From positions 1 to 62,517 of the forward strand of contig MEQB01000028.1 of NCBI GenBank assembly GCA_001770015.1: a stretch of 62,517 bases of DNA, written 5' to 3'. Below, one piece after another: positions 1 through 62,517 of the stretch. The notes below the pieces were generated by a model that saw only the letters and a program-made list of their open reading frames with translations, was not told the origin of the DNA and searched no databases. A program made the position numbers and the translations under genes. This DNA comes from Bdellovibrionales bacterium RIFOXYC1_FULL_37_79 (GTDB lineage: Bacteria > Bdellovibrionota > Bacteriovoracia > Bacteriovoracales > Bacteriovoracaceae). Every line of letters starts with the position of its first letter. Position 1 is the first letter of the stretch.

Positions 1-35
1 TCCACTTTTGTATATAATGATTAATTTTTAAATTT

Positions 36-42
36 AAGGAGG
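36..42 (+). promoter_or_regulatory. Strong Shine-Dalgarno of kdd
   Basis: AAGGAGG lies four bases before the kdd ATG at 47 and fixes that start. A TATAAT-like hexamer at about 13-18 could be a -10 element, but the matching -35 would lie outside the window, so a promoter is not claimed. Confidence 0.8.
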
Positions 43-46
43 CCTC

Positions 47-1087
47 ATGAGAAATGGTGGTTGTAGATTTGGAACACACAGAGTTATTAATCCGGCGAAT
101 GCTCTTCCGCAAAATGCTAAAAAAGTTGATAACAGTCTGCCTATTTTTGATAACGAAATTCTAATTGATGTGGATACCTTAAATGTGGATTCTGCCTCTT
201 TTCGACAAATGAAAGAGGCTTGTGGTGGTGATATTAGTAAAGTGGGCGAAATGATCAAAGGTATTGTGGCCGAGCGAGGCAAACAACAAAATCCCGTGAC
301 CGGCTCAGGTGGAATGCTCCTTGGCACCGTTAAAGAAATAGGTCCTAAATACTCCAATAAAAAAAATCTCAAGGTGGGTGACAAAATTGCCAGTTTGGTG
401 TCCCTCTCCCTCACCCCGCTAAAAATCGAAAAAATTATTGAAATTTTTCCGGAAAGAGACCAGGTCAAAATCAAAGGTCACGCCATCTTGTTTGATTCAG
501 GTATTCTGGCCAAAATTCCAAGCGATATGCCAGAAACATTGGCACTGGCAGTACTCGACGTGGCCGGAGCTCCAGCTCAGGCAAAAAATCTGGTCAAGCC
601 TGGCATGAATGTAGTTATTATTGGTGCGGGTGGAAAATCCGGTTCCATCTGTTGTGCCGTTGCCAGGGATATCCTGGGTAATTCAGGTAAACTAATCGCT
701 ATTCAACCCAGTGAAAAAGGTATTCAAAAAATAAAAACTCTTGGCTATTGCGACGAAATTTTACAAGTTAACGCCCAAAGTCCGGTGGCCTGTTTTGAAG
801 CCGTAAAAAAAGTGACCGACAATGAGATGGCCGATTTAGTGATTAACTGCGCTCCGGTCAGTGATACGGAGATGTCTTCCATTATCTGCGCGAAAGACTC
901 GGGCACCGTCTATTTCTTCACCATGGCCACCAGCTTTACCAAAGCAGCACTTGGGGCAGAAGGAATTGGTTCCGATGCACTCCTCATTATTGGAAACGGA
1001 TATGCACCCAACCACGATGAAATTGCCCTGGACGTGATCAGAAAACATCCAGAACTTAGAAAACTGTTTGAAGAACAATACGTTTAA
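47..1087 (+). CDS. kdd: L-erythro-3,5-diaminohexanoate dehydrogenase
   Basis: Predicted NAD(P)-dependent oxidative deamination of L-erythro-3,5-diaminohexanoate to 5-amino-3-oxohexanoate, the step that prepares the lysine-derived skeleton for Kce. The 346-residue protein begins with the family-typical GTHRVI segment. It has a medium-chain-dehydrogenase-like Rossmann region with GAGGKSG at about residues 193-199, after VVI strands. The start follows a near-perfect Shine-Dalgarno. It is followed at 49 bp by kamB and then by the two aminomutase subunits and kce, the established gene set for lysine fermentation. The identification therefore rests on both protein resemblance and neighbourhood. The usual first gene, kamA (lysine 2,3-aminomutase), is not in the window and may lie upstream. 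Confidence 0.93.
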   Translation: MRNGGCRFGTHRVINPANALPQNAKKVDNSLPIFDNEILIDVDTLNVDSASFRQMKEACGGDISKVGEMIKGIVAERGKQQNPVTGSGGMLLGTVKEIGPKYSNKKNLKVGDKIASLVSLSLTPLKIEKIIEIFPERDQVKIKGHAILFDSGILAKIPSDMPETLALAVLDVAGAPAQAKNLVKPGMNVVIIGAGGKSGSICCAVARDILGNSGKLIAIQPSEKGIQKIKTLGYCDEILQVNAQSPVACFEAVKKVTDNEMADLVINCAPVSDTEMSSIICAKDSGTVYFFTMATSFTKAALGAEGIGSDALLIIGNGYAPNHDEIALDVIRKHPELRKLFEEQYV

Positions 1088-1098
1088 ATAAAACTTCG

Positions 1099-1124
1099 GG
1101 TCTGTAGTTTTGCTACTGCAGACC
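1099..1124 (+). promoter_or_regulatory. Intergenic hairpin just before kamB
   Basis: A 10-bp stem with one G-U wobble (GGTCTGTAGT against ACTGCAGACC) and a six-base loop fills most of the 49-bp kdd-kamB gap. No T-run follows, so it does not look like an intrinsic terminator. No clear Shine-Dalgarno precedes the kamB ATG at 1137. The hairpin may set the relative expression or mRNA stability of kdd and the reactivase genes; this is inference. Confidence 0.5.
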
Positions 1125-1136
1125 TAAATCATAAAC

Positions 1137-2120
1137 ATGAAAAAACTGCACACTATCTGCTTTATTGGATCTGACAAAAATGCAGGAAAAACCACTGCCT
1201 TTAATTTTATTTATGCCAAACTTGGCAAGAAAAAGATCAATACTATTTTACTTTCTATTGGAGTAAACGGTGAGGATTTTGATTCCCTGGAAAATCATAT
1301 CAAGCCCAAAATTGTGATCAAAAAGGATGATTATTTTATAACCGAACAAAATCGCGTTAAGGGACTTGATGGGCTCTATGACGTTGTTAAAATTTTTTCA
1401 CCTCCAAATTTTAAAAAAATATATATTCTCTCCCGGGCCCATGGCAATCTTCCCATCGTACTGGAAGGACCAAATGAAAAACATGAAATTTTAAAAATTA
1501 AGGAGTTTCTCGGAAGTTATTTTGACCAGGCCAATATCTTGCTGGATGGATCTATTGATCGCCAGTTTATAGCCTCGGAGGAAATCAGTGATGAATTTTA
1601 CTTTTCATTACTGATCACCGAAAGACTTGAGCAAATAAAAAAAATAAAAAATTTAATCCGACCGCTGGCCTATGAAGTGGTGGTTCCCCCCATAAAATCA
1701 TTTATTAAAAAACATTCAGGCGACCAGGAAAAAACCATTATTTTTGATGAATCCTTGAATATTATCTATAAAGGTTTGGAAATTTCTTTTTTAGATAAAA
1801 ATCTTTTGACCCAGCTGAAAAAAAACGCTACGAAAAAGATTTACATCTATTTAAACGGGGCCTTAACCAATCATTTGTGGGAAATGCTTTCCCCATTTAA
1901 AAACTTGACCCTGATCCTTAATTCTTTTACCCAGGAACTCATCTCTCATCTTCCACAATTCAAGGAAAACTCTATTAAAAAACTACTTTTAAACCAGGTA
2001 AAATTAAGTGGTATTTTTTTAAGAGAAGAAACTTCCAAAAAATCCGATATTTTTCTTCCTGAAAATGTTCCGGTTTATAATCTATTCCGCGAAGAGGCCT
2101 TTGATGAAGTTAGAATATAA
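1137..2120 (+). CDS. kamB: Lysine 5,6-aminomutase reactivase subunit KamB
   Basis: A 327-residue soluble protein of the KamB type found beside lysine 5,6-aminomutase genes. KamB with KamC is thought to restore inactivated adenosylcobalamin aminomutase, probably by ATP-driven cofactor exchange. The N-terminus has a clear nucleotide-binding loop, GSDKNAGKT at residues 11-19, preceded by a hydrophobic strand (TICFI). The rest is Lys-rich with no recognisable motif. The 3' end overlaps kamC by 17 bp, implying coupled translation. No good ribosome-binding site precedes the ATG, and a hairpin sits immediately upstream. Alone the sequence would only be called a P-loop protein; the function comes mainly from synteny with kamC, kamD and kamE. 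Confidence 0.82.
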   Translation: MKKLHTICFIGSDKNAGKTTAFNFIYAKLGKKKINTILLSIGVNGEDFDSLENHIKPKIVIKKDDYFITEQNRVKGLDGLYDVVKIFSPPNFKKIYILSRAHGNLPIVLEGPNEKHEILKIKEFLGSYFDQANILLDGSIDRQFIASEEISDEFYFSLLITERLEQIKKIKNLIRPLAYEVVVPPIKSFIKKHSGDQEKTIIFDESLNIIYKGLEISFLDKNLLTQLKKNATKKIYIYLNGALTNHLWEMLSPFKNLTLILNSFTQELISHLPQFKENSIKKLLLNQVKLSGIFLREETSKKSDIFLPENVPVYNLFREEAFDEVRI

Positions 2121-3657
2121 AAACTACCAACAAGACCCAGACCTTGGAACGGAAATAGGTATTTTTCAATACCTTGAACTTTTTAATATTGACGTACCGA
2201 TACTTCCTTACAAGGTTTTAAATCACCTCGGTAAATCGCATGCTCAAAAATTTTATCAGGAACTTACCCTTTTAAATAAATCAACTCAAAATCTTGAAAA
2301 AATAATGAACCTCTCCAAGGAGCTACCCAATCTAGATTGGGTCCTTCCTATGATTGAACACAAAACCATCAATCAAGCGGGGCTTTTAGCTCTTTATCAT
2401 TTTTTGAAAAAAAACCTTCAACTGCTTGAGAACGAATCTTTTTCCAAAAAGGACATCCCCTCCCTGCAAAAATTGATTGATTACATCGATATTTATCTTG
2501 ATGCCCGAAAGGGATGCCTAAACTCCGATGCCAAGATCAATCAATTAAAAAAACAGATAGATGAACTGGAAAGCTCCATCGATGCACTTTCCAAGCGATA
2601 TGAGGAGGATATTTTAAAAGATACTTCCTTAAAAATGATTTACCCCTGGCCTAAAGAAATATCACCAGATCATAGCGCACTTGAAAAAATCAAAAAATCA
2701 CCCCTTTTAAAAACCGTCAAAAATAATGATTACCAACTCATTGAATATATTCCTCCTAAATATTTAACTGCGGAAATAGCCAAAAAAGAAAAACTTGAAA
2801 AAATAATTTCAGCATACTACCAACAAATCATCTCCAAGCTAAACATGGCGATTTCCAAAAAACAAAAAATAATTACTCTAAAATATGAGGAGCGAGTTAA
2901 ACTTACCTACCAATACATCCTTTTATTTTGCATGAAAAAGCATAAACTTGTACTACCCACAATCTCCCAGACTCTTTGCTTTGAAGTTACCGACGGGATT
3001 TTGCCCGCCATTCAAAATAAAAGACAAAAACAATACGTTCCTCTAAATATCCATCTAAACAAAGGCTCCAACGTATTATTTGGCGCCAACATGGCCGGAA
3101 AAACTTCGGTGTTAAAGACCATCTACTTTCTTTCTTTTCTGGTAAGTCTGGGCCTTCCGGTGCCTGCCAAAAAGCTTGTCACCTCCATCCCCAGTGAGGT
3201 AAAAATCCATTTAAAATCATCCGGCACCATTGCCAGTAACTTATCCAGTTTCGGGGAGGAACTGGATTTTTTCTCCAAAGATTTTCCTTCTGGCGGTGTG
3301 GTCTTGGTGGATGAATTATTTCAAACCACCAACCCTTTGGCGGGGAAAGATCTCTCCACCATTTTCCTTAAATATTATAACCATAAGAACATATTATTTT
3401 TTTGTACCACCCAATACCCGGAAATTATAAAAATAAAAAATCTCAATCTTTATAAGATGAAAGACGTTAAGCAAAACATTTTTAATTCTATTAAAACGCT
3501 CAATGATTTACTTAACAACATGCCCTTTCAAGTAGAAAAAGTTAGTAGCGATAAAACTTATCTTACCAAGGAAGGTACCATGGCATTACTGATCGCCAGA
3601 CATTTTATCAAAAACGAAAATATTAAACAAAGTATCAGCAAAAAAATAAAAGGATAA
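2104..3657 (+). CDS. kamC: Lysine 5,6-aminomutase reactivase ATPase KamC (MutS-like)
   Basis: A 517-residue MutS-family ATPase without the DNA-binding mismatch domains. A long Lys/Glu-rich helical region (about residues 130-290) precedes a C-terminal ABC-type ATPase. Walker A is GANMAGKTS at about 327-335 and Walker B is GGVVLVDELF with Asp-Glu at about 403-404, followed by a short MutS-like NPLAG stretch. I chose ATG 2104 because AGAGG lies seven bases upstream; an in-frame ATG at 2065 would lengthen the overlap with kamB. Family knowledge places KamC with KamB as the repair partner of the B12-dependent aminomutase encoded just downstream, with a 3-bp gap to kamD. It should not be annotated as a mismatch-repair protein. 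Confidence 0.86.
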   Translation: MKLEYKNYQQDPDLGTEIGIFQYLELFNIDVPILPYKVLNHLGKSHAQKFYQELTLLNKSTQNLEKIMNLSKELPNLDWVLPMIEHKTINQAGLLALYHFLKKNLQLLENESFSKKDIPSLQKLIDYIDIYLDARKGCLNSDAKINQLKKQIDELESSIDALSKRYEEDILKDTSLKMIYPWPKEISPDHSALEKIKKSPLLKTVKNNDYQLIEYIPPKYLTAEIAKKEKLEKIISAYYQQIISKLNMAISKKQKIITLKYEERVKLTYQYILLFCMKKHKLVLPTISQTLCFEVTDGILPAIQNKRQKQYVPLNIHLNKGSNVLFGANMAGKTSVLKTIYFLSFLVSLGLPVPAKKLVTSIPSEVKIHLKSSGTIASNLSSFGEELDFFSKDFPSGGVVLVDELFQTTNPLAGKDLSTIFLKYYNHKNILFFCTTQYPEIIKIKNLNLYKMKDVKQNIFNSIKTLNDLLNNMPFQVEKVSSDKTYLTKEGTMALLIARHFIKNENIKQSISKKIKG

Positions 3658-3660
3658 ATT

Positions 3661-5223
3661 ATGGCCAAGATCAATCTGGATAAATCACAAGTCGAAACGG
3701 TAAAGACCATTGCCAAATCAATCGCCGATGACATTCAAAAGTTTGTAGATGAACACTCTACCGAATCGGTGGAACGGACCGTGCTTCGACTTTACGGGGT
3801 TGATGGTGTGGATGAGGATAAAACCCCACTGCCCAATAAGATCATTGAAAAACTGCTTGCAGAAGTTGGTTTAAATGAAGGAGTTTCTAAATATTTTGCC
3901 AAGGCTATGGTTTTATCCAAAAGAGATGGACAAACGACGGCGGAACTTCTAGATCAAAATCATATCTCCTTTAAGGATACTTTAAGTGTCCTTGACGTAG
4001 ATTCTTTAAAAATTGAAAAAGATTTATCCAAAAAGGCCATACACGCCCTGGATAATACCTATAATAAAAAACTGAAAAAACAAATTGAATGCCCGGTTCC
4101 CCCCACCCCTTGGAAATATTTAATCGTGGCCACCGGGAATATTTACGAAGATAGGGTACAGGCTGAAAGTGCGGTCGATTCCGGTGCGGATATTATTGCC
4201 GTCATCCGTTCCACTGCCCAATCCCTTCTGGATTATATTCCTTACGGCGCCACCACCGAAGGATTTGGTGGAACCTATGCCACCCAGGAAAATTTTAAAA
4301 TCATGAGAAAGGCCCTCGACAAATCGATGAAAAAACGAGGTCGCTACGTCCGACTGGTCAATTATTCCTCAGGGCTATGTATGTCCGAAATTGCGGCCTG
4401 TGCGGCCATGGAAGATCTGGACATGCTTTTGAATGATTCGATGTATGGAATTTTATTTCGCGACATCAACATGAAGCGAACTTTTGTGGATCAGTATATG
4501 AGCCGGCTCATTTGCTCAAGAGCCAATATCATCATCAACACGGGAGAAGATAATTATCTGACCACGTCCGATGCCATTGAAAGTGCCCATACGGTCACCG
4601 CCAGCCAACTCATCAACGAGGCCATGGGAATCAATGCCCGTTTAAAACCTGAACTACTGGGACTCGGACACGCTTATGAAATCAATCCCACCGTGGAAAA
4701 TGCCTTCCTTTATGAACTGGCCCATGCCCAGCTTGCCAGAGAACTTTTTCCTAGATCCCCACTTAAATACATGCCACCCACCAAGTACAAAAAAACCGAT
4801 ATTTTCTTTTCTCATGCCATGGACACCATGTTTAACCTGGCATCCATTACCACCAATCAAGGAATTCACCTGGCCGGAATATTAACCGAGGCCATTCACA
4901 CACCACTTATGCAAGATCGCTATCAGGCCCTGGATTCCATCAATTATGTTTTTAACATTGCCAAAAATCTGGGTGATGAAATTGAATTTAAAGCAGGTGG
5001 TTTCATTGAAAATCGTGCTAAAACTGTTTTAAATGAGACTGAACAATTTTTAATTAAAGTAGAAAAAATGGGATTAATGACCTCCATTTCCAACGGCCTG
5101 TTTGCTGGAATTAAAAGGCCCATCGACGGTGGCAAAGGAGGACCAGGAGTTATTAAAAAAGCTCCCACCTACTCAAATCCTATAATGGATGAACTTAAAA
5201 AAGGAGGCAAACATGACCAGTAA
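3661..5223 (+). CDS. kamD: Lysine 5,6-aminomutase alpha (large) subunit
   Basis: Large subunit (520 residues) of D-lysine/L-beta-lysine 5,6-aminomutase, which moves the terminal amino group from C6 to C5 through a radical mechanism using adenosylcobalamin and PLP. The subunit forms most of the TIM barrel holding the substrate. Family-like features include the conserved block VPPTPWKYLIVATGNIYEDR at about residues 155-174 and the Gly-rich C-terminal segment KRPIDGGKGGPGV, both typical of KamD. The length fits the family. It starts 3 bp after kamC, and its last 11 bases overlap kamE, whose strong ribosome-binding site lies inside the kamD coding end. Equimolar production by translational coupling is the simplest reading. 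Confidence 0.94.
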   Translation: MAKINLDKSQVETVKTIAKSIADDIQKFVDEHSTESVERTVLRLYGVDGVDEDKTPLPNKIIEKLLAEVGLNEGVSKYFAKAMVLSKRDGQTTAELLDQNHISFKDTLSVLDVDSLKIEKDLSKKAIHALDNTYNKKLKKQIECPVPPTPWKYLIVATGNIYEDRVQAESAVDSGADIIAVIRSTAQSLLDYIPYGATTEGFGGTYATQENFKIMRKALDKSMKKRGRYVRLVNYSSGLCMSEIAACAAMEDLDMLLNDSMYGILFRDINMKRTFVDQYMSRLICSRANIIINTGEDNYLTTSDAIESAHTVTASQLINEAMGINARLKPELLGLGHAYEINPTVENAFLYELAHAQLARELFPRSPLKYMPPTKYKKTDIFFSHAMDTMFNLASITTNQGIHLAGILTEAIHTPLMQDRYQALDSINYVFNIAKNLGDEIEFKAGGFIENRAKTVLNETEQFLIKVEKMGLMTSISNGLFAGIKRPIDGGKGGPGVIKKAPTYSNPIMDELKKGGKHDQ

Positions 5224-5962
5224 AAATTTAATCAAGCCCTACGGCGACACCATGAATGATGGAGTCATGCAACTGGCCTTCACCCTTCCAGTGGAAAACT
5301 CGGCACGGGCCAAGAAAGCTGCCGAAGTCTATCTCACCAAACTGAACCTGGTGGATGTTGCCATCTCTTCTGCCAAAAAACTAACTGACGGGTTTACCTA
5401 CTTTGTCGCCTTTGCCCGGGCCATCCCCACGCTCAATTACGATGAGATCGAAGCCACTGAAGTACAAATCAAAGAAATGAATTTCTATCAAATCAATGCC
5501 CTCATAAAAGAAAAAATTAATCGCAAACTGGTTATTATCGGAGCAACGATTGGAACAGATGCTCACACCGTGGGAATTGATGCCATCATGAACATGAAAG
5601 GCTATAACATGGATTACGGACTTGAGCGATACCCTGAAATTGAAGCCTACAACTTAGGCAGCCAGGTTCCCCCGGAAACCCTGATTAAAGCAGCCCTGGA
5701 CTATAAAGCCGATGCAATTTTAATCAGTCAGACAGTCACCCAAAAAGATGCCCACATTAGAAATTTTACCGAATTTATTGAAATGCTTGAAGCCGAAAAA
5801 CTCAGGAACCGTTTTATTATTATTGCCGGAGGGCCTAGAATTAATAACGATCTCGCCATTGAACTTGGATTTGACGCCGGCTTTGGCCCGGGCACTCTCC
5901 CCAGCCATGTAGCAAGTTATGTCGCCAATAAAATGGTTGAACGAAAAGGAGCACAATCATGA
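5213..5962 (+). CDS. kamE: Lysine 5,6-aminomutase beta (cobalamin/PLP) subunit
   Basis: Small subunit (249 residues from ATG 5213) carrying the cobalamin-binding Rossmann domain. The B12 motif DxHxxG is intact as DAHTVG, residues 116-121, with His118 as predicted lower axial cobalt ligand. Lys129, eleven residues later, matches the spacing between the cobalt-binding His and the PLP Schiff-base Lys in characterised enzymes (133 and 144), so both cofactors can be assigned. The C-terminal half has the expected GGPRINN loop. The start is fixed by AAGGAGG inside the end of kamD; an in-frame start at 5189 lacks such a site. The last four bases overlap the next gene (ATGA). Confidence 0.95.
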   Translation: MTSKNLIKPYGDTMNDGVMQLAFTLPVENSARAKKAAEVYLTKLNLVDVAISSAKKLTDGFTYFVAFARAIPTLNYDEIEATEVQIKEMNFYQINALIKEKINRKLVIIGATIGTDAHTVGIDAIMNMKGYNMDYGLERYPEIEAYNLGSQVPPETLIKAALDYKADAILISQTVTQKDAHIRNFTEFIEMLEAEKLRNRFIIIAGGPRINNDLAIELGFDAGFGPGTLPSHVASYVANKMVERKGAQS

Positions 5963-7206
5963 CCACCAAATTAAATCTCAGCAAATCCAATAAACTATTT
6001 GAAGAGGCACAAAATCTCATTCCTGGAGGAGTACTGGGTATCAGACGTCCTTATAATTTTGTAGTTGGTGAATACCCGATCTTCTTTGATAAAGGCGAAG
6101 GCGGAAATGTTTACGACGTTGATGGGAACAAGTATATTGACATGCTTTGTGCCTATGGTCCGATCATTTTAGGACATAGGGAAAAAGAGGTCGATGATGC
6201 GGTCATAAGACAGATTCAAGAAAAAGGCTTTTGCATGTCCCTGACCCAGGAAGTGCAAAACCGTCTGGCCAAAAAACTGAGAGAACTTATTCCTTCCTGC
6301 GAACAATCCGTATTTGTAAAAACCGGCTCCGATGGCACCACTGCCGCCATTAGAATTGCCAGGGCCTATACCCAAAAGAAAAAAATTTTCCGTTGCGGAT
6401 ATCATGGCTGGCATGACTGGTGTGTTGAGGTCAAAGGCGGAGTACCAGAAAAACTCTACGAGGATATTCATGAATTTCACTATAACAATTTAGATGAAGT
6501 AACCAAGCTGGTGGAAACCCATAAAAACGATCTGGCAGGCATTATCATAACCCCGATCGGTCACCCTCTGGCCCATGAAGTTCAAATGCCCAAACCGGGA
6601 TTTTTAGAAGAAATCAGAAAAATTGCCACTCACCATAAATGTGTCTTAATCTTTGATGAAATCAGAAGTGGTTTTAGATTTAACCTAGGCGGAGCTCAAA
6701 AAGAGTTAGGGGTCACCCCAGACGTATCGGTTTTTGGCAAGGCACTTGGTAACGGTTACTCCATTGGCGCCGTCGTGGGAAAAAAGGAATTTATGGACAT
6801 GTATAGAGAAAAAGCCTTTATCAGCTCGACCTTTTTCCCCAATAGTCTCTCGCAAGTAGCGGCCCTTAAAGTCATTGAAATAATGGAACGGGAAAAAGTC
6901 ATTGATAAAATAAAAGAGAAAGGGACTCGCTTTGGAAAAAAAGTTCAAAAAATTATAAGTGATTCACCCGTGGACTGCACACTCTCTGGTGCCCCCCTTA
7001 TGCCCTTTATCACCTTCAATAAGGACAGTCAGAATCTCTATAAAAAAATAAGGGTTGATTTTTATACCGAGCTCATCAGAAGAGGAATTTTTCTGCAACC
7101 CTATCATCATGGCTACATCGCCTTTAGGCACTCCGATAAGGATCTTGACTACGTAGCCGACTCGATTGGTGAAACCTTGGATGAACTCAAACAAAAATAC
7201 TTATAA
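5959..7206 (+). CDS. kat: Class III aminotransferase, probable 3-aminobutyryl-CoA transaminase
   Basis: A 415-residue PLP enzyme of the glutamate-1-semialdehyde-aminotransferase-like class III group. PLP-contacting Asp233 sits in FDEIRSGFRF and the Schiff-base lysine is Lys261 in VFGKALGNGYS; GYHGWHDW is the aromatic block near the cofactor phosphate. It lies between kamE (4-bp overlap) and kce (9-bp gap), where HemL itself would make no sense. An acyl-CoA beta-transaminase (Kat) from a Cloacimonas-type lysine cluster is known to convert (S)-3-aminobutyryl-CoA plus 2-oxoglutarate to acetoacetyl-CoA plus glutamate. No Kal-type ammonia lyase is present here, so that role is the best fit. The substrate is inferred from position, not from residues. 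Confidence 0.8.
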   Translation: MTTKLNLSKSNKLFEEAQNLIPGGVLGIRRPYNFVVGEYPIFFDKGEGGNVYDVDGNKYIDMLCAYGPIILGHREKEVDDAVIRQIQEKGFCMSLTQEVQNRLAKKLRELIPSCEQSVFVKTGSDGTTAAIRIARAYTQKKKIFRCGYHGWHDWCVEVKGGVPEKLYEDIHEFHYNNLDEVTKLVETHKNDLAGIIITPIGHPLAHEVQMPKPGFLEEIRKIATHHKCVLIFDEIRSGFRFNLGGAQKELGVTPDVSVFGKALGNGYSIGAVVGKKEFMDMYREKAFISSTFFPNSLSQVAALKVIEIMEREKVIDKIKEKGTRFGKKVQKIISDSPVDCTLSGAPLMPFITFNKDSQNLYKKIRVDFYTELIRRGIFLQPYHHGYIAFRHSDKDLDYVADSIGETLDELKQKYL

Positions 7207-7215
7207 GGATTTAAT

Positions 7216-8025
7216 ATGGAAAAATTAATTATCCAAGCGGCCATGATCGGAGCTGAAATCGACAAAAAGGATTTTGACAAGCTCCCCACCACTCCGGATG
7301 AAATCGCCAAGGCCGCTAAAGAAGCTGTAGATGCCGGGGCCAGTATTGTCCATCTTCACGTCCGGGACAAGTTGGGAAAACCAAGTCAAGATCCCGAAAT
7401 TTTCAAAGAAGTTACTGCCAAAATTAAAAAACTTTGTAATCCAATCATCCAATTTTCAACAGGAGGAGCGGTCGGCACTCCAGCTAAACTTCGTTGTGCT
7501 CCTCTCAATCTAAAACCTGAAATGGCAACTTTATCGATGGGTACGATGAATTTTGGTGATGAGGTTTTTGAAAACACCACCGAAATTATTACGGCGATTG
7601 CAAATGGTATCAAGGAAAATAATATTTTAGCCGAACTGGAAATTTTTGATCTTGGTATGCTCGAAGCAATTCCTCGTTTTTTAAAAAAAGGACTGATCCC
7701 TTCCAAATACCACCTGGATTTTGTTCTGGGAGTTCCCGGCGGTGCCAGCGGTGAAATCAAAAACCTGGTGGAGTTCGTAGATAGAATTGATAAAAACCAA
7801 ACATGGACAGTTGCCGGTATTGGGAGATATCAACTTCCACTTTCCACCATGGCCATCCTTATGGGTGGACATGTGCGTGTTGGTTTTGAAGATAATATCT
7901 ATTATAAAAAGGGTGAACTCGCCAAAAGTAACGCCCAGTTTGTAGAGCGGGTTACAAGACTTTCAAGAGAGCTCGGAAGAGAAGTAGCAAGTCCAGATGA
8001 GGCGAGAAAAATTTTAGGATTGTAA
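7216..8025 (+). CDS. kce: 3-keto-5-aminohexanoate cleavage enzyme (BKACE family)
   Basis: A 269-residue Zn-dependent beta-keto acid cleavage enzyme (DUF849/BKACE). It condenses 5-amino-3-oxohexanoate with acetyl-CoA and splits it to 3-aminobutyryl-CoA and acetoacetate. The metal-binding HLH pair is seen as VHLHVRD with His46 and His48, the positions known in characterised Kce. FDLGML at about 144-149 and GIGRYQLP at about 201-208 are family blocks, and Glu225 in RVGFEDN is the likely third Zn ligand. A short GGATT-type ribosome-binding site (AAGGATTTAAT) precedes the ATG. Its product would feed directly into the aminotransferase encoded upstream. Confidence 0.94.
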   Translation: MEKLIIQAAMIGAEIDKKDFDKLPTTPDEIAKAAKEAVDAGASIVHLHVRDKLGKPSQDPEIFKEVTAKIKKLCNPIIQFSTGGAVGTPAKLRCAPLNLKPEMATLSMGTMNFGDEVFENTTEIITAIANGIKENNILAELEIFDLGMLEAIPRFLKKGLIPSKYHLDFVLGVPGGASGEIKNLVEFVDRIDKNQTWTVAGIGRYQLPLSTMAILMGGHVRVGFEDNIYYKKGELAKSNAQFVERVTRLSRELGREVASPDEARKILGL

Positions 8026-8028
8026 AAC

Positions 8029-8490
8029 ATGGAAATAAAATCATTAATCTCACATATTGAATTTAATGTTTGCGATTACAAACAATCCATACAATTTTAT
8101 GATAAAATTTTCCCCTTTATGGGCATCAATCGAATTAACTGTACCAAAGAATATACCGCCTATACCGATGGTGCTACTAAAATTATTTTAATACCTACCG
8201 AAGATAAATTTCTATCATTTGGATTTCATCGTAAACGTACCGGCCTAAACCATTTGGCCTTTTATGCCGAATCAAAAGAAAAAGTAAAACAATTTTATCT
8301 GGAAATCATGCTTAAAAATAAGATTAAACCTCTTTATCAAGAAGGACCTTTTGGAGATGATGATTATTTTGCTGTTTTCTTTGAAGATCCAAACCGTATC
8401 AAACTTGAACTTGTTTGCGCCCCCAACTACTGCAAATATGATCATTGGCCAAACAATCTACCAAACGACTTTGATCCATACTCAAACTAA
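8029..8490 (+). CDS. VOC-superfamily (glyoxalase-like) protein
   Basis: A 153-residue single-module vicinal-oxygen-chelate protein, 3 bp after kce and so likely the last gene of the lysine operon. Candidate metal ligands are His9 in SHIEFNV, His in GLNHLAF and Glu in RIKLELV, spaced as in glyoxalase I/dioxygenase relatives. The substrate cannot be read from sequence. Given its position it might act on a lysine-pathway intermediate, for example as an epimerase, or detoxify a reactive aldehyde. Followed by two hairpins before the next gene. Confidence 0.75.
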   Translation: MEIKSLISHIEFNVCDYKQSIQFYDKIFPFMGINRINCTKEYTAYTDGATKIILIPTEDKFLSFGFHRKRTGLNHLAFYAESKEKVKQFYLEIMLKNKIKPLYQEGPFGDDDYFAVFFEDPNRIKLELVCAPNYCKYDHWPNNLPNDFDPYSN

Positions 8491-8533
8491 ATAATAATTT
8501 CTAAAAAATCAGTTAGAATTATATGACAAAAAG

Positions 8534-8562
8534 TTATCCACACTCCCGGGGAGTGTGGATAA
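8534..8562. promoter_or_regulatory. Perfect palindrome made of two consensus DnaA boxes
   Basis: TTATCCACA at 8534-8542 and its exact reverse complement TGTGGATAA at 8554-8562 flank CTCCCGGGGAG, giving 14-bp perfect arms around a single base. Each half equals the high-affinity DnaA box. The downstream sequence is AT-rich (TATAATTTTTTA), so as RNA it could also be a terminator for the lysine operon. Binding by DnaA is inference; the sequence match is exact. Confidence 0.6.
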
Positions 8563-8667
8563 GTAAAATATAATTTTTTACTAAATCAATTCCCCACTCC
8601 AAAGCAATTTCAAAAAGTCCTCCCATGGGAATTTTTCTTTTTATATATATAGAAATGATGAAAAAGC

Positions 8668-8694
8668 AAAATCCGTGGTAGCGCCACGGATTTT
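8668..8694. terminator. Bidirectional intrinsic terminator
   Basis: A perfect 11-bp stem (AAAATCCGTGG / CCACGGATTTT) with loop TAGCG, A-rich upstream and followed by ACTTTTTC. It can terminate both the plus-strand lysine operon and the minus-strand hydrolase gene. Confidence 0.85.
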
Positions 8695-8816
8695 ACTTTT
8701 TCGGAACAACTTATTGATTTTAAAGACTATTTTTACATAAAAATACATATAAAAAGGGATCTACCCTTCCAGGACGTGTTGATTAAAAAAGGATCTATCA
8801 TTTCCCATAGACCATC

Positions 8817-10208
8817 CTATAGGTTTAGGTTTTTTTCGAGCAAAACATCAATATAACTCGACTGGCCCTTACTTACATAAATCTCGATGATTTTTGATTT
8901 GTATCCATTTAGCTTGATGGTTACTACAACAATTTGCTGGTCATCAATTTGATTAGAAGTGATATCACCGGTTTTATAAAATCGATAATGGTGGGGATTT
9001 TCCTGCGACTGAAATTCTCCCTTTGAATAGAGCTCCGTTTTGGAATCAATGGAAACCAGCTCCTTCACCTTTGGACTATATTCAATTTGAAAATCACTAA
9101 GTTTTATATTTTTATGAACGGCTTCCAACCTGATGTTTAATTCCAGAAAAAAAGAGGTCAATTTTTTATGAATTTCATTATTATTAATTTGAAAAGGTAC
9201 ATTTGCCAAATGTTTTAATATATACGAAAAAGTTGGGTGATCACACAAGGCATCCTCCACACAGTTTGATGGGATTTGCACGACACTTGGTAATTTATTT
9301 ATCAGCGATTTCGGTGTCAGATGAACAGCATCAACAATTAAAAATGGTGCTAACTCAATTTTTTTCGTTGTATAAGCAGGGATTATTTCTTCGTTTGGAT
9401 AATGATCCGCAAGCACCTCCTGATAGAAAAAATCAAACCGGGCGCTTGGAAGAATAACCGCCGAGTCATCCTCATAAACGTTTTTGCCGGTAGAAAAAAT
9501 ATTCAAAAAATTCATCGCTTGAGCAACAGCTGCAATGTTGAGCATGCGAACATTTGATTTTAAATAATTAGAAAAATTATTATTATGAATGATACCCTGT
9601 CTAAAGTTATAGATTGTATCACTTAAAAATGACATCTCATTAATCTCTTTTTCCCCATAAGGTAACACCGAAGGATTTTCCAGTACCCTATTAATAAGCG
9701 ACCCCATCACGGCGGTCTTGGCCCCCCAAAAGGGTGTCCCTAAAGTTATAAATGCATCAAGATGATTTACTTTATCGCTGGAAAATTGTGCATCTTTTAC
9801 AAAGGAGCGATATAACCAAATCGCTCCTACCAGGCCTCCTTGAGAATGCATGACCAGTGAAATCTTATAATCTGTTTCGTCTTTAGGTATCGTCTGATCC
9901 AAATATTTAAAAAACTGTCTGGCAAAGTCATAGGTGGATAACTCATCGTTTCCGGTATCATAATTAAAATAAAAAATTTTATGTTCAAAGGCGCTGTCAA
10001 ACTCAGGCAGATGTTGCTCCAAGGCCTCTTTCATCTTTTCAAAATGTCCCTGCGAACCCATGATCCCATGAATTAAATAAATATAGTGTTTGGGCATAAC
10101 CGCTTTGGCCGGCATGCGCATCGATGAACTTTGATGACTGGAAAAAAAGGTGAGGCTTATTATGAAACATAATCCACATAAAAGTATCGCGATTTGTTTA
10201 GTCTTCAT
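8817..10208 (-). CDS. Secreted alpha/beta-hydrolase, lipase-like
   Basis: A 463-residue protein with an N-terminal hydrophobic signal segment (about residues 4-24) and then a lipase/esterase fold start, YLIHGIMGSQG, with the oxyanion-type His-Gly at 47-48. The nucleophile elbow is HSQGG, Ser122. Similarity to triacylglycerol lipase/PGAP1-like hydrolases is suggested by the spacing. The C-terminal third is beta-rich and unassigned. I chose ATG 10208 (MKTKQ) because GAGGTG lies just upstream and it gives a standard signal peptide; an upstream ATG at 10229 adds seven residues. It is divergent from the HNH gene with a 20-bp gap. The likely role is hydrolysis of lipids or esters outside the cytoplasm; substrate unknown. 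Confidence 0.78.
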   Translation of the reverse strand: MKTKQIAILLCGLCFIISLTFFSSHQSSSMRMPAKAVMPKHYIYLIHGIMGSQGHFEKMKEALEQHLPEFDSAFEHKIFYFNYDTGNDELSTYDFARQFFKYLDQTIPKDETDYKISLVMHSQGGLVGAIWLYRSFVKDAQFSSDKVNHLDAFITLGTPFWGAKTAVMGSLINRVLENPSVLPYGEKEINEMSFLSDTIYNFRQGIIHNNNFSNYLKSNVRMLNIAAVAQAMNFLNIFSTGKNVYEDDSAVILPSARFDFFYQEVLADHYPNEEIIPAYTTKKIELAPFLIVDAVHLTPKSLINKLPSVVQIPSNCVEDALCDHPTFSYILKHLANVPFQINNNEIHKKLTSFFLELNIRLEAVHKNIKLSDFQIEYSPKVKELVSIDSKTELYSKGEFQSQENPHHYRFYKTGDITSNQIDDQQIVVVTIKLNGYKSKIIEIYVSKGQSSYIDVLLEKNLNL

Positions 10209-10228
10209 ATGCACCTCACATCCTATCA

Positions 10229-10615
10229 TTGACGAGGCAATATCCTATCGTCGTCTCTTTGATTAAACCAAGCTATATAAAAAATATTATCAAACAATGG
10301 AAATTAATACCAAAGAAAAAACTTGATGATTTGGCGCTATTTGTTGGGGATCAGTACTTACTAGAAGTCACCTTCAAAAACACCTTAAGCAATAATCTGG
10401 AATATGAACACATCATCCCCTTTGCCATGGGTGGAACGAATGATGTGTCGAACATCAAAATTTACTGTGCCAATTGTAATAAGCGTAAGGCCATCAAGGA
10501 CTTTGGACTTGAAAAAATGGATCAGTATTTAAATCCCAGTACCCTTCCCGGACAGAAAATGCCCAAACACTTTAAATCATCAAAAGGAAGGCCAAGCCAA
10601 ATACCAATGTCTTAA
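10229..10615 (+). CDS. Small HNH-endonuclease-like protein
   Basis: A 128-residue ORF with an HNH-like core: EHIIPFAMGGTNDVSNIKIY followed by CANCNKRK, about residues 61-87. The central His, the GGT-N-N pattern and one CxxC are present, but the usual upstream CxxC zinc pair is absent. It opens with TTG and no evident ribosome-binding site, so the true start is uncertain and it may be a decayed or rarely translated gene. It could be a homing-type or restriction-like nuclease; no partner gene is visible. Confidence 0.6.
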   Translation: MTRQYPIVVSLIKPSYIKNIIKQWKLIPKKKLDDLALFVGDQYLLEVTFKNTLSNNLEYEHIIPFAMGGTNDVSNIKIYCANCNKRKAIKDFGLEKMDQYLNPSTLPGQKMPKHFKSSKGRPSQIPMS

Positions 10616-10686
10616 AGCGACACTCGTTTGGGAAGCACCACAGATCTGATTTATTCGAAAAATGATCCATGCTTATTGCAATTAAC

Positions 10687-11202
10687 TTATTTTTTAATCG
10701 GAAACGGATCTCGCGGGCATGGTTTTTCAGCGCCAGAGAAGGCGTCAAAGCAAAGTCCATGCTCGTTGGCGATGACCATGAATTGCAAAACCCGGTTGTT
10801 ATAAAAAAACGTACCTTTACCTGGAAAAACATATTGCCGTTCTTGTTGAATCCTAGGCTCTGTTAAATCCCCCATGCCACCAATATAAATTTGTTTCCCG
10901 GTCTTTAAAATTTCACCAATTTTACTTATTCGTTTATAGCAACTTTCTTTATCAAGAAAATTAAACTGCGATATAGAAAGGACAGTATTTTCATCGTCAA
11001 GAATATGCATCATAAAACCATAGAGATTTTTCATATCATTGTCGTATTGGTACTCGCATTCAAGCAAAACACGGTCAGGGCTGACTTGTAATTCAACCGC
11101 AAGTCTTCCTTGATGAAGAACTTTATATGATGGACCGGCACAACCACAAACCAAAAAAGATAATATGTATAACAAAAAATGACTATTTTTTAAGCAGCCC
11201 AT
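10687..11202 (-). CDS. Hypothetical lipoprotein
   Basis: A 171-residue protein with a short charged start, a hydrophobic segment and a lipobox-like LVCGC (Cys21), so probably a lipoprotein. The mature part has four further Cys, perhaps forming disulfides in the periplasm. No domain was recognised. Its start overlaps the end of the SLT-domain gene by 20 bp on the same strand, which implies co-translation and perhaps joint function in cell-wall modification. Confidence 0.7.
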   Translation of the reverse strand: MGCLKNSHFLLYILSFLVCGCAGPSYKVLHQGRLAVELQVSPDRVLLECEYQYDNDMKNLYGFMMHILDDENTVLSISQFNFLDKESCYKRISKIGEILKTGKQIYIGGMGDLTEPRIQQERQYVFPGKGTFFYNNRVLQFMVIANEHGLCFDAFSGAEKPCPRDPFPIKK

Positions 11203-11860
11203 AATGTTTCCTATAATTTTTAAGCGCTTTGTTTTTTAGATCAGTTTTACTTTTCAGTATTCCTTTGTACTCGAGTATCAATTCCTCATGATTTGGATCA
11301 CGTCCAAGTTTACTCTTGGCAGTTGCATTTTTTCTATGCAACCACCGAATACACATTGGAATCGCAATGTTTGGATTTTTTAAATCTTTCTGACAAATTT
11401 TACTGAAGATAAAATCTTTTGCTTCACCTTTAGAATCTTGAAGTATTTTAAACGTTTCTCGAGTAATTTGTGCAATCCCAAGAGCAATTTTGTTTTCCGG
11501 TGGATCAGATCGAAAGCCTGACTCACTGGCAATAAGAGCTTTAATAACATCCGGATCAATTGGCGAGTTGGTATTAAATTTCCTATTAAAATAATCTGTC
11601 CAAACAGCAAGGACATCATCATAGATATCAGCATTTTTATATTCTTCCAATTTATCTGAAGTAGGGTAAAGCAACCCTTTACGATCATAGTTCGAGAAAA
11701 CATTCTCAATTTCTGTGGGGTCTAAATATGTACCACTAAGATGTCGCAAATGACGATCCCTCATTGTTATACCGTTTGGATTTTTTTTACTTATCGAAAC
11801 ATGGAATGGATGTTCATGAACGATGGTAACTTTATGATTTATTTTTTTTAAACGGGCCAT
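11183..11860 (-). CDS. SLT (lytic transglycosylase-like) domain protein
   Basis: A 225-residue protein with a C-terminal lysozyme-like SLT domain: VIKALIASESGF with catalytic Glu113, then IALGIAQIT at about 125-133, the two signature blocks of soluble lytic transglycosylases. These cleave peptidoglycan between MurNAc and GlcNAc. The first 75 residues are basic, with no signal peptide from the chosen ATG 11860 (GAGAA upstream); an in-frame extension to 11917 adds no signal either. How it reaches the wall is unclear. It overlaps the downstream lipoprotein gene. Confidence 0.72.
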   Translation of the reverse strand: MARLKKINHKVTIVHEHPFHVSISKKNPNGITMRDRHLRHLSGTYLDPTEIENVFSNYDRKGLLYPTSDKLEEYKNADIYDDVLAVWTDYFNRKFNTNSPIDPDVIKALIASESGFRSDPPENKIALGIAQITRETFKILQDSKGEAKDFIFSKICQKDLKNPNIAIPMCIRWLHRKNATAKSKLGRDPNHEELILEYKGILKSKTDLKNKALKNYRKHYGLLKK

Positions 11861-12034
11861 AATATTCTCAATAAATTTAAAAGAGCGATTATGATTAGTA
11901 TGTTTGAAGCAAAACAACGAGTCAAGTTCAATGATTTTTGCAATTATTTATAATAATATAATGTCCATTCGCTAGAACCATTACCATAAAATATTTTATG
12001 GCCACTTTTGGGATACACGCCTAGACACGAACAA

Positions 12035-12613
12035 CTATTTTACTGCGCTAACAACACAACTGTAATTTTCAAAGTGCGCATCACGCTGACAATCGATTCT
12101 TAGTCTAAATACACTGAAATTTTTGCCCGTAGTTGGATGCTTAAAGGTCAACATTTCCCGGGTTTGAAAAAATGCTTTTTCCATATTAATTCCATTACTA
12201 ATTGCTCCATAAAGAATTTTTGCCATACTTTTGTCTTTAATTTCTGCGATAGCAAACAAAGGCATAAATCCATCATGGACTTCCAAAATACCTTCTTCGT
12301 TTTGTTCATAGTTAAAAACAACTTCACATACTCCATTTGTTGGTACCACAGCATTCCTCACAAAATCCTGGGAACATTTTATATAAAGGCCAAACTTTTC
12401 ATCAAGGAAACGAGCTTGTATTTTTCTGGTCCAATCATATGGTGATTCCTGAAACAATTCTTCGGTTCGATAGTTTAAATCAATTTTTGAAAAACGATTG
12501 GCCAGCGCAGATTGATCATCTTGAGTAAGTTTGATTGAAATAGTTTCTGCCTGAACACATACCGTAAAAATTAATAATATTGATAAAACATATTTATTGG
12601 TTTTAGTGATCAT
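12035..12613 (-). CDS. Hypothetical secreted protein
   Basis: A 192-residue protein with a signal peptide (hydrophobic about residues 8-22, VQAE cleavage-like site). The mature part contains four Cys that could form two disulfides. No family was recognised. Its ATG overlaps the stop of the preceding secreted-protein gene by 4 bp (ATGA), so it is the third gene of the TIGR02147-led operon. Confidence 0.7.
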   Translation of the reverse strand: MITKTNKYVLSILLIFTVCVQAETISIKLTQDDQSALANRFSKIDLNYRTEELFQESPYDWTRKIQARFLDEKFGLYIKCSQDFVRNAVVPTNGVCEVVFNYEQNEEGILEVHDGFMPLFAIAEIKDKSMAKILYGAISNGINMEKAFFQTREMLTFKHPTTGKNFSVFRLRIDCQRDAHFENYSCVVSAVK

Positions 12614-13128
12614 TGTTTGCCCCCTTCAATATCTGCGCAGACAGAATGTACATACACACGAAGCTTGAGTGATTCGTCGAAATCCATCCCTTCTCGAACA
12701 AAATTGCCTAATAAAAATCTTCCGGAAAACTTATAATCTTCTGTTTCCACACCCGCTACTCTTAAATATTCATGTGACGCCAGCATCATTTTTGATCGGC
12801 AATTAAGTTCCTTCCATTCCCTGTTATTAAATTTAATCTCATTTTCTGATGCATTATAATAGGCAGTAAAACAACTTTGTGAACCTGTATTTAAATCAAG
12901 AAAACAAATATTCCTCACAGGAGTAATCTTGGTTGACTTAATTGCTTCCAAAATTGATATTACATCTAGGGAATCATCACCCCTCCCTAAAATTTCCAAG
13001 GCAATCCTACCTACTGAAGCAAACTCAGCGGCCAGCACATTACCGCCGCCACCTTCTCTTTGTCCTGGGACAAATGCGAATGTAGTAAAACCCGTGGTTA
13101 ATAGTAAAACAATTAGTAATCCCTTCAT
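12610..13128 (-). CDS. Hypothetical secreted protein with ASHEYLR motif
   Basis: A 172-residue protein with a clear signal peptide (hydrophobic about 3-19), followed by a Gly-rich GGGGN segment and the motif LASHEYLRVAG with conserved-looking neighbours. I recall similar small secreted proteins from Bdellovibrio-type genomes, but the function is unknown. The HE pair could be metal-binding but is not a full HExxH. It overlaps both neighbours by 4 bp, so the three genes are translated as one unit. Confidence 0.72.
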   Translation of the reverse strand: MKGLLIVLLLTTGFTTFAFVPGQREGGGGNVLAAEFASVGRIALEILGRGDDSLDVISILEAIKSTKITPVRNICFLDLNTGSQSCFTAYYNASENEIKFNNREWKELNCRSKMMLASHEYLRVAGVETEDYKFSGRFLLGNFVREGMDFDESLKLRVYVHSVCADIEGGKQ

Positions 13129-13916
13129 AAATTCTCCTCATCATTAATATTACTCAGCGGACATAGCGCTATACTTAAATTATAGACTTGATCTTTATGA
13201 TTAACGTCACCTAAAAACTTCCCCATTTTTCGTCGAAATTTTTTTATCTCCTCGAACGCTTCAGGCAATTTTCTGGTATCAATTCCCATGGTCATTGAGG
13301 TGTTATTTCTTTTTTCGTAAGGTATTTTTTCCAAGCATTCAATCGATTTTTCCAACAACTGTTTTTGCATTTTCCTGAGCGCTCCATGGGTCATATCATT
13401 GGAAATGTTGGTGGATTTTCCACCCGAAGCATCGATATATTCACCTTTGGAATTGACTTCCAAAAGACCTACTCTTTTCAGTCTTTCAATGGCAATCTTC
13501 GCTTCCATCATTTTAATACCCAGGGCATTTGCGATCCAATTGATATCTGATTCAAAACTCTCCACATGGATCAACTCCAAAATTGCATAGTGATGCCAAT
13601 CTGATATGATGGCAAAGGAGTCGATTGCCAGCTGTTTATAGTCGGTCTGCAAATCATCAATATCGCCAGCATCAATCAATCTCTTTACTTCCTCGTGTCC
13701 CATGGTTAAATGTTGGAGAAAATTTTTTATGGTTCTTTGACCAATTGGCCTTTTGCCACTTAATATTTTGGAAAAAGCGGAATGATCCGTTTTCAGATCT
13801 CGCGCAAAGGCCCGCAACGAGTACGCCGGGTTTAATTTGCAACGTCTGATCAATTCATCTTGTAAAAACAATCTGAATTTTTCAGGAGAAATATTGTCTG
13901 TGATATTTTCCTTCAT
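13125..13916 (-). CDS. TIGR02147-type HTH regulator
   Basis: A 263-residue soluble protein of the TIGR02147 family, known mainly from Fibrobacter and Bdellovibrio-type bacteria. The N-terminus resembles an HTH (FRLFLQDELIRRC then SLRAFARDLKTDHSAFSKIL, about residues 13-56). DUF4423-like helical and wHTH regions follow (AKIAIERLKRVGLLEV, about 137-152). It is first gene of a three-gene operon in which each ATG overlaps the previous stop. Control of the two downstream secreted proteins is the simple inference. Confidence 0.8.
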   Translation of the reverse strand: MKENITDNISPEKFRLFLQDELIRRCKLNPAYSLRAFARDLKTDHSAFSKILSGKRPIGQRTIKNFLQHLTMGHEEVKRLIDAGDIDDLQTDYKQLAIDSFAIISDWHHYAILELIHVESFESDINWIANALGIKMMEAKIAIERLKRVGLLEVNSKGEYIDASGGKSTNISNDMTHGALRKMQKQLLEKSIECLEKIPYEKRNNTSMTMGIDTRKLPEAFEEIKKFRRKMGKFLGDVNHKDQVYNLSIALCPLSNINDEENL

Positions 13917-13967
13917 GGGGCATTAAGTACCAATGAACCTAATCCGAGTCAATCGCAATGCCCACAA

Positions 13968-13993
13968 AGTGGGGACACATTTTTGTCCCCACT
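13968..13993. repeat. REP-like GGGGACA/TGTCCCC hairpin
   Basis: A perfect 10-bp inverted repeat AGTGGGGACA / TGTCCCCACT with a six-base loop, between the serpin 3' end and the TIGR02147 gene. Only three T residues follow on the minus strand, so it is a poor terminator. The GTGTCCCCA core resembles REP-type elements linked to Y1 (TnpA-REP) transposases; no transposase is nearby. Confidence 0.5.
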
Positions 13994-14113
13994 CCTGTGA
14001 ACATCCTCAAATAAGATTTAACTGTGTGATTTTATTTTTCACTGCTAACGATTTTCAACTAAAAAAATGATCCATCCAACCGTGAATTTTTTTCGCACTA
14101 CTTAGCAGCGGTC

Positions 14114-15436
14114 TTAAGGTTTGGCAAATCTTCCCATAAACAAGATGTTTTTGGTATGCCCATGCACAATCATAAAAATAAAAGGATGATCGGCCCTAAA
14201 AACTGGCACTGGTGGCTGATTGACGGCCATTGATTTCAGTTGCATCACCACTGCCGTGGCCGCTGCCGCTTCACTTCCCTTTTCATTGACATCGATAAAA
14301 GCCTTATGAACCACTTCGGCAATAAACAAATCTTTCGTGCCATCTATCCCGGAAAAATCCGCATTCATGGTAAAAGCATCTGACATTCCCATATTCGCCA
14401 GGGTGTTTTTCAATCTAAACTGTTCCGTCGCAGAAAATTTTGGAAGAAATAATCTGACTTTTTGATTTTTCATCTGAGCGAAGTTTTTCAACCAACTTTC
14501 TCGATTGATCTTTTTTTCCAATTCCTTAATCCCATTTTTCACCTGGGGAAGCACCACGATCATGGACAAGTCATTCCCCTTGTAGGGCAGTTCCACCATC
14601 TGCATATCATTATCTTCAAAATAATTAAATGATCCGGTGGAATTCATCATCGATACTTCCTTGCTCATATCCCGGGAAACAAAAAACGCCTCTTCCATCG
14701 TGGATTCTTTGACAAACTGGGTCTGCCATACACCTTTGAAATAAATGGCATTGGTTAATACCAAACGGGTCAGTTCATTTAAAACACCCGAAGGTATGAG
14801 TTCCTTTATTCTATCCTTGGTTTGAATTTCCACCCACTCATTGATTTTGAGTCTTTCCTTGTTAAAATTTTCCTTGAAGTCAGCCGGGAAAATCATCGAA
14901 TCATAATTTTTTTTCATGCTGGCAAGAAAGCTCTCCGATAATGGATAGGTGGCCTCGACCCAAAGGGCGTTGGCTATCAACAACTCAATATCATTATTTC
15001 CTGCCACCGCTTTCAATTGCTCCTGCAATGAGGAAAATAATGGCGCAAACTCATCCGAAAGAGGAAGCTCCAGCACCTTGCTCATTTGCTCTCTGGTGGC
15101 GTTTCTTGCCCCGACATAGGCCATGCTCAAGGCCACCGAAATACTGTAAGGGGAAAGAAAAATATTTCCCTCCTTGGATTCCAGATTGTGATAGAGCTTA
15201 AAAGCAAATTCATTATTAACATCGACCAGGTCCTTTACTGACGTTAGTGGTGTGTTAACTTTTGCCTCCACCGGGTTGCTCACTGAGTTTACCAAACTCA
15301 CCGAATGACTGGGACTAGAAGGACTGGCATTACCTTCTGCCAGGCCGGCTTCGATACCAGCTTTGGGTTGCTGATTACAGCCAAAACTTAAACTAGAAAG
15401 AATCATCAAAAAATACAATTTTTTAAAAGCCTTCAT
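14114..15436 (-). CDS. Serpin-family protease inhibitor, predicted lipoprotein
   Basis: A full-length serpin (440 residues) with a lipoprotein signal ending at LSFGC (Cys20), a low-complexity linker to about residue 65 and the serpin fold thereafter. Visible blocks are NIFLSPYSISVALSMAYVGA, LVLTNAIYFKG and the C-terminal HPFIFMI / ILFMGRF. The reactive-centre hinge, GSEAAAATAVV (P15 Gly387 onward), has the small residues required for loop insertion, so inhibition is expected. Alignment to the antitrypsin hinge places P1 at Lys401 and P1' at Ser402, suggesting trypsin-like targets. The role may be protection against self- or prey-released proteases. It is flanked by hairpins on both sides and so probably monocistronic. 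Confidence 0.93.
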   Translation of the reverse strand: MKAFKKLYFLMILSSLSFGCNQQPKAGIEAGLAEGNASPSSPSHSVSLVNSVSNPVEAKVNTPLTSVKDLVDVNNEFAFKLYHNLESKEGNIFLSPYSISVALSMAYVGARNATREQMSKVLELPLSDEFAPLFSSLQEQLKAVAGNNDIELLIANALWVEATYPLSESFLASMKKNYDSMIFPADFKENFNKERLKINEWVEIQTKDRIKELIPSGVLNELTRLVLTNAIYFKGVWQTQFVKESTMEEAFFVSRDMSKEVSMMNSTGSFNYFEDNDMQMVELPYKGNDLSMIVVLPQVKNGIKELEKKINRESWLKNFAQMKNQKVRLFLPKFSATEQFRLKNTLANMGMSDAFTMNADFSGIDGTKDLFIAEVVHKAFIDVNEKGSEAAAATAVVMQLKSMAVNQPPVPVFRADHPFIFMIVHGHTKNILFMGRFAKP

Positions 15437-15511
15437 CCGTACCCCCTTATTGTCACTATATAAATGTATTATAGATTAAATATTATATAATTCATGCTTG
15501 GCAACAAAATA

Positions 15512-15533
15512 AGGGAACCATTTTTGGTTCCCT
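15512..15533 (-). terminator. Terminator of the four-lipoprotein operon
   Basis: A nine-base-pair perfect stem AGGGAACCA / TGGTTCCCT with a four-base loop. On the minus strand it is followed by TATTTTG. It lies about 170 bp after the 15701 stop and before the serpin start, where a terminator is expected. Confidence 0.65.
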
Positions 15534-15700
15534 ACCTATAGTGTATTATTTGAAAAATAATTACTAATTAATAACTTAATCTTGCATAATAGTCTCAAAT
15601 ATTTTTTTTATTAGTTCTACCTAAAATGCTTCAATCCAGCATCAAATAGTTATAGGAAATTCCTAATGCACAACAAAAAGCCAACTACTTTAAGCTTAGT

Positions 15701-17302
15701 TTAGCGGATATCGATTTTAAGCACCGGCCCGCTTGCCCGTTGCTTTATAACCCGCAGAAATTTTCGATTATCAATGATCGCACTTTTTTCCAGAATATGA
15801 AGTTGAATAAGATTCTGATCGTCATAAACCATTACCGGATGGACCACCAGATTGTAACAAGTTCTAGACACTTCTTTAGCGGTTTGAGTTAGCTTATACT
15901 GGTAAGGCTTAAATCGCTCAGGGATAATGGCGTTCCTGATGGCCCAAGGGGTATGAAACTTTAACTCGTAATAATTGGTCACACCGTCAGCATCCGGGTC
16001 CAATAATCGTCCGGATACCTTGGGGTCCGCTAAAATTGAAATGGCCCCCTTACTTCGCAAGGCCAAATAATCCGTTATCCAATCGTCATTGGTGTCAAAT
16101 TTAAAAATATCACTCCCGATCAACGCCTTTTCTTCGCAGTTATTAAGCAGGTCACCATCCGCATCAGTATATTTATCGGGGTCACCAAAAGTCCAGTCAT
16201 CCTTGATATAAGCAATGCAACTGTGAAAGGGGTTGGCACCGGATGAATCGCATTGAGGATGTGCACAGGGCATACCCGTAACAATATATTCCACCCCGTC
16301 AGACACTCCATTTAAATCGCTGTCAGCATGATCGGGATTAGAGCCCAGGGAAAATTCCAGCGCATCGGAGATACCATCACCATCATAATCAAATCTCAGT
16401 AATTCATCTTCCCATACGGTGCTGCTATTGATAACAAACACCTCCTTCAAGGCGTGTTTAACATACCTTTCAGGTAGGGTAAATTTGGTGTAATCTACGG
16501 CCTGTCCATCGGCAAAAGTATGGGCCTCCCCGTTTCCTCGAGCGGCCATATCCTCCAAGATACGCACGGCAGTCGCATCGACCGTGGTATTGTAATAATA
16601 TCCAGTTGAAAATTTAATCGACTCAATCCATTTATCAAAATCATTATCCGTGGTGGTTTTCAAGTTAGAGATGGAATCAATCTTGGGTAGCAAATTATTT
16701 TGGATCTGTTCCTCGGTAAGCGCATTACCAAATTCGTCGGTGGGCATTCCGTCACTTAGAAAAAAGATAACGTAATGAGAAGACACCACCTGGCCTAACG
16801 CCTCTTTGGATCTATTGACATCATTTACGATTAGTGACCTGATCCGGTCCAGGGTATGGCCATAATTGGTCCAGCCGTCATCGTTGGAAATGGCCGGTGC
16901 GGGAGGGTTGGTCAGGTTCCTTTGATTACGGGCCGTACTGTCAAACGTATTACGAGTGACAAAATCAGAAACCAGTGACGACTCGGTGGAAAAATTAATA
17001 AGTGAATAAAAAACCGCATCATCGCTGGAACCGGTATTTACAAACTGGATCAAATTATCATATCGCCTGCTACCGGTGGGATCAGTGCCCGGATTACTGC
17101 GATTGCTTCCTGATTTATCGATGACATAAATGAATTTTAAAAAGGACTTCGACAGTTCCGGATTAATGGTACAAAAATCCGCTTCCACCGTGATCTCCTT
17201 CAAATTGATTTCCGATCCCCGGGAAAGCGGCTTGAGTTTATCCCGGCAACTGTACATCAAGATAAAAAGAAGAATGGTTAAGATGTTAAACAATTTCTTC
17301 AT
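15701..17302 (-). CDS. vWA-domain lipoprotein with thrombospondin-3-like repeats
   Basis: A 533-residue predicted lipoprotein (signal ending near Cys19). The vWA domain starts at about residue 56 and has a complete MIDAS opening, DKSGS (Asp62, Ser64, Ser66), plus FFLSDGMPTDE. Thus divalent metal-dependent ligand binding is expected. From about residue 305 follow Asp-rich segments such as DYDGDGISD, DADGDLLNN and DPDADGVTN, the TSP3/EF-type calcium-binding pattern. It is a paralogue of the 567-residue gene at the head of the operon and is the last of four genes with 17-31 bp gaps. Myxococcus CglB, a vWA surface lipoprotein, is the gliding adhesin; similar use is inferred from the divergent Agl/Glt-like cluster. 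Confidence 0.85.
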   Translation of the reverse strand: MKKLFNILTILLFILMYSCRDKLKPLSRGSEINLKEITVEADFCTINPELSKSFLKFIYVIDKSGSNRSNPGTDPTGSRRYDNLIQFVNTGSSDDAVFYSLINFSTESSLVSDFVTRNTFDSTARNQRNLTNPPAPAISNDDGWTNYGHTLDRIRSLIVNDVNRSKEALGQVVSSHYVIFFLSDGMPTDEFGNALTEEQIQNNLLPKIDSISNLKTTTDNDFDKWIESIKFSTGYYYNTTVDATAVRILEDMAARGNGEAHTFADGQAVDYTKFTLPERYVKHALKEVFVINSSTVWEDELLRFDYDGDGISDALEFSLGSNPDHADSDLNGVSDGVEYIVTGMPCAHPQCDSSGANPFHSCIAYIKDDWTFGDPDKYTDADGDLLNNCEEKALIGSDIFKFDTNDDWITDYLALRSKGAISILADPKVSGRLLDPDADGVTNYYELKFHTPWAIRNAIIPERFKPYQYKLTQTAKEVSRTCYNLVVHPVMVYDDQNLIQLHILEKSAIIDNRKFLRVIKQRASGPVLKIDIR

Positions 17303-17319
17303 GTCGCTTACGTCCTTAT

Positions 17320-18195
17320 TTAATAATCATCAAAATTATATTCCAAAGTTGCATGGCTTAAGACCGAAGGATCAATCTGAAGATTGATAATCTTCAACGT
17401 GGTATTATTCAAATTGGTTTTTTGTTTTTCTATAAAATAAAGTCTGATCAAATTAAAATTACTCGACGCCACGATAGAAACATTACTAAGCTGGTATGAA
17501 TAACAAACCTGGGGTAGCGTGCTAGTTTGGAAAGTATCATATTTCACTTCCAGCGCTTTAATGATTCCATTACTGTTTGATTCATCCACCGGAGTATTGG
17601 CCTTGACTTCATTAAAGTTGTTAACCCCGTCACCATCTGTATCCAGCGAAGCATCGATAGCATCCAGAGGGTCCAGACCAAACCTGACTTCCAGATAATC
17701 CGGTATCCCATCACCATCGGTATCAAAATTAACCAGGCTGGTTTTCAAAAGGGTTTCCTCACAATCGGTCAGCCCATCATGATCAGAATCTGCCGTATGA
17801 TCATCGCACTTGCTTTGCAAATGGACTTGCTCCTGGGCAGAAATTCCTGCCAGAAAAATCATCAGGTCAGAGTAACCATCATCGTTGGAATCCCCGTCAT
17901 CCAGGGCAATATTCAAGGCCATGCTTTCATCACGATAATTGGGAATACCGTCCCGGTCAAAGTCAATGTAAGCACCGCCATCTTCCACCTTCATGGACAT
18001 ATTGATGGCAAAAAAACCACTGGCTTCCATGCTAGCATTCAAACAGTAATTGTTCATTTTTATAGTTACGGTTTTTTGATTCGCCTTCAACCCCTCTTGC
18101 ACCAGCGGAAGCAAGGGCGATTTTTGCTCCTGACATGACATGATCATCATCAAATTGATTATTAAAACCATCCCAAAATAACGTGTGCTATACAT
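17320..18195 (-). CDS. Lipoprotein with thrombospondin-3-like calcium repeats
   Basis: A 291-residue predicted lipoprotein (hydrophobic start, MIMSC with Cys21). It lacks a vWA domain but shares the Asp-rich repeat block with its neighbours: DFDRDGIPNY, DSDHDGLTDC, DTDGDGIPDY and DTDGDGVNN between about residues 75 and 200. These look like Ca-binding TSP3 loops. It resembles the C-terminal half of the flanking vWA proteins, including a Cys-containing CYSYQL / CYNLVV end domain, so it may be a truncated family member that pairs with them. Confidence 0.78.
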   Translation of the reverse strand: MYSTRYFGMVLIINLMMIMSCQEQKSPLLPLVQEGLKANQKTVTIKMNNYCLNASMEASGFFAINMSMKVEDGGAYIDFDRDGIPNYRDESMALNIALDDGDSNDDGYSDLMIFLAGISAQEQVHLQSKCDDHTADSDHDGLTDCEETLLKTSLVNFDTDGDGIPDYLEVRFGLDPLDAIDASLDTDGDGVNNFNEVKANTPVDESNSNGIIKALEVKYDTFQTSTLPQVCYSYQLSNVSIVASSNFNLIRLYFIEKQKTNLNNTTLKIINLQIDPSVLSHATLEYNFDDY

Positions 18196-18226
18196 CTTAT
18201 TTCAACCTTTCACCTTTAAAAACAGT

Positions 18227-19810
18227 TTATTCCAATTGTGGGGGAAGTCCACCACCGCCTCCACCGCCAACCGGGCATGGAGGAACACTATTGATCAAGC
18301 AATGAAATTCACCTTTCTTAAGTTTGGCAAAATACTTGGCATCGGAGGTTTTTAAAGCATTACAGCTATAAGAACCATAAACCACCACGCCCCAACTTCC
18401 ACCAGCAACACCACACACTCCAAAACCATTCATCGGCTGGAAGGCCAGTTGGTATTGGCACTCATCATCGACAATTTGTCCATTACCATTACTGTCGTAC
18501 ATGGAATAGATTCTTTGTTTTTTACCGACAGCATCCGGTTCCTCGTCAGTAAAATATTGCACTTTCTCAAACACGGCATTTTGAGCAGTGGCGGAATTAA
18601 AGGCTACCACCATACCTATATTGTCAGCTAAAACATTGGCATCAATATTACTAAAGCGAACTTCCAGTCCATGGGCCTTTTTGCCGGCAATCCCGTGGTT
18701 ATATTTATTCACCCCTTTTACTGACAGGGTTGCTTTCTGGGTTGAATTCAAACCAGCGGTAGGATTACTAAAATGCATGGTGCACGTCATATACTGGGGA
18801 GACCCGGGAGTTGGAGCCACCTGCTGTGACACCATCACCTGCTTGGTAGGTTCAACCAATGCCGCATCCTCGATCTCACCTTGGATAAACAGATAACTGC
18901 CAATTAAATTGGTACCGCAGTTGCTGGCCGCAGGAGCAGGAACGTTAATAATTCCATCTTCCCACGGTATATTGTTTGGTTGGCAATTGGTCTGGCCAAA
19001 ATCCACATTTTTAATCACTACCCGTTTCTCAATCTGACAAGCCTTGTCCTTGATCTTGATGCTGACATCTTGTAGTCCCCGATAAACTACATACTCCTTG
19101 ATGATATTACCTGGAACGGTGATCCAATTGGTGTCAAACATTCCATCACCATTAAAGTCAAATATGTATGAGTATCCTCCTGATGCCAGGCTGGGGGAAT
19201 CAATCGCCAGACCGGTAACATTAAAATTGAAGAAATTAAAAATACTATCAGGAATTATCTGACTGCCGTGGTTGATGATCGATTGACCAAAACTTTCATC
19301 CCCTATAAGCGAATATTTCTGGGCATCAGAACAACTGACATAAAAGACAAAATTCTTGCTCGTAACCTTAGAGTTACTATCACTTACTTTGACCAGCACC
19401 TCTAATCTGCCCGCAGCTTGCATGGCTATGTTAAAAAAACCGCTGGTACGTTTTTCAATCACTCCACTAGGATGGGTAATGGTCACATCGTATTGAAGCG
19501 AGGATGGAAGATCTTTGTCATCGGCGGTTTGAGACATGTTAAAATTAATAACATCCCCGACCAACAAGCCGACCGTCTCTTCCCTGCTAAATACATTATT
19601 TTCAAACGAAGCTAATTCCTGCCCACCTTTTAAAACCTGCATATCCAACCTGGGAGGTTGGTTGTCATCGGCGGCAATCCAGGTCGTTTTCGTCATATTA
19701 TCAACGAAGCCCTGATTTTTGACGGCCGTATTACCTCTTTTGGCCTGATCATTACAAGCCGATACCAAAAACATGGAAAGCACAGTTAGAAGCAGTGATA
19801 AATTTTTCAT
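18227..19810 (-). CDS. Large lipoprotein with PKD/Ig-like regions
   Basis: A 527-residue predicted lipoprotein with a good lipobox LVSAC (Cys19). The mature part is beta-rich, with two stretches resembling PKD/Ig-like sandwich domains (for example YIFDFNGDGMFDTNW at about residues 218-232). Cys-rich segments follow, ending in a Pro/Gly-rich tail (CPVGGGGGGGLPP). No catalytic motif was seen. It sits 20 bp downstream of the first vWA gene and 31 bp upstream of the TSP3 lipoprotein, so it belongs to the same operon and may be a structural partner on the outer membrane. Confidence 0.72.
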   Translation of the reverse strand: MKNLSLLLTVLSMFLVSACNDQAKRGNTAVKNQGFVDNMTKTTWIAADDNQPPRLDMQVLKGGQELASFENNVFSREETVGLLVGDVINFNMSQTADDKDLPSSLQYDVTITHPSGVIEKRTSGFFNIAMQAAGRLEVLVKVSDSNSKVTSKNFVFYVSCSDAQKYSLIGDESFGQSIINHGSQIIPDSIFNFFNFNVTGLAIDSPSLASGGYSYIFDFNGDGMFDTNWITVPGNIIKEYVVYRGLQDVSIKIKDKACQIEKRVVIKNVDFGQTNCQPNNIPWEDGIINVPAPAASNCGTNLIGSYLFIQGEIEDAALVEPTKQVMVSQQVAPTPGSPQYMTCTMHFSNPTAGLNSTQKATLSVKGVNKYNHGIAGKKAHGLEVRFSNIDANVLADNIGMVVAFNSATAQNAVFEKVQYFTDEEPDAVGKKQRIYSMYDSNGNGQIVDDECQYQLAFQPMNGFGVCGVAGGSWGVVVYGSYSCNALKTSDAKYFAKLKKGEFHCLINSVPPCPVGGGGGGGLPPQLE

Positions 19811-19830
19811 AAGGACCCACCTTGCTTATT

Positions 19831-21534
19831 CTAATTTCCAATCAATTCATCATCATTAAAAATTGCATCGACTCCGTTGGCTACAGCTTTCTCCGACGTC
19901 CTTAAGTACAACCGCTCGCTAAGTAGAGTTTTTTCTTTGATATAAACTTTTATAATGGTCTGTTTATTAATCGTATTGACTTCTTTAAAATCCCGCACCT
20001 GCAATCGGTAACAACTTCGCCCATTATGTTTTCCAAGCGAAGTTAATTCATAGGTCTGGGAAACCAGGTTAAACAACTTGTCGTTATTAAAGCTGATCGG
20101 CAAATCATGTTTGATTTCATAATAATTGTCACGGGAATCGGCATCCCGGTTATCGTGAGCATCTTGCGGATCAGTTGGTTCCAGTCCCAGATTAAATCGA
20201 AGGGCCAGATCATCCGGCAAATCATCATGATTCGAATCAAACAACTCTTTACGGGAACCCAGCAACTTTTCCTCACAATCAGAAAGTCCATCCCGATCCA
20301 AATCAGCATTTTTCTCTGCGTTGGTGCAGGCATAATTCATGGCAAGGGACGGATTACATGCTGGATGCAGACAAGGAGAACCGTTTAATTTATATTCCAC
20401 CAGATCCCCGACTTTGTTACCATCACTATCCGGGTTGAATAAATTAGATCCGGAAGTTGCCTCCAGGATATCGCTCATGCCATCACCGTCGGTATCCGGA
20501 ATTAAATATTCACCGTTCCAAAGACTACTTTTATTAATTACAATTATTTCATCCAGTAAGCGTTCAACGTTTCTTTGGGGTATTCTAAACGAACTGAAAT
20601 CGATAGGCTGACTGCCGGCAAATTCATGGGCCTGGCCGCCTCCGCTATCTTCGGCAATACTTCTTAAATAATTTTTAGCGGTGGCATCGGCATCTGTGTC
20701 AGAATAATAATACCCTGTATGAACTTGGATACTTTCCACCCAGGCGCTGTTGTTGGCGGTACCATCGGTGGAGGACTGGGATAACTCGATAATATCATCC
20801 ACCACGTTCCTGATGCTTGTGAGGGTCTGCATTTGAGGCAAGCCGTTGGCATCAAAACCCACCACCGGAGCTCCATCAGATATAAAGAAAACCACATAAT
20901 GGGAACTTATAATTTGATTGGGGTTGGCGTTTTTTTCCGCCTCACTATCCAAATTGATCATATTTTTCACGGTGGTAAATGCATTGGCATAATTTGTGCC
21001 ACCAGAATCACTTGGACAACCGGCCGGATGTTCGCTGACAGGAGGATAGGCATTGGTGTCAGCGGATCTTACCGGGGCCTGGCAACCATTACGATATTTT
21101 TGATTGATAATCAAATCAATAAAGCTTTCCTCATCACTGCTAAAATTGCGGACGATACTAGCAGAGCTGGCAAAATTCACCAAGGCGTAAGAGATACTAT
21201 CATCATCGGAACTTCCCGGGGTATAGGTCTTTTGAATACTACCGATAAAACTGATGAGAGGGTCATACCTTCGACTTCCACTGATATCACTGCCAGGAAG
21301 TGTTGGTGGAATATTGCCGAGATTACTGCGCTCTTGATTACTTCCTGACTTATCCAAAACGAAAAGAAACTTAAGCTTGGTCTTTAAGACTTGAGCATCC
21401 ATCGTACAGAAATTAACTTGAATATTTTGCACCCGATTGGCCTCCTTAACCGAAAGACGATCAAGCTTCTTAAGTGAATCCTCACATGATAAACAAAAAA
21501 ACATAATAATCAGGACACTTAATAATTGGCGCAT
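19831..21534 (-). CDS. vWA-domain lipoprotein with thrombospondin-3-like repeats (operon head)
   Basis: A 567-residue paralogue of the 533-residue protein. It has a lipoprotein-type signal ending CLSC (Cys17) and a vWA domain with MIDAS DKSGSN in FLFVLDKSGSN, then FFISDGAP. Asp-rich calcium-type repeats follow (DTDGDGMSD, DSDGNKVGD, DLDRDGLSDC, DSNHDDLPDD). AAGGAG four bases before the ATG gives a strong start. As head gene it faces the AglR/AglS-type cluster across a 316-bp divergent promoter region. The pair of vWA paralogues suggests two adhesins or a heteromer. CglB analogy is functional inference; direct homology cannot be judged here. Confidence 0.85.
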   Translation of the reverse strand: MRQLLSVLIIMFFCLSCEDSLKKLDRLSVKEANRVQNIQVNFCTMDAQVLKTKLKFLFVLDKSGSNQERSNLGNIPPTLPGSDISGSRRYDPLISFIGSIQKTYTPGSSDDDSISYALVNFASSASIVRNFSSDEESFIDLIINQKYRNGCQAPVRSADTNAYPPVSEHPAGCPSDSGGTNYANAFTTVKNMINLDSEAEKNANPNQIISSHYVVFFISDGAPVVGFDANGLPQMQTLTSIRNVVDDIIELSQSSTDGTANNSAWVESIQVHTGYYYSDTDADATAKNYLRSIAEDSGGGQAHEFAGSQPIDFSSFRIPQRNVERLLDEIIVINKSSLWNGEYLIPDTDGDGMSDILEATSGSNLFNPDSDGNKVGDLVEYKLNGSPCLHPACNPSLAMNYACTNAEKNADLDRDGLSDCEEKLLGSRKELFDSNHDDLPDDLALRFNLGLEPTDPQDAHDNRDADSRDNYYEIKHDLPISFNNDKLFNLVSQTYELTSLGKHNGRSCYRLQVRDFKEVNTINKQTIIKVYIKEKTLLSERLYLRTSEKAVANGVDAIFNDDELIGN

Positions 21535-21850
21535 GGTTCTCCTTAATATGAGTTTTTGAGCCGTATTGATTGATTTTACCTCCCATTGCGATGCAGCGTG
21601 TATAAATCACTCGAATATTGCTTTTGTTTAATAATTTCAACAAGTTACTATCGTTCAATAAAAAAATCAGAAACGGGTCACAGGCTTAAGAATTTGGCAG
21701 AGAATTGTGGCAAACCGGGTATAATTTAATAATATCAATAAACTAATCAATTAGCCGTTTTTAATTGAGTTTCACCTAGCAAGACTCGTCAAAACTGACT
21801 AAGATTATTAGTGTTTGTTAACGTATTGAAAGGAATTGAAAGGAGATTTG
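21535..21850. promoter_or_regulatory. Divergent control region between adhesin operon and motor cluster
   Basis: 316 bp of AT-rich DNA with no ORF. It must hold the promoters of the minus-strand lipoprotein operon and the plus-strand motor cluster. A TATAAT at 21720-21725 is preceded by TTGGCA at 21694-21699, but the 20-bp spacer is too long for an ordinary sigma-70 promoter, so no exact promoter is claimed. AAAGGAG at about 21840-21846 serves the first plus gene. Confidence 0.55.
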
Positions 21851-22315
21851 ATGTACCAGATAAAACGCAAAATCTTTCGCTACAAACTGCTGATCTATCC
21901 ACGTTTTCAAGTAACTATCCTGTTGTTTAATTTTTTTATTGTCATGGGAATCTTGTTTTTAACCAACTGGCGGATCAATGCTTATTTCAATCACATGAAA
22001 AAACTGGGTGAGGATGCCTCCTTTCCAAGTGACCATATCTATTTTCAATTTGTTTCCTTGCAAGAAGCCGGTTTGGAAAGCTCCTTGATGCAAATTGCGC
22101 TGGTGGCACTGGTTTTATCCACTTTGGGTTTTTTAATCCTATCCCATAAAATTTCAGGCCCCATGATCCGTCTTAAACGCTACTTCGCCAACATCACCCA
22201 GACCCAAAAAGTGGCCCCCATCTCCTTTAGAAATGGCGATTTCTTTTCCGACCTGCCGGCCTTGATCAACGGCGCCCTGGACTCCATTACCAATCATAAC
22301 GAGGATGACAAATGA
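21851..22315 (+). CDS. Two-TM membrane protein with HAMP-like segment
   Basis: A 154-residue protein with TM segments at about 21-42 and 75-97, a short periplasmic loop between them and then a HAMP-like stretch (KISGPMIRLKRYF). No output domain follows. It resembles the input half of a chemoreceptor or kinase and may transmit or sense strain in the envelope complex. AAAGGAG precedes ATG 21851; a TTG 15 bases earlier is less likely. It overlaps the next gene by 4 bp. Confidence 0.72.
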   Translation: MYQIKRKIFRYKLLIYPRFQVTILLFNFFIVMGILFLTNWRINAYFNHMKKLGEDASFPSDHIYFQFVSLQEAGLESSLMQIALVALVLSTLGFLILSHKISGPMIRLKRYFANITQTQKVAPISFRNGDFFSDLPALINGALDSITNHNEDDK

Positions 22316-22563
22316 TAAAAATAATTGCAGGTTTTATCTTGATCATCATAATATCTGGCGCCAATGCTCAACCTTTGGTAATCCGTCCCCGCAAAGAATC
22401 CACGGTCCTTAGCAACCGGGAGAAAATCCAGACCATCAAGGAGTTTGGAGACTGGCTGGAATCATGTAACCGCTTTGTCATAGACCAGGATGACGACCGG
22501 CAAATCAAACAGTGTAAATCCATCCAGGATTTTATGAAATTTGGGTGGAGTTATCAATTTTAA
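22312..22563 (+). CDS. Small secreted protein
   Basis: An 83-residue ORF with a signal peptide (hydrophobic residues 3-19, ending GANA) and a charged mature part with two Cys. Translation is coupled to the preceding gene through ATGA. No family was recognised. Confidence 0.62.
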   Translation: MIKIIAGFILIIIISGANAQPLVIRPRKESTVLSNREKIQTIKEFGDWLESCNRFVIDQDDDRQIKQCKSIQDFMKFGWSYQF

Positions 22564-22711
22564 GGTTGATCAAAAAAACTATTTAACCGACTAAAATATT
22601 CAATTTTAGAAGTGGCACCTTTTTCTAATTTTTATTTTTAATAAGCCGAATAAGACAAGTAGCAAGTCAAGATTGATTTGAGGTTGACTTCATTATCAAG
22701 GAGAACACAAC

Positions 22712-23362
22712 ATGATGCAGTTTATTCATTCTGGTGGCCCGTTTATGTATATCATTTTGGGCGTTTCGTTCTTCGCTGCAGCCTTGATTTGCGAGAGATT
22801 TTTTGTCCTGACTTTTTGCTATACCTTCAAATCTCATTTTTTTGAAAAAGTCATCCGCTCCTTAAAACACGAAAATGTTCGCAATACGGTCAAGCTTTGC
22901 CGCTCAACCTCCCATCCTCTGGCCGTCACCATTACGGAAGTGATCAAAAACATCGGGCAAAGTAAAGAGGTGATTGAATCAGCGGCCTATGTTAGCATTC
23001 AAAAAACCATACCGAAGATCCAAAAAAGAACCAATTATATTCAGATGATCGGTAACGTGGCCACACTGCTTGGATTGCTTGGAACTATTCAAGGACTCAT
23101 CCAATCATTTTCAAGTCTGGCGGCCCTGGATGCAGCTGCCAAAGCTACTGCGCTGGCAAGCGGTATTTCCACCGCCATGAACACCACGGCGCTAGGTTTG
23201 ATTGTGGCCATCCCTTGTATCGTTTCATTCACCATTCTTTCCAACAAGGAAAGGGCCATTTTACAAAAATATGACGAAGTGTTGTCCGAGGTCATTCATA
23301 TTGTAACCAGTGATCCAAGAATTAATGCAGGTAATGACGAAACCATTAAGAAGGCATCGTAA
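22712..23362 (+). CDS. TolQ/ExbB/MotA-type proton-channel protein (AglR-like)
   Basis: A 216-residue membrane protein with an N-terminal TM (about 10-32) and the two family TM segments at about 110-130 and 155-180. The signature region GNVATLLGLLGTIQGLI and the later MNTTALGLIVAIP match ExbB/TolQ/AglR proteins. These form the stator pentamer that uses the proton gradient. AAGGAGA precedes the start. With the two ExbD-type genes 3 bp downstream it would form the motor, as AglR-AglQ-AglS does for Myxococcus gliding. Tol and Ton systems are alternatives, but no TolA/TolB/Pal or TonB-dependent receptor gene is present. Confidence 0.9.
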   Translation: MMQFIHSGGPFMYIILGVSFFAAALICERFFVLTFCYTFKSHFFEKVIRSLKHENVRNTVKLCRSTSHPLAVTITEVIKNIGQSKEVIESAAYVSIQKTIPKIQKRTNYIQMIGNVATLLGLLGTIQGLIQSFSSLAALDAAAKATALASGISTAMNTTALGLIVAIPCIVSFTILSNKERAILQKYDEVLSEVIHIVTSDPRINAGNDETIKKAS

Positions 23363-23365
23363 CAT

Positions 23366-23875
23366 ATGAGCTTTTTTAAAAAAACTTTTCTCGATAATTC
23401 TGAGGATGAATTAGATCCGATGCTACCCTTTATGAGCTTGTTGCTGATTATTATTCCCGTATTAATTGGCAATATTGCGTTCTATCACTTTAAATCCATC
23501 GAAGTTAATATCCCGGGTATCAATCAGGATAAAAATAAACCAGAGCAGTTGAAAGAAGCCAGCAAGATGGATGAGAAAGTGATTTTGCAATTAAGGGTGG
23601 ATAGCGACAAACTCATTTTCACCCTGCTAAATGAAACCGATGGCCAGACCGTCAGTGAGGAAAATATTGCAAACAAAGAAGAGGAATTCAATAAAATTCA
23701 AACCATGATTTTAAAGCTGCAGGAGAAATATCATAAACTCGATACCACCCTGGTTTCAATTGATAAAAAAATCCGATACGAGGATGTTGTTAAAATACTT
23801 AATCATTTTACAGAAATTGCCAACCATCAGAAAAAAATGACTTTGGTGATCATGCCCCAAGGGGAGGATGTATGA
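23366..23875 (+). CDS. ExbD/TolR-like protein lacking the membrane Asp
   Basis: A 169-residue protein with one N-terminal TM (about residues 22-42) and a periplasmic domain containing a coiled-coil stretch (about 90-125), the layout of ExbD/TolR. When its LDPMLPFMSLLLIIIPV is set against ITSLMDVLTIILIF of the next gene, the Asp that carries protons falls on Pro; the only nearby Asp is before the membrane. It may therefore be a structural rather than proton-handling partner. Its end overlaps the canonical ExbD gene by 4 bp. Confidence 0.75.
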   Translation: MSFFKKTFLDNSEDELDPMLPFMSLLLIIIPVLIGNIAFYHFKSIEVNIPGINQDKNKPEQLKEASKMDEKVILQLRVDSDKLIFTLLNETDGQTVSEENIANKEEEFNKIQTMILKLQEKYHKLDTTLVSIDKKIRYEDVVKILNHFTEIANHQKKMTLVIMPQGEDV

Positions 23876-24348
23876 AATCCAAAGTAAGTTTTCTTAGTGC
23901 CTCCGAAAGGCCTAATCAGAAGTTAAATATCACTTCCCTTATGGATGTACTGACCATCATCCTTATTTTTCTGCTGGTTAATTATTCAAGCGTCGAGCAG
24001 GATATGCAGGTCCCTGATTATATCAAACTTCCCAAAGTACAGGCCAAAACGCTCGAAAGCTTGAAACAGACCTTGAAGTTGGTCGTGGGCAAGGATCGCA
24101 TCAAGATTAATGACGGGAAGGAAATTCAATTTAACAACTTTGTCTCGCAACAGGCGCAAATTATGGAACGTCTGGCGGAATCCATGGCGAAAATCAAAGA
24201 GGAGAATGATGTCAATAAAACACCATCCGTCCTAGCACTCCAGGCAGACAAGGATATCCCCTACGAAATTATCGACGGAGTGATTTTGAGTGCCGCCAGT
24301 GTCGGCATTACCCAGATAGAATTAATGTCACTAAAGCAACCGGATTAA
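23872..24348 (+). CDS. ExbD/TolR-type biopolymer transport protein (AglS-like)
   Basis: A 158-residue protein with a single N-terminal TM containing the canonical motif LNITSLMDVLTIILIFLLV, where the Asp (about residue 25) is the expected proton-carrying residue. A periplasmic domain of about 110 residues follows, with the family ending (LQADKDIPYEIIDGVILSAASVGI). It should pair with the TolQ-like protein to form the energised stator. Overlap with the preceding gene suggests fixed stoichiometry of the two ExbD-type proteins. Confidence 0.9.
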   Translation: MKSKVSFLSASERPNQKLNITSLMDVLTIILIFLLVNYSSVEQDMQVPDYIKLPKVQAKTLESLKQTLKLVVGKDRIKINDGKEIQFNNFVSQQAQIMERLAESMAKIKEENDVNKTPSVLALQADKDIPYEIIDGVILSAASVGITQIELMSLKQPD

Positions 24349-24352
24349 AGCA

Positions 24353-24622
24353 ATGAAAAAAAGGTTGATGTTGTTATTTATTTTTTGGGTTTTACTTTTT
24401 GGACCATTATCCTCCTATGCCAAAAAAAATCCGAAACGCTATGGGGATAAACCCCAGGGGCGGTCAATCAGCAGCATCGATGGACAAAAAAAAGCTATTG
24501 AGATCAGAGGACAAACCAGGACCCTGTCCATGGGTTTGGTGTTGAAAAATAAAAAAGAACAAATTGATTTTATTCAACCTCGCACGAATTATGATGAGGA
24601 AATAAAAGAAACGACCTATTAG
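24353..24622 (+). CDS. Small secreted protein in motor cluster
   Basis: An 89-residue protein with a signal peptide (hydrophobic residues 5-21, SYAK). The mature part is basic and short. It lies 4 bp after the ExbD gene and 16 bp before the AgmX-like gene. No family was recognised; it may be a small periplasmic factor of the machine. Confidence 0.62.
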   Translation: MKKRLMLLFIFWVLLFGPLSSYAKKNPKRYGDKPQGRSISSIDGQKKAIEIRGQTRTLSMGLVLKNKKEQIDFIQPRTNYDEEIKETTY

Positions 24623-24638
24623 GGGATTTGGATAGTTT

Positions 24639-26114
24639 ATGCAAAATCCGATATTACAAGTTAGCTATTCATACAAAAACCAGACCAGTTATCCCCCATC
24701 CATACCCTTGTCTGATATTGATGATGAATTGACGGTTCCGGTGCGCACCACCTCGTTTAGAATCACCAAGACCAAGGAACAAAAGCAGATCTTATTTTTC
24801 ATTGATGATTTTGGCAAAAATTCCCAAATATTATCCCTGCATCAACCGGTAATCTTTCAACCCGATGAGGATCATAAATACCGTTTTCAACTGACCAACG
24901 ATTTTATAACTTCCGACACTAAAAAATTTTCAACCTTTATCAAAGTATCATTGATCCTTCATTTAACCGTGGCAGTTATTTTTTATCTAGTCGAATTTTT
25001 CACCCCTGCCCCTTTGGTTAAAACCGCTGTCACCGTTGACTTTGAAAGAATCAAACAACTGATGGAAAAAGTTAAGCAAAATAAAAAAATAGAACCTTTG
25101 CCAGTGAAAGAAGTCGTCCAAGTCGCGCCACCACCACCGGTTAAAACACCTGTACCAGAGAAAAAAATCGTCCAAGCTAAACCCAAAAAACCGGCTCCTA
25201 AAACCAATGTTTCCACCGAAAAAAAGATTGCCACCCCATCCCCCAAGCCCCCCACCGGACCCGCTAAAAAATTAGTAGCGGTCAAGGGCCCCCCCAAAAC
25301 CGGCGGTGAACGCATCACCAAGGAATATACCCCTGGCGGTGGTGGTGGACGCAAAGTGAAAAGTTCTCAGGCCAGAACTGACGGAGCAGGTGCCGCCAAG
25401 GCCACTTATGATGCCAAAGTAAAAAGTGCCTTGTCCAGTTCGCTGGGCTTTTTATCCGACGGTCCCTCAAAATTTTCGGTCGATGCCCCCAGCATCGGCT
25501 CGCCCTCCACCAGATACGCTGCAGGCGGAAGTGGTGGCAAGGCAGGTGCGGGCAACAATTCAAAGCAGAAGAATTACCTCAATAAATTAGTCGCAAACTC
25601 CGGATCAGGTGGCACGGGTCCCATTGAAACCACCGGAGCCAGAAGCATCGCCAGCGGCAAAGTGATCTCAGACGGTGACATCAGAGGAAGCGAAGATGGC
25701 AAATCCTTAAATAGCGTTCAGGGTAAAGTCGTTTTATCCCGGCTCTATGACTATCAAGCCGATGGCCAGGTGGGGGGTGCTCTGGGTAATGATCACTCCA
25801 TGAAAGTATCTGGCAAAGGAACCATGGCTGACTCCGACATTCACAAAACCTTGGCAGATAAACTCCATAAACTTCAACATTGTTACGAAAAAGCACTTTT
25901 ATTCAATGCCAGCTTGATTGGAAATTTATGGGCCAAATGGGTGATCGACGAAAATGGACGGGTCAGTACCGCCAGAATCACCAAATCAGAACTGAATGAA
26001 CAAAAACTGCATAATTGTTTTATCAGTGAATTAAAAATGATTTCTTTTCCAAAACCGAGAGGTGGAGTGGTGGAAATCGAATATCCATTTAATTTCAAAA
26101 GTTCCTCCTTGTAA
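24639..26114 (+). CDS. AgmX/TonB-like trans-periplasmic protein
   Basis: A 491-residue protein with a cytoplasmic N-terminal region of about 100 residues, one TM (about 104-124) and a long periplasmic Pro/Lys-rich stretch (PPPPVKTPVPEKK, about 165-215). A Gly/Ser-rich flexible segment and a C-terminal domain ending in HCYEKALLF...GNLWAKWVIDENGRV...LHNCF...FPKPRGG follow. This end matches the AgmX/PglI-type TonB-like C-terminal domain found in gliding-complex proteins (GltG/GltJ). Its design fits transfer of force from the TolQ/ExbD motor across the periplasm. Two Cys in the C-terminal domain probably form a disulfide. Confidence 0.85.
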   Translation: MQNPILQVSYSYKNQTSYPPSIPLSDIDDELTVPVRTTSFRITKTKEQKQILFFIDDFGKNSQILSLHQPVIFQPDEDHKYRFQLTNDFITSDTKKFSTFIKVSLILHLTVAVIFYLVEFFTPAPLVKTAVTVDFERIKQLMEKVKQNKKIEPLPVKEVVQVAPPPPVKTPVPEKKIVQAKPKKPAPKTNVSTEKKIATPSPKPPTGPAKKLVAVKGPPKTGGERITKEYTPGGGGGRKVKSSQARTDGAGAAKATYDAKVKSALSSSLGFLSDGPSKFSVDAPSIGSPSTRYAAGGSGGKAGAGNNSKQKNYLNKLVANSGSGGTGPIETTGARSIASGKVISDGDIRGSEDGKSLNSVQGKVVLSRLYDYQADGQVGGALGNDHSMKVSGKGTMADSDIHKTLADKLHKLQHCYEKALLFNASLIGNLWAKWVIDENGRVSTARITKSELNEQKLHNCFISELKMISFPKPRGGVVEIEYPFNFKSSSL

Positions 26115-26190
26115 TAGCAAATGCTTGACATGCCCCCCGGCGCCCACTAACCTATTAACAATAACAACCCTATTTTTTAATCATTCACCA

Positions 26191-26835
26191 ATGGCATTTA
26201 AAATTATTATTATTTTATCTCTAATAACTTTTCATTCATGGAATGTTATCAATGTCTGTCATGGGGAAAGTAATGTGGACGAGCGGGGCACTTTGGACGG
26301 GGTGTATGTCAAGGCCATTGAAACCTATCCCAACCCCAAAACCCAAGAATTCAATTTTGGAGTTGGACTTTATCCCTATAACGCTTATTACAGCGGTTTC
26401 GGACTGGGGGGATCTTTTACCTACTATTTTAACAAAACGTGGGCATGGGATATTGTCAACGGCATGAGTTTTTTTTCTTTTGACAAGGATTTGATCTCCG
26501 TCTTGGCGGAAGACTTCGGCGTAGAACCAGAACAGATTGAACGCATTAAATTTCTGGTGGGCTCCAATCTCAAATATGTGCACTCATACGGCAAACTGAT
26601 CTTTCTAAAAAAATTCATCCGTTACTACCGGAGCAGTTTTATTTTTGGGGTGGGACTGGCTTCCACCAACGAACGCAGCTATTTTACCGGCAACTTTGGA
26701 TTTGATATCAATTTTTTTGTCAACGATTCATTTTCTGTTAAATTCGAAGCTTGTGACAGCATGGCCTTGAATGGTTCCAGTATTGCGTCCCCCAATTATA
26801 TTGTGGTTAAAATTGTTACAGGAATCAGTTATTAA
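26191..26835 (+). CDS. Outer-membrane beta-barrel protein (OMP_b-brl, motor cluster)
   Basis: A 214-residue protein with a signal peptide and alternating beta strands (FGVGLYPYNAYYSGFGLGGSFTYYF). These resemble the small outer-membrane barrel family (TIGR04565-like) found in Myxococcales and Bdellovibrio, often beside gliding genes. I start it at ATG 26191 because upstream in-frame sequence overlaps the previous gene and gives no signal peptide; no strong ribosome-binding site is seen. It is followed after 13 bp by a TPR gene. Confidence 0.76.
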   Translation: MAFKIIIILSLITFHSWNVINVCHGESNVDERGTLDGVYVKAIETYPNPKTQEFNFGVGLYPYNAYYSGFGLGGSFTYYFNKTWAWDIVNGMSFFSFDKDLISVLAEDFGVEPEQIERIKFLVGSNLKYVHSYGKLIFLKKFIRYYRSSFIFGVGLASTNERSYFTGNFGFDINFFVNDSFSVKFEACDSMALNGSSIASPNYIVVKIVTGISY

Positions 26836-26848
26836 TTAAATTGTTAAT

Positions 26849-28183
26849 ATGAAAAAAAAAATTCTGGTACTCACATTAATCATTTATAGCACTTTCCCCT
26901 GGGCAGGTGTCAAATGGGAAGGCACGCTACCCAAAATTGCCCAGGATCACAAAACCTGGGAAATATTATTAAACGAACTCCTGGAAAAAGAAATGTATTA
27001 TGGGGCACTGGTCACCGCCTACCGGGGATTACTCTACTACGACAACCTGGCCACCAAACAAAAAGCCTATCAAACCATCGTGGCCTTGATCGACCTGGGG
27101 TATCCAGAAAATGTGCTTAACATGTTTGTCACCGGCGATATTGAACCCACTGACAATACTGACTTTATCAGCAGCTATAATTTATACAAGGCCATCGCCA
27201 ACGAAGCCAAAGGCATGAAAAAATGGGCCGATGACTTTTTTGCTAACATTGATAAGGATAATTTTTACAAATATCTTTTCTACCAAGCAGTGCAAGCTTA
27301 TGCGCTCAACGATTATCCCAAGGCCATCACACTGCTGGAGAAAATACTTAAATTACCCCTAGAAGCAAAACATCTACCCTTTATTAAAAAAGCCGCCAGA
27401 ACTTTGGCCAGAATTTATTTTAAACAGGAAAACTATCTCAAATCCCTGGATATTTATGAAACATTTCTAACCAGGCTCAATCCCGTCACCCCTTCGGACT
27501 GGCTGGAGATGGGATGGAATCTCTACTATTTAAAAAGGTATCAAGAAAGCCTTGGGATTTTATACAACTTGGAATCCCAGGTGGTCACCCCTCCTCATAA
27601 TCTTGAAAATTATATTATCCGGGCGCTGGTTTATCTGGATTTATGTGCCACTGATAATGTGGAAAAGCTCATTACCAAATTTCAAAAAACCTATGATAGT
27701 GCCATTCAAGGAATCATCAATGGAAAGCCTCTGCGCAATTATAAGGATTTATTGCTGATTTATAGCAATCAAAATAAAAACTTCTATGATACTCAAAATA
27801 CCATCAATAATCTGATAACCGAATTTAGCACTAAACTCAAAAAACTCTCCAGGGACAGCCAACCACTGGCCTCATTTATTTATAAGAGTGAATATATGAT
27901 GCTTTCTAAAAAAATTAATTTTTATTTGGAAAATGTGTACAATGCTTCTGCCACCCAGTTAATCATGACTGCCGAATCACTTAAATTTTTAAAGTTTTCC
28001 GTCATGCGGGAAAAATTCAACCCGGATACAGTTTTTAACAACATTATTGCAAAGGATTTCAAAAATTCCTTTGAAGATATCGGAGATAAGGGATTCACCC
28101 TGATTTGGGAGCAAAAAGGCGATTATTGGCGTGATGAAAGGAACAAATATTTTGGAGATATTTCAAACCAATGTGTAAAATAA
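26849..28183 (+). CDS. Secreted TPR-repeat protein
   Basis: A 444-residue protein with an N-terminal signal (about residues 3-19) and TPR-like helical repeats at least between about 30 and 260 (for example YPKAITLLEKILKLP and YLKSLDIYETFLTRL). TPR proteins of this kind (GltE/AglT-like) serve as periplasmic or outer-membrane scaffolds in Glt complexes. It overlaps the next TPR gene by 13 bp. It has no enzymatic motif. Confidence 0.78.
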   Translation: MKKKILVLTLIIYSTFPWAGVKWEGTLPKIAQDHKTWEILLNELLEKEMYYGALVTAYRGLLYYDNLATKQKAYQTIVALIDLGYPENVLNMFVTGDIEPTDNTDFISSYNLYKAIANEAKGMKKWADDFFANIDKDNFYKYLFYQAVQAYALNDYPKAITLLEKILKLPLEAKHLPFIKKAARTLARIYFKQENYLKSLDIYETFLTRLNPVTPSDWLEMGWNLYYLKRYQESLGILYNLESQVVTPPHNLENYIIRALVYLDLCATDNVEKLITKFQKTYDSAIQGIINGKPLRNYKDLLLIYSNQNKNFYDTQNTINNLITEFSTKLKKLSRDSQPLASFIYKSEYMMLSKKINFYLENVYNASATQLIMTAESLKFLKFSVMREKFNPDTVFNNIIAKDFKNSFEDIGDKGFTLIWEQKGDYWRDERNKYFGDISNQCVK

Positions 28184-31100
28184 ATATTTTCCTATTTTTA
28201 TTACTTTATGCGGTTTGCTCCCTAGCATCCGACGATAGTTTGAACTCTGAGGAATTTAGAAAAAATCTTTCTGAAATGTATAATCGCGCCAACAAGACCA
28301 TCAAACTGGTCAGGCAGCAAATAACCGAGAATCAGCATGCCCCCTTCCTGGCTGACCTTTACCTGCAACTGGGAGAATTACTGGCCCAGAAGGCCAATAT
28401 TGTTTATTACATAAAAATGGAATCCAATGATCAAAGCAGTGAAACCATCACCACCTCCCTTAATAACTTTAAAGAAGTAGTGAGCAATCAAAAAGAAGCC
28501 ATTGCCATTTTTAATAGACTACTAGATGAGTTTCCCCATTTTGATAAAAAAGGCAAGGTTTTATATTTGCTGGCCACCTCGTATAAATCCATCGATGAGA
28601 TCCCCGCTTTTATTTCCACCACCAAAAAACTCCTGGATGAATATGCCAAGACCAAAGAGGCTGCCCGGGCCCAACTGCTACTTGGACAGTATTTTTTTGA
28701 AAAACAAATGTACCAAGAGGCGGAAAAAAACCTGGCTCCGGTTTTAAAATCTGAATTTGTACATGAAAAAAATCTGGCAAGATATCATACGGGACTCATT
28801 CACACCATCTTTGAAAGACATAAACAGGCGTTGGATATCTTTGAAAAAATTATCACCGACGAGGAATTGAAAGACAGTCAGGCTTCTTTTGAAATCTCCC
28901 TCAAGGCCAAATCGGTAAAATCCAATTTAAAAAGAGAAGCACTGATTGACTCCATTAAACCCTTTACCAGCTACTACCAAAAAGATGCCGATCCGGTGGG
29001 CTACTATTCCAAGATCGCCCCCACCGAAATTCTGTTCCAGGAGACGATTGAAAAACTGGCCTACCGATACATTTATTTAAAACAATTTCAATTTGCCATA
29101 AAATTGTTGCGTACGTTAAGCGAAAGAACGGTGAACGTGCAGCAGGTGATCAATATTTATCAAGAGGTGTTATTAATGATTCCGGTCAAAGATCGCATTG
29201 ATCTTCCGGTTGAGGAAATTCAATTTTTACTGGAAAGATATAATTACTGGATCAATTATTACAAAGTACCACCGCAATTCACCAAACAGGCCTATGTTTT
29301 TTTTGAAAAACAAGTCCGTGATCTGGGAACCAGGTCACACGATTTTTCCAAGCAAATGTTTCACTCCCTAAAACCCACCAAAACGGGTGCCAACAAAAAT
29401 CTCCAGGAAAGAATGCAATATTATGCGCAAAAATCAATTCATTATTATCATTTATACCTGGCGTATTTTAAAGGCTCGGGAAATGCCGTGAAAATCGCCA
29501 TGAATTTAGCGGATGTTTATTTTCAACAGGGAGATTACGTCAGCAGTGGAGATTTTTATCTAAGAACTTATGCCGACGAATTTGGTAAAACCACCAAACA
29601 ACAAAAAATTGAATTGATCAAGAATTCGCTTTTTTGCTTACAAAAGGAGAAAGATTATTCTTTCTACGAGCTGCTACGAGGAAAAGGGCTGTTGATAGAG
29701 GTCCTCACCATCTATATTAATTCCGACAATAAACGCAAATCCGATCCCAAGTTAAACTTCATCCTGGCCAAAAGCCGGTATGAACAGGGATTTTATGATC
29801 TGGCCATTGAAGAGCTTTATACCTTTATTAAAAAATTCAAAAGCAGCCCACATGCCATGGATGCTGCCAACTTGATCCTGGATTACTTTAACACCAAGAA
29901 TGATTTTCCCCAGCTGGTACAGGCCTGCGAACGTTTACTCACTTTAAAATTAAATAACCGTCCCTTTAATCAAAAGGTGGCCGGCATAAAAAAACAGGCA
30001 CAAATGAACCAATTACAATCCCAAGTGGAAGCTTTTGATGATTATGATTCATTTTCCCAAGGGAAAACCTATCTCAAGGCTGCCTTATCCAGTGGTGATG
30101 TTAAATTGATGAGCCTGGCATTACAAAATGCGCTGGCACAAAGTAAAAAGGAAAAAGATATCGAAACCTTTTTTAAAACCGCCACCGTGCTAGCGAAGAA
30201 CGAAAAAACTCCCTCCAAACGTTTTAATATTTTAGGGTCCATGGCCCAAGAAAATGTCCGGATCACCAGATATTATGCTGCCATGGAGATCTATCAAACG
30301 CTTGCCTCCAACCAGCAAAATCAGGAAGCTAATCGAAGCAGTGCCTATACCGATTCCCTGAATATTGCAACCGCCTTGCGGGATTGGGAAAAAATACATG
30401 CCTTATCTGAAAGTCCATATTGGCAAAAAGTACCTGCCACCACCAAGGATCGGTTAAGAAATCAACTGATTGATATTTTAGAGTCCCCCATTTCGCTTTC
30501 CGATGATATGCAAAACATGCTCTCCCGCGTGGGCCTTACTGATGAAATACTACTGGCCATGTATAAGGCTTCCAATCGTTTAAATAAAAGTCATGTCTCC
30601 ACAATGCAAGAAGAGGTCGGTCGTAAATGCAATCGGCAAAAAGGATTACCCGTTTGTCTTTGGAGAAAAGTGGAGCAACTGGATAAGGACATGGAGGTCT
30701 TCGAGGAAAAATTACAAAAATCCAAACTGGATTTAAAAGCTGTCGAGCTAAATGCCACCCACTTTCAAAAACTTCTAAAAGAATTCACCCAAGCAAGTAA
30801 TAGCTCTGATCCTCATTTGGAAATCCTGATTTCTCTAAGGAGTGCCCATCTTTATAATTTACTAAGCAAATTCCTCACCCGGGTTGCTGTGGCCAACCCA
30901 CCCCTTAAAGATGTATTGGCCAGCAAGTCTTTGGATAGCTCGAAAACCGCCACCCAGTATCTAAACAGATGTAAAAAAATCATTGCGGTCCAAAACATTT
31001 TAACTCCGGCCAATAAATATTGTTTAAAAGGGCAAAATCCTTCCCTGGAAAGTGCGCTGAACTACAATAATGTTAATGACTATCCCGAGTTTGAAAAAAT

Positions 31101-31413
31101 TAATGAGGAAAATGATTATCTAAGCGAACAAAAAAACTTATTTGCTGCCAGCAAAGGTTCGGATGCCTTGTTAAATATCGCCACCAAATACTACTCCGAT
31201 GGAAAAATCAATTACGCCCTGGCTGCCGCAGAATCGGGAGCCTCCATGGGAGGAAAATCCGTACCGCTTTTCAATGCCATCATCGGTTGCAGCGTAGCAC
31301 ACCTGGGACATCATAATGAGGCTAAATATTATTTAAAAAACGCCAGTGACTATAACGGTTTGAAAAATAAATGTTTGAGTAAACTCAAATCAATGGAAAA
31401 AGATATTTTATGA
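28171..31413 (+). CDS. Large TPR-repeat protein (GltD-like scaffold)
   Basis: A 1080-residue protein with a signal peptide (about residues 3-19) and many degenerate TPR-like helix pairs along its length, for example FPHFDKKGKVLYLLATSY, AQLLLGQYFFEKQMYQEAEKNL and FNFILAKSRYEQGFYDLAIEEL-type segments. Cys are rare until the C-terminal third. The size and repeats fit a long periplasmic scaffold, comparable in role to the TPR proteins of the Myxococcus Glt machinery. It overlaps its neighbours by 13 bp and 4 bp, so four genes from 26849 to 32063 are translationally linked or nearly so. Confidence 0.78.
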   Translation: MCKINIFLFLLLYAVCSLASDDSLNSEEFRKNLSEMYNRANKTIKLVRQQITENQHAPFLADLYLQLGELLAQKANIVYYIKMESNDQSSETITTSLNNFKEVVSNQKEAIAIFNRLLDEFPHFDKKGKVLYLLATSYKSIDEIPAFISTTKKLLDEYAKTKEAARAQLLLGQYFFEKQMYQEAEKNLAPVLKSEFVHEKNLARYHTGLIHTIFERHKQALDIFEKIITDEELKDSQASFEISLKAKSVKSNLKREALIDSIKPFTSYYQKDADPVGYYSKIAPTEILFQETIEKLAYRYIYLKQFQFAIKLLRTLSERTVNVQQVINIYQEVLLMIPVKDRIDLPVEEIQFLLERYNYWINYYKVPPQFTKQAYVFFEKQVRDLGTRSHDFSKQMFHSLKPTKTGANKNLQERMQYYAQKSIHYYHLYLAYFKGSGNAVKIAMNLADVYFQQGDYVSSGDFYLRTYADEFGKTTKQQKIELIKNSLFCLQKEKDYSFYELLRGKGLLIEVLTIYINSDNKRKSDPKLNFILAKSRYEQGFYDLAIEELYTFIKKFKSSPHAMDAANLILDYFNTKNDFPQLVQACERLLTLKLNNRPFNQKVAGIKKQAQMNQLQSQVEAFDDYDSFSQGKTYLKAALSSGDVKLMSLALQNALAQSKKEKDIETFFKTATVLAKNEKTPSKRFNILGSMAQENVRITRYYAAMEIYQTLASNQQNQEANRSSAYTDSLNIATALRDWEKIHALSESPYWQKVPATTKDRLRNQLIDILESPISLSDDMQNMLSRVGLTDEILLAMYKASNRLNKSHVSTMQEEVGRKCNRQKGLPVCLWRKVEQLDKDMEVFEEKLQKSKLDLKAVELNATHFQKLLKEFTQASNSSDPHLEILISLRSAHLYNLLSKFLTRVAVANPPLKDVLASKSLDSSKTATQYLNRCKKIIAVQNILTPANKYCLKGQNPSLESALNYNNVNDYPEFEKINEENDYLSEQKNLFAASKGSDALLNIATKYYSDGKINYALAAAESGASMGGKSVPLFNAIIGCSVAHLGHHNEAKYYLKNASDYNGLKNKCLSKLKSMEKDIL

Positions 31414-32063
31414 GACGCCGATTAATTGTGCTTTTATTTTGGTTTTATTCGGGTTTATGCCAAGCAGTTTTCCTGGAGGAGTTTCCCAATTTAAAAGATT
31501 TTGTTTTTAATGAACCGACCAGCAGTACTTACTTTGGCCTGGGACTTAGCCCCATATCCATCATGAACAGCAAATTATATGTCGCTGCCAATCTCTTTCA
31601 AATCCACTGGATCAATGATCGTTTTGATATTGAAATTTTTTCAGCCTCTATCGGATCCACCATTAACTCGGAGGATTATTCCTCATCCAAACACTTCACT
31701 TTCCGCACCATTCCCAAATATCGGATTTTTAGTTTTATAAGTATTGGTCCACTTCTCGGATTTGAATTTGTCAGATTTTCAAATATCACCGCCAGATTAT
31801 ACAAAGACAGATATGTCACCCCTTACGATGTGTTTTCCTCCAATGGCCTGATCTACGGACTGGGAATCAGTGAAACCATTGATCAGAAACATAATCGGAA
31901 AATTAAAATTTCTCAAAACATCTACAAACAAACCTATTCCACCACCAACACCAACAATGGCTGGACTTACTTATATCAAAATCCAGAACTGGCAGTAGAA
32001 GCCAATAAAGACAAGATTGCCGCAGGCATCGTCATCATGCTGGAAATTTCTTATTTATTGTAA
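31410..32063 (+). CDS. Second outer-membrane beta-barrel protein of the cluster
   Basis: A 217-residue protein with a signal peptide (about 4-20) and beta-strand pattern (TYFGLGLSPISIMNSKLYVAANLF, final ISYLL), similar in layout to the barrel encoded at 26191. It probably ends the motor operon: a minus-strand kinase gene finishes 2 bp later. Two barrels in one cluster may form the outer-membrane part of the machine. Confidence 0.74.
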   Translation: MRRRLIVLLFWFYSGLCQAVFLEEFPNLKDFVFNEPTSSTYFGLGLSPISIMNSKLYVAANLFQIHWINDRFDIEIFSASIGSTINSEDYSSSKHFTFRTIPKYRIFSFISIGPLLGFEFVRFSNITARLYKDRYVTPYDVFSSNGLIYGLGISETIDQKHNRKIKISQNIYKQTYSTTNTNNGWTYLYQNPELAVEANKDKIAAGIVIMLEISYLL

Positions 32064-32065
32064 GC

Positions 32066-34054
32066 TCACTTGATCCTAAACGAAGCCACACTTTCTTTAT
32101 GGATGATAAATTTTAGGGGCTGATCCTGATAAAACGCATTGTATTCACCCACCGGCAGGGTGATCTTTTTAAAGGGCACCGGAACAAAATAATAGTTTTG
32201 ATCTTTGGGCATTTCAATTTTTAAGAACGAATTGGGAGGAAAATTCTCTCCCACACACTGCAAATATCCTTTGGGTTGCTTTAAAAAATTTGGTACGGTA
32301 AGGTTCACCTTTTCATTATTATTATTGATTAATATTTTTTTGATATAGGGAGCAAACCCTTTTTTGATCACTTGCAGATAAAATTCCTGGTGAACCGGCA
32401 CGGGGAGCCCCTGGACAGAATATTCCACTATTTTTTCATTGAGCTGAAGGGTGACCTCGGTGGCCTTAATATTGTTTAAAATAACATGGCCTTGATACCC
32501 CCTGATTTCACCATAAAGGATTTTCACGGATGGTATCTGCATCAACATGACCACCATACCTGCCACCATCACCATGACCACCATAATCTTGCTCATGGAA
32601 AAATGATTATGCCCTGGCACATGTTTGGAGGGATGCACTCTTAAATTCGTATTCTGTGGATGAGCATGATCATCAATGAAAATAATATTCGAGGCTTGAT
32701 CCACAGATAATCTTTTAGGAAAGGCTTCGGCGGCTCTTTTGGGAGGTTTCATTTCTGACAGGTTATTAAATTTATCTCGAAAAGTGCGTTTGATCTTTTT
32801 GGCCACCTGGGTGGTGATGGTGGCCAAATCTAATTTCAATGATGGTTTAGCAGCATCTTTACCCACCGGCCGGCAAGTCACCATTGAATCAGAATTAAAG
32901 ACTATATCGCTATGATGTATACTACTTGCAGAAGCTTTAACCTCTTCCTTTGGCGGTTTTGAATTTTTTCCTTTATCCGCAAAGCCCTTTTCTTTTTCTG
33001 GATATAATTTAGTACTGGTGGAGGTTTTTTCGTTTTGAATTTCCTCCAGATAAGGACTAAAATCCATCTTCCCCACTTGTAATAGTTTTTTTTCCTCCTG
33101 TTCTTTTTCCGCCGAGAAAAGCTTGATGGCATATTTCCGCAGATCAGTTGGATTAAAACCTGGAAATCTGCGATGTAAAAAATTAGTCAGTTCCCTGTTG
33201 ACGGCATCCATATCCGTATAGCGGTCATTGGGATCAGTTTTTAGCATTTTTAAAACAATCTGATCCAGATCATCAGGAATATTGGGATTGATGGCCGAAG
33301 GTACCGGGATTTTTCCTTCCACAATTTTTTCTAAAATAGAAAATTTATTTTGATCTTCATCCATCTCAAACAATTTTCTATTGCAAATAAGCTCCCATAG
33401 GACAATCCCGGTGGAATACATGTCATAGCGATGATCCAGCGGAATATCCATGAGATATTCCGGGGCAATATAACTCAATTTTCCCTTGATGGCGGCGGGA
33501 CTTGAACTTTCCGTATTAAATTTACTTTTGACAATGCCAAAATCAATCAGTTTGACCGTTCCCGAATAGGTGATCATGATATTTTCCGGTGAAACATCCC
33601 GATGAATAATTTTGGCCGGTTGACCTGTTAACTTATTGGTGAAATTATGCGCATAATAGAGAGCCTGACAGATCGTTGAAATGATATAAACCGATATTTC
33701 CAGGGGCAATACCAGATTTCTGTTTTGCAGTTTTTTTAGAAAATCGCTTAGGTTTTTACCCTCGACGTATTCAATGACCAGATACAATTGTCCCTCAGTC
33801 CTTCCATAATCCAATACCTGGGTTATCCCTGGATGATTAAAATCAATCGTAACCTTGATTTCATCCAGAAACATATTTTCATACATCTCGTTGCCAAAAA
33901 ATTCCTGCTTGATCCGCTTGATGATGACCACCTTATTGGCATCATTACCAAGCATCAATGACAAATTGATTTTACCCATCCCACCTTGATTTAGGTTATC
34001 TAAAATCAGATAGCGTCCTATGCGGGATATTTTAGAATCATCAATTTCATTCAT
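32066..34054 (-). CDS. Transmembrane Ser/Thr protein kinase (PknB-like)
   Basis: A 662-residue eukaryote-type kinase. The glycine loop is LNQGGMGKIN (21-30), the ATP-binding Lys46, helix-C Glu65, catalytic HRDVSPEN (151-158) and DFG (171-173) are all intact, with APE in YIAPEYL, so it should be active. After the kinase (to about 310) come a charged linker, one TM at about 490-512 and an extracytoplasmic beta-rich domain with PEGA-like character. The gene ends 2 bp from the motor operon in convergent orientation. Control of the motor by phosphorylation is inference from proximity; the outer domain could sense envelope state. Confidence 0.92.
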   Translation of the reverse strand: MNEIDDSKISRIGRYLILDNLNQGGMGKINLSLMLGNDANKVVIIKRIKQEFFGNEMYENMFLDEIKVTIDFNHPGITQVLDYGRTEGQLYLVIEYVEGKNLSDFLKKLQNRNLVLPLEISVYIISTICQALYYAHNFTNKLTGQPAKIIHRDVSPENIMITYSGTVKLIDFGIVKSKFNTESSSPAAIKGKLSYIAPEYLMDIPLDHRYDMYSTGIVLWELICNRKLFEMDEDQNKFSILEKIVEGKIPVPSAINPNIPDDLDQIVLKMLKTDPNDRYTDMDAVNRELTNFLHRRFPGFNPTDLRKYAIKLFSAEKEQEEKKLLQVGKMDFSPYLEEIQNEKTSTSTKLYPEKEKGFADKGKNSKPPKEEVKASASSIHHSDIVFNSDSMVTCRPVGKDAAKPSLKLDLATITTQVAKKIKRTFRDKFNNLSEMKPPKRAAEAFPKRLSVDQASNIIFIDDHAHPQNTNLRVHPSKHVPGHNHFSMSKIMVVMVMVAGMVVMLMQIPSVKILYGEIRGYQGHVILNNIKATEVTLQLNEKIVEYSVQGLPVPVHQEFYLQVIKKGFAPYIKKILINNNNEKVNLTVPNFLKQPKGYLQCVGENFPPNSFLKIEMPKDQNYYFVPVPFKKITLPVGEYNAFYQDQPLKFIIHKESVASFRIK

Positions 34055-34322
34055 GCAAAATCAATCTTTTTTTACTTAGGTTCATGGTTTATAAAGATTA
34101 TAACGGTTTCAGGAGTTTTTATCATCTAGGTAAAACCATTTGTTTGACAAAATCAATAAGTGAGAGATTCTGTCGGATAATCCAATATGGTACTTGCTAC
34201 TCATTTCAAACCGGCCACGTCACCATATTGAGCAAATCGAGTGAGTATTTTTTCCCGAGTTGCTTAATAACTTCTGATACAACATAATTATAATAACAAC
34301 GATGATCCCCTGGGGAGCACTT

Positions 34323-35294
34323 ATGAAATTTCTCTTTATCTCCATTCAAGCTTACCTTCTTTTTATTAATACTATTTTTGCTGAAAGCGACCAGATTCAT
34401 CAAAAGCAGATGAATGCTTTTTTTTACTCTTTAAATCGCACACATCTTACCAACCTCTCTACCGCATTCACCTCATTTCAAAAAAACCCAAGTACCTTCA
34501 TGGCAAAATTCAAGGATAAGAAAATCAAAGATTATCAAAACATAGTTGAACTAACCAATCGACACGCAAAAGAAATTAAAGAAGTAAAGGCCATCATGAA
34601 AGATGACAATTTCCAGATCAGTTACCAGAATCAAGTTTTAACGATTTCGGAAATTGGTTTTAATGGTGCCATGATAATTAATGATAAAGAAATCAATTGG
34701 AACCCTGAAAAAGATTCCTTCAATGATTTACAAAACCAATTATCTTTGATTCTTAAGAAAAAAAATAGCTTAAGTCTTATGAATTGGTTGATACCAAATG
34801 CGCAAGCACATCCAGCTGTAGTGGCAGTCATGACTCTAGTTGTACTGGCTGTGTCAGCTAATCGTCGGATGTCTACGGATAAAGAGCTGGCAACCATGTT
34901 AGATGAGTTAAAAAAATCTGTAGAAACCTGCGAAACTGATCTCAAAACGCTACAAACCAAAGAGCAGACAGTCATAGTAGACAACGAGACCTTGAAATTT
35001 ATTAATTTCGTAAATTTTTATAAGGAATATGAATTACTTTCGTGTGAAAATCTAAAAAGAAAGCGCTTAAAAAATTATGTCGGCATGTCTTATGATAAGT
35101 TTATTTTGGAAAAAATCGAAGATGCATGTAACGTTCTAAAAGATTTGGAAAACTGCCTAAATAAATACACTAAGGATCTTGATACAATGGGAATTACCGA
35201 CCAACAACGAACCAAAGAACAAAAGATAAAAGAAGAATCAGAGTATTATGATATTTATACCAGACTTACAACTGATACAGTTGTTACTAAATAA
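34323..35294 (+). CDS. Hypothetical exported protein
   Basis: A 323-residue protein with a signal peptide (hydrophobic about 3-16, FAES) and a second hydrophobic stretch, HPAVVAVMTLVVLAVSA (about 160-180), which may be a membrane anchor. A Cys-containing helical C-terminal half follows (four Cys between about 205 and 270). GGGGAGC precedes ATG 34323; an in-frame start 21 bases earlier is less likely. No family was recognised. Confidence 0.68.
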   Translation: MKFLFISIQAYLLFINTIFAESDQIHQKQMNAFFYSLNRTHLTNLSTAFTSFQKNPSTFMAKFKDKKIKDYQNIVELTNRHAKEIKEVKAIMKDDNFQISYQNQVLTISEIGFNGAMIINDKEINWNPEKDSFNDLQNQLSLILKKKNSLSLMNWLIPNAQAHPAVVAVMTLVVLAVSANRRMSTDKELATMLDELKKSVETCETDLKTLQTKEQTVIVDNETLKFINFVNFYKEYELLSCENLKRKRLKNYVGMSYDKFILEKIEDACNVLKDLENCLNKYTKDLDTMGITDQQRTKEQKIKEESEYYDIYTRLTTDTVVTK

Positions 35295-35295
35295 T

Positions 35296-35348
35296 AAAAA
35301 GGGAGCCCACACGGACTCCCCTTCTTTTATTACTAATTATTTAAAAAA
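35296..35348 (-). terminator. Terminator, copy 1 of a 53-bp duplicated segment
   Basis: It contains GGGAGTCC-GTGT-GGGCTCCC on the minus strand (8 bp with one G-U) followed by TTTTTATT: a strong terminator for the 35382 gene. The whole 53-bp stretch is identical to 37047-37099. Confidence 0.82.
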
Positions 35349-35381
35349 TTATTACCAAGAAATTCATTGCACCGTTTTGAA

Positions 35382-36869
35382 TTATGGCTTAATTCTCAAC
35401 TCGGTTGGAGCTATTGGGGATTTGGAAGCAGGAGGTGAAGATGTTGTGCCTAGATACATATCCCAATACGCATCAATCATAGCTGTAACCCATACACTTG
35501 GAGTGTATTCCCCGTATGCACCGACCGTCCCCTCTTTCATTAAATTTCTGAATCGTTTAGCGTAGTCAAAAGATATGGCCCTATTCCAGTGAGCTTCTTG
35601 TCCCATTATCAAAGCACTAAGCATCCCGGCTATATTGTTGCCATATGCATCCCGATAGTCTGCTTGTCGATTAGCGTTGGCACTATTTATAGTCCCGTCA
35701 AATGTCCACTCAGGTGTTCCAACGGGTTGGCTTTTGGAATTGTATTGGGCCTTAGGGTCAGAGCAGAATGTTCCATTATAACCACAAGCAGTCTTTGAGT
35801 AATATGTTGAGGTAACCGCATTTATCAAAGTATCTTCACCAAATACCCCGTATTTTGCATGGTCAAGTTGAGCAATCATTGTCGAGTTATTAAATACGGC
35901 TGCTCCCAGTGCCAGTATACTTTTTCTGCCGTGACCATGACCTCCGTTATCAGTAAAAGTTACCCCATTTACAATGCATCCAGATATGTCAATAGCGTAC
36001 TGAAGCATGTATATGAGTAATTGTTTTTTCTGAGTATTCGTGTAATTACATTGCAGTAGGAGCAACGCCACATTACTCCACTTTCCCATGTCCGAACTGT
36101 ATCCTATATTAACCATTCCCCGCATATGATTAGTTGCCCTTGGGAACTGGCCTATCCACCCAGGCATAGCCTCGTACCAAACTTTCTGCATCATTGTCTC
36201 GTAGATTGCAATATCTGGTGCACCAGTTAGAGGATTAAGGATCCCTAATGCAGAGTAATTAATGTCTGAGATATTGAAAGAAATTGTTTTATTAGAACCA
36301 ACATACGGTGGGCGGAATGCCCCTGAGGCTGGAACAGAAGACAGGCATGTTAAAATTGCCATATCAGATATTTGTGGACGTGCTCCTGCCGTGGCTAAGC
36401 TGCGAGTGGATACTAAGGATTCACCTGCACGTAATAACAAAGGGCGGTTAGAATTGATATCTAGCGCTACATTGAGGCTATCGGCATAAGCTGCCCCATA
36501 CATTCCTTCGTCATATCCCTGGTTGATATTTCCTCCGGGGTTTATCATGCTGCCATTCATTGACCGCGCACTAGAGACAGAAGCTGGATTGATTGAGTTT
36601 ATTTTTACGCCACTTCCAGGGTCAATAACGAAGTAATCCCCGTTAGCAAATTGCCCGTAACTTACAGGAACAGAAAAAGTCCAAGTTATGCTGTTTTGTG
36701 ATATTGAATTCGTAGTTTTAAGCATCTCCTGTGATGGTGTCTCTCCATTTGAGACCTTGAAATCTGTGGCAAGAGATGTCGAGGCGCTGGCCATACTTTT
36801 TAAATTATTGCAGGCAAAACTAACTAGCAGGCAGATTAATGTAAACTGCCATTTATTTGTACATTTCAT
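35382..36869 (-). CDS. Secreted/lipoprotein, paralogue of the 762-residue surface protein
   Basis: A 495-residue protein with an N-terminal export signal (about residues 8-22; FAC may be a weak lipobox). From about residue 60 it matches the C-terminal half of the protein at 55293-57581. Shared blocks are ITWTFSVPV, YGQF-NGDY, VIDPG-GVKI, MNGSMINP, AILTCLSS-P and TPEW/MPEW. The pair GGHGHGRK here and GGNMNERK there precedes a helical region, which loosely recalls alpha/alpha-toroid polysaccharide lyases, but no catalytic residue can be assigned. It lies between two identical terminator segments, suggesting acquisition or duplication. GGAG precedes ATG 36869. Confidence 0.75.
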   Translation of the reverse strand: MKCTNKWQFTLICLLVSFACNNLKSMASASTSLATDFKVSNGETPSQEMLKTTNSISQNSITWTFSVPVSYGQFANGDYFVIDPGSGVKINSINPASVSSARSMNGSMINPGGNINQGYDEGMYGAAYADSLNVALDINSNRPLLLRAGESLVSTRSLATAGARPQISDMAILTCLSSVPASGAFRPPYVGSNKTISFNISDINYSALGILNPLTGAPDIAIYETMMQKVWYEAMPGWIGQFPRATNHMRGMVNIGYSSDMGKWSNVALLLLQCNYTNTQKKQLLIYMLQYAIDISGCIVNGVTFTDNGGHGHGRKSILALGAAVFNNSTMIAQLDHAKYGVFGEDTLINAVTSTYYSKTACGYNGTFCSDPKAQYNSKSQPVGTPEWTFDGTINSANANRQADYRDAYGNNIAGMLSALIMGQEAHWNRAISFDYAKRFRNLMKEGTVGAYGEYTPSVWVTAMIDAYWDMYLGTTSSPPASKSPIAPTELRIKP

Positions 36870-37046
36870 CAATTAGTTCTCCATGTGAAAGATCGTAAAA
36901 AATATTCTCACATTGTATGTAAAAAAATTGGAAATCGTCAACCTAGCCCGTACTAGGGTTGTCTTCAATCTAGTTGAAATGTGAAATTGAGTGGTTTATT
37001 TTAATATGGAAATTCCTAATAAATGACGAAAACTTTTTTAATAATA

Positions 37047-37099
37047 AAAAAGGGAGCCCACACGGACTCCCCTTCTTTTATTACTAATTATTTAAAAAA
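37047..37099 (-). terminator. gdhA terminator, copy 2 of the 53-bp duplicated segment
   Basis: Same 53-bp sequence as 35296-35348, located 4 bp after the gdhA stop. On the minus strand the GC-rich stem is followed by TTTTTTATT. Confidence 0.85.
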
Positions 37100-37102
37100 A
37101 TA

Positions 37103-38443
37103 TTAGTTAATACCTTGATCTAACATAGCGTTTGCCACTCTTCTAAAACCGGCAACGTTAGCACCAAACACGTAATCATTTGGTCGGTTGAATTCTTTAG
37201 AAGCTTCATAACATTGGGTATGAATATTCTTCATAACATTTTTGAGTGCTTCATCAACCTGAGCTCCCGACCATTTAGTAAACAGGGCATCCTGTGACAT
37301 TTCAAAACCTGAACAGGCTACACCACCCGCATTGGATGCTTTTCCTGGAGCATACATAATACCTGCTTCCGCAACTTTTTTCATGGCACCTAAGGTAAGT
37401 GGAAGGTTAGCACCTTCAACAATGTATTTAGTTCCATTTTTAATCAAGTTAGCGGCATCATGTTCGTCCATTTCATTTTGGATTGCACATGGCATAGCTA
37501 CGTCACATTTTACTTCCCATGGTCTCTTTCCACGACGGAATTCAACTTTAAATTTATTGGCATAATCTGCAACTTGATCACGGCCGCTAATTCTCATATC
37601 CAGCAAGTAATCTACTTTCTCGCCTCGGATGCCTTCCGGATCATAAATATAGCCATCTGGTCCAGACAAAGTAACAACTCTACCACCCAGTTCGTTAACT
37701 TTCTTAACAACACCCCAGCATACGTTTCCAAAACCAGAAACAGCCACGGTTTTACCATCAATGCTATCTTTTCTGGTGTCCATCATTTCTTTTAGAAAAT
37801 AAGTAGCACCGTAACCGGTAGCTTCTGGACGAAGAATACTTCCACCCCAACCAGCACCTTTACCGGTGAGTACGCCATCAAATGAGCCTTTCAGTCTTCG
37901 ATAAGCACCAAACAAATATCCAATTTCTCTTCCACCAACACCAACGTCACCCGCTGGAACATCTTTGTTTGGTCCTAAATGTCTGAACATTTCCATCATA
38001 AAACTCTGGCAGAAATTCTCAATTTCTCCATCGGTTCTATTTCTTGGATTGAAATCTGATCCACCTTTTCCTCCACCAAGGAGCAGTCCGGTCAATGAAT
38101 TTTTAAAGATCTGTTCAAAGCCTAAAAATTTCAAAGTGCTTAAAGTAACGGAGGCATGAAAACGAAGTCCGCCCTTGTATGGCCCCAGCACATTATTGAA
38201 TTCTACCCGATAACCATTGTTAATTTGAACGTTTCCTTGATTGTCTCTCCAAGGAACTTTAAAAGAAATAGTTCGATCTGGTTCCACCAGTCTTTCTAAA
38301 ATCGCATTTTTTTTATAGTTTGGATTTTGATCCAAAACTTCTGAAAGCGATCCTACTACTTCAGTTACTGATTGAATAAATTCTTCTTCCCAAGGGTATT
38401 TTCTCTTGAGGGATTCTAATACTTCGGTTGCATACCTGTTCAT
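37103..38443 (-). CDS. gdhA: Glutamate dehydrogenase, hexameric type
   Basis: A 446-residue glutamate dehydrogenase catalysing reversible oxidative deamination of L-glutamate to 2-oxoglutarate and ammonia. The family blocks are intact: GPYKGGLRFH with substrate Lys90, GGGKGGSDF with catalytic Lys126, and a Rossmann start VAVSGFGNV. The length and N-terminus match the NADP-type bacterial/fungal enzyme of about 450 residues. AAGGAG precedes ATG 38443. It is monocistronic with its own terminator. It could regenerate the 2-oxoglutarate consumed by the predicted Kat aminotransferase 30 kb away; that link is inference. Confidence 0.95.
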   Translation of the reverse strand: MNRYATEVLESLKRKYPWEEEFIQSVTEVVGSLSEVLDQNPNYKKNAILERLVEPDRTISFKVPWRDNQGNVQINNGYRVEFNNVLGPYKGGLRFHASVTLSTLKFLGFEQIFKNSLTGLLLGGGKGGSDFNPRNRTDGEIENFCQSFMMEMFRHLGPNKDVPAGDVGVGGREIGYLFGAYRRLKGSFDGVLTGKGAGWGGSILRPEATGYGATYFLKEMMDTRKDSIDGKTVAVSGFGNVCWGVVKKVNELGGRVVTLSGPDGYIYDPEGIRGEKVDYLLDMRISGRDQVADYANKFKVEFRRGKRPWEVKCDVAMPCAIQNEMDEHDAANLIKNGTKYIVEGANLPLTLGAMKKVAEAGIMYAPGKASNAGGVACSGFEMSQDALFTKWSGAQVDEALKNVMKNIHTQCYEASKEFNRPNDYVFGANVAGFRRVANAMLDQGIN

Positions 38444-38764
38444 TTTGACTCCTTCCATTTAAACGTATGGTTTATAAAAAAATAACTGTTTATTAAATCA
38501 CGGCTGATTTTGGAACCATAATCCTTGATTTAAGATCACTCGTCAACCCGAATCCCTAACAAAATGCTGTTCAATTTTTGACCAATACCAAACAAAAAAA
38601 CATTTCCAAAAGCCGCAGCGCTTCCATGTCATTTTCAGTGCCATAAAAAATTATTTATGCCCCGGGTAGCTCTCATACTGGTAGGCATATAATCTAGCTC
38701 TTTTATGGATAAACTTATTTATTTGCTAACCAATCACCAAATCAACTAGGATTAATAAATTGGT
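38444..38764. other. Divergent intergenic region of gdhA
   Basis: 321 bp between gdhA and the first two-TM/Cys-module gene. It is AT-rich, with the gdhA ribosome-binding site at its left end (GGAAGGAG). No RNA gene, ORF or clear operator was seen. Confidence 0.5.
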
Positions 38765-39142
38765 ATGAAGAACAAATTACAAAAGATCAGCTTATTAAGT
38801 TTGGCCCTGGGGTACTTCCTGAATATCGCCGTAATATGGCTTAACGAGATTTTTGACCTGCCCAGTCTGTTATTAAACTCTGAAGCAACTCCGATCAATT
38901 GGAATGAATGCCTGATCGAGACCGCTTGCATGCTGTTTCTCTTTTTCACCAATGCTTGGTTTATAAAATATCTTTTTTCCCAGATTAAATTACTGGAAGG
39001 TTTAATACCGGTGTGCTGCATTTGTAAAAAAGTCTGCACTCCCTCCAAGCAATGGGTTCCCTTCGAAACTTACATCCAAAACAACTCCGAAGCCAAATGC
39101 TCCCACCGCATCTGCCCCGAATGTCAAATCACTGGAGAGTAG
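38765..39142 (+). CDS. Two-TM protein with C-terminal CxxCKK...CPEC module (copy A)
   Basis: A 125-residue protein with TMs at about 9-29 and 50-70. A conserved DLPSLLLN / TPINW-ECLIET segment lies between them, and a C-terminal module reads LLEGLIPVCCICKKVCTPSKQW...YIQNNSEAKCSH-ICPEC. The latter closely resembles the short end module (CxxCKKIR...W...YI...SH-ICPEC) found at the C-terminus of many PAS, receiver and histidine-kinase proteins, probably a small metal-binding knuckle. Here it is fused to a bare membrane anchor. Copies B and C lie at 41116 and 41525. Confidence 0.7.
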   Translation: MKNKLQKISLLSLALGYFLNIAVIWLNEIFDLPSLLLNSEATPINWNECLIETACMLFLFFTNAWFIKYLFSQIKLLEGLIPVCCICKKVCTPSKQWVPFETYIQNNSEAKCSHRICPECQITGE

Positions 39143-39156
39143 ATTCCATGCAACGC

Positions 39157-39687
39157 TTATTCAACATCATGCCACTTGGTGGTAACAACTTTGCTGGCCG
39201 CCAAAGGATCTTCTTTGTTATAGTTAGTCTTTAAGAATTTGCCTTGGGATCGATATCCATTTTTAACACCAAAATGGAAAGAAACTCGAAATTGTTTTTT
39301 GGCATTGATCTCTAAAAAAGCTAAGTTATACTGGGTAACGCCATCCTGAGGTACATCTTCTCCGACCACCATATAAATATTGCCATCAACGCTGCGATCA
39401 CCTGCATAGGCATCATCAATATCACGTCTTTCGAAACGAAAAACCAATGAATGATCAGTTAAGGCCACCTGATTCTCCGTCACCATGGCGGAAAAATAGA
39501 TTAGATTATAATCACTACCTGAAAAATCGATACTATAAGCGAAATTTCCGATCTTGATATTCTGCAGGTTAATTTCACCCCGGGTAAGTATTCCCACGGC
39601 AATCCGCTCTTCAGGTGTGGCCAGTAGATTGGCAGTAAATAGCATAGAAAACAAACCCACTATAAATAATTGTCCCCAATATTTCAT
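39157..39687 (-). CDS. Hypothetical secreted protein
   Basis: A 176-residue protein with a signal peptide (about residues 6-22, LLATPEE). The mature part is beta-rich with no Cys and no recognised domain. It is convergent with copy A of the two-TM family, 14 bp apart. Confidence 0.66.
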   Translation of the reverse strand: MKYWGQLFIVGLFSMLFTANLLATPEERIAVGILTRGEINLQNIKIGNFAYSIDFSGSDYNLIYFSAMVTENQVALTDHSLVFRFERRDIDDAYAGDRSVDGNIYMVVGEDVPQDGVTQYNLAFLEINAKKQFRVSFHFGVKNGYRSQGKFLKTNYNKEDPLAASKVVTTKWHDVE

Positions 39688-39830
39688 ATTTTTCCCCCGT
39701 TTGTGTTATGTCCCTTTTGGTGCAGGATCATCGTGTATGGTTCAAGGTTTTCAAAGAATATAACATTTTGCAAAAAATCCAAACAAATATAATCCATATT
39801 TGCAAGAATTACACACCCTATCCTCATCCT

Positions 39831-40352
39831 CTATTTTTTTTCCAGTGCTTTAATTAGCTGTAAAATCCTGTCGCAGAGATCAGAAGCCGCCAGTTTTGAT
39901 TTAAGCAGGGATTTGCATTTTCTTATTAAAGTTGAGTCTATATTTTGTTTTTTGGAATAAGCAATGTATTCTAGGCAATCGATATAATCCGACTCTGTAA
40001 AACGTGCGAGTTTCAGTTTTAAAAATAGATATAAGTCAGGTGTGTAAATGGTCGCTTTTTTACCTTTATGTAACCTACACAAATGTTGGTCATAGCCTTC
40101 AATCTTGGTCAGGTAATAAGCTCCGGCCTGATTGATGGTTTCAACCGGGAGTCCCAATTCTGCGACAATATTCATAAGCTCAAGCATCTGGGTCTGTTGT
40201 TCTGGCGTTTTACCGATAAAATCAATATCCACGGTTACCCGCACATCAATACCAAGCACGGGCAAGACACATCCTCCAATCAATATCCAATCACCTGATA
40301 AACGATCCCCCGCCATTTTTAAAAATTTGTCCAGGATTTTTTTATTGATCAT
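39831..40352 (-). CDS. AbiEii/MNT-type nucleotidyltransferase, probable toxin
   Basis: A 173-residue nucleotidyltransferase-like protein. The core is WILIGGCVLPVLG followed by VTVDIDFIG (about residues 22-47), the GG...DxD pattern that binds Mg-NTP. Relatives act as toxins in AbiE/MNT-type systems, modifying tRNA or other targets. Its ATG overlaps the stop of the HTH gene by 4 bp, the common antitoxin-then-toxin order. A plain DNA-linked enzyme is possible, but the pairing favours a toxin-antitoxin or phage-defence role. Confidence 0.76.
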   Translation of the reverse strand: MINKKILDKFLKMAGDRLSGDWILIGGCVLPVLGIDVRVTVDIDFIGKTPEQQTQMLELMNIVAELGLPVETINQAGAYYLTKIEGYDQHLCRLHKGKKATIYTPDLYLFLKLKLARFTESDYIDCLEYIAYSKKQNIDSTLIRKCKSLLKSKLAASDLCDRILQLIKALEKK

Positions 40353-40858
40353 AAGTACTGTCCAATTTTTGCCAAGGCCAGACGCCGAAGCTTGATATGC
40401 GATCCGGTGATTTTTGTTGGGAGAAAATTTTCACAAACCAGAGGTATTTTTTCTAATCTTTTTTTAAAAAGGGTTGGATAGTGTTGTTTAATAGCAATGA
40501 TAAGTGCCTCCATAGCAATTTGTAATCTACTATCTGGAAGGTTTAATAATTTCAAACATCCTATCTTAATATTATCTATCAGGATTTCTGGTGTAAATTC
40601 CACGCCTTTAATTTGTTCCTGCGCGTTTATTGGTAGCCCCAGTTGGCACAAAATATTCCAATCATAATGACTCTCCACCACTTGGGTCAAGAGATGCAAA
40701 GGTCCCAAGATCTTATCCAAAATAGACAGCGAGGGATTAGCAATCCCGGCTTCGATATTTTGTAAGGTAGCAAGCGAAATCCCGGATTTTTGCGCCAAGG
40801 CTTGCTGGGTTATCCCAAGAATCAAGCGCCGGCTTTGAATAATTTCTCCGATATTCAT
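40349..40858 (-). CDS. XRE-type HTH protein, probable antitoxin/autorepressor
   Basis: A 169-residue protein with an N-terminal Cro/CI HTH (IIQSRRLILGITQQALAQKSGISLATLQNIEAG, about 6-38) and a helical C-terminal domain that may bind the nucleotidyltransferase. ATG 40858 is chosen; the ORF could be opened at 40894, but that would run through the operator palindrome. The palindrome at 40873-40888 lies 15 bp upstream, suiting autorepression. Confidence 0.76.
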   Translation of the reverse strand: MNIGEIIQSRRLILGITQQALAQKSGISLATLQNIEAGIANPSLSILDKILGPLHLLTQVVESHYDWNILCQLGLPINAQEQIKGVEFTPEILIDNIKIGCLKLLNLPDSRLQIAMEALIIAIKQHYPTLFKKRLEKIPLVCENFLPTKITGSHIKLRRLALAKIGQYL

Positions 40859-40888
40859 ACCTATTATATTATACCTATTATAATAGGT
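40857..40888. promoter_or_regulatory. Operator of the HTH-nucleotidyltransferase pair
   Basis: ACCTATTATAATAGGT at 40873-40888 is a perfect 16-bp palindrome. A further half (ATACCTATTATA) repeats at 40857-40868, next to the HTH start codon. The palindrome contains TATAAT on both strands and so may overlap the -10 element. Confidence 0.68.
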
Positions 40889-41115
40889 AATCAATATATA
40901 GTTTATGCTGAACTAACTATATATATGATCTGCTGGTGTAAACTTCTTTTAAATTCCAAGGGTACCAAGGGTTGGTACTCCTTAAATTAACCATGGCTTT
41001 GCTGCGCCAGGCTACAGGGTGACTCAAAATTCATCAAGAAAAAAAATATTCAAGATAATTATTCTGGTTTACAATTTCACTCTAAGTATTCAAATTTTTT
41101 TTATCGGGAAAAAAC

Positions 41116-41538
41116 ATGAGAGACCGGTTGCTGAGAATTTATTCATATGGATTAATGTTGGGATGTGTGCTGGTCGTAATCATCATCTGGATTAATGAAA
41201 TTTTGGACTTGCCCCACCTGCTATTAAACGCACCGGCTACCCCTATCAACTGGCAAGAATGTCTGATCGAGACCTTCTCTATTGCTATAATCTATGGACT
41301 CAATGCGATCTTTACCAACTACCTGTTTGAAAAAATAAAGTTACTAGATGGTCTTCTTCCCATATGTTCGGTGTGCAAAAAAATCCGGATTTCCTCCAGT
41401 AAATGGATGCCCATTGAAGATTATATCCACCAAAATTCGGAAGTCCATTTTTCGCAAAAACTATGCCCCGAATGCAAACCGTGGCTGAATAATAATATGA
41501 TCAAGAGTGAAGGTGAGCTGCCCCATGAACGAAAATAA
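41116..41538 (+). CDS. Two-TM protein with C-terminal CxxCKKIR...CPEC module (copy B)
   Basis: A 140-residue paralogue of the 38765 gene: two TMs, the WINEILDLPHLLLNAPATPINWQECLIET type middle, and CSVCKKIRISSSKWMPIEDYI...CPEC near the C-terminus. It has the closest match of the three to the classical CKKIR end module. Its last 14 bp overlap copy C, so both are co-translated. Confidence 0.7.
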   Translation: MRDRLLRIYSYGLMLGCVLVVIIIWINEILDLPHLLLNAPATPINWQECLIETFSIAIIYGLNAIFTNYLFEKIKLLDGLLPICSVCKKIRISSSKWMPIEDYIHQNSEVHFSQKLCPECKPWLNNNMIKSEGELPHERK

Positions 41539-41923
41539 AATAAAAAATAAACTGCAAACCATCCATATGCTAAACTCAATTTTTGGCTATACTGCCATCT
41601 TGCTGGTGGTATGGTCCAACGAAATTTTTGATTTGCCCCGCCTGCTACTAAATGCGCCGGCCACTCCGGTTAACTTGAAAGAATGCCTGATTGAAACTTT
41701 TTTTATAACCACCCTTTTTATCGTTTACATATTGTTTGTCAACCGCCTGCTTTCAAAAATTAAAATTCTGGAAGGGTGTTTGTCCATGTGTCCACTTTGT
41801 CGCAAAATCCACACCCCACACAACGAATGGATTCCCATTGAACATTATATCCGGCATCACTCGGAGGCCAATTTCACCCACGGCGTCTGCCCGGATTGCA
41901 AAAACTCATCTAACTGGTTTTAA
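41525..41923 (+). CDS. Two-TM protein with C-terminal CPLCRKIH...CPDC module (copy C)
   Basis: A 132-residue paralogue from ATG 41525, following a GGTGAG ribosome-binding sequence. It retains both TMs, NEIFDLPRLLLNAPATPVN and CPLCRKIHTPHNEWIPIEHYI...CPDC. Its 3' end overlaps the convergent branching-enzyme gene by 18 bp. Tandem duplication with copy B is likely. Confidence 0.7.
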   Translation: MNENKIKNKLQTIHMLNSIFGYTAILLVVWSNEIFDLPRLLLNAPATPVNLKECLIETFFITTLFIVYILFVNRLLSKIKILEGCLSMCPLCRKIHTPHNEWIPIEHYIRHHSEANFTHGVCPDCKNSSNWF

Positions 41924-43936
41924 AATCAGTACCGTCCGGTTGGGAAGATATAACTTTATTTTGCCATCAATGACGTGATAAGTTTGCCCACTGGTCAGCC
42001 TGGAAAATCCACCAAATTCCTCGGTATCCGAATGCATGATAAGTTTATATTCCGATTGGTTTTCAACATTTATACTATAATCAGTGTAGGATTTATCACC
42101 ATGAAAATTATAGATAAAAAGATAATCACCCCGTTTATATCCCAGGGTTTTATCATCACAATGACTCCACACCTTTTGCGGATCAGGAAGAGAAAGCAAA
42201 TTGGTTTCTCTAACAAACTTGATCATGAATTTATCAAAATTCAGCAGGTATTCATAACACAATAAACCGTTGTCTTTAAGATCCCACTGCCTTCTGGCAT
42301 AATGATAAGACCAGTTGTTACCGATCCTTGGAAAATCGATCCATTCGGGATGACCGAATTCGTTGCCCATAAAATTCAAGTAACCACCACGTCCCGTGGT
42401 CAAAGTAATCAAACGAATTAACTTATGCAGGGCAATCCCGCGATCGATAATATAATTTCTTCGATCCTTGCTAAAATTCCAATACATCTGGGCATCCACC
42501 AACCAAAAAATCACCGTTTTATCACCCACCAAGGCCTGATCATGGGATTCAACGTAAGTAATCGTTTTTTGATCATGTCGGCGATTGGTCAGTTCGCTAA
42601 AAAGATGATCCATATTCCAATCTTCATCTTTCATCGTTTTGAGAGTCCTGACCCAAAAATCGGGAATACCCATGGCAAGGACGTAATCAAATCCAACCCC
42701 ACCATCATCCACGGGATAAGCCAGCCCGGGCAGTCCGCTGACATCTTCCGCTATACTGATGGCACAGGGATTGATCTCATGAATAAGTGAATTGGCAAGC
42801 ATGAGATAAATAATCGCATCTTCATCCACATCCTCGTTAAAATAATCTCCGTAACCAGAAAAACCCTTGCCCAGCCCATGGTGCAGATACATCATGCTGG
42901 TCACCCCATCAAATCTAAAACCATCAAATTTAAATTCCTCCATCCAATATTTTACGTTGGATAAAAGAAAATGAACGACCTGATGTTTTCCGTAATTAAA
43001 ACACTTGGTATCCCAGGCCGAGTGATTCCCTCTGCCACCATCATGAAAAAATTGATAGCTGGTTCCATCAAATAAACCCAGTCCTTCGTTTTCATTTTTA
43101 ACGGCATGGGAATGCACGATATCCATGATCACCCGAAGCCCCAGTTCATGGGCCCTATCAATCAATTGCTTAAGTTCACAAGGAGTGCCAAAACGACTGG
43201 AAGGGGCAAAAAAATTAGAAACTTGATAACCAAAAGATCCATAATAGGGATGCTCTTGCACGGCCATAATTTGCACCGTATTGTAACCGCAGGACTTTAT
43301 ATAGGGTAATATCTTTTCCCTAAACTCCTGATAAGTGGCCACCTTGCCTTCCTGGGAAGCCATGCCAATGTGGGATTCATAAATGATCGGTTCATCTACC
43401 CGGTTAGGGAGTGTGTGTTTAAACTGATAAGGCTCTGGGGGATTCCAGACTTGCGCTGAAAAAACATGAGTCTTGGCATCCTGGGTGACATAATTGGCAT
43501 AAGTTGGAATTCGTTCTCCACTTCCGCCCTGCCAATAAATTTTTAATTTGTAAAAATCCAAGTGTTTTAAAACGCCTGAATTCAGACGAATCTCCCAGGT
43601 GCCATTGGAATCCGTTCTTTTCAGTTCAAATTCACCCTGCTCTTGCCAATGGGAAAATCCACCCACGAAAAAGATGCGAGAGGCACTGGGGGCCCACTCT
43701 CTAAAAATCCACTCGTGCTTGGTCTTATGCAATCCATAGAATTTATGTCCATTGGAAAAATCGCTAAGAGTTGCACCCGCCGTTAGCATATTTTTAAGAT
43801 TAACCATATGGTCATATCTTTTACCTATAGCCCCATCAAACGGAGCAAGATACGAGTCATTCTTGGTGATTTTAAACCGGAGTGGTGGTGACTTGACTTC
43901 CGGCTGTTTCTTTTTAAGAAAGTTTAATATTTTCAT
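41906..43936 (-). CDS. glgB: 1,4-alpha-glucan (glycogen) branching enzyme, eukaryote-type
   Basis: A 676-residue GH13 enzyme that forms alpha-1,6 branches in glycogen. An N-terminal CBM48 domain (FREWAPSA, about 75-170) precedes the catalytic barrel with DGFRFDGVTSM (nucleophile Asp), SIAEDVSG (acid/base Glu) and VESHDQALVGDK (transition-state Asp). The blocks SMMYLHHGLGKGFSGYG, GYLNFMGNEFGHPEW and NWSYHYARRQW match animal, fungal and plant branching enzymes more closely than the longer bacterial GlgB. No other glycogen gene lies nearby. Length and catalytic residues support a working enzyme. Confidence 0.93.
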   Translation of the reverse strand: MKILNFLKKKQPEVKSPPLRFKITKNDSYLAPFDGAIGKRYDHMVNLKNMLTAGATLSDFSNGHKFYGLHKTKHEWIFREWAPSASRIFFVGGFSHWQEQGEFELKRTDSNGTWEIRLNSGVLKHLDFYKLKIYWQGGSGERIPTYANYVTQDAKTHVFSAQVWNPPEPYQFKHTLPNRVDEPIIYESHIGMASQEGKVATYQEFREKILPYIKSCGYNTVQIMAVQEHPYYGSFGYQVSNFFAPSSRFGTPCELKQLIDRAHELGLRVIMDIVHSHAVKNENEGLGLFDGTSYQFFHDGGRGNHSAWDTKCFNYGKHQVVHFLLSNVKYWMEEFKFDGFRFDGVTSMMYLHHGLGKGFSGYGDYFNEDVDEDAIIYLMLANSLIHEINPCAISIAEDVSGLPGLAYPVDDGGVGFDYVLAMGIPDFWVRTLKTMKDEDWNMDHLFSELTNRRHDQKTITYVESHDQALVGDKTVIFWLVDAQMYWNFSKDRRNYIIDRGIALHKLIRLITLTTGRGGYLNFMGNEFGHPEWIDFPRIGNNWSYHYARRQWDLKDNGLLCYEYLLNFDKFMIKFVRETNLLSLPDPQKVWSHCDDKTLGYKRGDYLFIYNFHGDKSYTDYSINVENQSEYKLIMHSDTEEFGGFSRLTSGQTYHVIDGKIKLYLPNRTVLILKPVR

Positions 43937-43942
43937 ATGGCA

Positions 43943-45550
43943 TTAACCTTGATGTATTGTCATTTGCTCAAATGGGATCGTCAAGTTTTCTTCGTTGGCA
44001 ATTCTTACAAAATTACGTTGGATATCCCGTTTTATTTTATAATAATACTTGCATAGTTCACCGCCGCATTCCAGAAACACCACAAGATTCAAAGAACTGC
44101 CCCCTGCCGAATGAAATTCACAGTTAAAATTCAAAGCAAAGTCCCTGATATAGCTTTCCTGATATAAATACTCTTTCATTTTTTTAAAAAAGACCGGCAC
44201 CACTTGGTTTAACACCTCCGCTTGAATACTATAGTCAAGACCCAGCACTTCAGATATGACAAACCCCTTGGTTATGTTTTCAAGGCCCATCCCAAAAAAA
44301 TCCTTGGTATTATAGGTTTTGATTCCTCCCCCCATTTTTAAAACACTCACCACCTCTGGCGTTTGCTCTTTAACCTGCCCGATGGAACCATCATCAAATC
44401 TGATCCAATCGTCTTTTTGAGTGGGAAACAAGGCCTCGTTGCCAGAAATTTTACGCGATTGTTTACTGAAAAATTCTTGTACCGGAATCCTCAGCATCCC
44501 TCCACTTAATAAAGGATTGCAAAGGGTCGCCGAAAATCCCAATGACTTTACCAGATAGGGCACTCCCTCCCATATAATCAATTCACCTTCCTTGACCGGG
44601 CCTATATTTAATATAAGCCTCGCCTCCCCAATATAGCGCGGTAAATATTGCTTAAGCGACCATAATACCCCGATCAGTATCACCACAATCAAGGTCAGTA
44701 GCAGCCAATCATTGAGCACATATAAAACCAAAATGGCCCCCATAAAAGCAATGGTCAACGAAATAGAACTATAGAGAGTCATCAACGTTTTGCGGATAAA
44801 TTCAAGCTTTCCGGTAAAAATTTGAAACTTGAAAACCTGGTTTCTAGAAACCAACAAAACCCAGTATAAAAGCACCAAAGTGGTCAGAGAGAAAAAGAGA
44901 TTCTTTCCCTTGGTTTTTACAAAATCGGATATGAAAGCCCGCAGTCTGGTGATAAAGGAGGTCTTGCCCGCTTCCTCTTTTTTTATCAATCTGGTTTTGC
45001 CATCCAGCTCAATTTCCAATTTAATAATTTCGTTTTCCAGTTCATCAATACCCTGGTTAATCAGCGGCAAAGTGCTTATAAATTGTTCGTCATGTTGAAT
45101 ATTAAGAAGGGACTCTTTAGCCTTTTTACGATTGTTAATAAGTTCATGTAATTTACTAATGTCATTTTTAATCTTTTCCAGTTGCCTGGGTTTGGCACTT
45201 AGCCGTTTAATACTTTCTAAAAGCGGCAGTAAAATATCCTGCACTTCATCTAAGAGTTTTTCCTTCTTGTCTGGTTTCCCCTCCGATAGCGCTTCAATAT
45301 CCACCCCGGAGGACTCCTCTAAAAACTGAAGAAATACTTTTTTTCTACGTCCCTTTAATTCATCCATTTGTTTTTCCAGTGCCCTTCTGGTGGAAAAACT
45401 ATGTTTGCCTTGCAGATTAAGATTTATTTTTTCTATTTCCTTGTCAAGCCATTCAACATTTCGATTGGTTTTAAGCAAAGCATCCACATTGACAGATGCA
45501 AAACCTGGTACCGCAACCATCAATAAAAAAATGAAAAGTAACCACTTCAT
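43943..45550 (-). CDS. MscS-family mechanosensitive channel with periplasmic coiled coil
   Basis: A 535-residue protein. A signal peptide (about 2-18) is followed by a long periplasmic helical/coiled-coil region (about 25-200), three TMs at about 217-235, 263-283 and 285-305, and an MscS-like C-terminal part (VKEGELIIWEGVPYLVKSLGFSATL, then IPVQEFF). The layout resembles larger MscK-like channels that relieve osmotic stress. It ends 6 bp before the branching-enzyme start and so may be co-transcribed with it. Confidence 0.78.
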   Translation of the reverse strand: MKWLLFIFLLMVAVPGFASVNVDALLKTNRNVEWLDKEIEKINLNLQGKHSFSTRRALEKQMDELKGRRKKVFLQFLEESSGVDIEALSEGKPDKKEKLLDEVQDILLPLLESIKRLSAKPRQLEKIKNDISKLHELINNRKKAKESLLNIQHDEQFISTLPLINQGIDELENEIIKLEIELDGKTRLIKKEEAGKTSFITRLRAFISDFVKTKGKNLFFSLTTLVLLYWVLLVSRNQVFKFQIFTGKLEFIRKTLMTLYSSISLTIAFMGAILVLYVLNDWLLLTLIVVILIGVLWSLKQYLPRYIGEARLILNIGPVKEGELIIWEGVPYLVKSLGFSATLCNPLLSGGMLRIPVQEFFSKQSRKISGNEALFPTQKDDWIRFDDGSIGQVKEQTPEVVSVLKMGGGIKTYNTKDFFGMGLENITKGFVISEVLGLDYSIQAEVLNQVVPVFFKKMKEYLYQESYIRDFALNFNCEFHSAGGSSLNLVVFLECGGELCKYYYKIKRDIQRNFVRIANEENLTIPFEQMTIHQG

Positions 45551-45574
45551 CCAGTCTCCCTTTTACTTAGAATA

Positions 45575-47383
45575 TTAATTTTCTTCTTCTTGCTTTTTTC
45601 GATCAATTTGCCCAAGCACTTGCTGATTTAATTCCAAAAACTTGGTCTTTTCCTCTTCTCTTTGTTTTTTTAAATCCTTGAAAAACAATTCGTTTACATA
45701 TTTTCTAAGATTGGAGGTTTCAATCTCCCCCAAACCACTGATCAAGGCATAATAATCAATCATGCCTTTGCTCTTGGTGGGTTTATTTTTCTTCTTCTTT
45801 TCGTCGTCCTCCTCCGGCACCACGGTCAACGTCATTTTAACCGGAGCTTTGATATACAAAGTGGCAAAGGGAGGGATTTTTTGCAAGGATTGAAAATGGA
45901 TTTCCCCTTCCGAGATGTCCAATACGTTAATAGGAAAAGTATATTCACCAGCACTCATCTCACTAAACTTACTGACATAAAAATGCACTTCATCCTTGGC
46001 GGCATCATCCAAAGTCGCATGACTTAAATTTTTTGCCCGCATTTGTTCGTATTTTTTCACAATCTCCACGATCACATCCATCGTAATTTCACCCCGGGTT
46101 CCCATGATGCGTTCATAGCCGATAGTTTCCTTGATACAATCAGTTTTTTCATAACAATTAAAAAGAATAATAAACGGGCGATATCCTTCACAGGACTTGA
46201 TCTTGGTCACCAGTTTGGAAAGCGCTTCAATGCTGTTATATTCCCGCTCCACCACCTTCTTGACTTCTTTTTTACTTAGCTCATCAATCTCTTCCTGGTT
46301 ATCCTTGCGAGGGTCCTCCAAAACGTAGGCAATTATTCCCGGAAACATCTGTTCAATAACTTTAAAATCCTTATCAATGCTAGTGCGAATCCTTACCGAA
46401 AAAAAATATTCCTCCAACTTGCCGGGAATTTGATTCAAAAGGGTCAGCTCACGATCAACAATCAAGATCCTGGATCTTTTAGGCCTGGACTGCTCCAAAT
46501 GCTTCGTAACCCATTCTCTCAGCTTTTTCTCCATCACTTGCTTATTATTTTCCTCTTCTTTTTGAATCTGGAGCTTTTCACTATTTGCCATGGAAAGTTC
46601 CAACCGGGCATCCGCATTCTTATCATCCTTTTTCAGGATGCCCTCATATTTTTCTATTTTTTGCATGGCGAGTTTTAGTTTCTTTTCATTTCGATGAATA
46701 AACTTCAAATCATAGGCCAGCCGGTATTGGGTATAAAGATTGGTTTTATAGACTTTCACCACCTGAAAATATCCACTAATCGAAATGGGGTTGAAGATAT
46801 TTGTATTAAATGACAACTCCTCACCCTCGGAAAAAATAAAATTGGTTTCCACATGAATGTAATCTTTGGTGACATAACCTATATTAAACAAATTGAGCGC
46901 CACCGCTTCAAACTGCACTTTGGCAACCGCCAATTCCAATTTTTTCAGTTCACTGGGAAAGGCCAGCTTGAACGAATGGTGAATAATACCAAGCAAGTCG
47001 ATGCCTTTGATAAAATTCATTTTGATCCCCAGGGCCAGGCTTTTCCTGATCACCGCCCTTGAATTTAAATTGGGTAAAAGTGAAATAAGGATCATGTGCT
47101 TGGTGGCGGGATCTTTCTGCAAATCAGTGGTCAGGCGCAGAATTTCATCTTGAAATAAGGAATTATCCAAAAAAAGCACTTGCGGCAGGGAAACCCCGAT
47201 ATTTTTTCTTAAACTCTTGATCTCGTTTTCCGCGGCAAAAGTCAGGCTCTCAAAAATAAAGGTCTTATCCGGATAAATTTCTTTAAAGGCTTTTTGCAAA
47301 GTTTTCCAAAAATTATCGTCCTTGCCCAGATAAACCAGTTTTTTTTCTTTGCCGGTTGCCTTTTTTTCTTCCTTTTGCTGCAT
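45575..47383 (-). CDS. Receiver-like multidomain signalling protein with PilZ-like end
   Basis: A 602-residue soluble protein. Residues 15-130 look like a receiver or pseudo-receiver (LVYLGKDDNFW, PQVLFLDNSLF). A PilZ-like beta section follows at about 150-230, then a coiled coil (235-300), a second receiver-like domain (RILIVDRELTLLNQ from about 306) and a final PilZ-like segment containing NVLDISEGEIHF. Neither PilZ region shows the RxxxR needed for c-di-GMP, so binding is doubtful. It lies 24 bp from the MscS gene on the same strand. Confidence 0.55.
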   Translation of the reverse strand: MQQKEEKKATGKEKKLVYLGKDDNFWKTLQKAFKEIYPDKTFIFESLTFAAENEIKSLRKNIGVSLPQVLFLDNSLFQDEILRLTTDLQKDPATKHMILISLLPNLNSRAVIRKSLALGIKMNFIKGIDLLGIIHHSFKLAFPSELKKLELAVAKVQFEAVALNLFNIGYVTKDYIHVETNFIFSEGEELSFNTNIFNPISISGYFQVVKVYKTNLYTQYRLAYDLKFIHRNEKKLKLAMQKIEKYEGILKKDDKNADARLELSMANSEKLQIQKEEENNKQVMEKKLREWVTKHLEQSRPKRSRILIVDRELTLLNQIPGKLEEYFFSVRIRTSIDKDFKVIEQMFPGIIAYVLEDPRKDNQEEIDELSKKEVKKVVEREYNSIEALSKLVTKIKSCEGYRPFIILFNCYEKTDCIKETIGYERIMGTRGEITMDVIVEIVKKYEQMRAKNLSHATLDDAAKDEVHFYVSKFSEMSAGEYTFPINVLDISEGEIHFQSLQKIPPFATLYIKAPVKMTLTVVPEEDDEKKKKNKPTKSKGMIDYYALISGLGEIETSNLRKYVNELFFKDLKKQREEEKTKFLELNQQVLGQIDRKKQEEEN

Positions 47384-47424
47384 ATGCCTTAATACTACAT
47401 TTTTTTTAAAACAAAGACAAAAAA

Positions 47425-48078
47425 TTAAAAGATAGAAATATCACCGGCACCTGCTCTTAAAATAACCGGCTCTTCCAATTCATTGGAAAAATCAATGACC
47501 GTGCTGCCCGCCTGGGGCAGATGATATTCACCAGGATCAATAATCATAGAAACCTTATTACCCAAAAACTCCTCAATCTGATAGCTCAAAAGATCTTCGG
47601 CCAATGCATCTGCAGGCAAATCAGGTAACATCATATCCCTTGTGATCGACGTGGTGATGATGGGATGCTGGCATCCTTTGATAATCCGGTCACAGATGAT
47701 GGAATCGGGAATGCGGATGCCTATCTCCCTTTGTTTTTTATAATCTTTAATTGATCTTGGAATATCCTTGGTGGGTTTGAAAATAAAGGTATAAGGGCCG
47801 GGCACGGCCTTGTTTATCCGCTTATAAACATGGTCCGAAATAATTGCATAGCGACTGGCCTGGGAAATATTTTCACAAATCAGACTCAAGTGCTTTTTAC
47901 GATCAATGCCTTTGATGTCATAAAGGCATTCCACCGCTTTTTTGTTCAATAAATTAGCAGCACACACCCAATTGGTGTCCGTTGGCAGCACAATGATCTG
48001 CCCTTGCTCTAAAAAATAGATGGCCCGGTTTATAATTCTTTGATCAGGATTGGTGGCAACCACATAATCAATCGCCAT
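47425..48078 (-). CDS. YciO/YrdC-family (Sua5-like) protein
   Basis: A 217-residue YrdC-fold protein. Motifs include ILPTDTNW, KGIDRKKHLSLIC, VPGPYTFIFKPT and IGIRIPDS. The family includes threonylcarbamoyl-AMP synthases for tRNA t6A, but the variant motifs and lack of a Sua5 domain point to YciO type, whose function is less certain. GAGG before ATG 48078 decides the start; in-frame upstream starts at 48105 and 48129 lack one. Confidence 0.85.
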   Translation of the reverse strand: MAIDYVVATNPDQRIINRAIYFLEQGQIIVLPTDTNWVCAANLLNKKAVECLYDIKGIDRKKHLSLICENISQASRYAIISDHVYKRINKAVPGPYTFIFKPTKDIPRSIKDYKKQREIGIRIPDSIICDRIIKGCQHPIITTSITRDMMLPDLPADALAEDLLSYQIEEFLGNKVSMIIDPGEYHLPQAGSTVIDFSNELEEPVILRAGAGDISIF

Positions 48079-48156
48079 GGTTCCTCGCTTATTAAAACGG
48101 TTCATTATACTTTTTTTCCAATTGAACAACTAGCTATTTATTGTTAAAAATTAAGG

Positions 48157-48462
48157 ATGAAATACTGGGAAAAACTGCAAAACAGCTTAACTAAAAAAAT
48201 CATTGCCTGTCCGGTTTGCCATAAAAAAATCAGAATCCCTATTAAAGTTGGCAAAACTTTGGAAATCAATTGCCCTTTTTGCAGATCTGTTTTTCAAATC
48301 AGTTTTCGCTCCTCCATGCATGAACTGCTTAAATGGGATAAAAATCTGACTTTCATATCGAATATCTTTGCCATGGGCAGAAGGTTTACCAAGATTCCAA
48401 GCTATATCCAAATTACGCTGTATCTGGGGTTGATCCTTCTTTTACTTTATTTTCTTAATTAA
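48157..48462 (+). CDS. Small zinc-ribbon membrane protein
   Basis: A 101-residue protein with a four-Cys knuckle, CPVCHKKIRIP...CPFCRSVFQI (about 18-45), of the MJ0042 zinc-ribbon kind, and a C-terminal TM (about 84-100). No partner is obvious. The tail overlaps the convergent symporter gene by 21 bp. Confidence 0.62.
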   Translation: MKYWEKLQNSLTKKIIACPVCHKKIRIPIKVGKTLEINCPFCRSVFQISFRSSMHELLKWDKNLTFISNIFAMGRRFTKIPSYIQITLYLGLILLLLYFLN

Positions 48463-49887
48463 TTTGGTATGAAATAGACTCACGATGGGATTAAGCCCAA
48501 ACGAAACAAGCATGCCGATGGTGCCTGCTTCCGGTGAAGAAAGACCCATACCGTAAAGTAAAAGACAAACCAGAAGGCCCCCAAGGCCTGAAATGATGGC
48601 CCCATAAATATTGGCAAACTTACTAAACAGGCCCCACACAAACGGTCCCAGGAAAAATGATCCCACTCCCCCCCAGGAAACCCCCAATATGCTGACGATG
48701 GAATCAGGACGAAACCAGGCGAGGATGACCGATAAAAAAATAAAAAGAATGTTCATGAGTCTCATGAGCAGAGTAAGCCTCTTATCGCTGGCACCAGGGT
48801 TTATAAATCCGTTATAAAAGTCTTTCACCACCGATGAACTGGAAATAAGCACCAGCGCCGCCAGGGTGGACATGGAAGCCGATAAGATCACCAAGAGTAA
48901 AATAATGGAAATGGAGTCTGGTAAAATTCTAACAAAAAATTCAGGCATTAAAATGTCAAAAATGGGCCTGCCATCCGCTGTAAAAGCATTGGGGGCACCT
49001 TCTGGCGTTAACATAATCCGCGTGGTGGCACCAATGAAATAAACCACTCCTCCAATGATAAGGGCAAACATGGTGGACACCAGCATGCCAATATGAATAG
49101 ATTTTTTGTCCTTGATGGCATAAAATTTCTGTACCAACTGAGGCATGGCAAAGGGAGCAACACTGGTTAAAAAAACCAGACAGAACAATTGCCAGGCACC
49201 GGGAGGACCCGCAATCGATAGCAGCTTGGGATCAATTCTATTGAGCGAAAACATTATCGCCTCCACATCCCCCACACTTTTAAAAGTAAACCACACCAGG
49301 ACAAACACTCCAAAAAGCATGATAACCCCAAAAACAATATCAATCATCGTCATAGCCTTGTATCCACCAAGAGTCATATAAAAGGCCGTAAAAAGGCCCA
49401 TAAAAACCAAGGCTACCAGATAGGAGGTTTCAAAATTAATCTCGAATAAATAACTAAGCCCCATAAAGACCGCAGCCGAGTAGGGAATAAAAAAAACAAA
49501 AATGACCAAGGAGGAAAATAATCTTAAAAACCGGCTGCCATATCTCACTTCCAAATATTCCGCCATGGTGGAGACTTTTAGATCAACAGACATTTTTTTT
49601 ATTTTAGGCCCAAGCAAAAACCACACCAGAAAAACGCCGACTATCGCATTACCTATCCCCACCAACATTCCAGATAGTCCAAAACTCCAACCGATCTTCC
49701 CCGCAAAACCAATAAAAAGCACAGCCGAAAAATAAGCGGTCCCGTAGGTGAAAGCGGTGGCCCATGCTCCAATCTTGCCTCCACCTAAAAAATAATCCGA
49801 GAAACTCTTGGTTTTTCTCATGCTGAGCAACCCAAACACCACGATGGTTAAAGCATAGATGGTTAGCGCTAATATTTTGATAATCAT
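48442..49887 (-). CDS. Sodium:solute symporter (SSS family)
   Basis: A 481-residue protein with about 13 hydrophobic TM segments, the SSS pattern. Visible family segments include SFSDYFLGGGKIGAWATAF near the N-terminus (about 28-46), LGGYKAMTMIDI (about 173-184) and SASMSTLAALVLISSSSVVKDFY (about 336-358). The substrate may be an organic acid, amino acid or nucleoside; it cannot be assigned. It begins 3 bp after the mtnA stop, so the two form an operon. Confidence 0.9.
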   Translation of the reverse strand: MIIKILALTIYALTIVVFGLLSMRKTKSFSDYFLGGGKIGAWATAFTYGTAYFSAVLFIGFAGKIGWSFGLSGMLVGIGNAIVGVFLVWFLLGPKIKKMSVDLKVSTMAEYLEVRYGSRFLRLFSSLVIFVFFIPYSAAVFMGLSYLFEINFETSYLVALVFMGLFTAFYMTLGGYKAMTMIDIVFGVIMLFGVFVLVWFTFKSVGDVEAIMFSLNRIDPKLLSIAGPPGAWQLFCLVFLTSVAPFAMPQLVQKFYAIKDKKSIHIGMLVSTMFALIIGGVVYFIGATTRIMLTPEGAPNAFTADGRPIFDILMPEFFVRILPDSISIILLLVILSASMSTLAALVLISSSSVVKDFYNGFINPGASDKRLTLLMRLMNILFIFLSVILAWFRPDSIVSILGVSWGGVGSFFLGPFVWGLFSKFANIYGAIISGLGGLLVCLLLYGMGLSSPEAGTIGMLVSFGLNPIVSLFHTKLIKKIK

Positions 49888-49890
49888 AAT

Positions 49891-51003
49891 TTAATCCTTT
49901 ATAAGATCCGGAAACATTTTTCTTATACTTTCTTCACAGGCCTTGCACACTCCACGTTCCGTGATCAGCCCGGTAATGAGACGGCTGGGAGTGACATCAA
50001 AGCCGTAGTTACAAGCATTACTGGCAAGCGGGGTGATTAAAACTTTTTCCACTTTGTGGTTTAGTTTTCCATAGACGTATTTAACTTCCTCGGCATCACG
50101 TTCCTCGATAGGAATCTGGGCAACCCCATCGGTTAAACTCATATCAAAAGTGGAAGATGGAAGGGCCACATAAAATGGAACGTTATTGTCATAAGCAGCC
50201 AGCGCTTTCAGATAAGTTCCAATTTTATTGGCAACATCTCCAGAGCGGGTGGTTCGATCAGTACCGACGATGCACATATCCACCATCTGATGCTGCATAA
50301 GATGTCCACCAACGTTATCGGGAATAACCGTGTGGGGAACCCCTTCTTCATTTAACTCCCATGCGGTCAGATTGGCACCTTGGTTGCGCGGCCTGGTTTC
50401 ATCCACCCAGACATGCACCTTGATTCCCTTGGCGTGGGCAAAATAAATCGGGGCCGTCGCCGTTCCCCAGTCAATAAAGGCCAGCCAGCCAGCATTACAA
50501 TGAGTCAGGATATTAACCGTCTCCCCTTTTTTTCTTCTACTGATTTCTTCAATTATCAAAAGCCCATGTTCCCCAATTTTTTTGGAAAATTCAACATCAC
50601 CTTCTGCCAGCCATTTTGCCCCTTCCAGCAATGCCTGAATTTTTTCATCAATAGTGGATTTTCCTTTTACAAACTCCAATTGTTTATCCACTGCCCATGC
50701 CAGATTGACCGCAGTAGGTCTTTGGGCCTTGATGTGCTGACTTACTTTTAACAGGTGAGCATCAAAATGAGTGGTCGCCGCCGCCTCTATCCCCCCCAGA
50801 TACATTCCATATCCTGCGGCCACACCAATCAGCCCCGCCCCCCTGATCCACATATCTTTGATGGATTTAGCAACCTCGCTGGAGGTTTTTAACTCGGCCA
50901 CTACAAATTCGTGGGGAAGATATCTTTGATCAATGACACAAACGGTTTGAGGATCGTTTTCCTTTAACCAGATGGTTCGATAATGGTGCCCATTTACCTT
51001 CAT
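49891..51003 (-). CDS. mtnA: S-methyl-5-thioribose-1-phosphate isomerase
   Basis: A 370-residue isomerase that converts methylthioribose-1-phosphate to methylthioribulose-1-phosphate in methionine salvage. Catalytic Cys169 (ILTHCNAG) and Asp249 (VGTDRTTRSGDVANKIGTY) match Cys160/Asp240 of the Bacillus enzyme, and RGAGLIGVAAGYG plus RPTAVNLAWA are family blocks. The start at 51003 gives the family N-terminus; the ORF can extend to 51057. No other methionine-salvage gene is in the window. It is linked to a symporter and lies near polyamine genes, whose products generate methylthioadenosine in spermidine synthesis. Confidence 0.9.
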   Translation of the reverse strand: MKVNGHHYRTIWLKENDPQTVCVIDQRYLPHEFVVAELKTSSEVAKSIKDMWIRGAGLIGVAAGYGMYLGGIEAAATTHFDAHLLKVSQHIKAQRPTAVNLAWAVDKQLEFVKGKSTIDEKIQALLEGAKWLAEGDVEFSKKIGEHGLLIIEEISRRKKGETVNILTHCNAGWLAFIDWGTATAPIYFAHAKGIKVHVWVDETRPRNQGANLTAWELNEEGVPHTVIPDNVGGHLMQHQMVDMCIVGTDRTTRSGDVANKIGTYLKALAAYDNNVPFYVALPSSTFDMSLTDGVAQIPIEERDAEEVKYVYGKLNHKVEKVLITPLASNACNYGFDVTPSRLITGLITERGVCKACEESIRKMFPDLIKD

Positions 51004-51070
51004 AATAAAATACCCTTGGTTTATTTTGCTACTCTTTAAAAATAAATCCTTGTACAATATTTTTTACAAA

Positions 51071-51742
51071 ATGAGAAAGGATAATAGATTTCAAGTTATA
51101 TATAAAAAGCTACTTGCCCTACACGGGCCCCAGGGATGGTGGCCGATTAGGGCCACTTATCACCCGAAAAACTATGCTTTTCCCCAAACCCCGGAAGAAT
51201 TGTTTGAAATTTGCGTGGGTGCCATATTAACCCAAAACACCAATTTTAAAAGCGTCGAAATAGCCTTAAACAATTTACGAACCAAAGAGTTACTTGATCC
51301 CAAAAAATTGCTTACCACCTCTGATGACTTAATCAAAACATGTATCAAACCGTCCGGCTATTTTAATCAAAAAACCAAAAAACTTTTTATATTCACTGAT
51401 TTTTTTTTAAAGCTAAAAAATAGATGCCCACTCCGCCATGAACTGCTTTCCCTTTGGGGAATCGGCCCGGAAACTGCCGACTCGATGCTGTTATATGGAT
51501 GGCATCAACCTATTTTTGTCGTAGATGCCTATACTCGCAGAATTTTTTTACATTTAAAACTCATTGATGCCTCTTTTAAATACGAGGATATCAGAGAAAT
51601 GTTCGAACAAAATCTTCCCCCCGATTACATCTTATTTAACGAATATCACGCCCTGATCGTGGAGCATGCCAAGCGCTTTTACGCTAAAAAACCCTACGGT
51701 TTTGATTGCCCAATTGGTAATTATTTATCTAAAAGATCCTGA
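51071..51742 (+). CDS. HhH-GPD DNA glycosylase, MagIII/Nth-like
   Basis: A 223-residue helix-hairpin-helix glycosylase. Residues 50-60 (GAILTQNTNFK) and the hairpin LWGIGPETAD at 128-137 are typical, as is the catalytic Asp152 in FVVDAYTRR. The Lys of bifunctional endonuclease III is replaced by Glu134, and the C-terminal four-Cys iron-sulfur cluster is missing. It is therefore expected to be a monofunctional glycosylase like Helicobacter MagIII (3-methyladenine). ATG 51071 is used; an upstream TTG at 51026 is less likely. It overlaps the convergent response-regulator gene by 22 bp. Confidence 0.84.
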   Translation: MRKDNRFQVIYKKLLALHGPQGWWPIRATYHPKNYAFPQTPEELFEICVGAILTQNTNFKSVEIALNNLRTKELLDPKKLLTTSDDLIKTCIKPSGYFNQKTKKLFIFTDFFLKLKNRCPLRHELLSLWGIGPETADSMLLYGWHQPIFVVDAYTRRIFLHLKLIDASFKYEDIREMFEQNLPPDYILFNEYHALIVEHAKRFYAKKPYGFDCPIGNYLSKRS

Positions 51743-52113
51743 GTTACACCCGTAAGGGCCAGATCACAGATTGAATACAATTCTTGCGGAATAACCGGCT
51801 TAACATGGACATAAACATGTTTTAAGGCCATTTGATATTGTTTGACCTTGTCGTAGTGACCGGTAATGATCAGAATGGGGGTTTGTTGATTCAGCCCTTC
51901 ACGTCCTCTCAGATAAACCACAAATTTCCCACCATTCACGATAGGCATCCGATGATCAGTACAAATCAAATCATATTTTTTAGAATTGGTTTTCTGCAAT
52001 GCTTCTTCACCATTGAGTGCTCGATCAAGGGAACATTCGTACTTTACTTCCAAAAGGTCGCAAATAACGTCAAGAATATCTGGATCATCGTCAATAACTA
52101 ATATATTATACAT
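51721..52113 (-). CDS. Single-domain response regulator
   Basis: A 130-residue CheY-like receiver with an intact site: acidic Asp8-Asp10, phosphoacceptor Asp53 (CTDHRMP), Thr84 (IITGH) and Lys105 (HVKPV). No output domain. The partner kinase is not in the window, so the pathway cannot be named. The ORF can extend to 52143, but ATG 52113 starts the standard YNILVIDDD fold. Confidence 0.87.
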   Translation of the reverse strand: MYNILVIDDDPDILDVICDLLEVKYECSLDRALNGEEALQKTNSKKYDLICTDHRMPIVNGGKFVVYLRGREGLNQQTPILIITGHYDKVKQYQMALKHVYVHVKPVIPQELYSICDLALTGVTQDLLDK

Positions 52114-52166
52114 GTATGTATTGTATTGAAATATTTGGAACAATTCAACTTAAGATTGTTTAAGAA

Positions 52167-52421
52167 ATGGAAAAAAAAGAAGTTAAAACCGCATGCGAAG
52201 TCTGCAAGGCCTTAGGGGTTGATAGCTATCTTTTAAATGGAGCCGAACGTAATAAAATTATTGTCAATACACTTTATCGAGTTTTAAAAAACAAACCACT
52301 CAAAGTTAAGCTGTGCACCTTTCATGATATTGAACTGTTTCAACTGGGTGAAAGCAATTTTCTAAAACAAAATATAGAATATGCGCTTGAACTGCGGGCA
52401 AGATTTGGCAAGGAACTATAG
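52167..52421 (+). CDS. Small conserved-looking protein upstream of speB
   Basis: An 84-residue soluble protein containing CEVC (about 10-13) and LCTFHD (about 49-54), which could bind a metal. It is 3 bp from speB and so probably in the polyamine operon, perhaps as a regulator or accessory factor. No family was recognised. Confidence 0.6.
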   Translation: MEKKEVKTACEVCKALGVDSYLLNGAERNKIIVNTLYRVLKNKPLKVKLCTFHDIELFQLGESNFLKQNIEYALELRARFGKEL

Positions 52422-52424
52422 GCT

Positions 52425-53327
52425 ATGGTTCTTTCCCCATTAATCACCTCCCACGAATCATTTGAATGGATAAAAAAAAATAATACCTTGCTGGATTATT
52501 CCATTAATCTTATCGGGTTTCCCTTTGATGGCACTGCCTCCTATAAGAAAGGCACCCGGTTTGGCCCCGACTCCATAAGAAATGTGGCCTGTGCACTGGA
52601 AAGCTACTCGCCTTTTTTTGATCAAGATATTTTAAATGTGCGTTGTTTTGATCTGGGCAATTTGGCAGTTGGAACCAAACAGACCTCCAAGGACTATTTG
52701 GAGACTTCCAATACTTTGAAAACCATTTTGAACCACTCTCTTGCCATGAAAAATGTCAAATTTGTGATCATGGGAGGAGAACATTCCATTTCCTATACCC
52801 CCATTTCATGCATGCTTAAAAAATATCCCAACCTGGTTTTACTCCATCTGGATGCCCATGCGGATCTACGTCAGGACTACGAGGGAAATATTTATTCCCA
52901 CGCCTCGGTCATCAGACGGGTATGGGAGGAATTTGGGCCTAAACACAAACTGATCCAGTTTGGGATTAGAAGTGGCACCCAGGAAGAATTCCAACTGATC
53001 AAAGAAAAAAAATGGTTGATTAAAAAGGCTCCCCTATTTTTTGAGACCCTGAAAAAATTACCTGCTAAAACCCCCATTTATTTAACCCTGGATCTCGATT
53101 TTTTCGACCCCAGTGTTTTGCCGGGAACCGGTACCCCAGAGCCTGGCGGGTATGATTATCCAGTATTTGAAAAGATCCTGAGCATTTTAAAAACCAAACA
53201 TCTGGTGGGTGCTGACGTGGTGGAACTTTCCCCTCCTGAAGATCCCAGCCACATTAGCAGTATTTTTGCTGCGAAAATTATTCGTGAAATCATACTTTGT
53301 CTTGCCGGAAAAGAGGAACTGGGTTAA
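52425..53327 (+). CDS. speB: Agmatinase/arginase-family ureohydrolase
   Basis: A 300-residue Mn-dependent ureohydrolase. All metal ligands are visible: His120 (GGEHS), Asp143/His145/Asp147 (LDAHADLR) and Asp223/Asp225 (LDLDFFDPS). It is expected to split agmatine into putrescine and urea, since arginine decarboxylase is encoded 8 bp downstream. Arginase or another ureohydrolase activity is an alternative, but the operon makes agmatinase most likely. Confidence 0.92.
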   Translation: MVLSPLITSHESFEWIKKNNTLLDYSINLIGFPFDGTASYKKGTRFGPDSIRNVACALESYSPFFDQDILNVRCFDLGNLAVGTKQTSKDYLETSNTLKTILNHSLAMKNVKFVIMGGEHSISYTPISCMLKKYPNLVLLHLDAHADLRQDYEGNIYSHASVIRRVWEEFGPKHKLIQFGIRSGTQEEFQLIKEKKWLIKKAPLFFETLKKLPAKTPIYLTLDLDFFDPSVLPGTGTPEPGGYDYPVFEKILSILKTKHLVGADVVELSPPEDPSHISSIFAAKIIREIILCLAGKEELG

Positions 53328-53335
53328 AAGGCCCT

Positions 53336-55264
53336 ATGGATAATATTTTAGATACTCCCAAAGAAAAGTGGACTACCCAGGACTCGGACGAACTCTATTC
53401 CATCAATAGATGGGGACAAGGTTATTTTGCCATTAACGACAAAGGCAATTTAACCATTCTTCCAGAAAAATCAAAGGAAGGACCGGTCATTGATATTCAG
53501 GAAGTCCTTGATGAAATCAAAAGAAAAAAGATTGCCCTGCCTTGTGTGGTCAGGTTTCATGATATTTTGCGCAGCCAAGTGGTCACCCTTAACCGGCTTT
53601 TTCGCCAGATCATTGAGAGTGCCGGATATCGGGGACGGTATTTTGGAGTTTACCCCATCAAGGTCAATCAACTAAGGGAAGTGGTGGAAGAAATCATTGA
53701 TGCCGGCGGGCCTTATGATTATGGACTGGAATCCGGTTCCAAACCCGAACTCATGGCCGCTTTGGCCTACAATACCAACCCCAATTCCCTTACCATTGTA
53801 AACGGCTACAAAGATGCCACTTACCTGCGCCTGGCCTTGCTGGGAAACAAAATGGGTAAGAAAGTCATCATCGTCATTGAAAAATTATCCGAACTGCCCA
53901 CATTATTATCGCTGGCAAACGAAATGCAAATTGAACCGGTGATTGGAATTCGCGCCAAGCTCTCCACCAAGGCTACCGGAAAATGGAGTGACTCCAGCGG
54001 GGAAAATGCCAAGTTTGGTTTAACGGCACCGGAAATATTAAATGCGGTGAAGATCCTCAAGGACGCCAAGAAAGAACATTGTCTGAAGCTTTTCCATTTT
54101 CACATAGGCAGCCAGATCCCTGACATCCGTTGTATCAAGGATGCCATCAACGAGGGGGCACGCATTTATACCCAGCTAAACAAGCTCAATCTTAAGCTGG
54201 AATATTTTGATGTGGGAGGAGGACTCGGCGTTGACTATGATGGCACCAAATCCACTTCCGACTCCTCGGTAAACTATACCACCAGCGACTATATTGAAGA
54301 CATTGTGTATATTTTAAAACAAATATGTGATCTGGAAGAAGTTGATCATCCCCATATCGTCAGCGAATCGGGCCGGGCCGCCACCGCTCACCACTCCTGC
54401 ATCATTGCGCCAGTCTTTGATCAAATCAATCCTGGTTATACCAACTACCCCACTGATAAATCGGTCAGTGAACATATTCTCGTTATGAATATGCGGGATA
54501 TCCTGGGGGAACTGAGTAGCGAAAATGTGCAAGAAACCTACAACGATGCCATTCAACTTAAAGATGAGGCCGCCAATGCCTTCAAGCTAGGAGTCCTTTC
54601 CCTGGATGAAAAGGCGAAAGTTGAAACCTTTTATTGGCAGATCATGAACAAGATTGTTCAGTTAAAATCGTCCCTGGAATTTATCCCAGAAGAACTGGGG
54701 GATTTGGAAAAAGAAATGGCCTCCCAGTATTTATGCAATTTTAGTGTTTTTCAATCGGTGCCTGACCTGTGGGCCATCAACCAATTGCTGCCGATCCTTC
54801 CTATCCAGCGTTTAAATGAAAAGCCCGAAGTGCTTTGTACCATCGCTGATATCACCTGTGATTCCGATGGAAAAATTAAAAGATTCATAGGTCCAGAGGA
54901 TGACAACTGCACTTTATCTGTTCATCAATTAAAAGATAATGAAGAATATTATCTTGGTTTTTTTCTGACCGGCGCCTATCAGGATGTCATGGGAGATATG
55001 CATAATCTTTTCGGGGCACTCAACGAAGTACATATTTTTTGTGATGACGAGGATCCCACAGATTTTTATATTGAAGATCATATTCCCGGTGGCACCGCCT
55101 CGGAGGCCCTCACTTACATGCAATACAATCCCCAATACCTGAATTTAACCATAAAAAGAAATATCGAAAAACAGGTCCAGCGAGGCAAGATAAGCCCCAA
55201 GGAAGGCGTCAATCTCGCCACCTTTTTTTCCGAGTGTTTAAACGATTATACCTATCTTAAATAG
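53336..55264 (+). CDS. speA: Biosynthetic arginine decarboxylase
   Basis: A 642-residue PLP enzyme converting arginine to agmatine, the first step to putrescine. The fold-III start is visible with Schiff-base Lys109 in GVYPIKVNQ; HFHIGSQIPDI and FDVGGGLGVDYDG are the family PLP-phosphate/Gly-rich blocks, and the C-terminal GDMHNLFG is typical. The length fits the biosynthetic SpeA. ATG 53336 follows AAAGG; a further upstream in-frame start at 53297 overlaps speB. With speB this gives a complete route arginine to agmatine to putrescine. Confidence 0.95.
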   Translation: MDNILDTPKEKWTTQDSDELYSINRWGQGYFAINDKGNLTILPEKSKEGPVIDIQEVLDEIKRKKIALPCVVRFHDILRSQVVTLNRLFRQIIESAGYRGRYFGVYPIKVNQLREVVEEIIDAGGPYDYGLESGSKPELMAALAYNTNPNSLTIVNGYKDATYLRLALLGNKMGKKVIIVIEKLSELPTLLSLANEMQIEPVIGIRAKLSTKATGKWSDSSGENAKFGLTAPEILNAVKILKDAKKEHCLKLFHFHIGSQIPDIRCIKDAINEGARIYTQLNKLNLKLEYFDVGGGLGVDYDGTKSTSDSSVNYTTSDYIEDIVYILKQICDLEEVDHPHIVSESGRAATAHHSCIIAPVFDQINPGYTNYPTDKSVSEHILVMNMRDILGELSSENVQETYNDAIQLKDEAANAFKLGVLSLDEKAKVETFYWQIMNKIVQLKSSLEFIPEELGDLEKEMASQYLCNFSVFQSVPDLWAINQLLPILPIQRLNEKPEVLCTIADITCDSDGKIKRFIGPEDDNCTLSVHQLKDNEEYYLGFFLTGAYQDVMGDMHNLFGALNEVHIFCDDEDPTDFYIEDHIPGGTASEALTYMQYNPQYLNLTIKRNIEKQVQRGKISPKEGVNLATFFSECLNDYTYLK

Positions 55265-55292
55265 TCTTAACTGCCCTACTATGGTGAGCCAG

Positions 55293-57581
55293 CTAAAATT
55301 GATTTCTATAAGTATCGTACATAGCGCCGATAAATCCAGTCGCTCGGGCCCCTGCTTTTTCGCCGGGTACTACATATCCGAAGGGATCACGATCTCCTTT
55401 AGAAATTGCCATGTACCTATCAATGTAATCAAAATAAGAATTATGATTCCATAACGTCTTGGCACTCATCATTCTCACGGCGATAGATGTTCCGGCCCAT
55501 GTGCTCACGCCTGTGCCAATCGTTCTATAGTTCGCATTCCAAGAAGCGTCTGAAAGGGACGGACTTGTCGAATATCTTATTCCCCATTCTGGCATACCAA
55601 GCATTGCTTTTGTGTAGGGATAATTAGGAGCTGTGCGAGTGTCGGGGTGCCAAGAAGAGCTGTTGGTTATATCGATATCTGATTGGGCCACATAAAAAGT
55701 TTGGCCATCTTCTCCAAAGTACACAAAGTCGCTAGGTGGATTTCCTGGGCCGTGCCCATTGGCGTAAAGATAATCTCCTGATTTAAAACCAATGTTTTTC
55801 ATTGGGGCATAGTTAAGCATTATGCCGGCAAACATAATGGGCCATTTCCTTTCATTCATATTTCCGCCATCTGGTGCCCATCCCTGGCTTCCGCTTTCAA
55901 GAAAACTATATAGATCTATACCAAGTTGCATGAAATTAATAAGCAGTTTCTTTTTTTGTTCCAACGTATAATTCAGGTGAAGAAGTAAAGCGGCGCTGGC
56001 AAAATATTGAGTGTAGTAATAATTCTCAGGAATGCCATCTGATGGTCTCATAAGTCTGGTTCTCCAATCCCCATGATCCAACCAGACCATTTGGAACTGG
56101 TTGGCAAGTGTAGATATATCCGGTGGAGTTACCGGTGAAGCGTAATTTTTTAAGAGAGAGTAATTGATATTTTTTAGATTAAGTAATGTTTTATTGGGAG
56201 CACTTATTCCGGGCCTAAAACTGTCAGTTGGAGGAATTGAGGATAAGCAGGTTAAAACGGCAGCGGTTTTAACGTAACTAACATGCCAGGCACCACCTGG
56301 AGTTAAATTGCTGATGGTTGATACCAGGGAAACATTACCTCGCAATATTAGTGGCTTTTGAGCAGATATTCCGATGCCCACATTTTTAGTGGCATCGTAA
56401 TCACCAGCACCATCATAACCTTGGATGGTAGTATTGGGGTTGATCATAGACCCATTCATATGTCTGATACCGTCGGTGTGAACTACGTCTCCTGGATCTA
56501 TTTTGGTGATTTTAACTCCATCCCCTGGGTCTACTATCCAATAATCACCATTAACAAATTGGCCATATTTTACTGGAGTAGCAAATGTCCAAGTGATCCC
56601 ATATTGGGTAATCGATGTTGTTAAAGAAGCGTCGGCAATAATATTACAGTTATTATTGGTAAAGGTGTTTGGTATCCAAACTCCACAAATAGCATTTTCA
56701 CAAGTCATGATCTGAGTTTGTGATTTGCAGGTAGCACTTGGATTTACCGTAGCACTTTCATAGCGGATTCTTGAAATCACACATTTTGGCTGGGAAAATG
56801 TTCCGGACCAGCTTTCAAATTGTCCATTAGTACACTTTCGATTTTGTATTTCAAAAACGCAAGCTTGTCCTTCACTGATTGCCGCTGCTTGATACATGGT
56901 TCGCATTTCAACAGCACCCGAAGCAATATTTCCGCAAGCGGCTGCCGCTTGTACAGAACACGACAAGTTAGCGTAGGTTCCAGACCACGCAGACCAGCTT
57001 CCATTATTGCATGTACGAGTTTGGTTTTGCTGGATACAAACCTGTCCATAGGCTACGGAGCTGGAGCTATAGGCCACTCTCGATTCTGATCCGTTATGAA
57101 GCACATTTCCGCAGCTTAAATAGCCTTGAACCTGGCAGCTGGTTTGACTAAATTTATTGGGTGACCAGTCCCCGCATTGACCATTTTGACATATTTGCTT
57201 TTGGATTTCAGATTGACAGGACTGGCCGGCAACCACGGAAGAGGCGGCATATCTTATTTTCTCATTGGAGCAGCTTACAGATTTAAAACTGCCACTCCAA
57301 GCAAGGAGCTGGCCATTATCACAACTTCTTTTTTGAACCTCTTCCTTACAACTGTCCGGATATCTCGCCGAAGAGCTTTGATACATAATGCGGGTTTCCT
57401 CTTGATGATTTAAAACCACCCCGCAGTCGAGGTTTTGCTCAAGATCATTGTTAGAAATCTTGGATACACACAATCCATTAACCAACACTTGATCACCACT
57501 ACATTTTTTATTGGCCTCTGGGACGCAAGCACCAAGCAAAGACAGCACACATAAAAAAACCACCCGATTAAAATACTTCAT
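55293..57581 (-). CDS. Large lipoprotein: five Cys repeats plus paralogous C-terminal domain
   Basis: A 762-residue predicted lipoprotein (LLGAC, Cys19). Residues about 50-320 contain five repeats of about 50 residues. Each has RxxY-x-SSS/AAA, a later C, Q-x-R-x-C and NG...W or AWSG, recalling TSP1-like WSxW segments and probably disulfide-stabilised. The C-terminal 430 residues match the 495-residue protein at 35382-36869 (WTFATPV, YGQFVNGDYWIVDPG, MNGSMINP, LTCLSSIPP, GMPEWG). The architecture suggests a surface binding or hydrolytic protein; the C-terminal fold may be an alpha/alpha toroid, but no active site is certain. Confidence 0.78.
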   Translation of the reverse strand: MKYFNRVVFLCVLSLLGACVPEANKKCSGDQVLVNGLCVSKISNNDLEQNLDCGVVLNHQEETRIMYQSSSARYPDSCKEEVQKRSCDNGQLLAWSGSFKSVSCSNEKIRYAASSVVAGQSCQSEIQKQICQNGQCGDWSPNKFSQTSCQVQGYLSCGNVLHNGSESRVAYSSSSVAYGQVCIQQNQTRTCNNGSWSAWSGTYANLSCSVQAAAACGNIASGAVEMRTMYQAAAISEGQACVFEIQNRKCTNGQFESWSGTFSQPKCVISRIRYESATVNPSATCKSQTQIMTCENAICGVWIPNTFTNNNCNIIADASLTTSITQYGITWTFATPVKYGQFVNGDYWIVDPGDGVKITKIDPGDVVHTDGIRHMNGSMINPNTTIQGYDGAGDYDATKNVGIGISAQKPLILRGNVSLVSTISNLTPGGAWHVSYVKTAAVLTCLSSIPPTDSFRPGISAPNKTLLNLKNINYSLLKNYASPVTPPDISTLANQFQMVWLDHGDWRTRLMRPSDGIPENYYYTQYFASAALLLHLNYTLEQKKKLLINFMQLGIDLYSFLESGSQGWAPDGGNMNERKWPIMFAGIMLNYAPMKNIGFKSGDYLYANGHGPGNPPSDFVYFGEDGQTFYVAQSDIDITNSSSWHPDTRTAPNYPYTKAMLGMPEWGIRYSTSPSLSDASWNANYRTIGTGVSTWAGTSIAVRMMSAKTLWNHNSYFDYIDRYMAISKGDRDPFGYVVPGEKAGARATGFIGAMYDTYRNQF

Positions 57582-57859
57582 ACCATTCCCTGTATAATTG
57601 AATTTAAACTTTGGATATTATGAGTAAAATTATATCACCCCAAATGGCTACCATTGACATTCGTTTGGATTCTAGCTTAAGTTTTTGATATTATTAAAAA
57701 TTATTATTTAAATTTCGGCGTTTTGTGGCTTGCAAAATGGGCACTCACTTCTTTCATTACCTGGGGGGCAAACATGGAGTCAATTCCCGATTTGCCATGA
57801 CAAAACGGGAATAGCATCCAAAATTGAAACCTTCATAAAATTTTCAAAATGCCTTTTGC

Positions 57860-59625
57860 TTACCTGGCAATATTGATAATTTCAAGGCCGTTTTCCGTAT
57901 CTGCCACGTAAAGATAATCTCCAGAAATAGTAAGCCAGATACTGGAAACCTTAGTCGAGTAGGTTGTGTACAGGCTTGGACTACTTGGGTTACTAATATC
58001 AAGCACCACGACTCCATTAGTATCATCGGACACATAGGCATAATCTCCTAAAACCTCCACCTGGTAAGAATTGACTGGTGTATCATAACCTCCCACATAG
58101 GTTGGGGACGCTGGATTGCTAATATTGATAATCGATAAACCGTGGGTGGAATCGGCCACATAAGCATAAGTTCCCACTATGCTCACTCCGTTGGCACTAC
58201 CGAGAGTAGCATAACGGGTAACATAAGTTGGATTTCCCGGATCACTGATATTCACTACCACCAAACCGTTTGTATAATCCCCGACATAAGCATAATTTCC
58301 CGATAGTGCAACTCCACTGGCCCCTCCATCTGTATCATAATGACCGGCCAGACTCGGAGTTGCCGGATCGCTAACATTCACTACGACCAGACCATTGGCA
58401 TCATCTGCTACATAAGCATAATTTCCGGAGACGACTACCTCATAAGCATGTCCGGCAGTATCATAGCTTCCGACCAAAGTCGGACTGGCGGGATCAGTGA
58501 CATCTACAATCACCAGGCCACTATCACCATCGGCAATATAGGCGTAATTACCAGATACATCGACATTCCATGCAGATCCTGCCGTATCATAAAATCCCAT
58601 ATATTGAGGATTAGTGGGGTCAGTGATATCTACAATTGACAGACCTGCATTCGACACACCCGTATTCTCCATATTTGTCACATAAGCATAACTGCCTGAA
58701 ACCGTTATTCCCGCCGTAATACCAACGGTACCATAGTTATATGCGAAGATTGGGCCTCCATTTATCGGATCAGTTATATCTATGACGGTAAGACCATTAA
58801 ATGCACTGGCTATATAAACATAATTGCCTGCTTTGGCCACAGCCATAGGCCCTGAGGAGGTATAATACCATCCTAAAATGCTTGGGCTTGCCGGGACGCT
58901 TATATCCACAATATGGAAGGCGCCACCCCAACCGATCGTATAGGCAACATTACCTTCCAGAACAAGCGCATCTACCCCAGATGGTATATCAAGTTTTGTG
59001 ACATAAGTCGGGCTGGTTGGAGTAGTAATGTTAATAACGACCAAACTATTGGCAGCGTCTGCCACATAAGCATAATTGCCAGATACTGCAACTCCTAAAG
59101 CGGTGCCAACCGTATCATAGCGGGTGACATAAGTCGGGTTGGCAGGGTTGGTTACATCAACCACCACAAAACCGTTAGTGTCATCTGCGACAAAAGCGTA
59201 GTTACCCACTTTGACCACATCATGAGCGGTACCGGTCGTATTATAGCTTCCTGCCAGAGTTGGATTTTCCGGATTGGTGACATTCACCACTATCAAACCA
59301 GTAGTGCCGTCCGCTACATAGGCATAATTTCCAACGACATCCACTTTATTTGCCGTACCAGCCGTATCATACCTTCCTGCATAGCTTGGATCGGTCGGGT
59401 CACTGATATCAACAATCACCAGGCCGTTTGCCACGTCTGTCACATAGGCATAATTACCAACGACTTCCACACCATTGGCAACGCCTAAGGTCTTATATCT
59501 TCCGACCAGGATAGGAGTGGCCGGTGTGTAAATATCATAAATGTATAAACCCTGGTTTTGCGCAACGTAGGCATAATCACCTACAATGACAATATCGTTA
59601 TGGGCACCACCAAAACCAAATCGGC
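57860..59625 (-). repeat. LVIVD repeat block 2 (14 units)
   Basis: Fourteen tandem units of about 126 bp, beginning with the block-start variant AQNQGLYIYDI and ending with ENGLEIINIAR and the stop codon. Confidence 0.85.
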
Positions 59626-62517
59626 TGGTCATTTCAAATCCCTCTCCCGAAGCGGTAGTGGAAATCAAGGTATTGCCCTGAGAATCTGTAATGCTCGAGT
59701 TGCTGTCATTTAATTCAAGGTTTAGCTCTCCGGTACCGGTAATCGTGTTAACGGTGACGGTATAAGTATGATCATCAATTTGGGTAACTGAAGCGATCGT
59801 TCCAGTCACGGTTCCAGTGGTCACCAAAGTAAAATCAAGGGTGGAAGGAGTGGTGACCGCTTCACTAAAAGTAATCGTAAAGTCAATAGACTCGCTATCG
59901 GTTTGATAAAGTAAGTCGGCATCTCCTACAATAGATAAAAGGGTTGGATCAAGGGATCTGGCGACGTTGATGATTTCAAGGCCGTTATAATCGTCTGCTA
60001 CAAAGGCATAATTTCCGGAAACATTCACGCCATAAGACATGGCAACCGTACTGTAGGTTTTTACCGGGTCTGGATTGGCCGGATCACTTACATCAAATAC
60101 CACCAGACCATTCGATTCATCTGCCACATAAGCATAATTTCCCGAAACTTTAACGGCAATAGCAGTCCCTGCCGTATCGTAACCTCCTGCCCAGGTCGGA
60201 ATCAATGGATTGCTTATATCTATGATCGCCAACCCAAAATCTCCATCGGCTACATAAGCATAATCTCCAGATATAGTGACACCGTTAGTATGTCCACCGG
60301 TATTATAATTATTAACATATGTCGGACTGGCAGGATTGCTAATATTCACCACCACCAAACCGTTTACATCGTCCCCAACATAAGCATAATTTCCAGCAAT
60401 GGCGACTCCAAAAGCATTTTCTGGGGTATTATAACTGCCTGCCAGAGTCGGACTGGCTGGGTTACTGATATTAACGATCACCAAGCCTTGACTTCCATCG
60501 GCCACATAAGCATAATTTCCCGATACCACGACATCAAAAGCTTCTCCGACTGTATCATAACCACCTACATAAGTCGGACTGGCCGGATCAGTGACATCTA
60601 CAATCACCAGGCCATTACTACCATCTGCCACATAAGCATAATTTCCAACAACCGCTATTCGATAAGCTGCTCCGACAGTATCATAACGTCCCAGCACACT
60701 GACACTTCGTAGATCACTGACATCTAGAATAACCACCCCGTTTACATCATCGGCTACATAAGCATGAGTACCCGAGATGGTGGTTAATGAACTAAATCCC
60801 GCTGTAGCATAACGGCCTTCCAGAGTAGGCGAAGCTGGAGTACTTACATCCACCACCACCAAACCATTCCAACCGTTGGCCAGATAGGCATAACTTCCGG
60901 AGACGGCGACGCCAAAGGAATCTCCCGCTACCGGATAAGTTCCGGCCAAAGTCGGACTGGCGGGGTTACTGACATTGACGACTACCAAACCATTTTCATC
61001 GTCTGCGAGATAAGCATAACTTCCAGAGACAGCGACTCCATGGGACCATCCTGCCGTTACATATCCTCCCGCCAAGGTGGGTGTGGCGGGAACACTGATA
61101 TTCACGATAACCAGGCCATTATCGTAGTCGGCTACGTAAGCATAATTTCCAGATAAGGCAACTCCTCGGGCATCTCCGGCGGTATCGTAACGGTTAACAT
61201 AGGTAGGGCTTGCCGGATTACTGATATCGACGACCACGAGACCATTGGTTCCATCGGCCACATAAGCATAACTACCAGATACCGCCACTCCGTAAGCATT
61301 TCCAGCGGAGTTATAAAAATTAACATAGGTCGGACTGGTCGGATTGGTGATGTTGACCACCACTAGACCATTAGTATCATCCGCCACATAAGCATAATTG
61401 CCCGATACTGCCACGCCAAGAGCATTTCCGGCGGTATTATAACTTCCGGCAAAACTTGGGTTAGCAGGATTGCTAATATCAACCACTACTAAACCATTTG
61501 CACTATCGGCCAGATAAGCGTAATCACCAGATACATCCACACCTTTGGTAACTCCAGATGTTTTATATTTTCCCAGTATGGATGGAGTGGCTGGCGTAGC
61601 AATATCATAAATATATAATCCTTGAGCTTGGGCCACATAAGCATAATTACCCACGACTTTTACACCGTAATGAGCACCACCAAAACCAAAGCGATCGGTG
61701 ATTTCAAAATTTTGTCCCGAGGCGGTGGTGGTTATCAATGGGCCAGAAAATTCGTCTAAAACACTTAGATCATCATCATTGAAATCCAAACGAAGTAATC
61801 CCAGTCCATCCACTGAATTAATAGTAACGGTGTAACTTGAAGTTGAAACCGTGGTCACATTTTGAATAGATCCAGTAGCTGTGCCAGTCATTGATAAATC
61901 AAAATCACTGACCGATAGTCCTGAAACTCCTGCATTAAAGACCACAGTGTATTCAACCGAAGTGGCATCGGTTTGCGCAGGATGATTGGTGCTTGGGCGG
62001 ATAGATAAAATCACAGTACCTGAGAATATTACACTTACTTGTGCAGAGGTAATGGCATTAGCAGTAGCAGTATAATTATAAGCTCCCACGACGGTCGAGC
62101 TAGTCAAAGTAAAGACGGCCAAACCACTGGCATTGGTATTAACTGTGCCAGGCACTGATCCACCGTTAAGCGGAATATTTAAGGTAACGGTTTCATTATT
62201 AACCGGGTTACCGTTGGTATCAGTCACTGACGCTGTTAAAGTGGTGGTTGATGATCCATTAGCAACGATGGATGAAACGCCCGTTACATAAACATCCACG
62301 TCAGTTGCTACATCAGCCGTAAAGGTTACAGATTTTTGAGACGAAGTCACACCGTTAGCAGTAGCGGTATAGTTATAGGTTCCAGCCACTAGTGAGCTAG
62401 TTAAAGTAAAGACTGCCAAGCCTGAAGCATTGGTATTAACTGTGCCAGGCACTGAGCCACCGTTAAGTGGAATATTTAAAGTTACGGTTTCATTATTAAC
62501 CGGGTTACCGTTGGTAT
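57860..62517 (-). CDS. Partial giant surface protein: Ig-like domains plus 28 LVIVD-type repeats
   Basis: Coding runs off the right edge, so the N-terminus is missing; more than 1550 residues are visible. From the edge inward come Invasin/Big-like Ig domains with a 99-residue period. Then follow a Ca-beta/cadherin-like domain (SVEYTVVFNAGVSGLSVSDF), 14 repeats of about 42 residues, a second cadherin-like domain and 14 further repeats ending exactly at the stop. A typical unit reads VSGNYAYVAD-xNGLVVVDISNPASP, the LVIVD propeller-type repeat. Two sets of 14 suit four seven-bladed propellers. No C-terminal anchor or secretion signal is seen; anchoring and export must lie in the missing part. 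Role in adhesion is inference. Confidence 0.85.
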   Translation of the reverse strand, partial: TNGNPVNNETVTLNIPLNGGSVPGTVNTNASGLAVFTLTSSLVAGTYNYTATANGVTSSQKSVTFTADVATDVDVYVTGVSSIVANGSSTTTLTASVTDTNGNPVNNETVTLNIPLNGGSVPGTVNTNASGLAVFTLTSSTVVGAYNYTATANAITSAQVSVIFSGTVILSIRPSTNHPAQTDATSVEYTVVFNAGVSGLSVSDFDLSMTGTATGSIQNVTTVSTSSYTVTINSVDGLGLLRLDFNDDDLSVLDEFSGPLITTTASGQNFEITDRFGFGGAHYGVKVVGNYAYVAQAQGLYIYDIATPATPSILGKYKTSGVTKGVDVSGDYAYLADSANGLVVVDISNPANPSFAGSYNTAGNALGVAVSGNYAYVADDTNGLVVVNITNPTSPTYVNFYNSAGNAYGVAVSGSYAYVADGTNGLVVVDISNPASPTYVNRYDTAGDARGVALSGNYAYVADYDNGLVIVNISVPATPTLAGGYVTAGWSHGVAVSGSYAYLADDENGLVVVNVSNPASPTLAGTYPVAGDSFGVAVSGSYAYLANGWNGLVVVDVSTPASPTLEGRYATAGFSSLTTISGTHAYVADDVNGVVILDVSDLRSVSVLGRYDTVGAAYRIAVVGNYAYVADGSNGLVIVDVTDPASPTYVGGYDTVGEAFDVVVSGNYAYVADGSQGLVIVNISNPASPTLAGSYNTPENAFGVAIAGNYAYVGDDVNGLVVVNISNPASPTYVNNYNTGGHTNGVTISGDYAYVADGDFGLAIIDISNPLIPTWAGGYDTAGTAIAVKVSGNYAYVADESNGLVVFDVSDPANPDPVKTYSTVAMSYGVNVSGNYAFVADDYNGLEIINVARSLDPTLLSIVGDADLLYQTDSESIDFTITFSEAVTTPSTLDFTLVTTGTVTGTIASVTQIDDHTYTVTVNTITGTGELNLELNDSNSSITDSQGNTLISTTASGEGFEMTSRFGFGGAHNDIVIVGDYAYVAQNQGLYIYDIYTPATPILVGRYKTLGVANGVEVVGNYAYVTDVANGLVIVDISDPTDPSYAGRYDTAGTANKVDVVGNYAYVADGTTGLIVVNVTNPENPTLAGSYNTTGTAHDVVKVGNYAFVADDTNGFVVVDVTNPANPTYVTRYDTVGTALGVAVSGNYAYVADAANSLVVINITTPTSPTYVTKLDIPSGVDALVLEGNVAYTIGWGGAFHIVDISVPASPSILGWYYTSSGPMAVAKAGNYVYIASAFNGLTVIDITDPINGGPIFAYNYGTVGITAGITVSGSYAYVTNMENTGVSNAGLSIVDITDPTNPQYMGFYDTAGSAWNVDVSGNYAYIADGDSGLVIVDVTDPASPTLVGSYDTAGHAYEVVVSGNYAYVADDANGLVVVNVSDPATPSLAGHYDTDGGASGVALSGNYAYVGDYTNGLVVVNISDPGNPTYVTRYATLGSANGVSIVGTYAYVADSTHGLSIINISNPASPTYVGGYDTPVNSYQVEVLGDYAYVSDDTNGVVVLDISNPSSPSLYTTYSTKVSSIWLTISGDYLYVADTENGLEIINIAR
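59960..61695 (-). repeat. LVIVD repeat block 1 (14 units)
   Basis: Fourteen tandem units of about 126 bp. They start with AQAQGLYIYDI and end with YNGLEIINVAR, the same first and last variants as in block 2, so the two blocks plus their preceding cadherin-like domains arose by duplication. Confidence 0.85.
62031..62517 (-). repeat. Near-identical tandem Ig-domain repeats
   Basis: Sequence at about 62131-62220 recurs at 62428-62517 with only a few changes, a period of 297 bp or 99 codons. The window ends inside the repeat, so more copies may follow. Confidence 0.85.

Follow-up and report, generated by a model that had tools for sequence, protein, structure and literature searches.

What does a cluster do in which a TolQ/ExbB-type motor and an envelope scaffold are encoded divergently from a set of lipoproteins with von Willebrand factor A (vWA) domains? 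The window, a 62,517-nucleotide stretch of contig C28 of the Bdellovibrionota genome G000, contains such a cluster. Its closest named relative is the Bdellovibrionales MAG RIFOXYA1_FULL_36_14, whose tpr2 protein is 93% identical. About 12 conserved genes, shared with other uncultured relatives of the predatory bacterium Bdellovibrio, form a block that combines a putatively proton-driven motor of the Myxococcus gliding type, an envelope scaffold and integrin-like surface lipoproteins. The block plausibly encodes a machine that would grip or pull on surfaces or other cells. A sequence-only reading had listed motor proteins, a force carrier, TPR scaffolds, two barrels and two MIDAS-containing lipoproteins in a divergent layout, and open reading frames, profile searches and structure models confirm that all of these parts are present.

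Motor, force carrier and scaffold

The plus-strand run (21851-32063) encodes two small ORFs, exbB, exbD1, exbD2, a GltG/AgmX-like gene, omp1, tpr1, tpr2 and omp2, several of which overlap. The terminators found in a promoter/terminator scan of the window are at chance level and carry little information. The cluster was originally drawn from 15701 to 34054, of which the part from 15701 to 32063 stands. The remainder is a minus-strand Ser/Thr kinase gene (32066-34054; PF00069), which is a doubtful member and was rejected as part of the cluster: a kinase neighbor recurs only in locus L035, from the same genus, and in L037, and was not found at the other loci tested.

The motor consists of a TolQ/ExbB/AglR-type proton-channel subunit (exbB, 22712-23362) and two ExbD/TolR-type proteins (exbD1, 23366-23875; exbD2, 23872-24348). 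ExbB matches the MotA/ExbB family (PF01618) at 8e-27 and contains the threonine-bearing motifs GLLGTIQG and MNTTALG, and the two ExbD proteins match PF02472 at 1.8e-7 and 1.2e-15; all three matches lie above the Pfam cut-offs. ExbD2 retains the transmembrane aspartate (SLMDVLT) in the window and in the other motors checked. In ExbD1, the equivalent position is not aspartate in the window or in L037, L032, L042, L053, L068 and L070. Because ExbD1 lacks the membrane aspartate while ExbD2 has it, the sequences suggest an asymmetric ExbD pair with a single aspartate.

The GltG/AgmX-like force carrier (24639-26114) has one transmembrane segment, a TonB-like SxxxH motif, a proline-rich linker and a C-terminal AgmX/PglI domain, which scores 81.6 bits against NF033768 (cut-off 40). 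Its match to the GltG equivalog reaches 67.7 bits, below the cut-off of 650. The SxxxH motif is absent from some orthologs and was dropped as a general feature of the carrier. Given this variability and the missing ExbD1 aspartate, coupling may differ from that of AglRQS-GltG. A stand-alone AgmX/PglI C-terminal domain of 141 residues with a lipoprotein-like leader is encoded without a motor in L004 (7320-7745, minus strand), and similar short copies are present in other genomes.

Two barrels and two TPR proteins complete the run. Omp1 (26191-26835), whose start codon was placed by comparison with L035, scores 56.0 bits against the OMP_myx_plus model TIGR04565, slightly under the cut-off of 60. 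Omp2 (31410-32063) has no family match in profile searches; its AF2 model (pLDDT 88) is an 8-strand outer-membrane barrel that Foldseek matches to OmpA, OmpX, Ail and OprF, and its profile is related to that of omp1 (hhalign probability 85). Tpr1 (26849-28183) and tpr2 (28171-31413) show weak to moderate TPR matches. Tpr1, a periplasmic protein with orthologs of 39-46% identity, is a distant GltC relative that matches the GltC model NF033756 at 1.8e-5, far under its cut-off. Tpr2 is a long periplasmic scaffold and the best phyletic marker of the system.

The two small ORFs that begin the run, located between the lipoprotein operon and the motor genes, are possible accessory genes. By hydropathy, the ORF at 21851-22315 encodes a two-transmembrane protein, whose C-terminus reads as HAMP-like from its sequence; an ortholog (41%) stands beside the vWA operon of L026. 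The ORF at 22312-22563 encodes a small secreted protein with a TIKEFGDWLESC motif, which also occurs in an ORF next to the two-transmembrane gene of L026. Relatives of both adjoin a vWA operon in this one other genome.

The vWA/TSP3 lipoproteins

The minus strand encodes four lipoproteins from 21534 down to 15701, in the order vwa1, gp3, tsp3 and vwa2, with 17-31 bases between neighbors. All four begin with a signal peptide followed by a cysteine. In vwa1 (19831-21534), a vWA domain with a MIDAS site is combined with TSP3 repeats, and the C-terminus forms a beta domain. Vwa2 (15701-17302), 39% identical to vwa1, has a vWA domain with its own MIDAS (DKSGS), TSP3/DxDxDG repeats and a C-terminal domain. 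Tsp3 (17320-18195) lacks the vWA domain and consists of TSP3 repeats, with PF18884 above its cut-off, and the shared C-terminal region. Gp3 (18227-19810) has a conserved cysteine and a glycine-rich C-terminus, matches no Pfam or NCBIfam family and has relatives in L026, L027, L037, L040, L046, L047 and L049. The lipoproteins are presumed to be exposed at the surface. A lipoprotein-type serpin gene (14114-15436, minus strand; PF00079, 1.8e-118) adjoins the operon.

Is the vWA assignment secure? The sequence match reaches 19.3 bits, under the Pfam cut-off of 27, so an assignment from Pfam alone was dropped and the question was settled by structure; the vWA profile matched no sequence in the PDB. 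The AF2 model of vwa1 (pLDDT 86) shows a vWA fold over residues 49-323 (Foldseek E 1e-7), with ANTXR2 and LapA as top matches and TRAP and MIC2 also listed. VIA-align matches fall mostly within the same residues, the first row giving a Z of about 18 and an rmsd of 2.3 over 177 residues. The MIDAS residues (D-x-S-x-S, Thr and Asp-Gly) are kept in nearly all of the 18 aligned family members. Structure prediction, which the sequence-only reading had called for, therefore bears out the vWA fold. The proposed four-gene lipoprotein operon with calcium-type repeats also holds: the repeat pattern matches 4 times in vwa1, 5 in tsp3 and 6 in vwa2, well above the shuffle averages of 0.4-0.7.

Co-occurrence and linkage across Bdellovibrionota

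Do the motor and the lipoproteins belong together? Tpr2 orthologs are present in 23 of 369 Bdellovibrionota genomes; full-length orthologs score more than 1000 bits against the tpr2 profile, well above the next tier, the canonical long TPR proteins, which reach at most 217 bits. The named tpr2-carrying loci are L036-L051, and all named carriers are MAGs. The vWA family occurs in 22 of the 23 tpr2-bearing genomes versus 55 of the 346 others (Fisher p 1.4e-15, relatedness ignored). For strong vWA matches, the counts are 20 of 23 and 9 of 346 (Fisher p 3e-23, again with relatedness ignored). The lone tpr2 genome without a vWA gene is fragmentary, with a completeness of 85%, and the contig concerned breaks off immediately upstream of the force-carrier gene. 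Among the genome of the window and its close relatives (n = 59), tpr2 is found in 6 and vwa1 in 5 of the same 6. By a hand count within the window's own family, tpr2 is found in six genera, all of which have vWA, and no genus has a strong vWA match alone. Thus, conservation of the motor genes in relatives without the vWA operon, which had been named beforehand as the observation that would count against the association, did not arise.

The co-occurrence is patchy over seven families, and the genes are clustered in six. Twelve of the 23 genomes, representing six families, carry the lipoprotein genes on one contig with tpr2 or the motor and no more than approximately 15 kb away. Gene orders vary: divergent in the window, convergent in L026, L027, L037 and L045, and collinear elsewhere, including same-strand runs such as tsp3-vwa-gp3-exbB-exbD-exbD-agmX-omp1-tpr1-tpr2-omp2 in L047 and tpr2-omp2-vwa-tsp3-vwa-gp3 in L049. 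Further linked cases are found in G366, G343, G356, G313 and G295. In the clade of G032, G106, G107 and G108, all parts are present but the vWA genes are located elsewhere in the genome, and this loss of linkage is a point against the coupling. The earlier grouping of motor, scaffold and vWA lipoproteins is thus supported by both co-occurrence and repeated linkage in varied orders, and the three very probably constitute one functional system.

The nine genomes with strong vWA matches and no tpr2 ortholog encode instead the long TPR protein typical of canonical Glt-like clusters, which is more distant. Moreover, distant Glt clusters (L052, L053, L056, L062, L068, L069, L070 and L071) have vWA/TSP3 lipoproteins within approximately 10 kb, and the Glt-vWA/TSP3 association is therefore broader than the window's ortholog group. 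Such lipoproteins accompany Glt-type clusters widely in Bdellovibrionota.

A candidate adhesion machine and its alternatives

The cluster most resembles the Agl-Glt/CglB system of Myxococcus xanthus (summarized in PMC13104615), with which it shares ExbB with two ExbD proteins, an AgmX/PglI-type carrier, TPR proteins, outer-membrane barrels, an MglA-like GTPase encoded in the genome and, as a likely endpoint, a vWA lipoprotein with a MIDAS site, as in CglB. It differs in that its adhesins form a four-gene operon with TSP3 repeats and in that ExbD1 lacks the aspartate. In profile searches of the cluster, the equivalog cut-offs of GltG, GltC and CglD are not reached and no FHA domain is recognized; CglB is not named among the family-model matches, nor are GltF, GltH, GltI and GltK in the general search. 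Luciano et al. (2011) described four expanded Glt-like core complexes without GltH, I, J and K in Bdellovibrio (PMC3169522). The core set is identical and likewise present in several copies per genome, but the cluster represents a distinct ortholog group with a near-invariant vWA/TSP3 association. vWA proteins also operate with TolQ/TolR-like motors and TPR proteins in the force transducers of PMC12204202; there, the vWA protein is anchored in the inner membrane and replaces TolA/TonB, whereas here it is a lipoprotein beside a separate AgmX-type carrier. We rejected this identity for the vWA proteins, given that vwa1 lacks the TM/TPH anchor: it has no more than a signal peptide, in which Cys17 is conserved. 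We regard the cluster as a well-conserved Agl-Glt variant that carries a vWA/TSP3 lipoprotein module. In agreement with the earlier impression of novelty, no description of this arrangement was found in the open-licence literature.

From gene content, the predicted folds of vwa1 and omp2, MIDAS conservation, co-occurrence and recurrent linkage, we favor an envelope-spanning, proton-motive-force-driven adhesion machine of the Agl-Glt type that is coupled to the vWA lipoproteins. By homology, ExbB and ExbD1/ExbD2 would use proton flow. The carrier, judged by its AgmX/PglI domain, may transmit force across the periplasm, and the two TPR proteins and two barrels may relay it to, or assemble, an outer-membrane complex. 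The vWA-MIDAS/TSP3 lipoproteins would stand at the end of this chain, in the outer membrane or at the cell surface, where their binding of a ligand under load would depend on metal, and the output would be traction on surfaces or other cells. The direction of force, the surface exposure of the lipoproteins and the presence of a ligand are presumed in this scheme. Force-coupled surface adhesion is the probable function, and gliding in particular is a possible but less likely one.

Traction or gliding is plausible, with cohesion to prey or kin only slightly less so. In the latter case, the motor would deploy, cluster or load the vWA/TSP3 lipoproteins to hold the predator to prey or kin without gliding. 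We give this serious rival less than even chances. In its favor, the same genome encodes an MglA-like GTPase and three other ExbB-ExbD-ExbD-AgmX clusters that could serve gliding, two of which have more of the Glt-like genes, and the nearest named relative of the lipoproteins is the cell-cell cohesion protein MtsD (NF047639). MtsD is the only named family that matches them well (E to 2.5e-21, for tsp3 over region 383-588), and within the genome MtsD-like sequence occurs only in vwa1, tsp3 and vwa2. However, the match is confined to the TSP3 repeats and C-terminal region (approximately residues 360-588 of 651) and yields 55.6-75.5 bits versus 800 for the full-length equivalog. The MIDAS lipoprotein Bd0875 of B. 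bacteriovorus, which acts at the predator-prey junction and is proposed to be a force-bearing adhesin (PMC11003981), is likewise a lipobox vWA-MIDAS protein. Compared by description rather than by sequence, Bd0875 is smaller, has nothing but a small domain (residues 1-56 and 326-378) on either side of its vWA domain, and the text of that paper mentions no TSP3 part or motor linkage. A more specific version is tentative and rather unlikely: the cluster would encode a force-generating machine dedicated to adhesion and separate from gliding. Its Glt-type motor, with an asymmetric ExbD pair and one proton-binding aspartate, would put load on integrin-like catch-bond lipoproteins that hold or pull prey or neighboring cells, and it would be used across Bdellovibrionota beside separate gliding motors.

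The motor and scaffold could instead move or build a surface layer or export lipoproteins, with the vWA proteins as cargo, as Agl-Nfs moves the spore-coat polymer in M. xanthus with a related apparatus (PMC3858216). Four lipoproteins, two of them without vWA, resemble a multi-part coat or cargo set, but polysaccharide or spore genes were not recognized among the linked genes, and we consider this reading unlikely. Least probable by far is Tol-Pal-like envelope maintenance with the lipoproteins as incidental neighbors. ExbB scores 76.7 bits against the TolQ model, but its cut-off is 221 and a far better TolQ candidate (206.9 bits) is encoded elsewhere in the genome, and a Tol-Pal identity was rejected on these scores; moreover, no TolB or Pal match was found in the cluster, and the vWA co-occurrence is strong.

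For the favored adhesion machine, the candidate genes are now defined, the MIDAS site is known to be conserved and tpr2 serves as a clear marker; the adhesin question is therefore testable by point mutation. Elsewhere in the window, a lysine/ornithine aminomutase-type catabolic operon (2065-8025, plus strand) includes a MutS-like gene, an aminotransferase and a beta-keto acid cleavage enzyme, and the minus strand at 57860-62452 encodes a probably secreted protein of 1530 residues, in which LVIVD repeats match 24 times and which also has a beta-propeller and an Ig-like domain.
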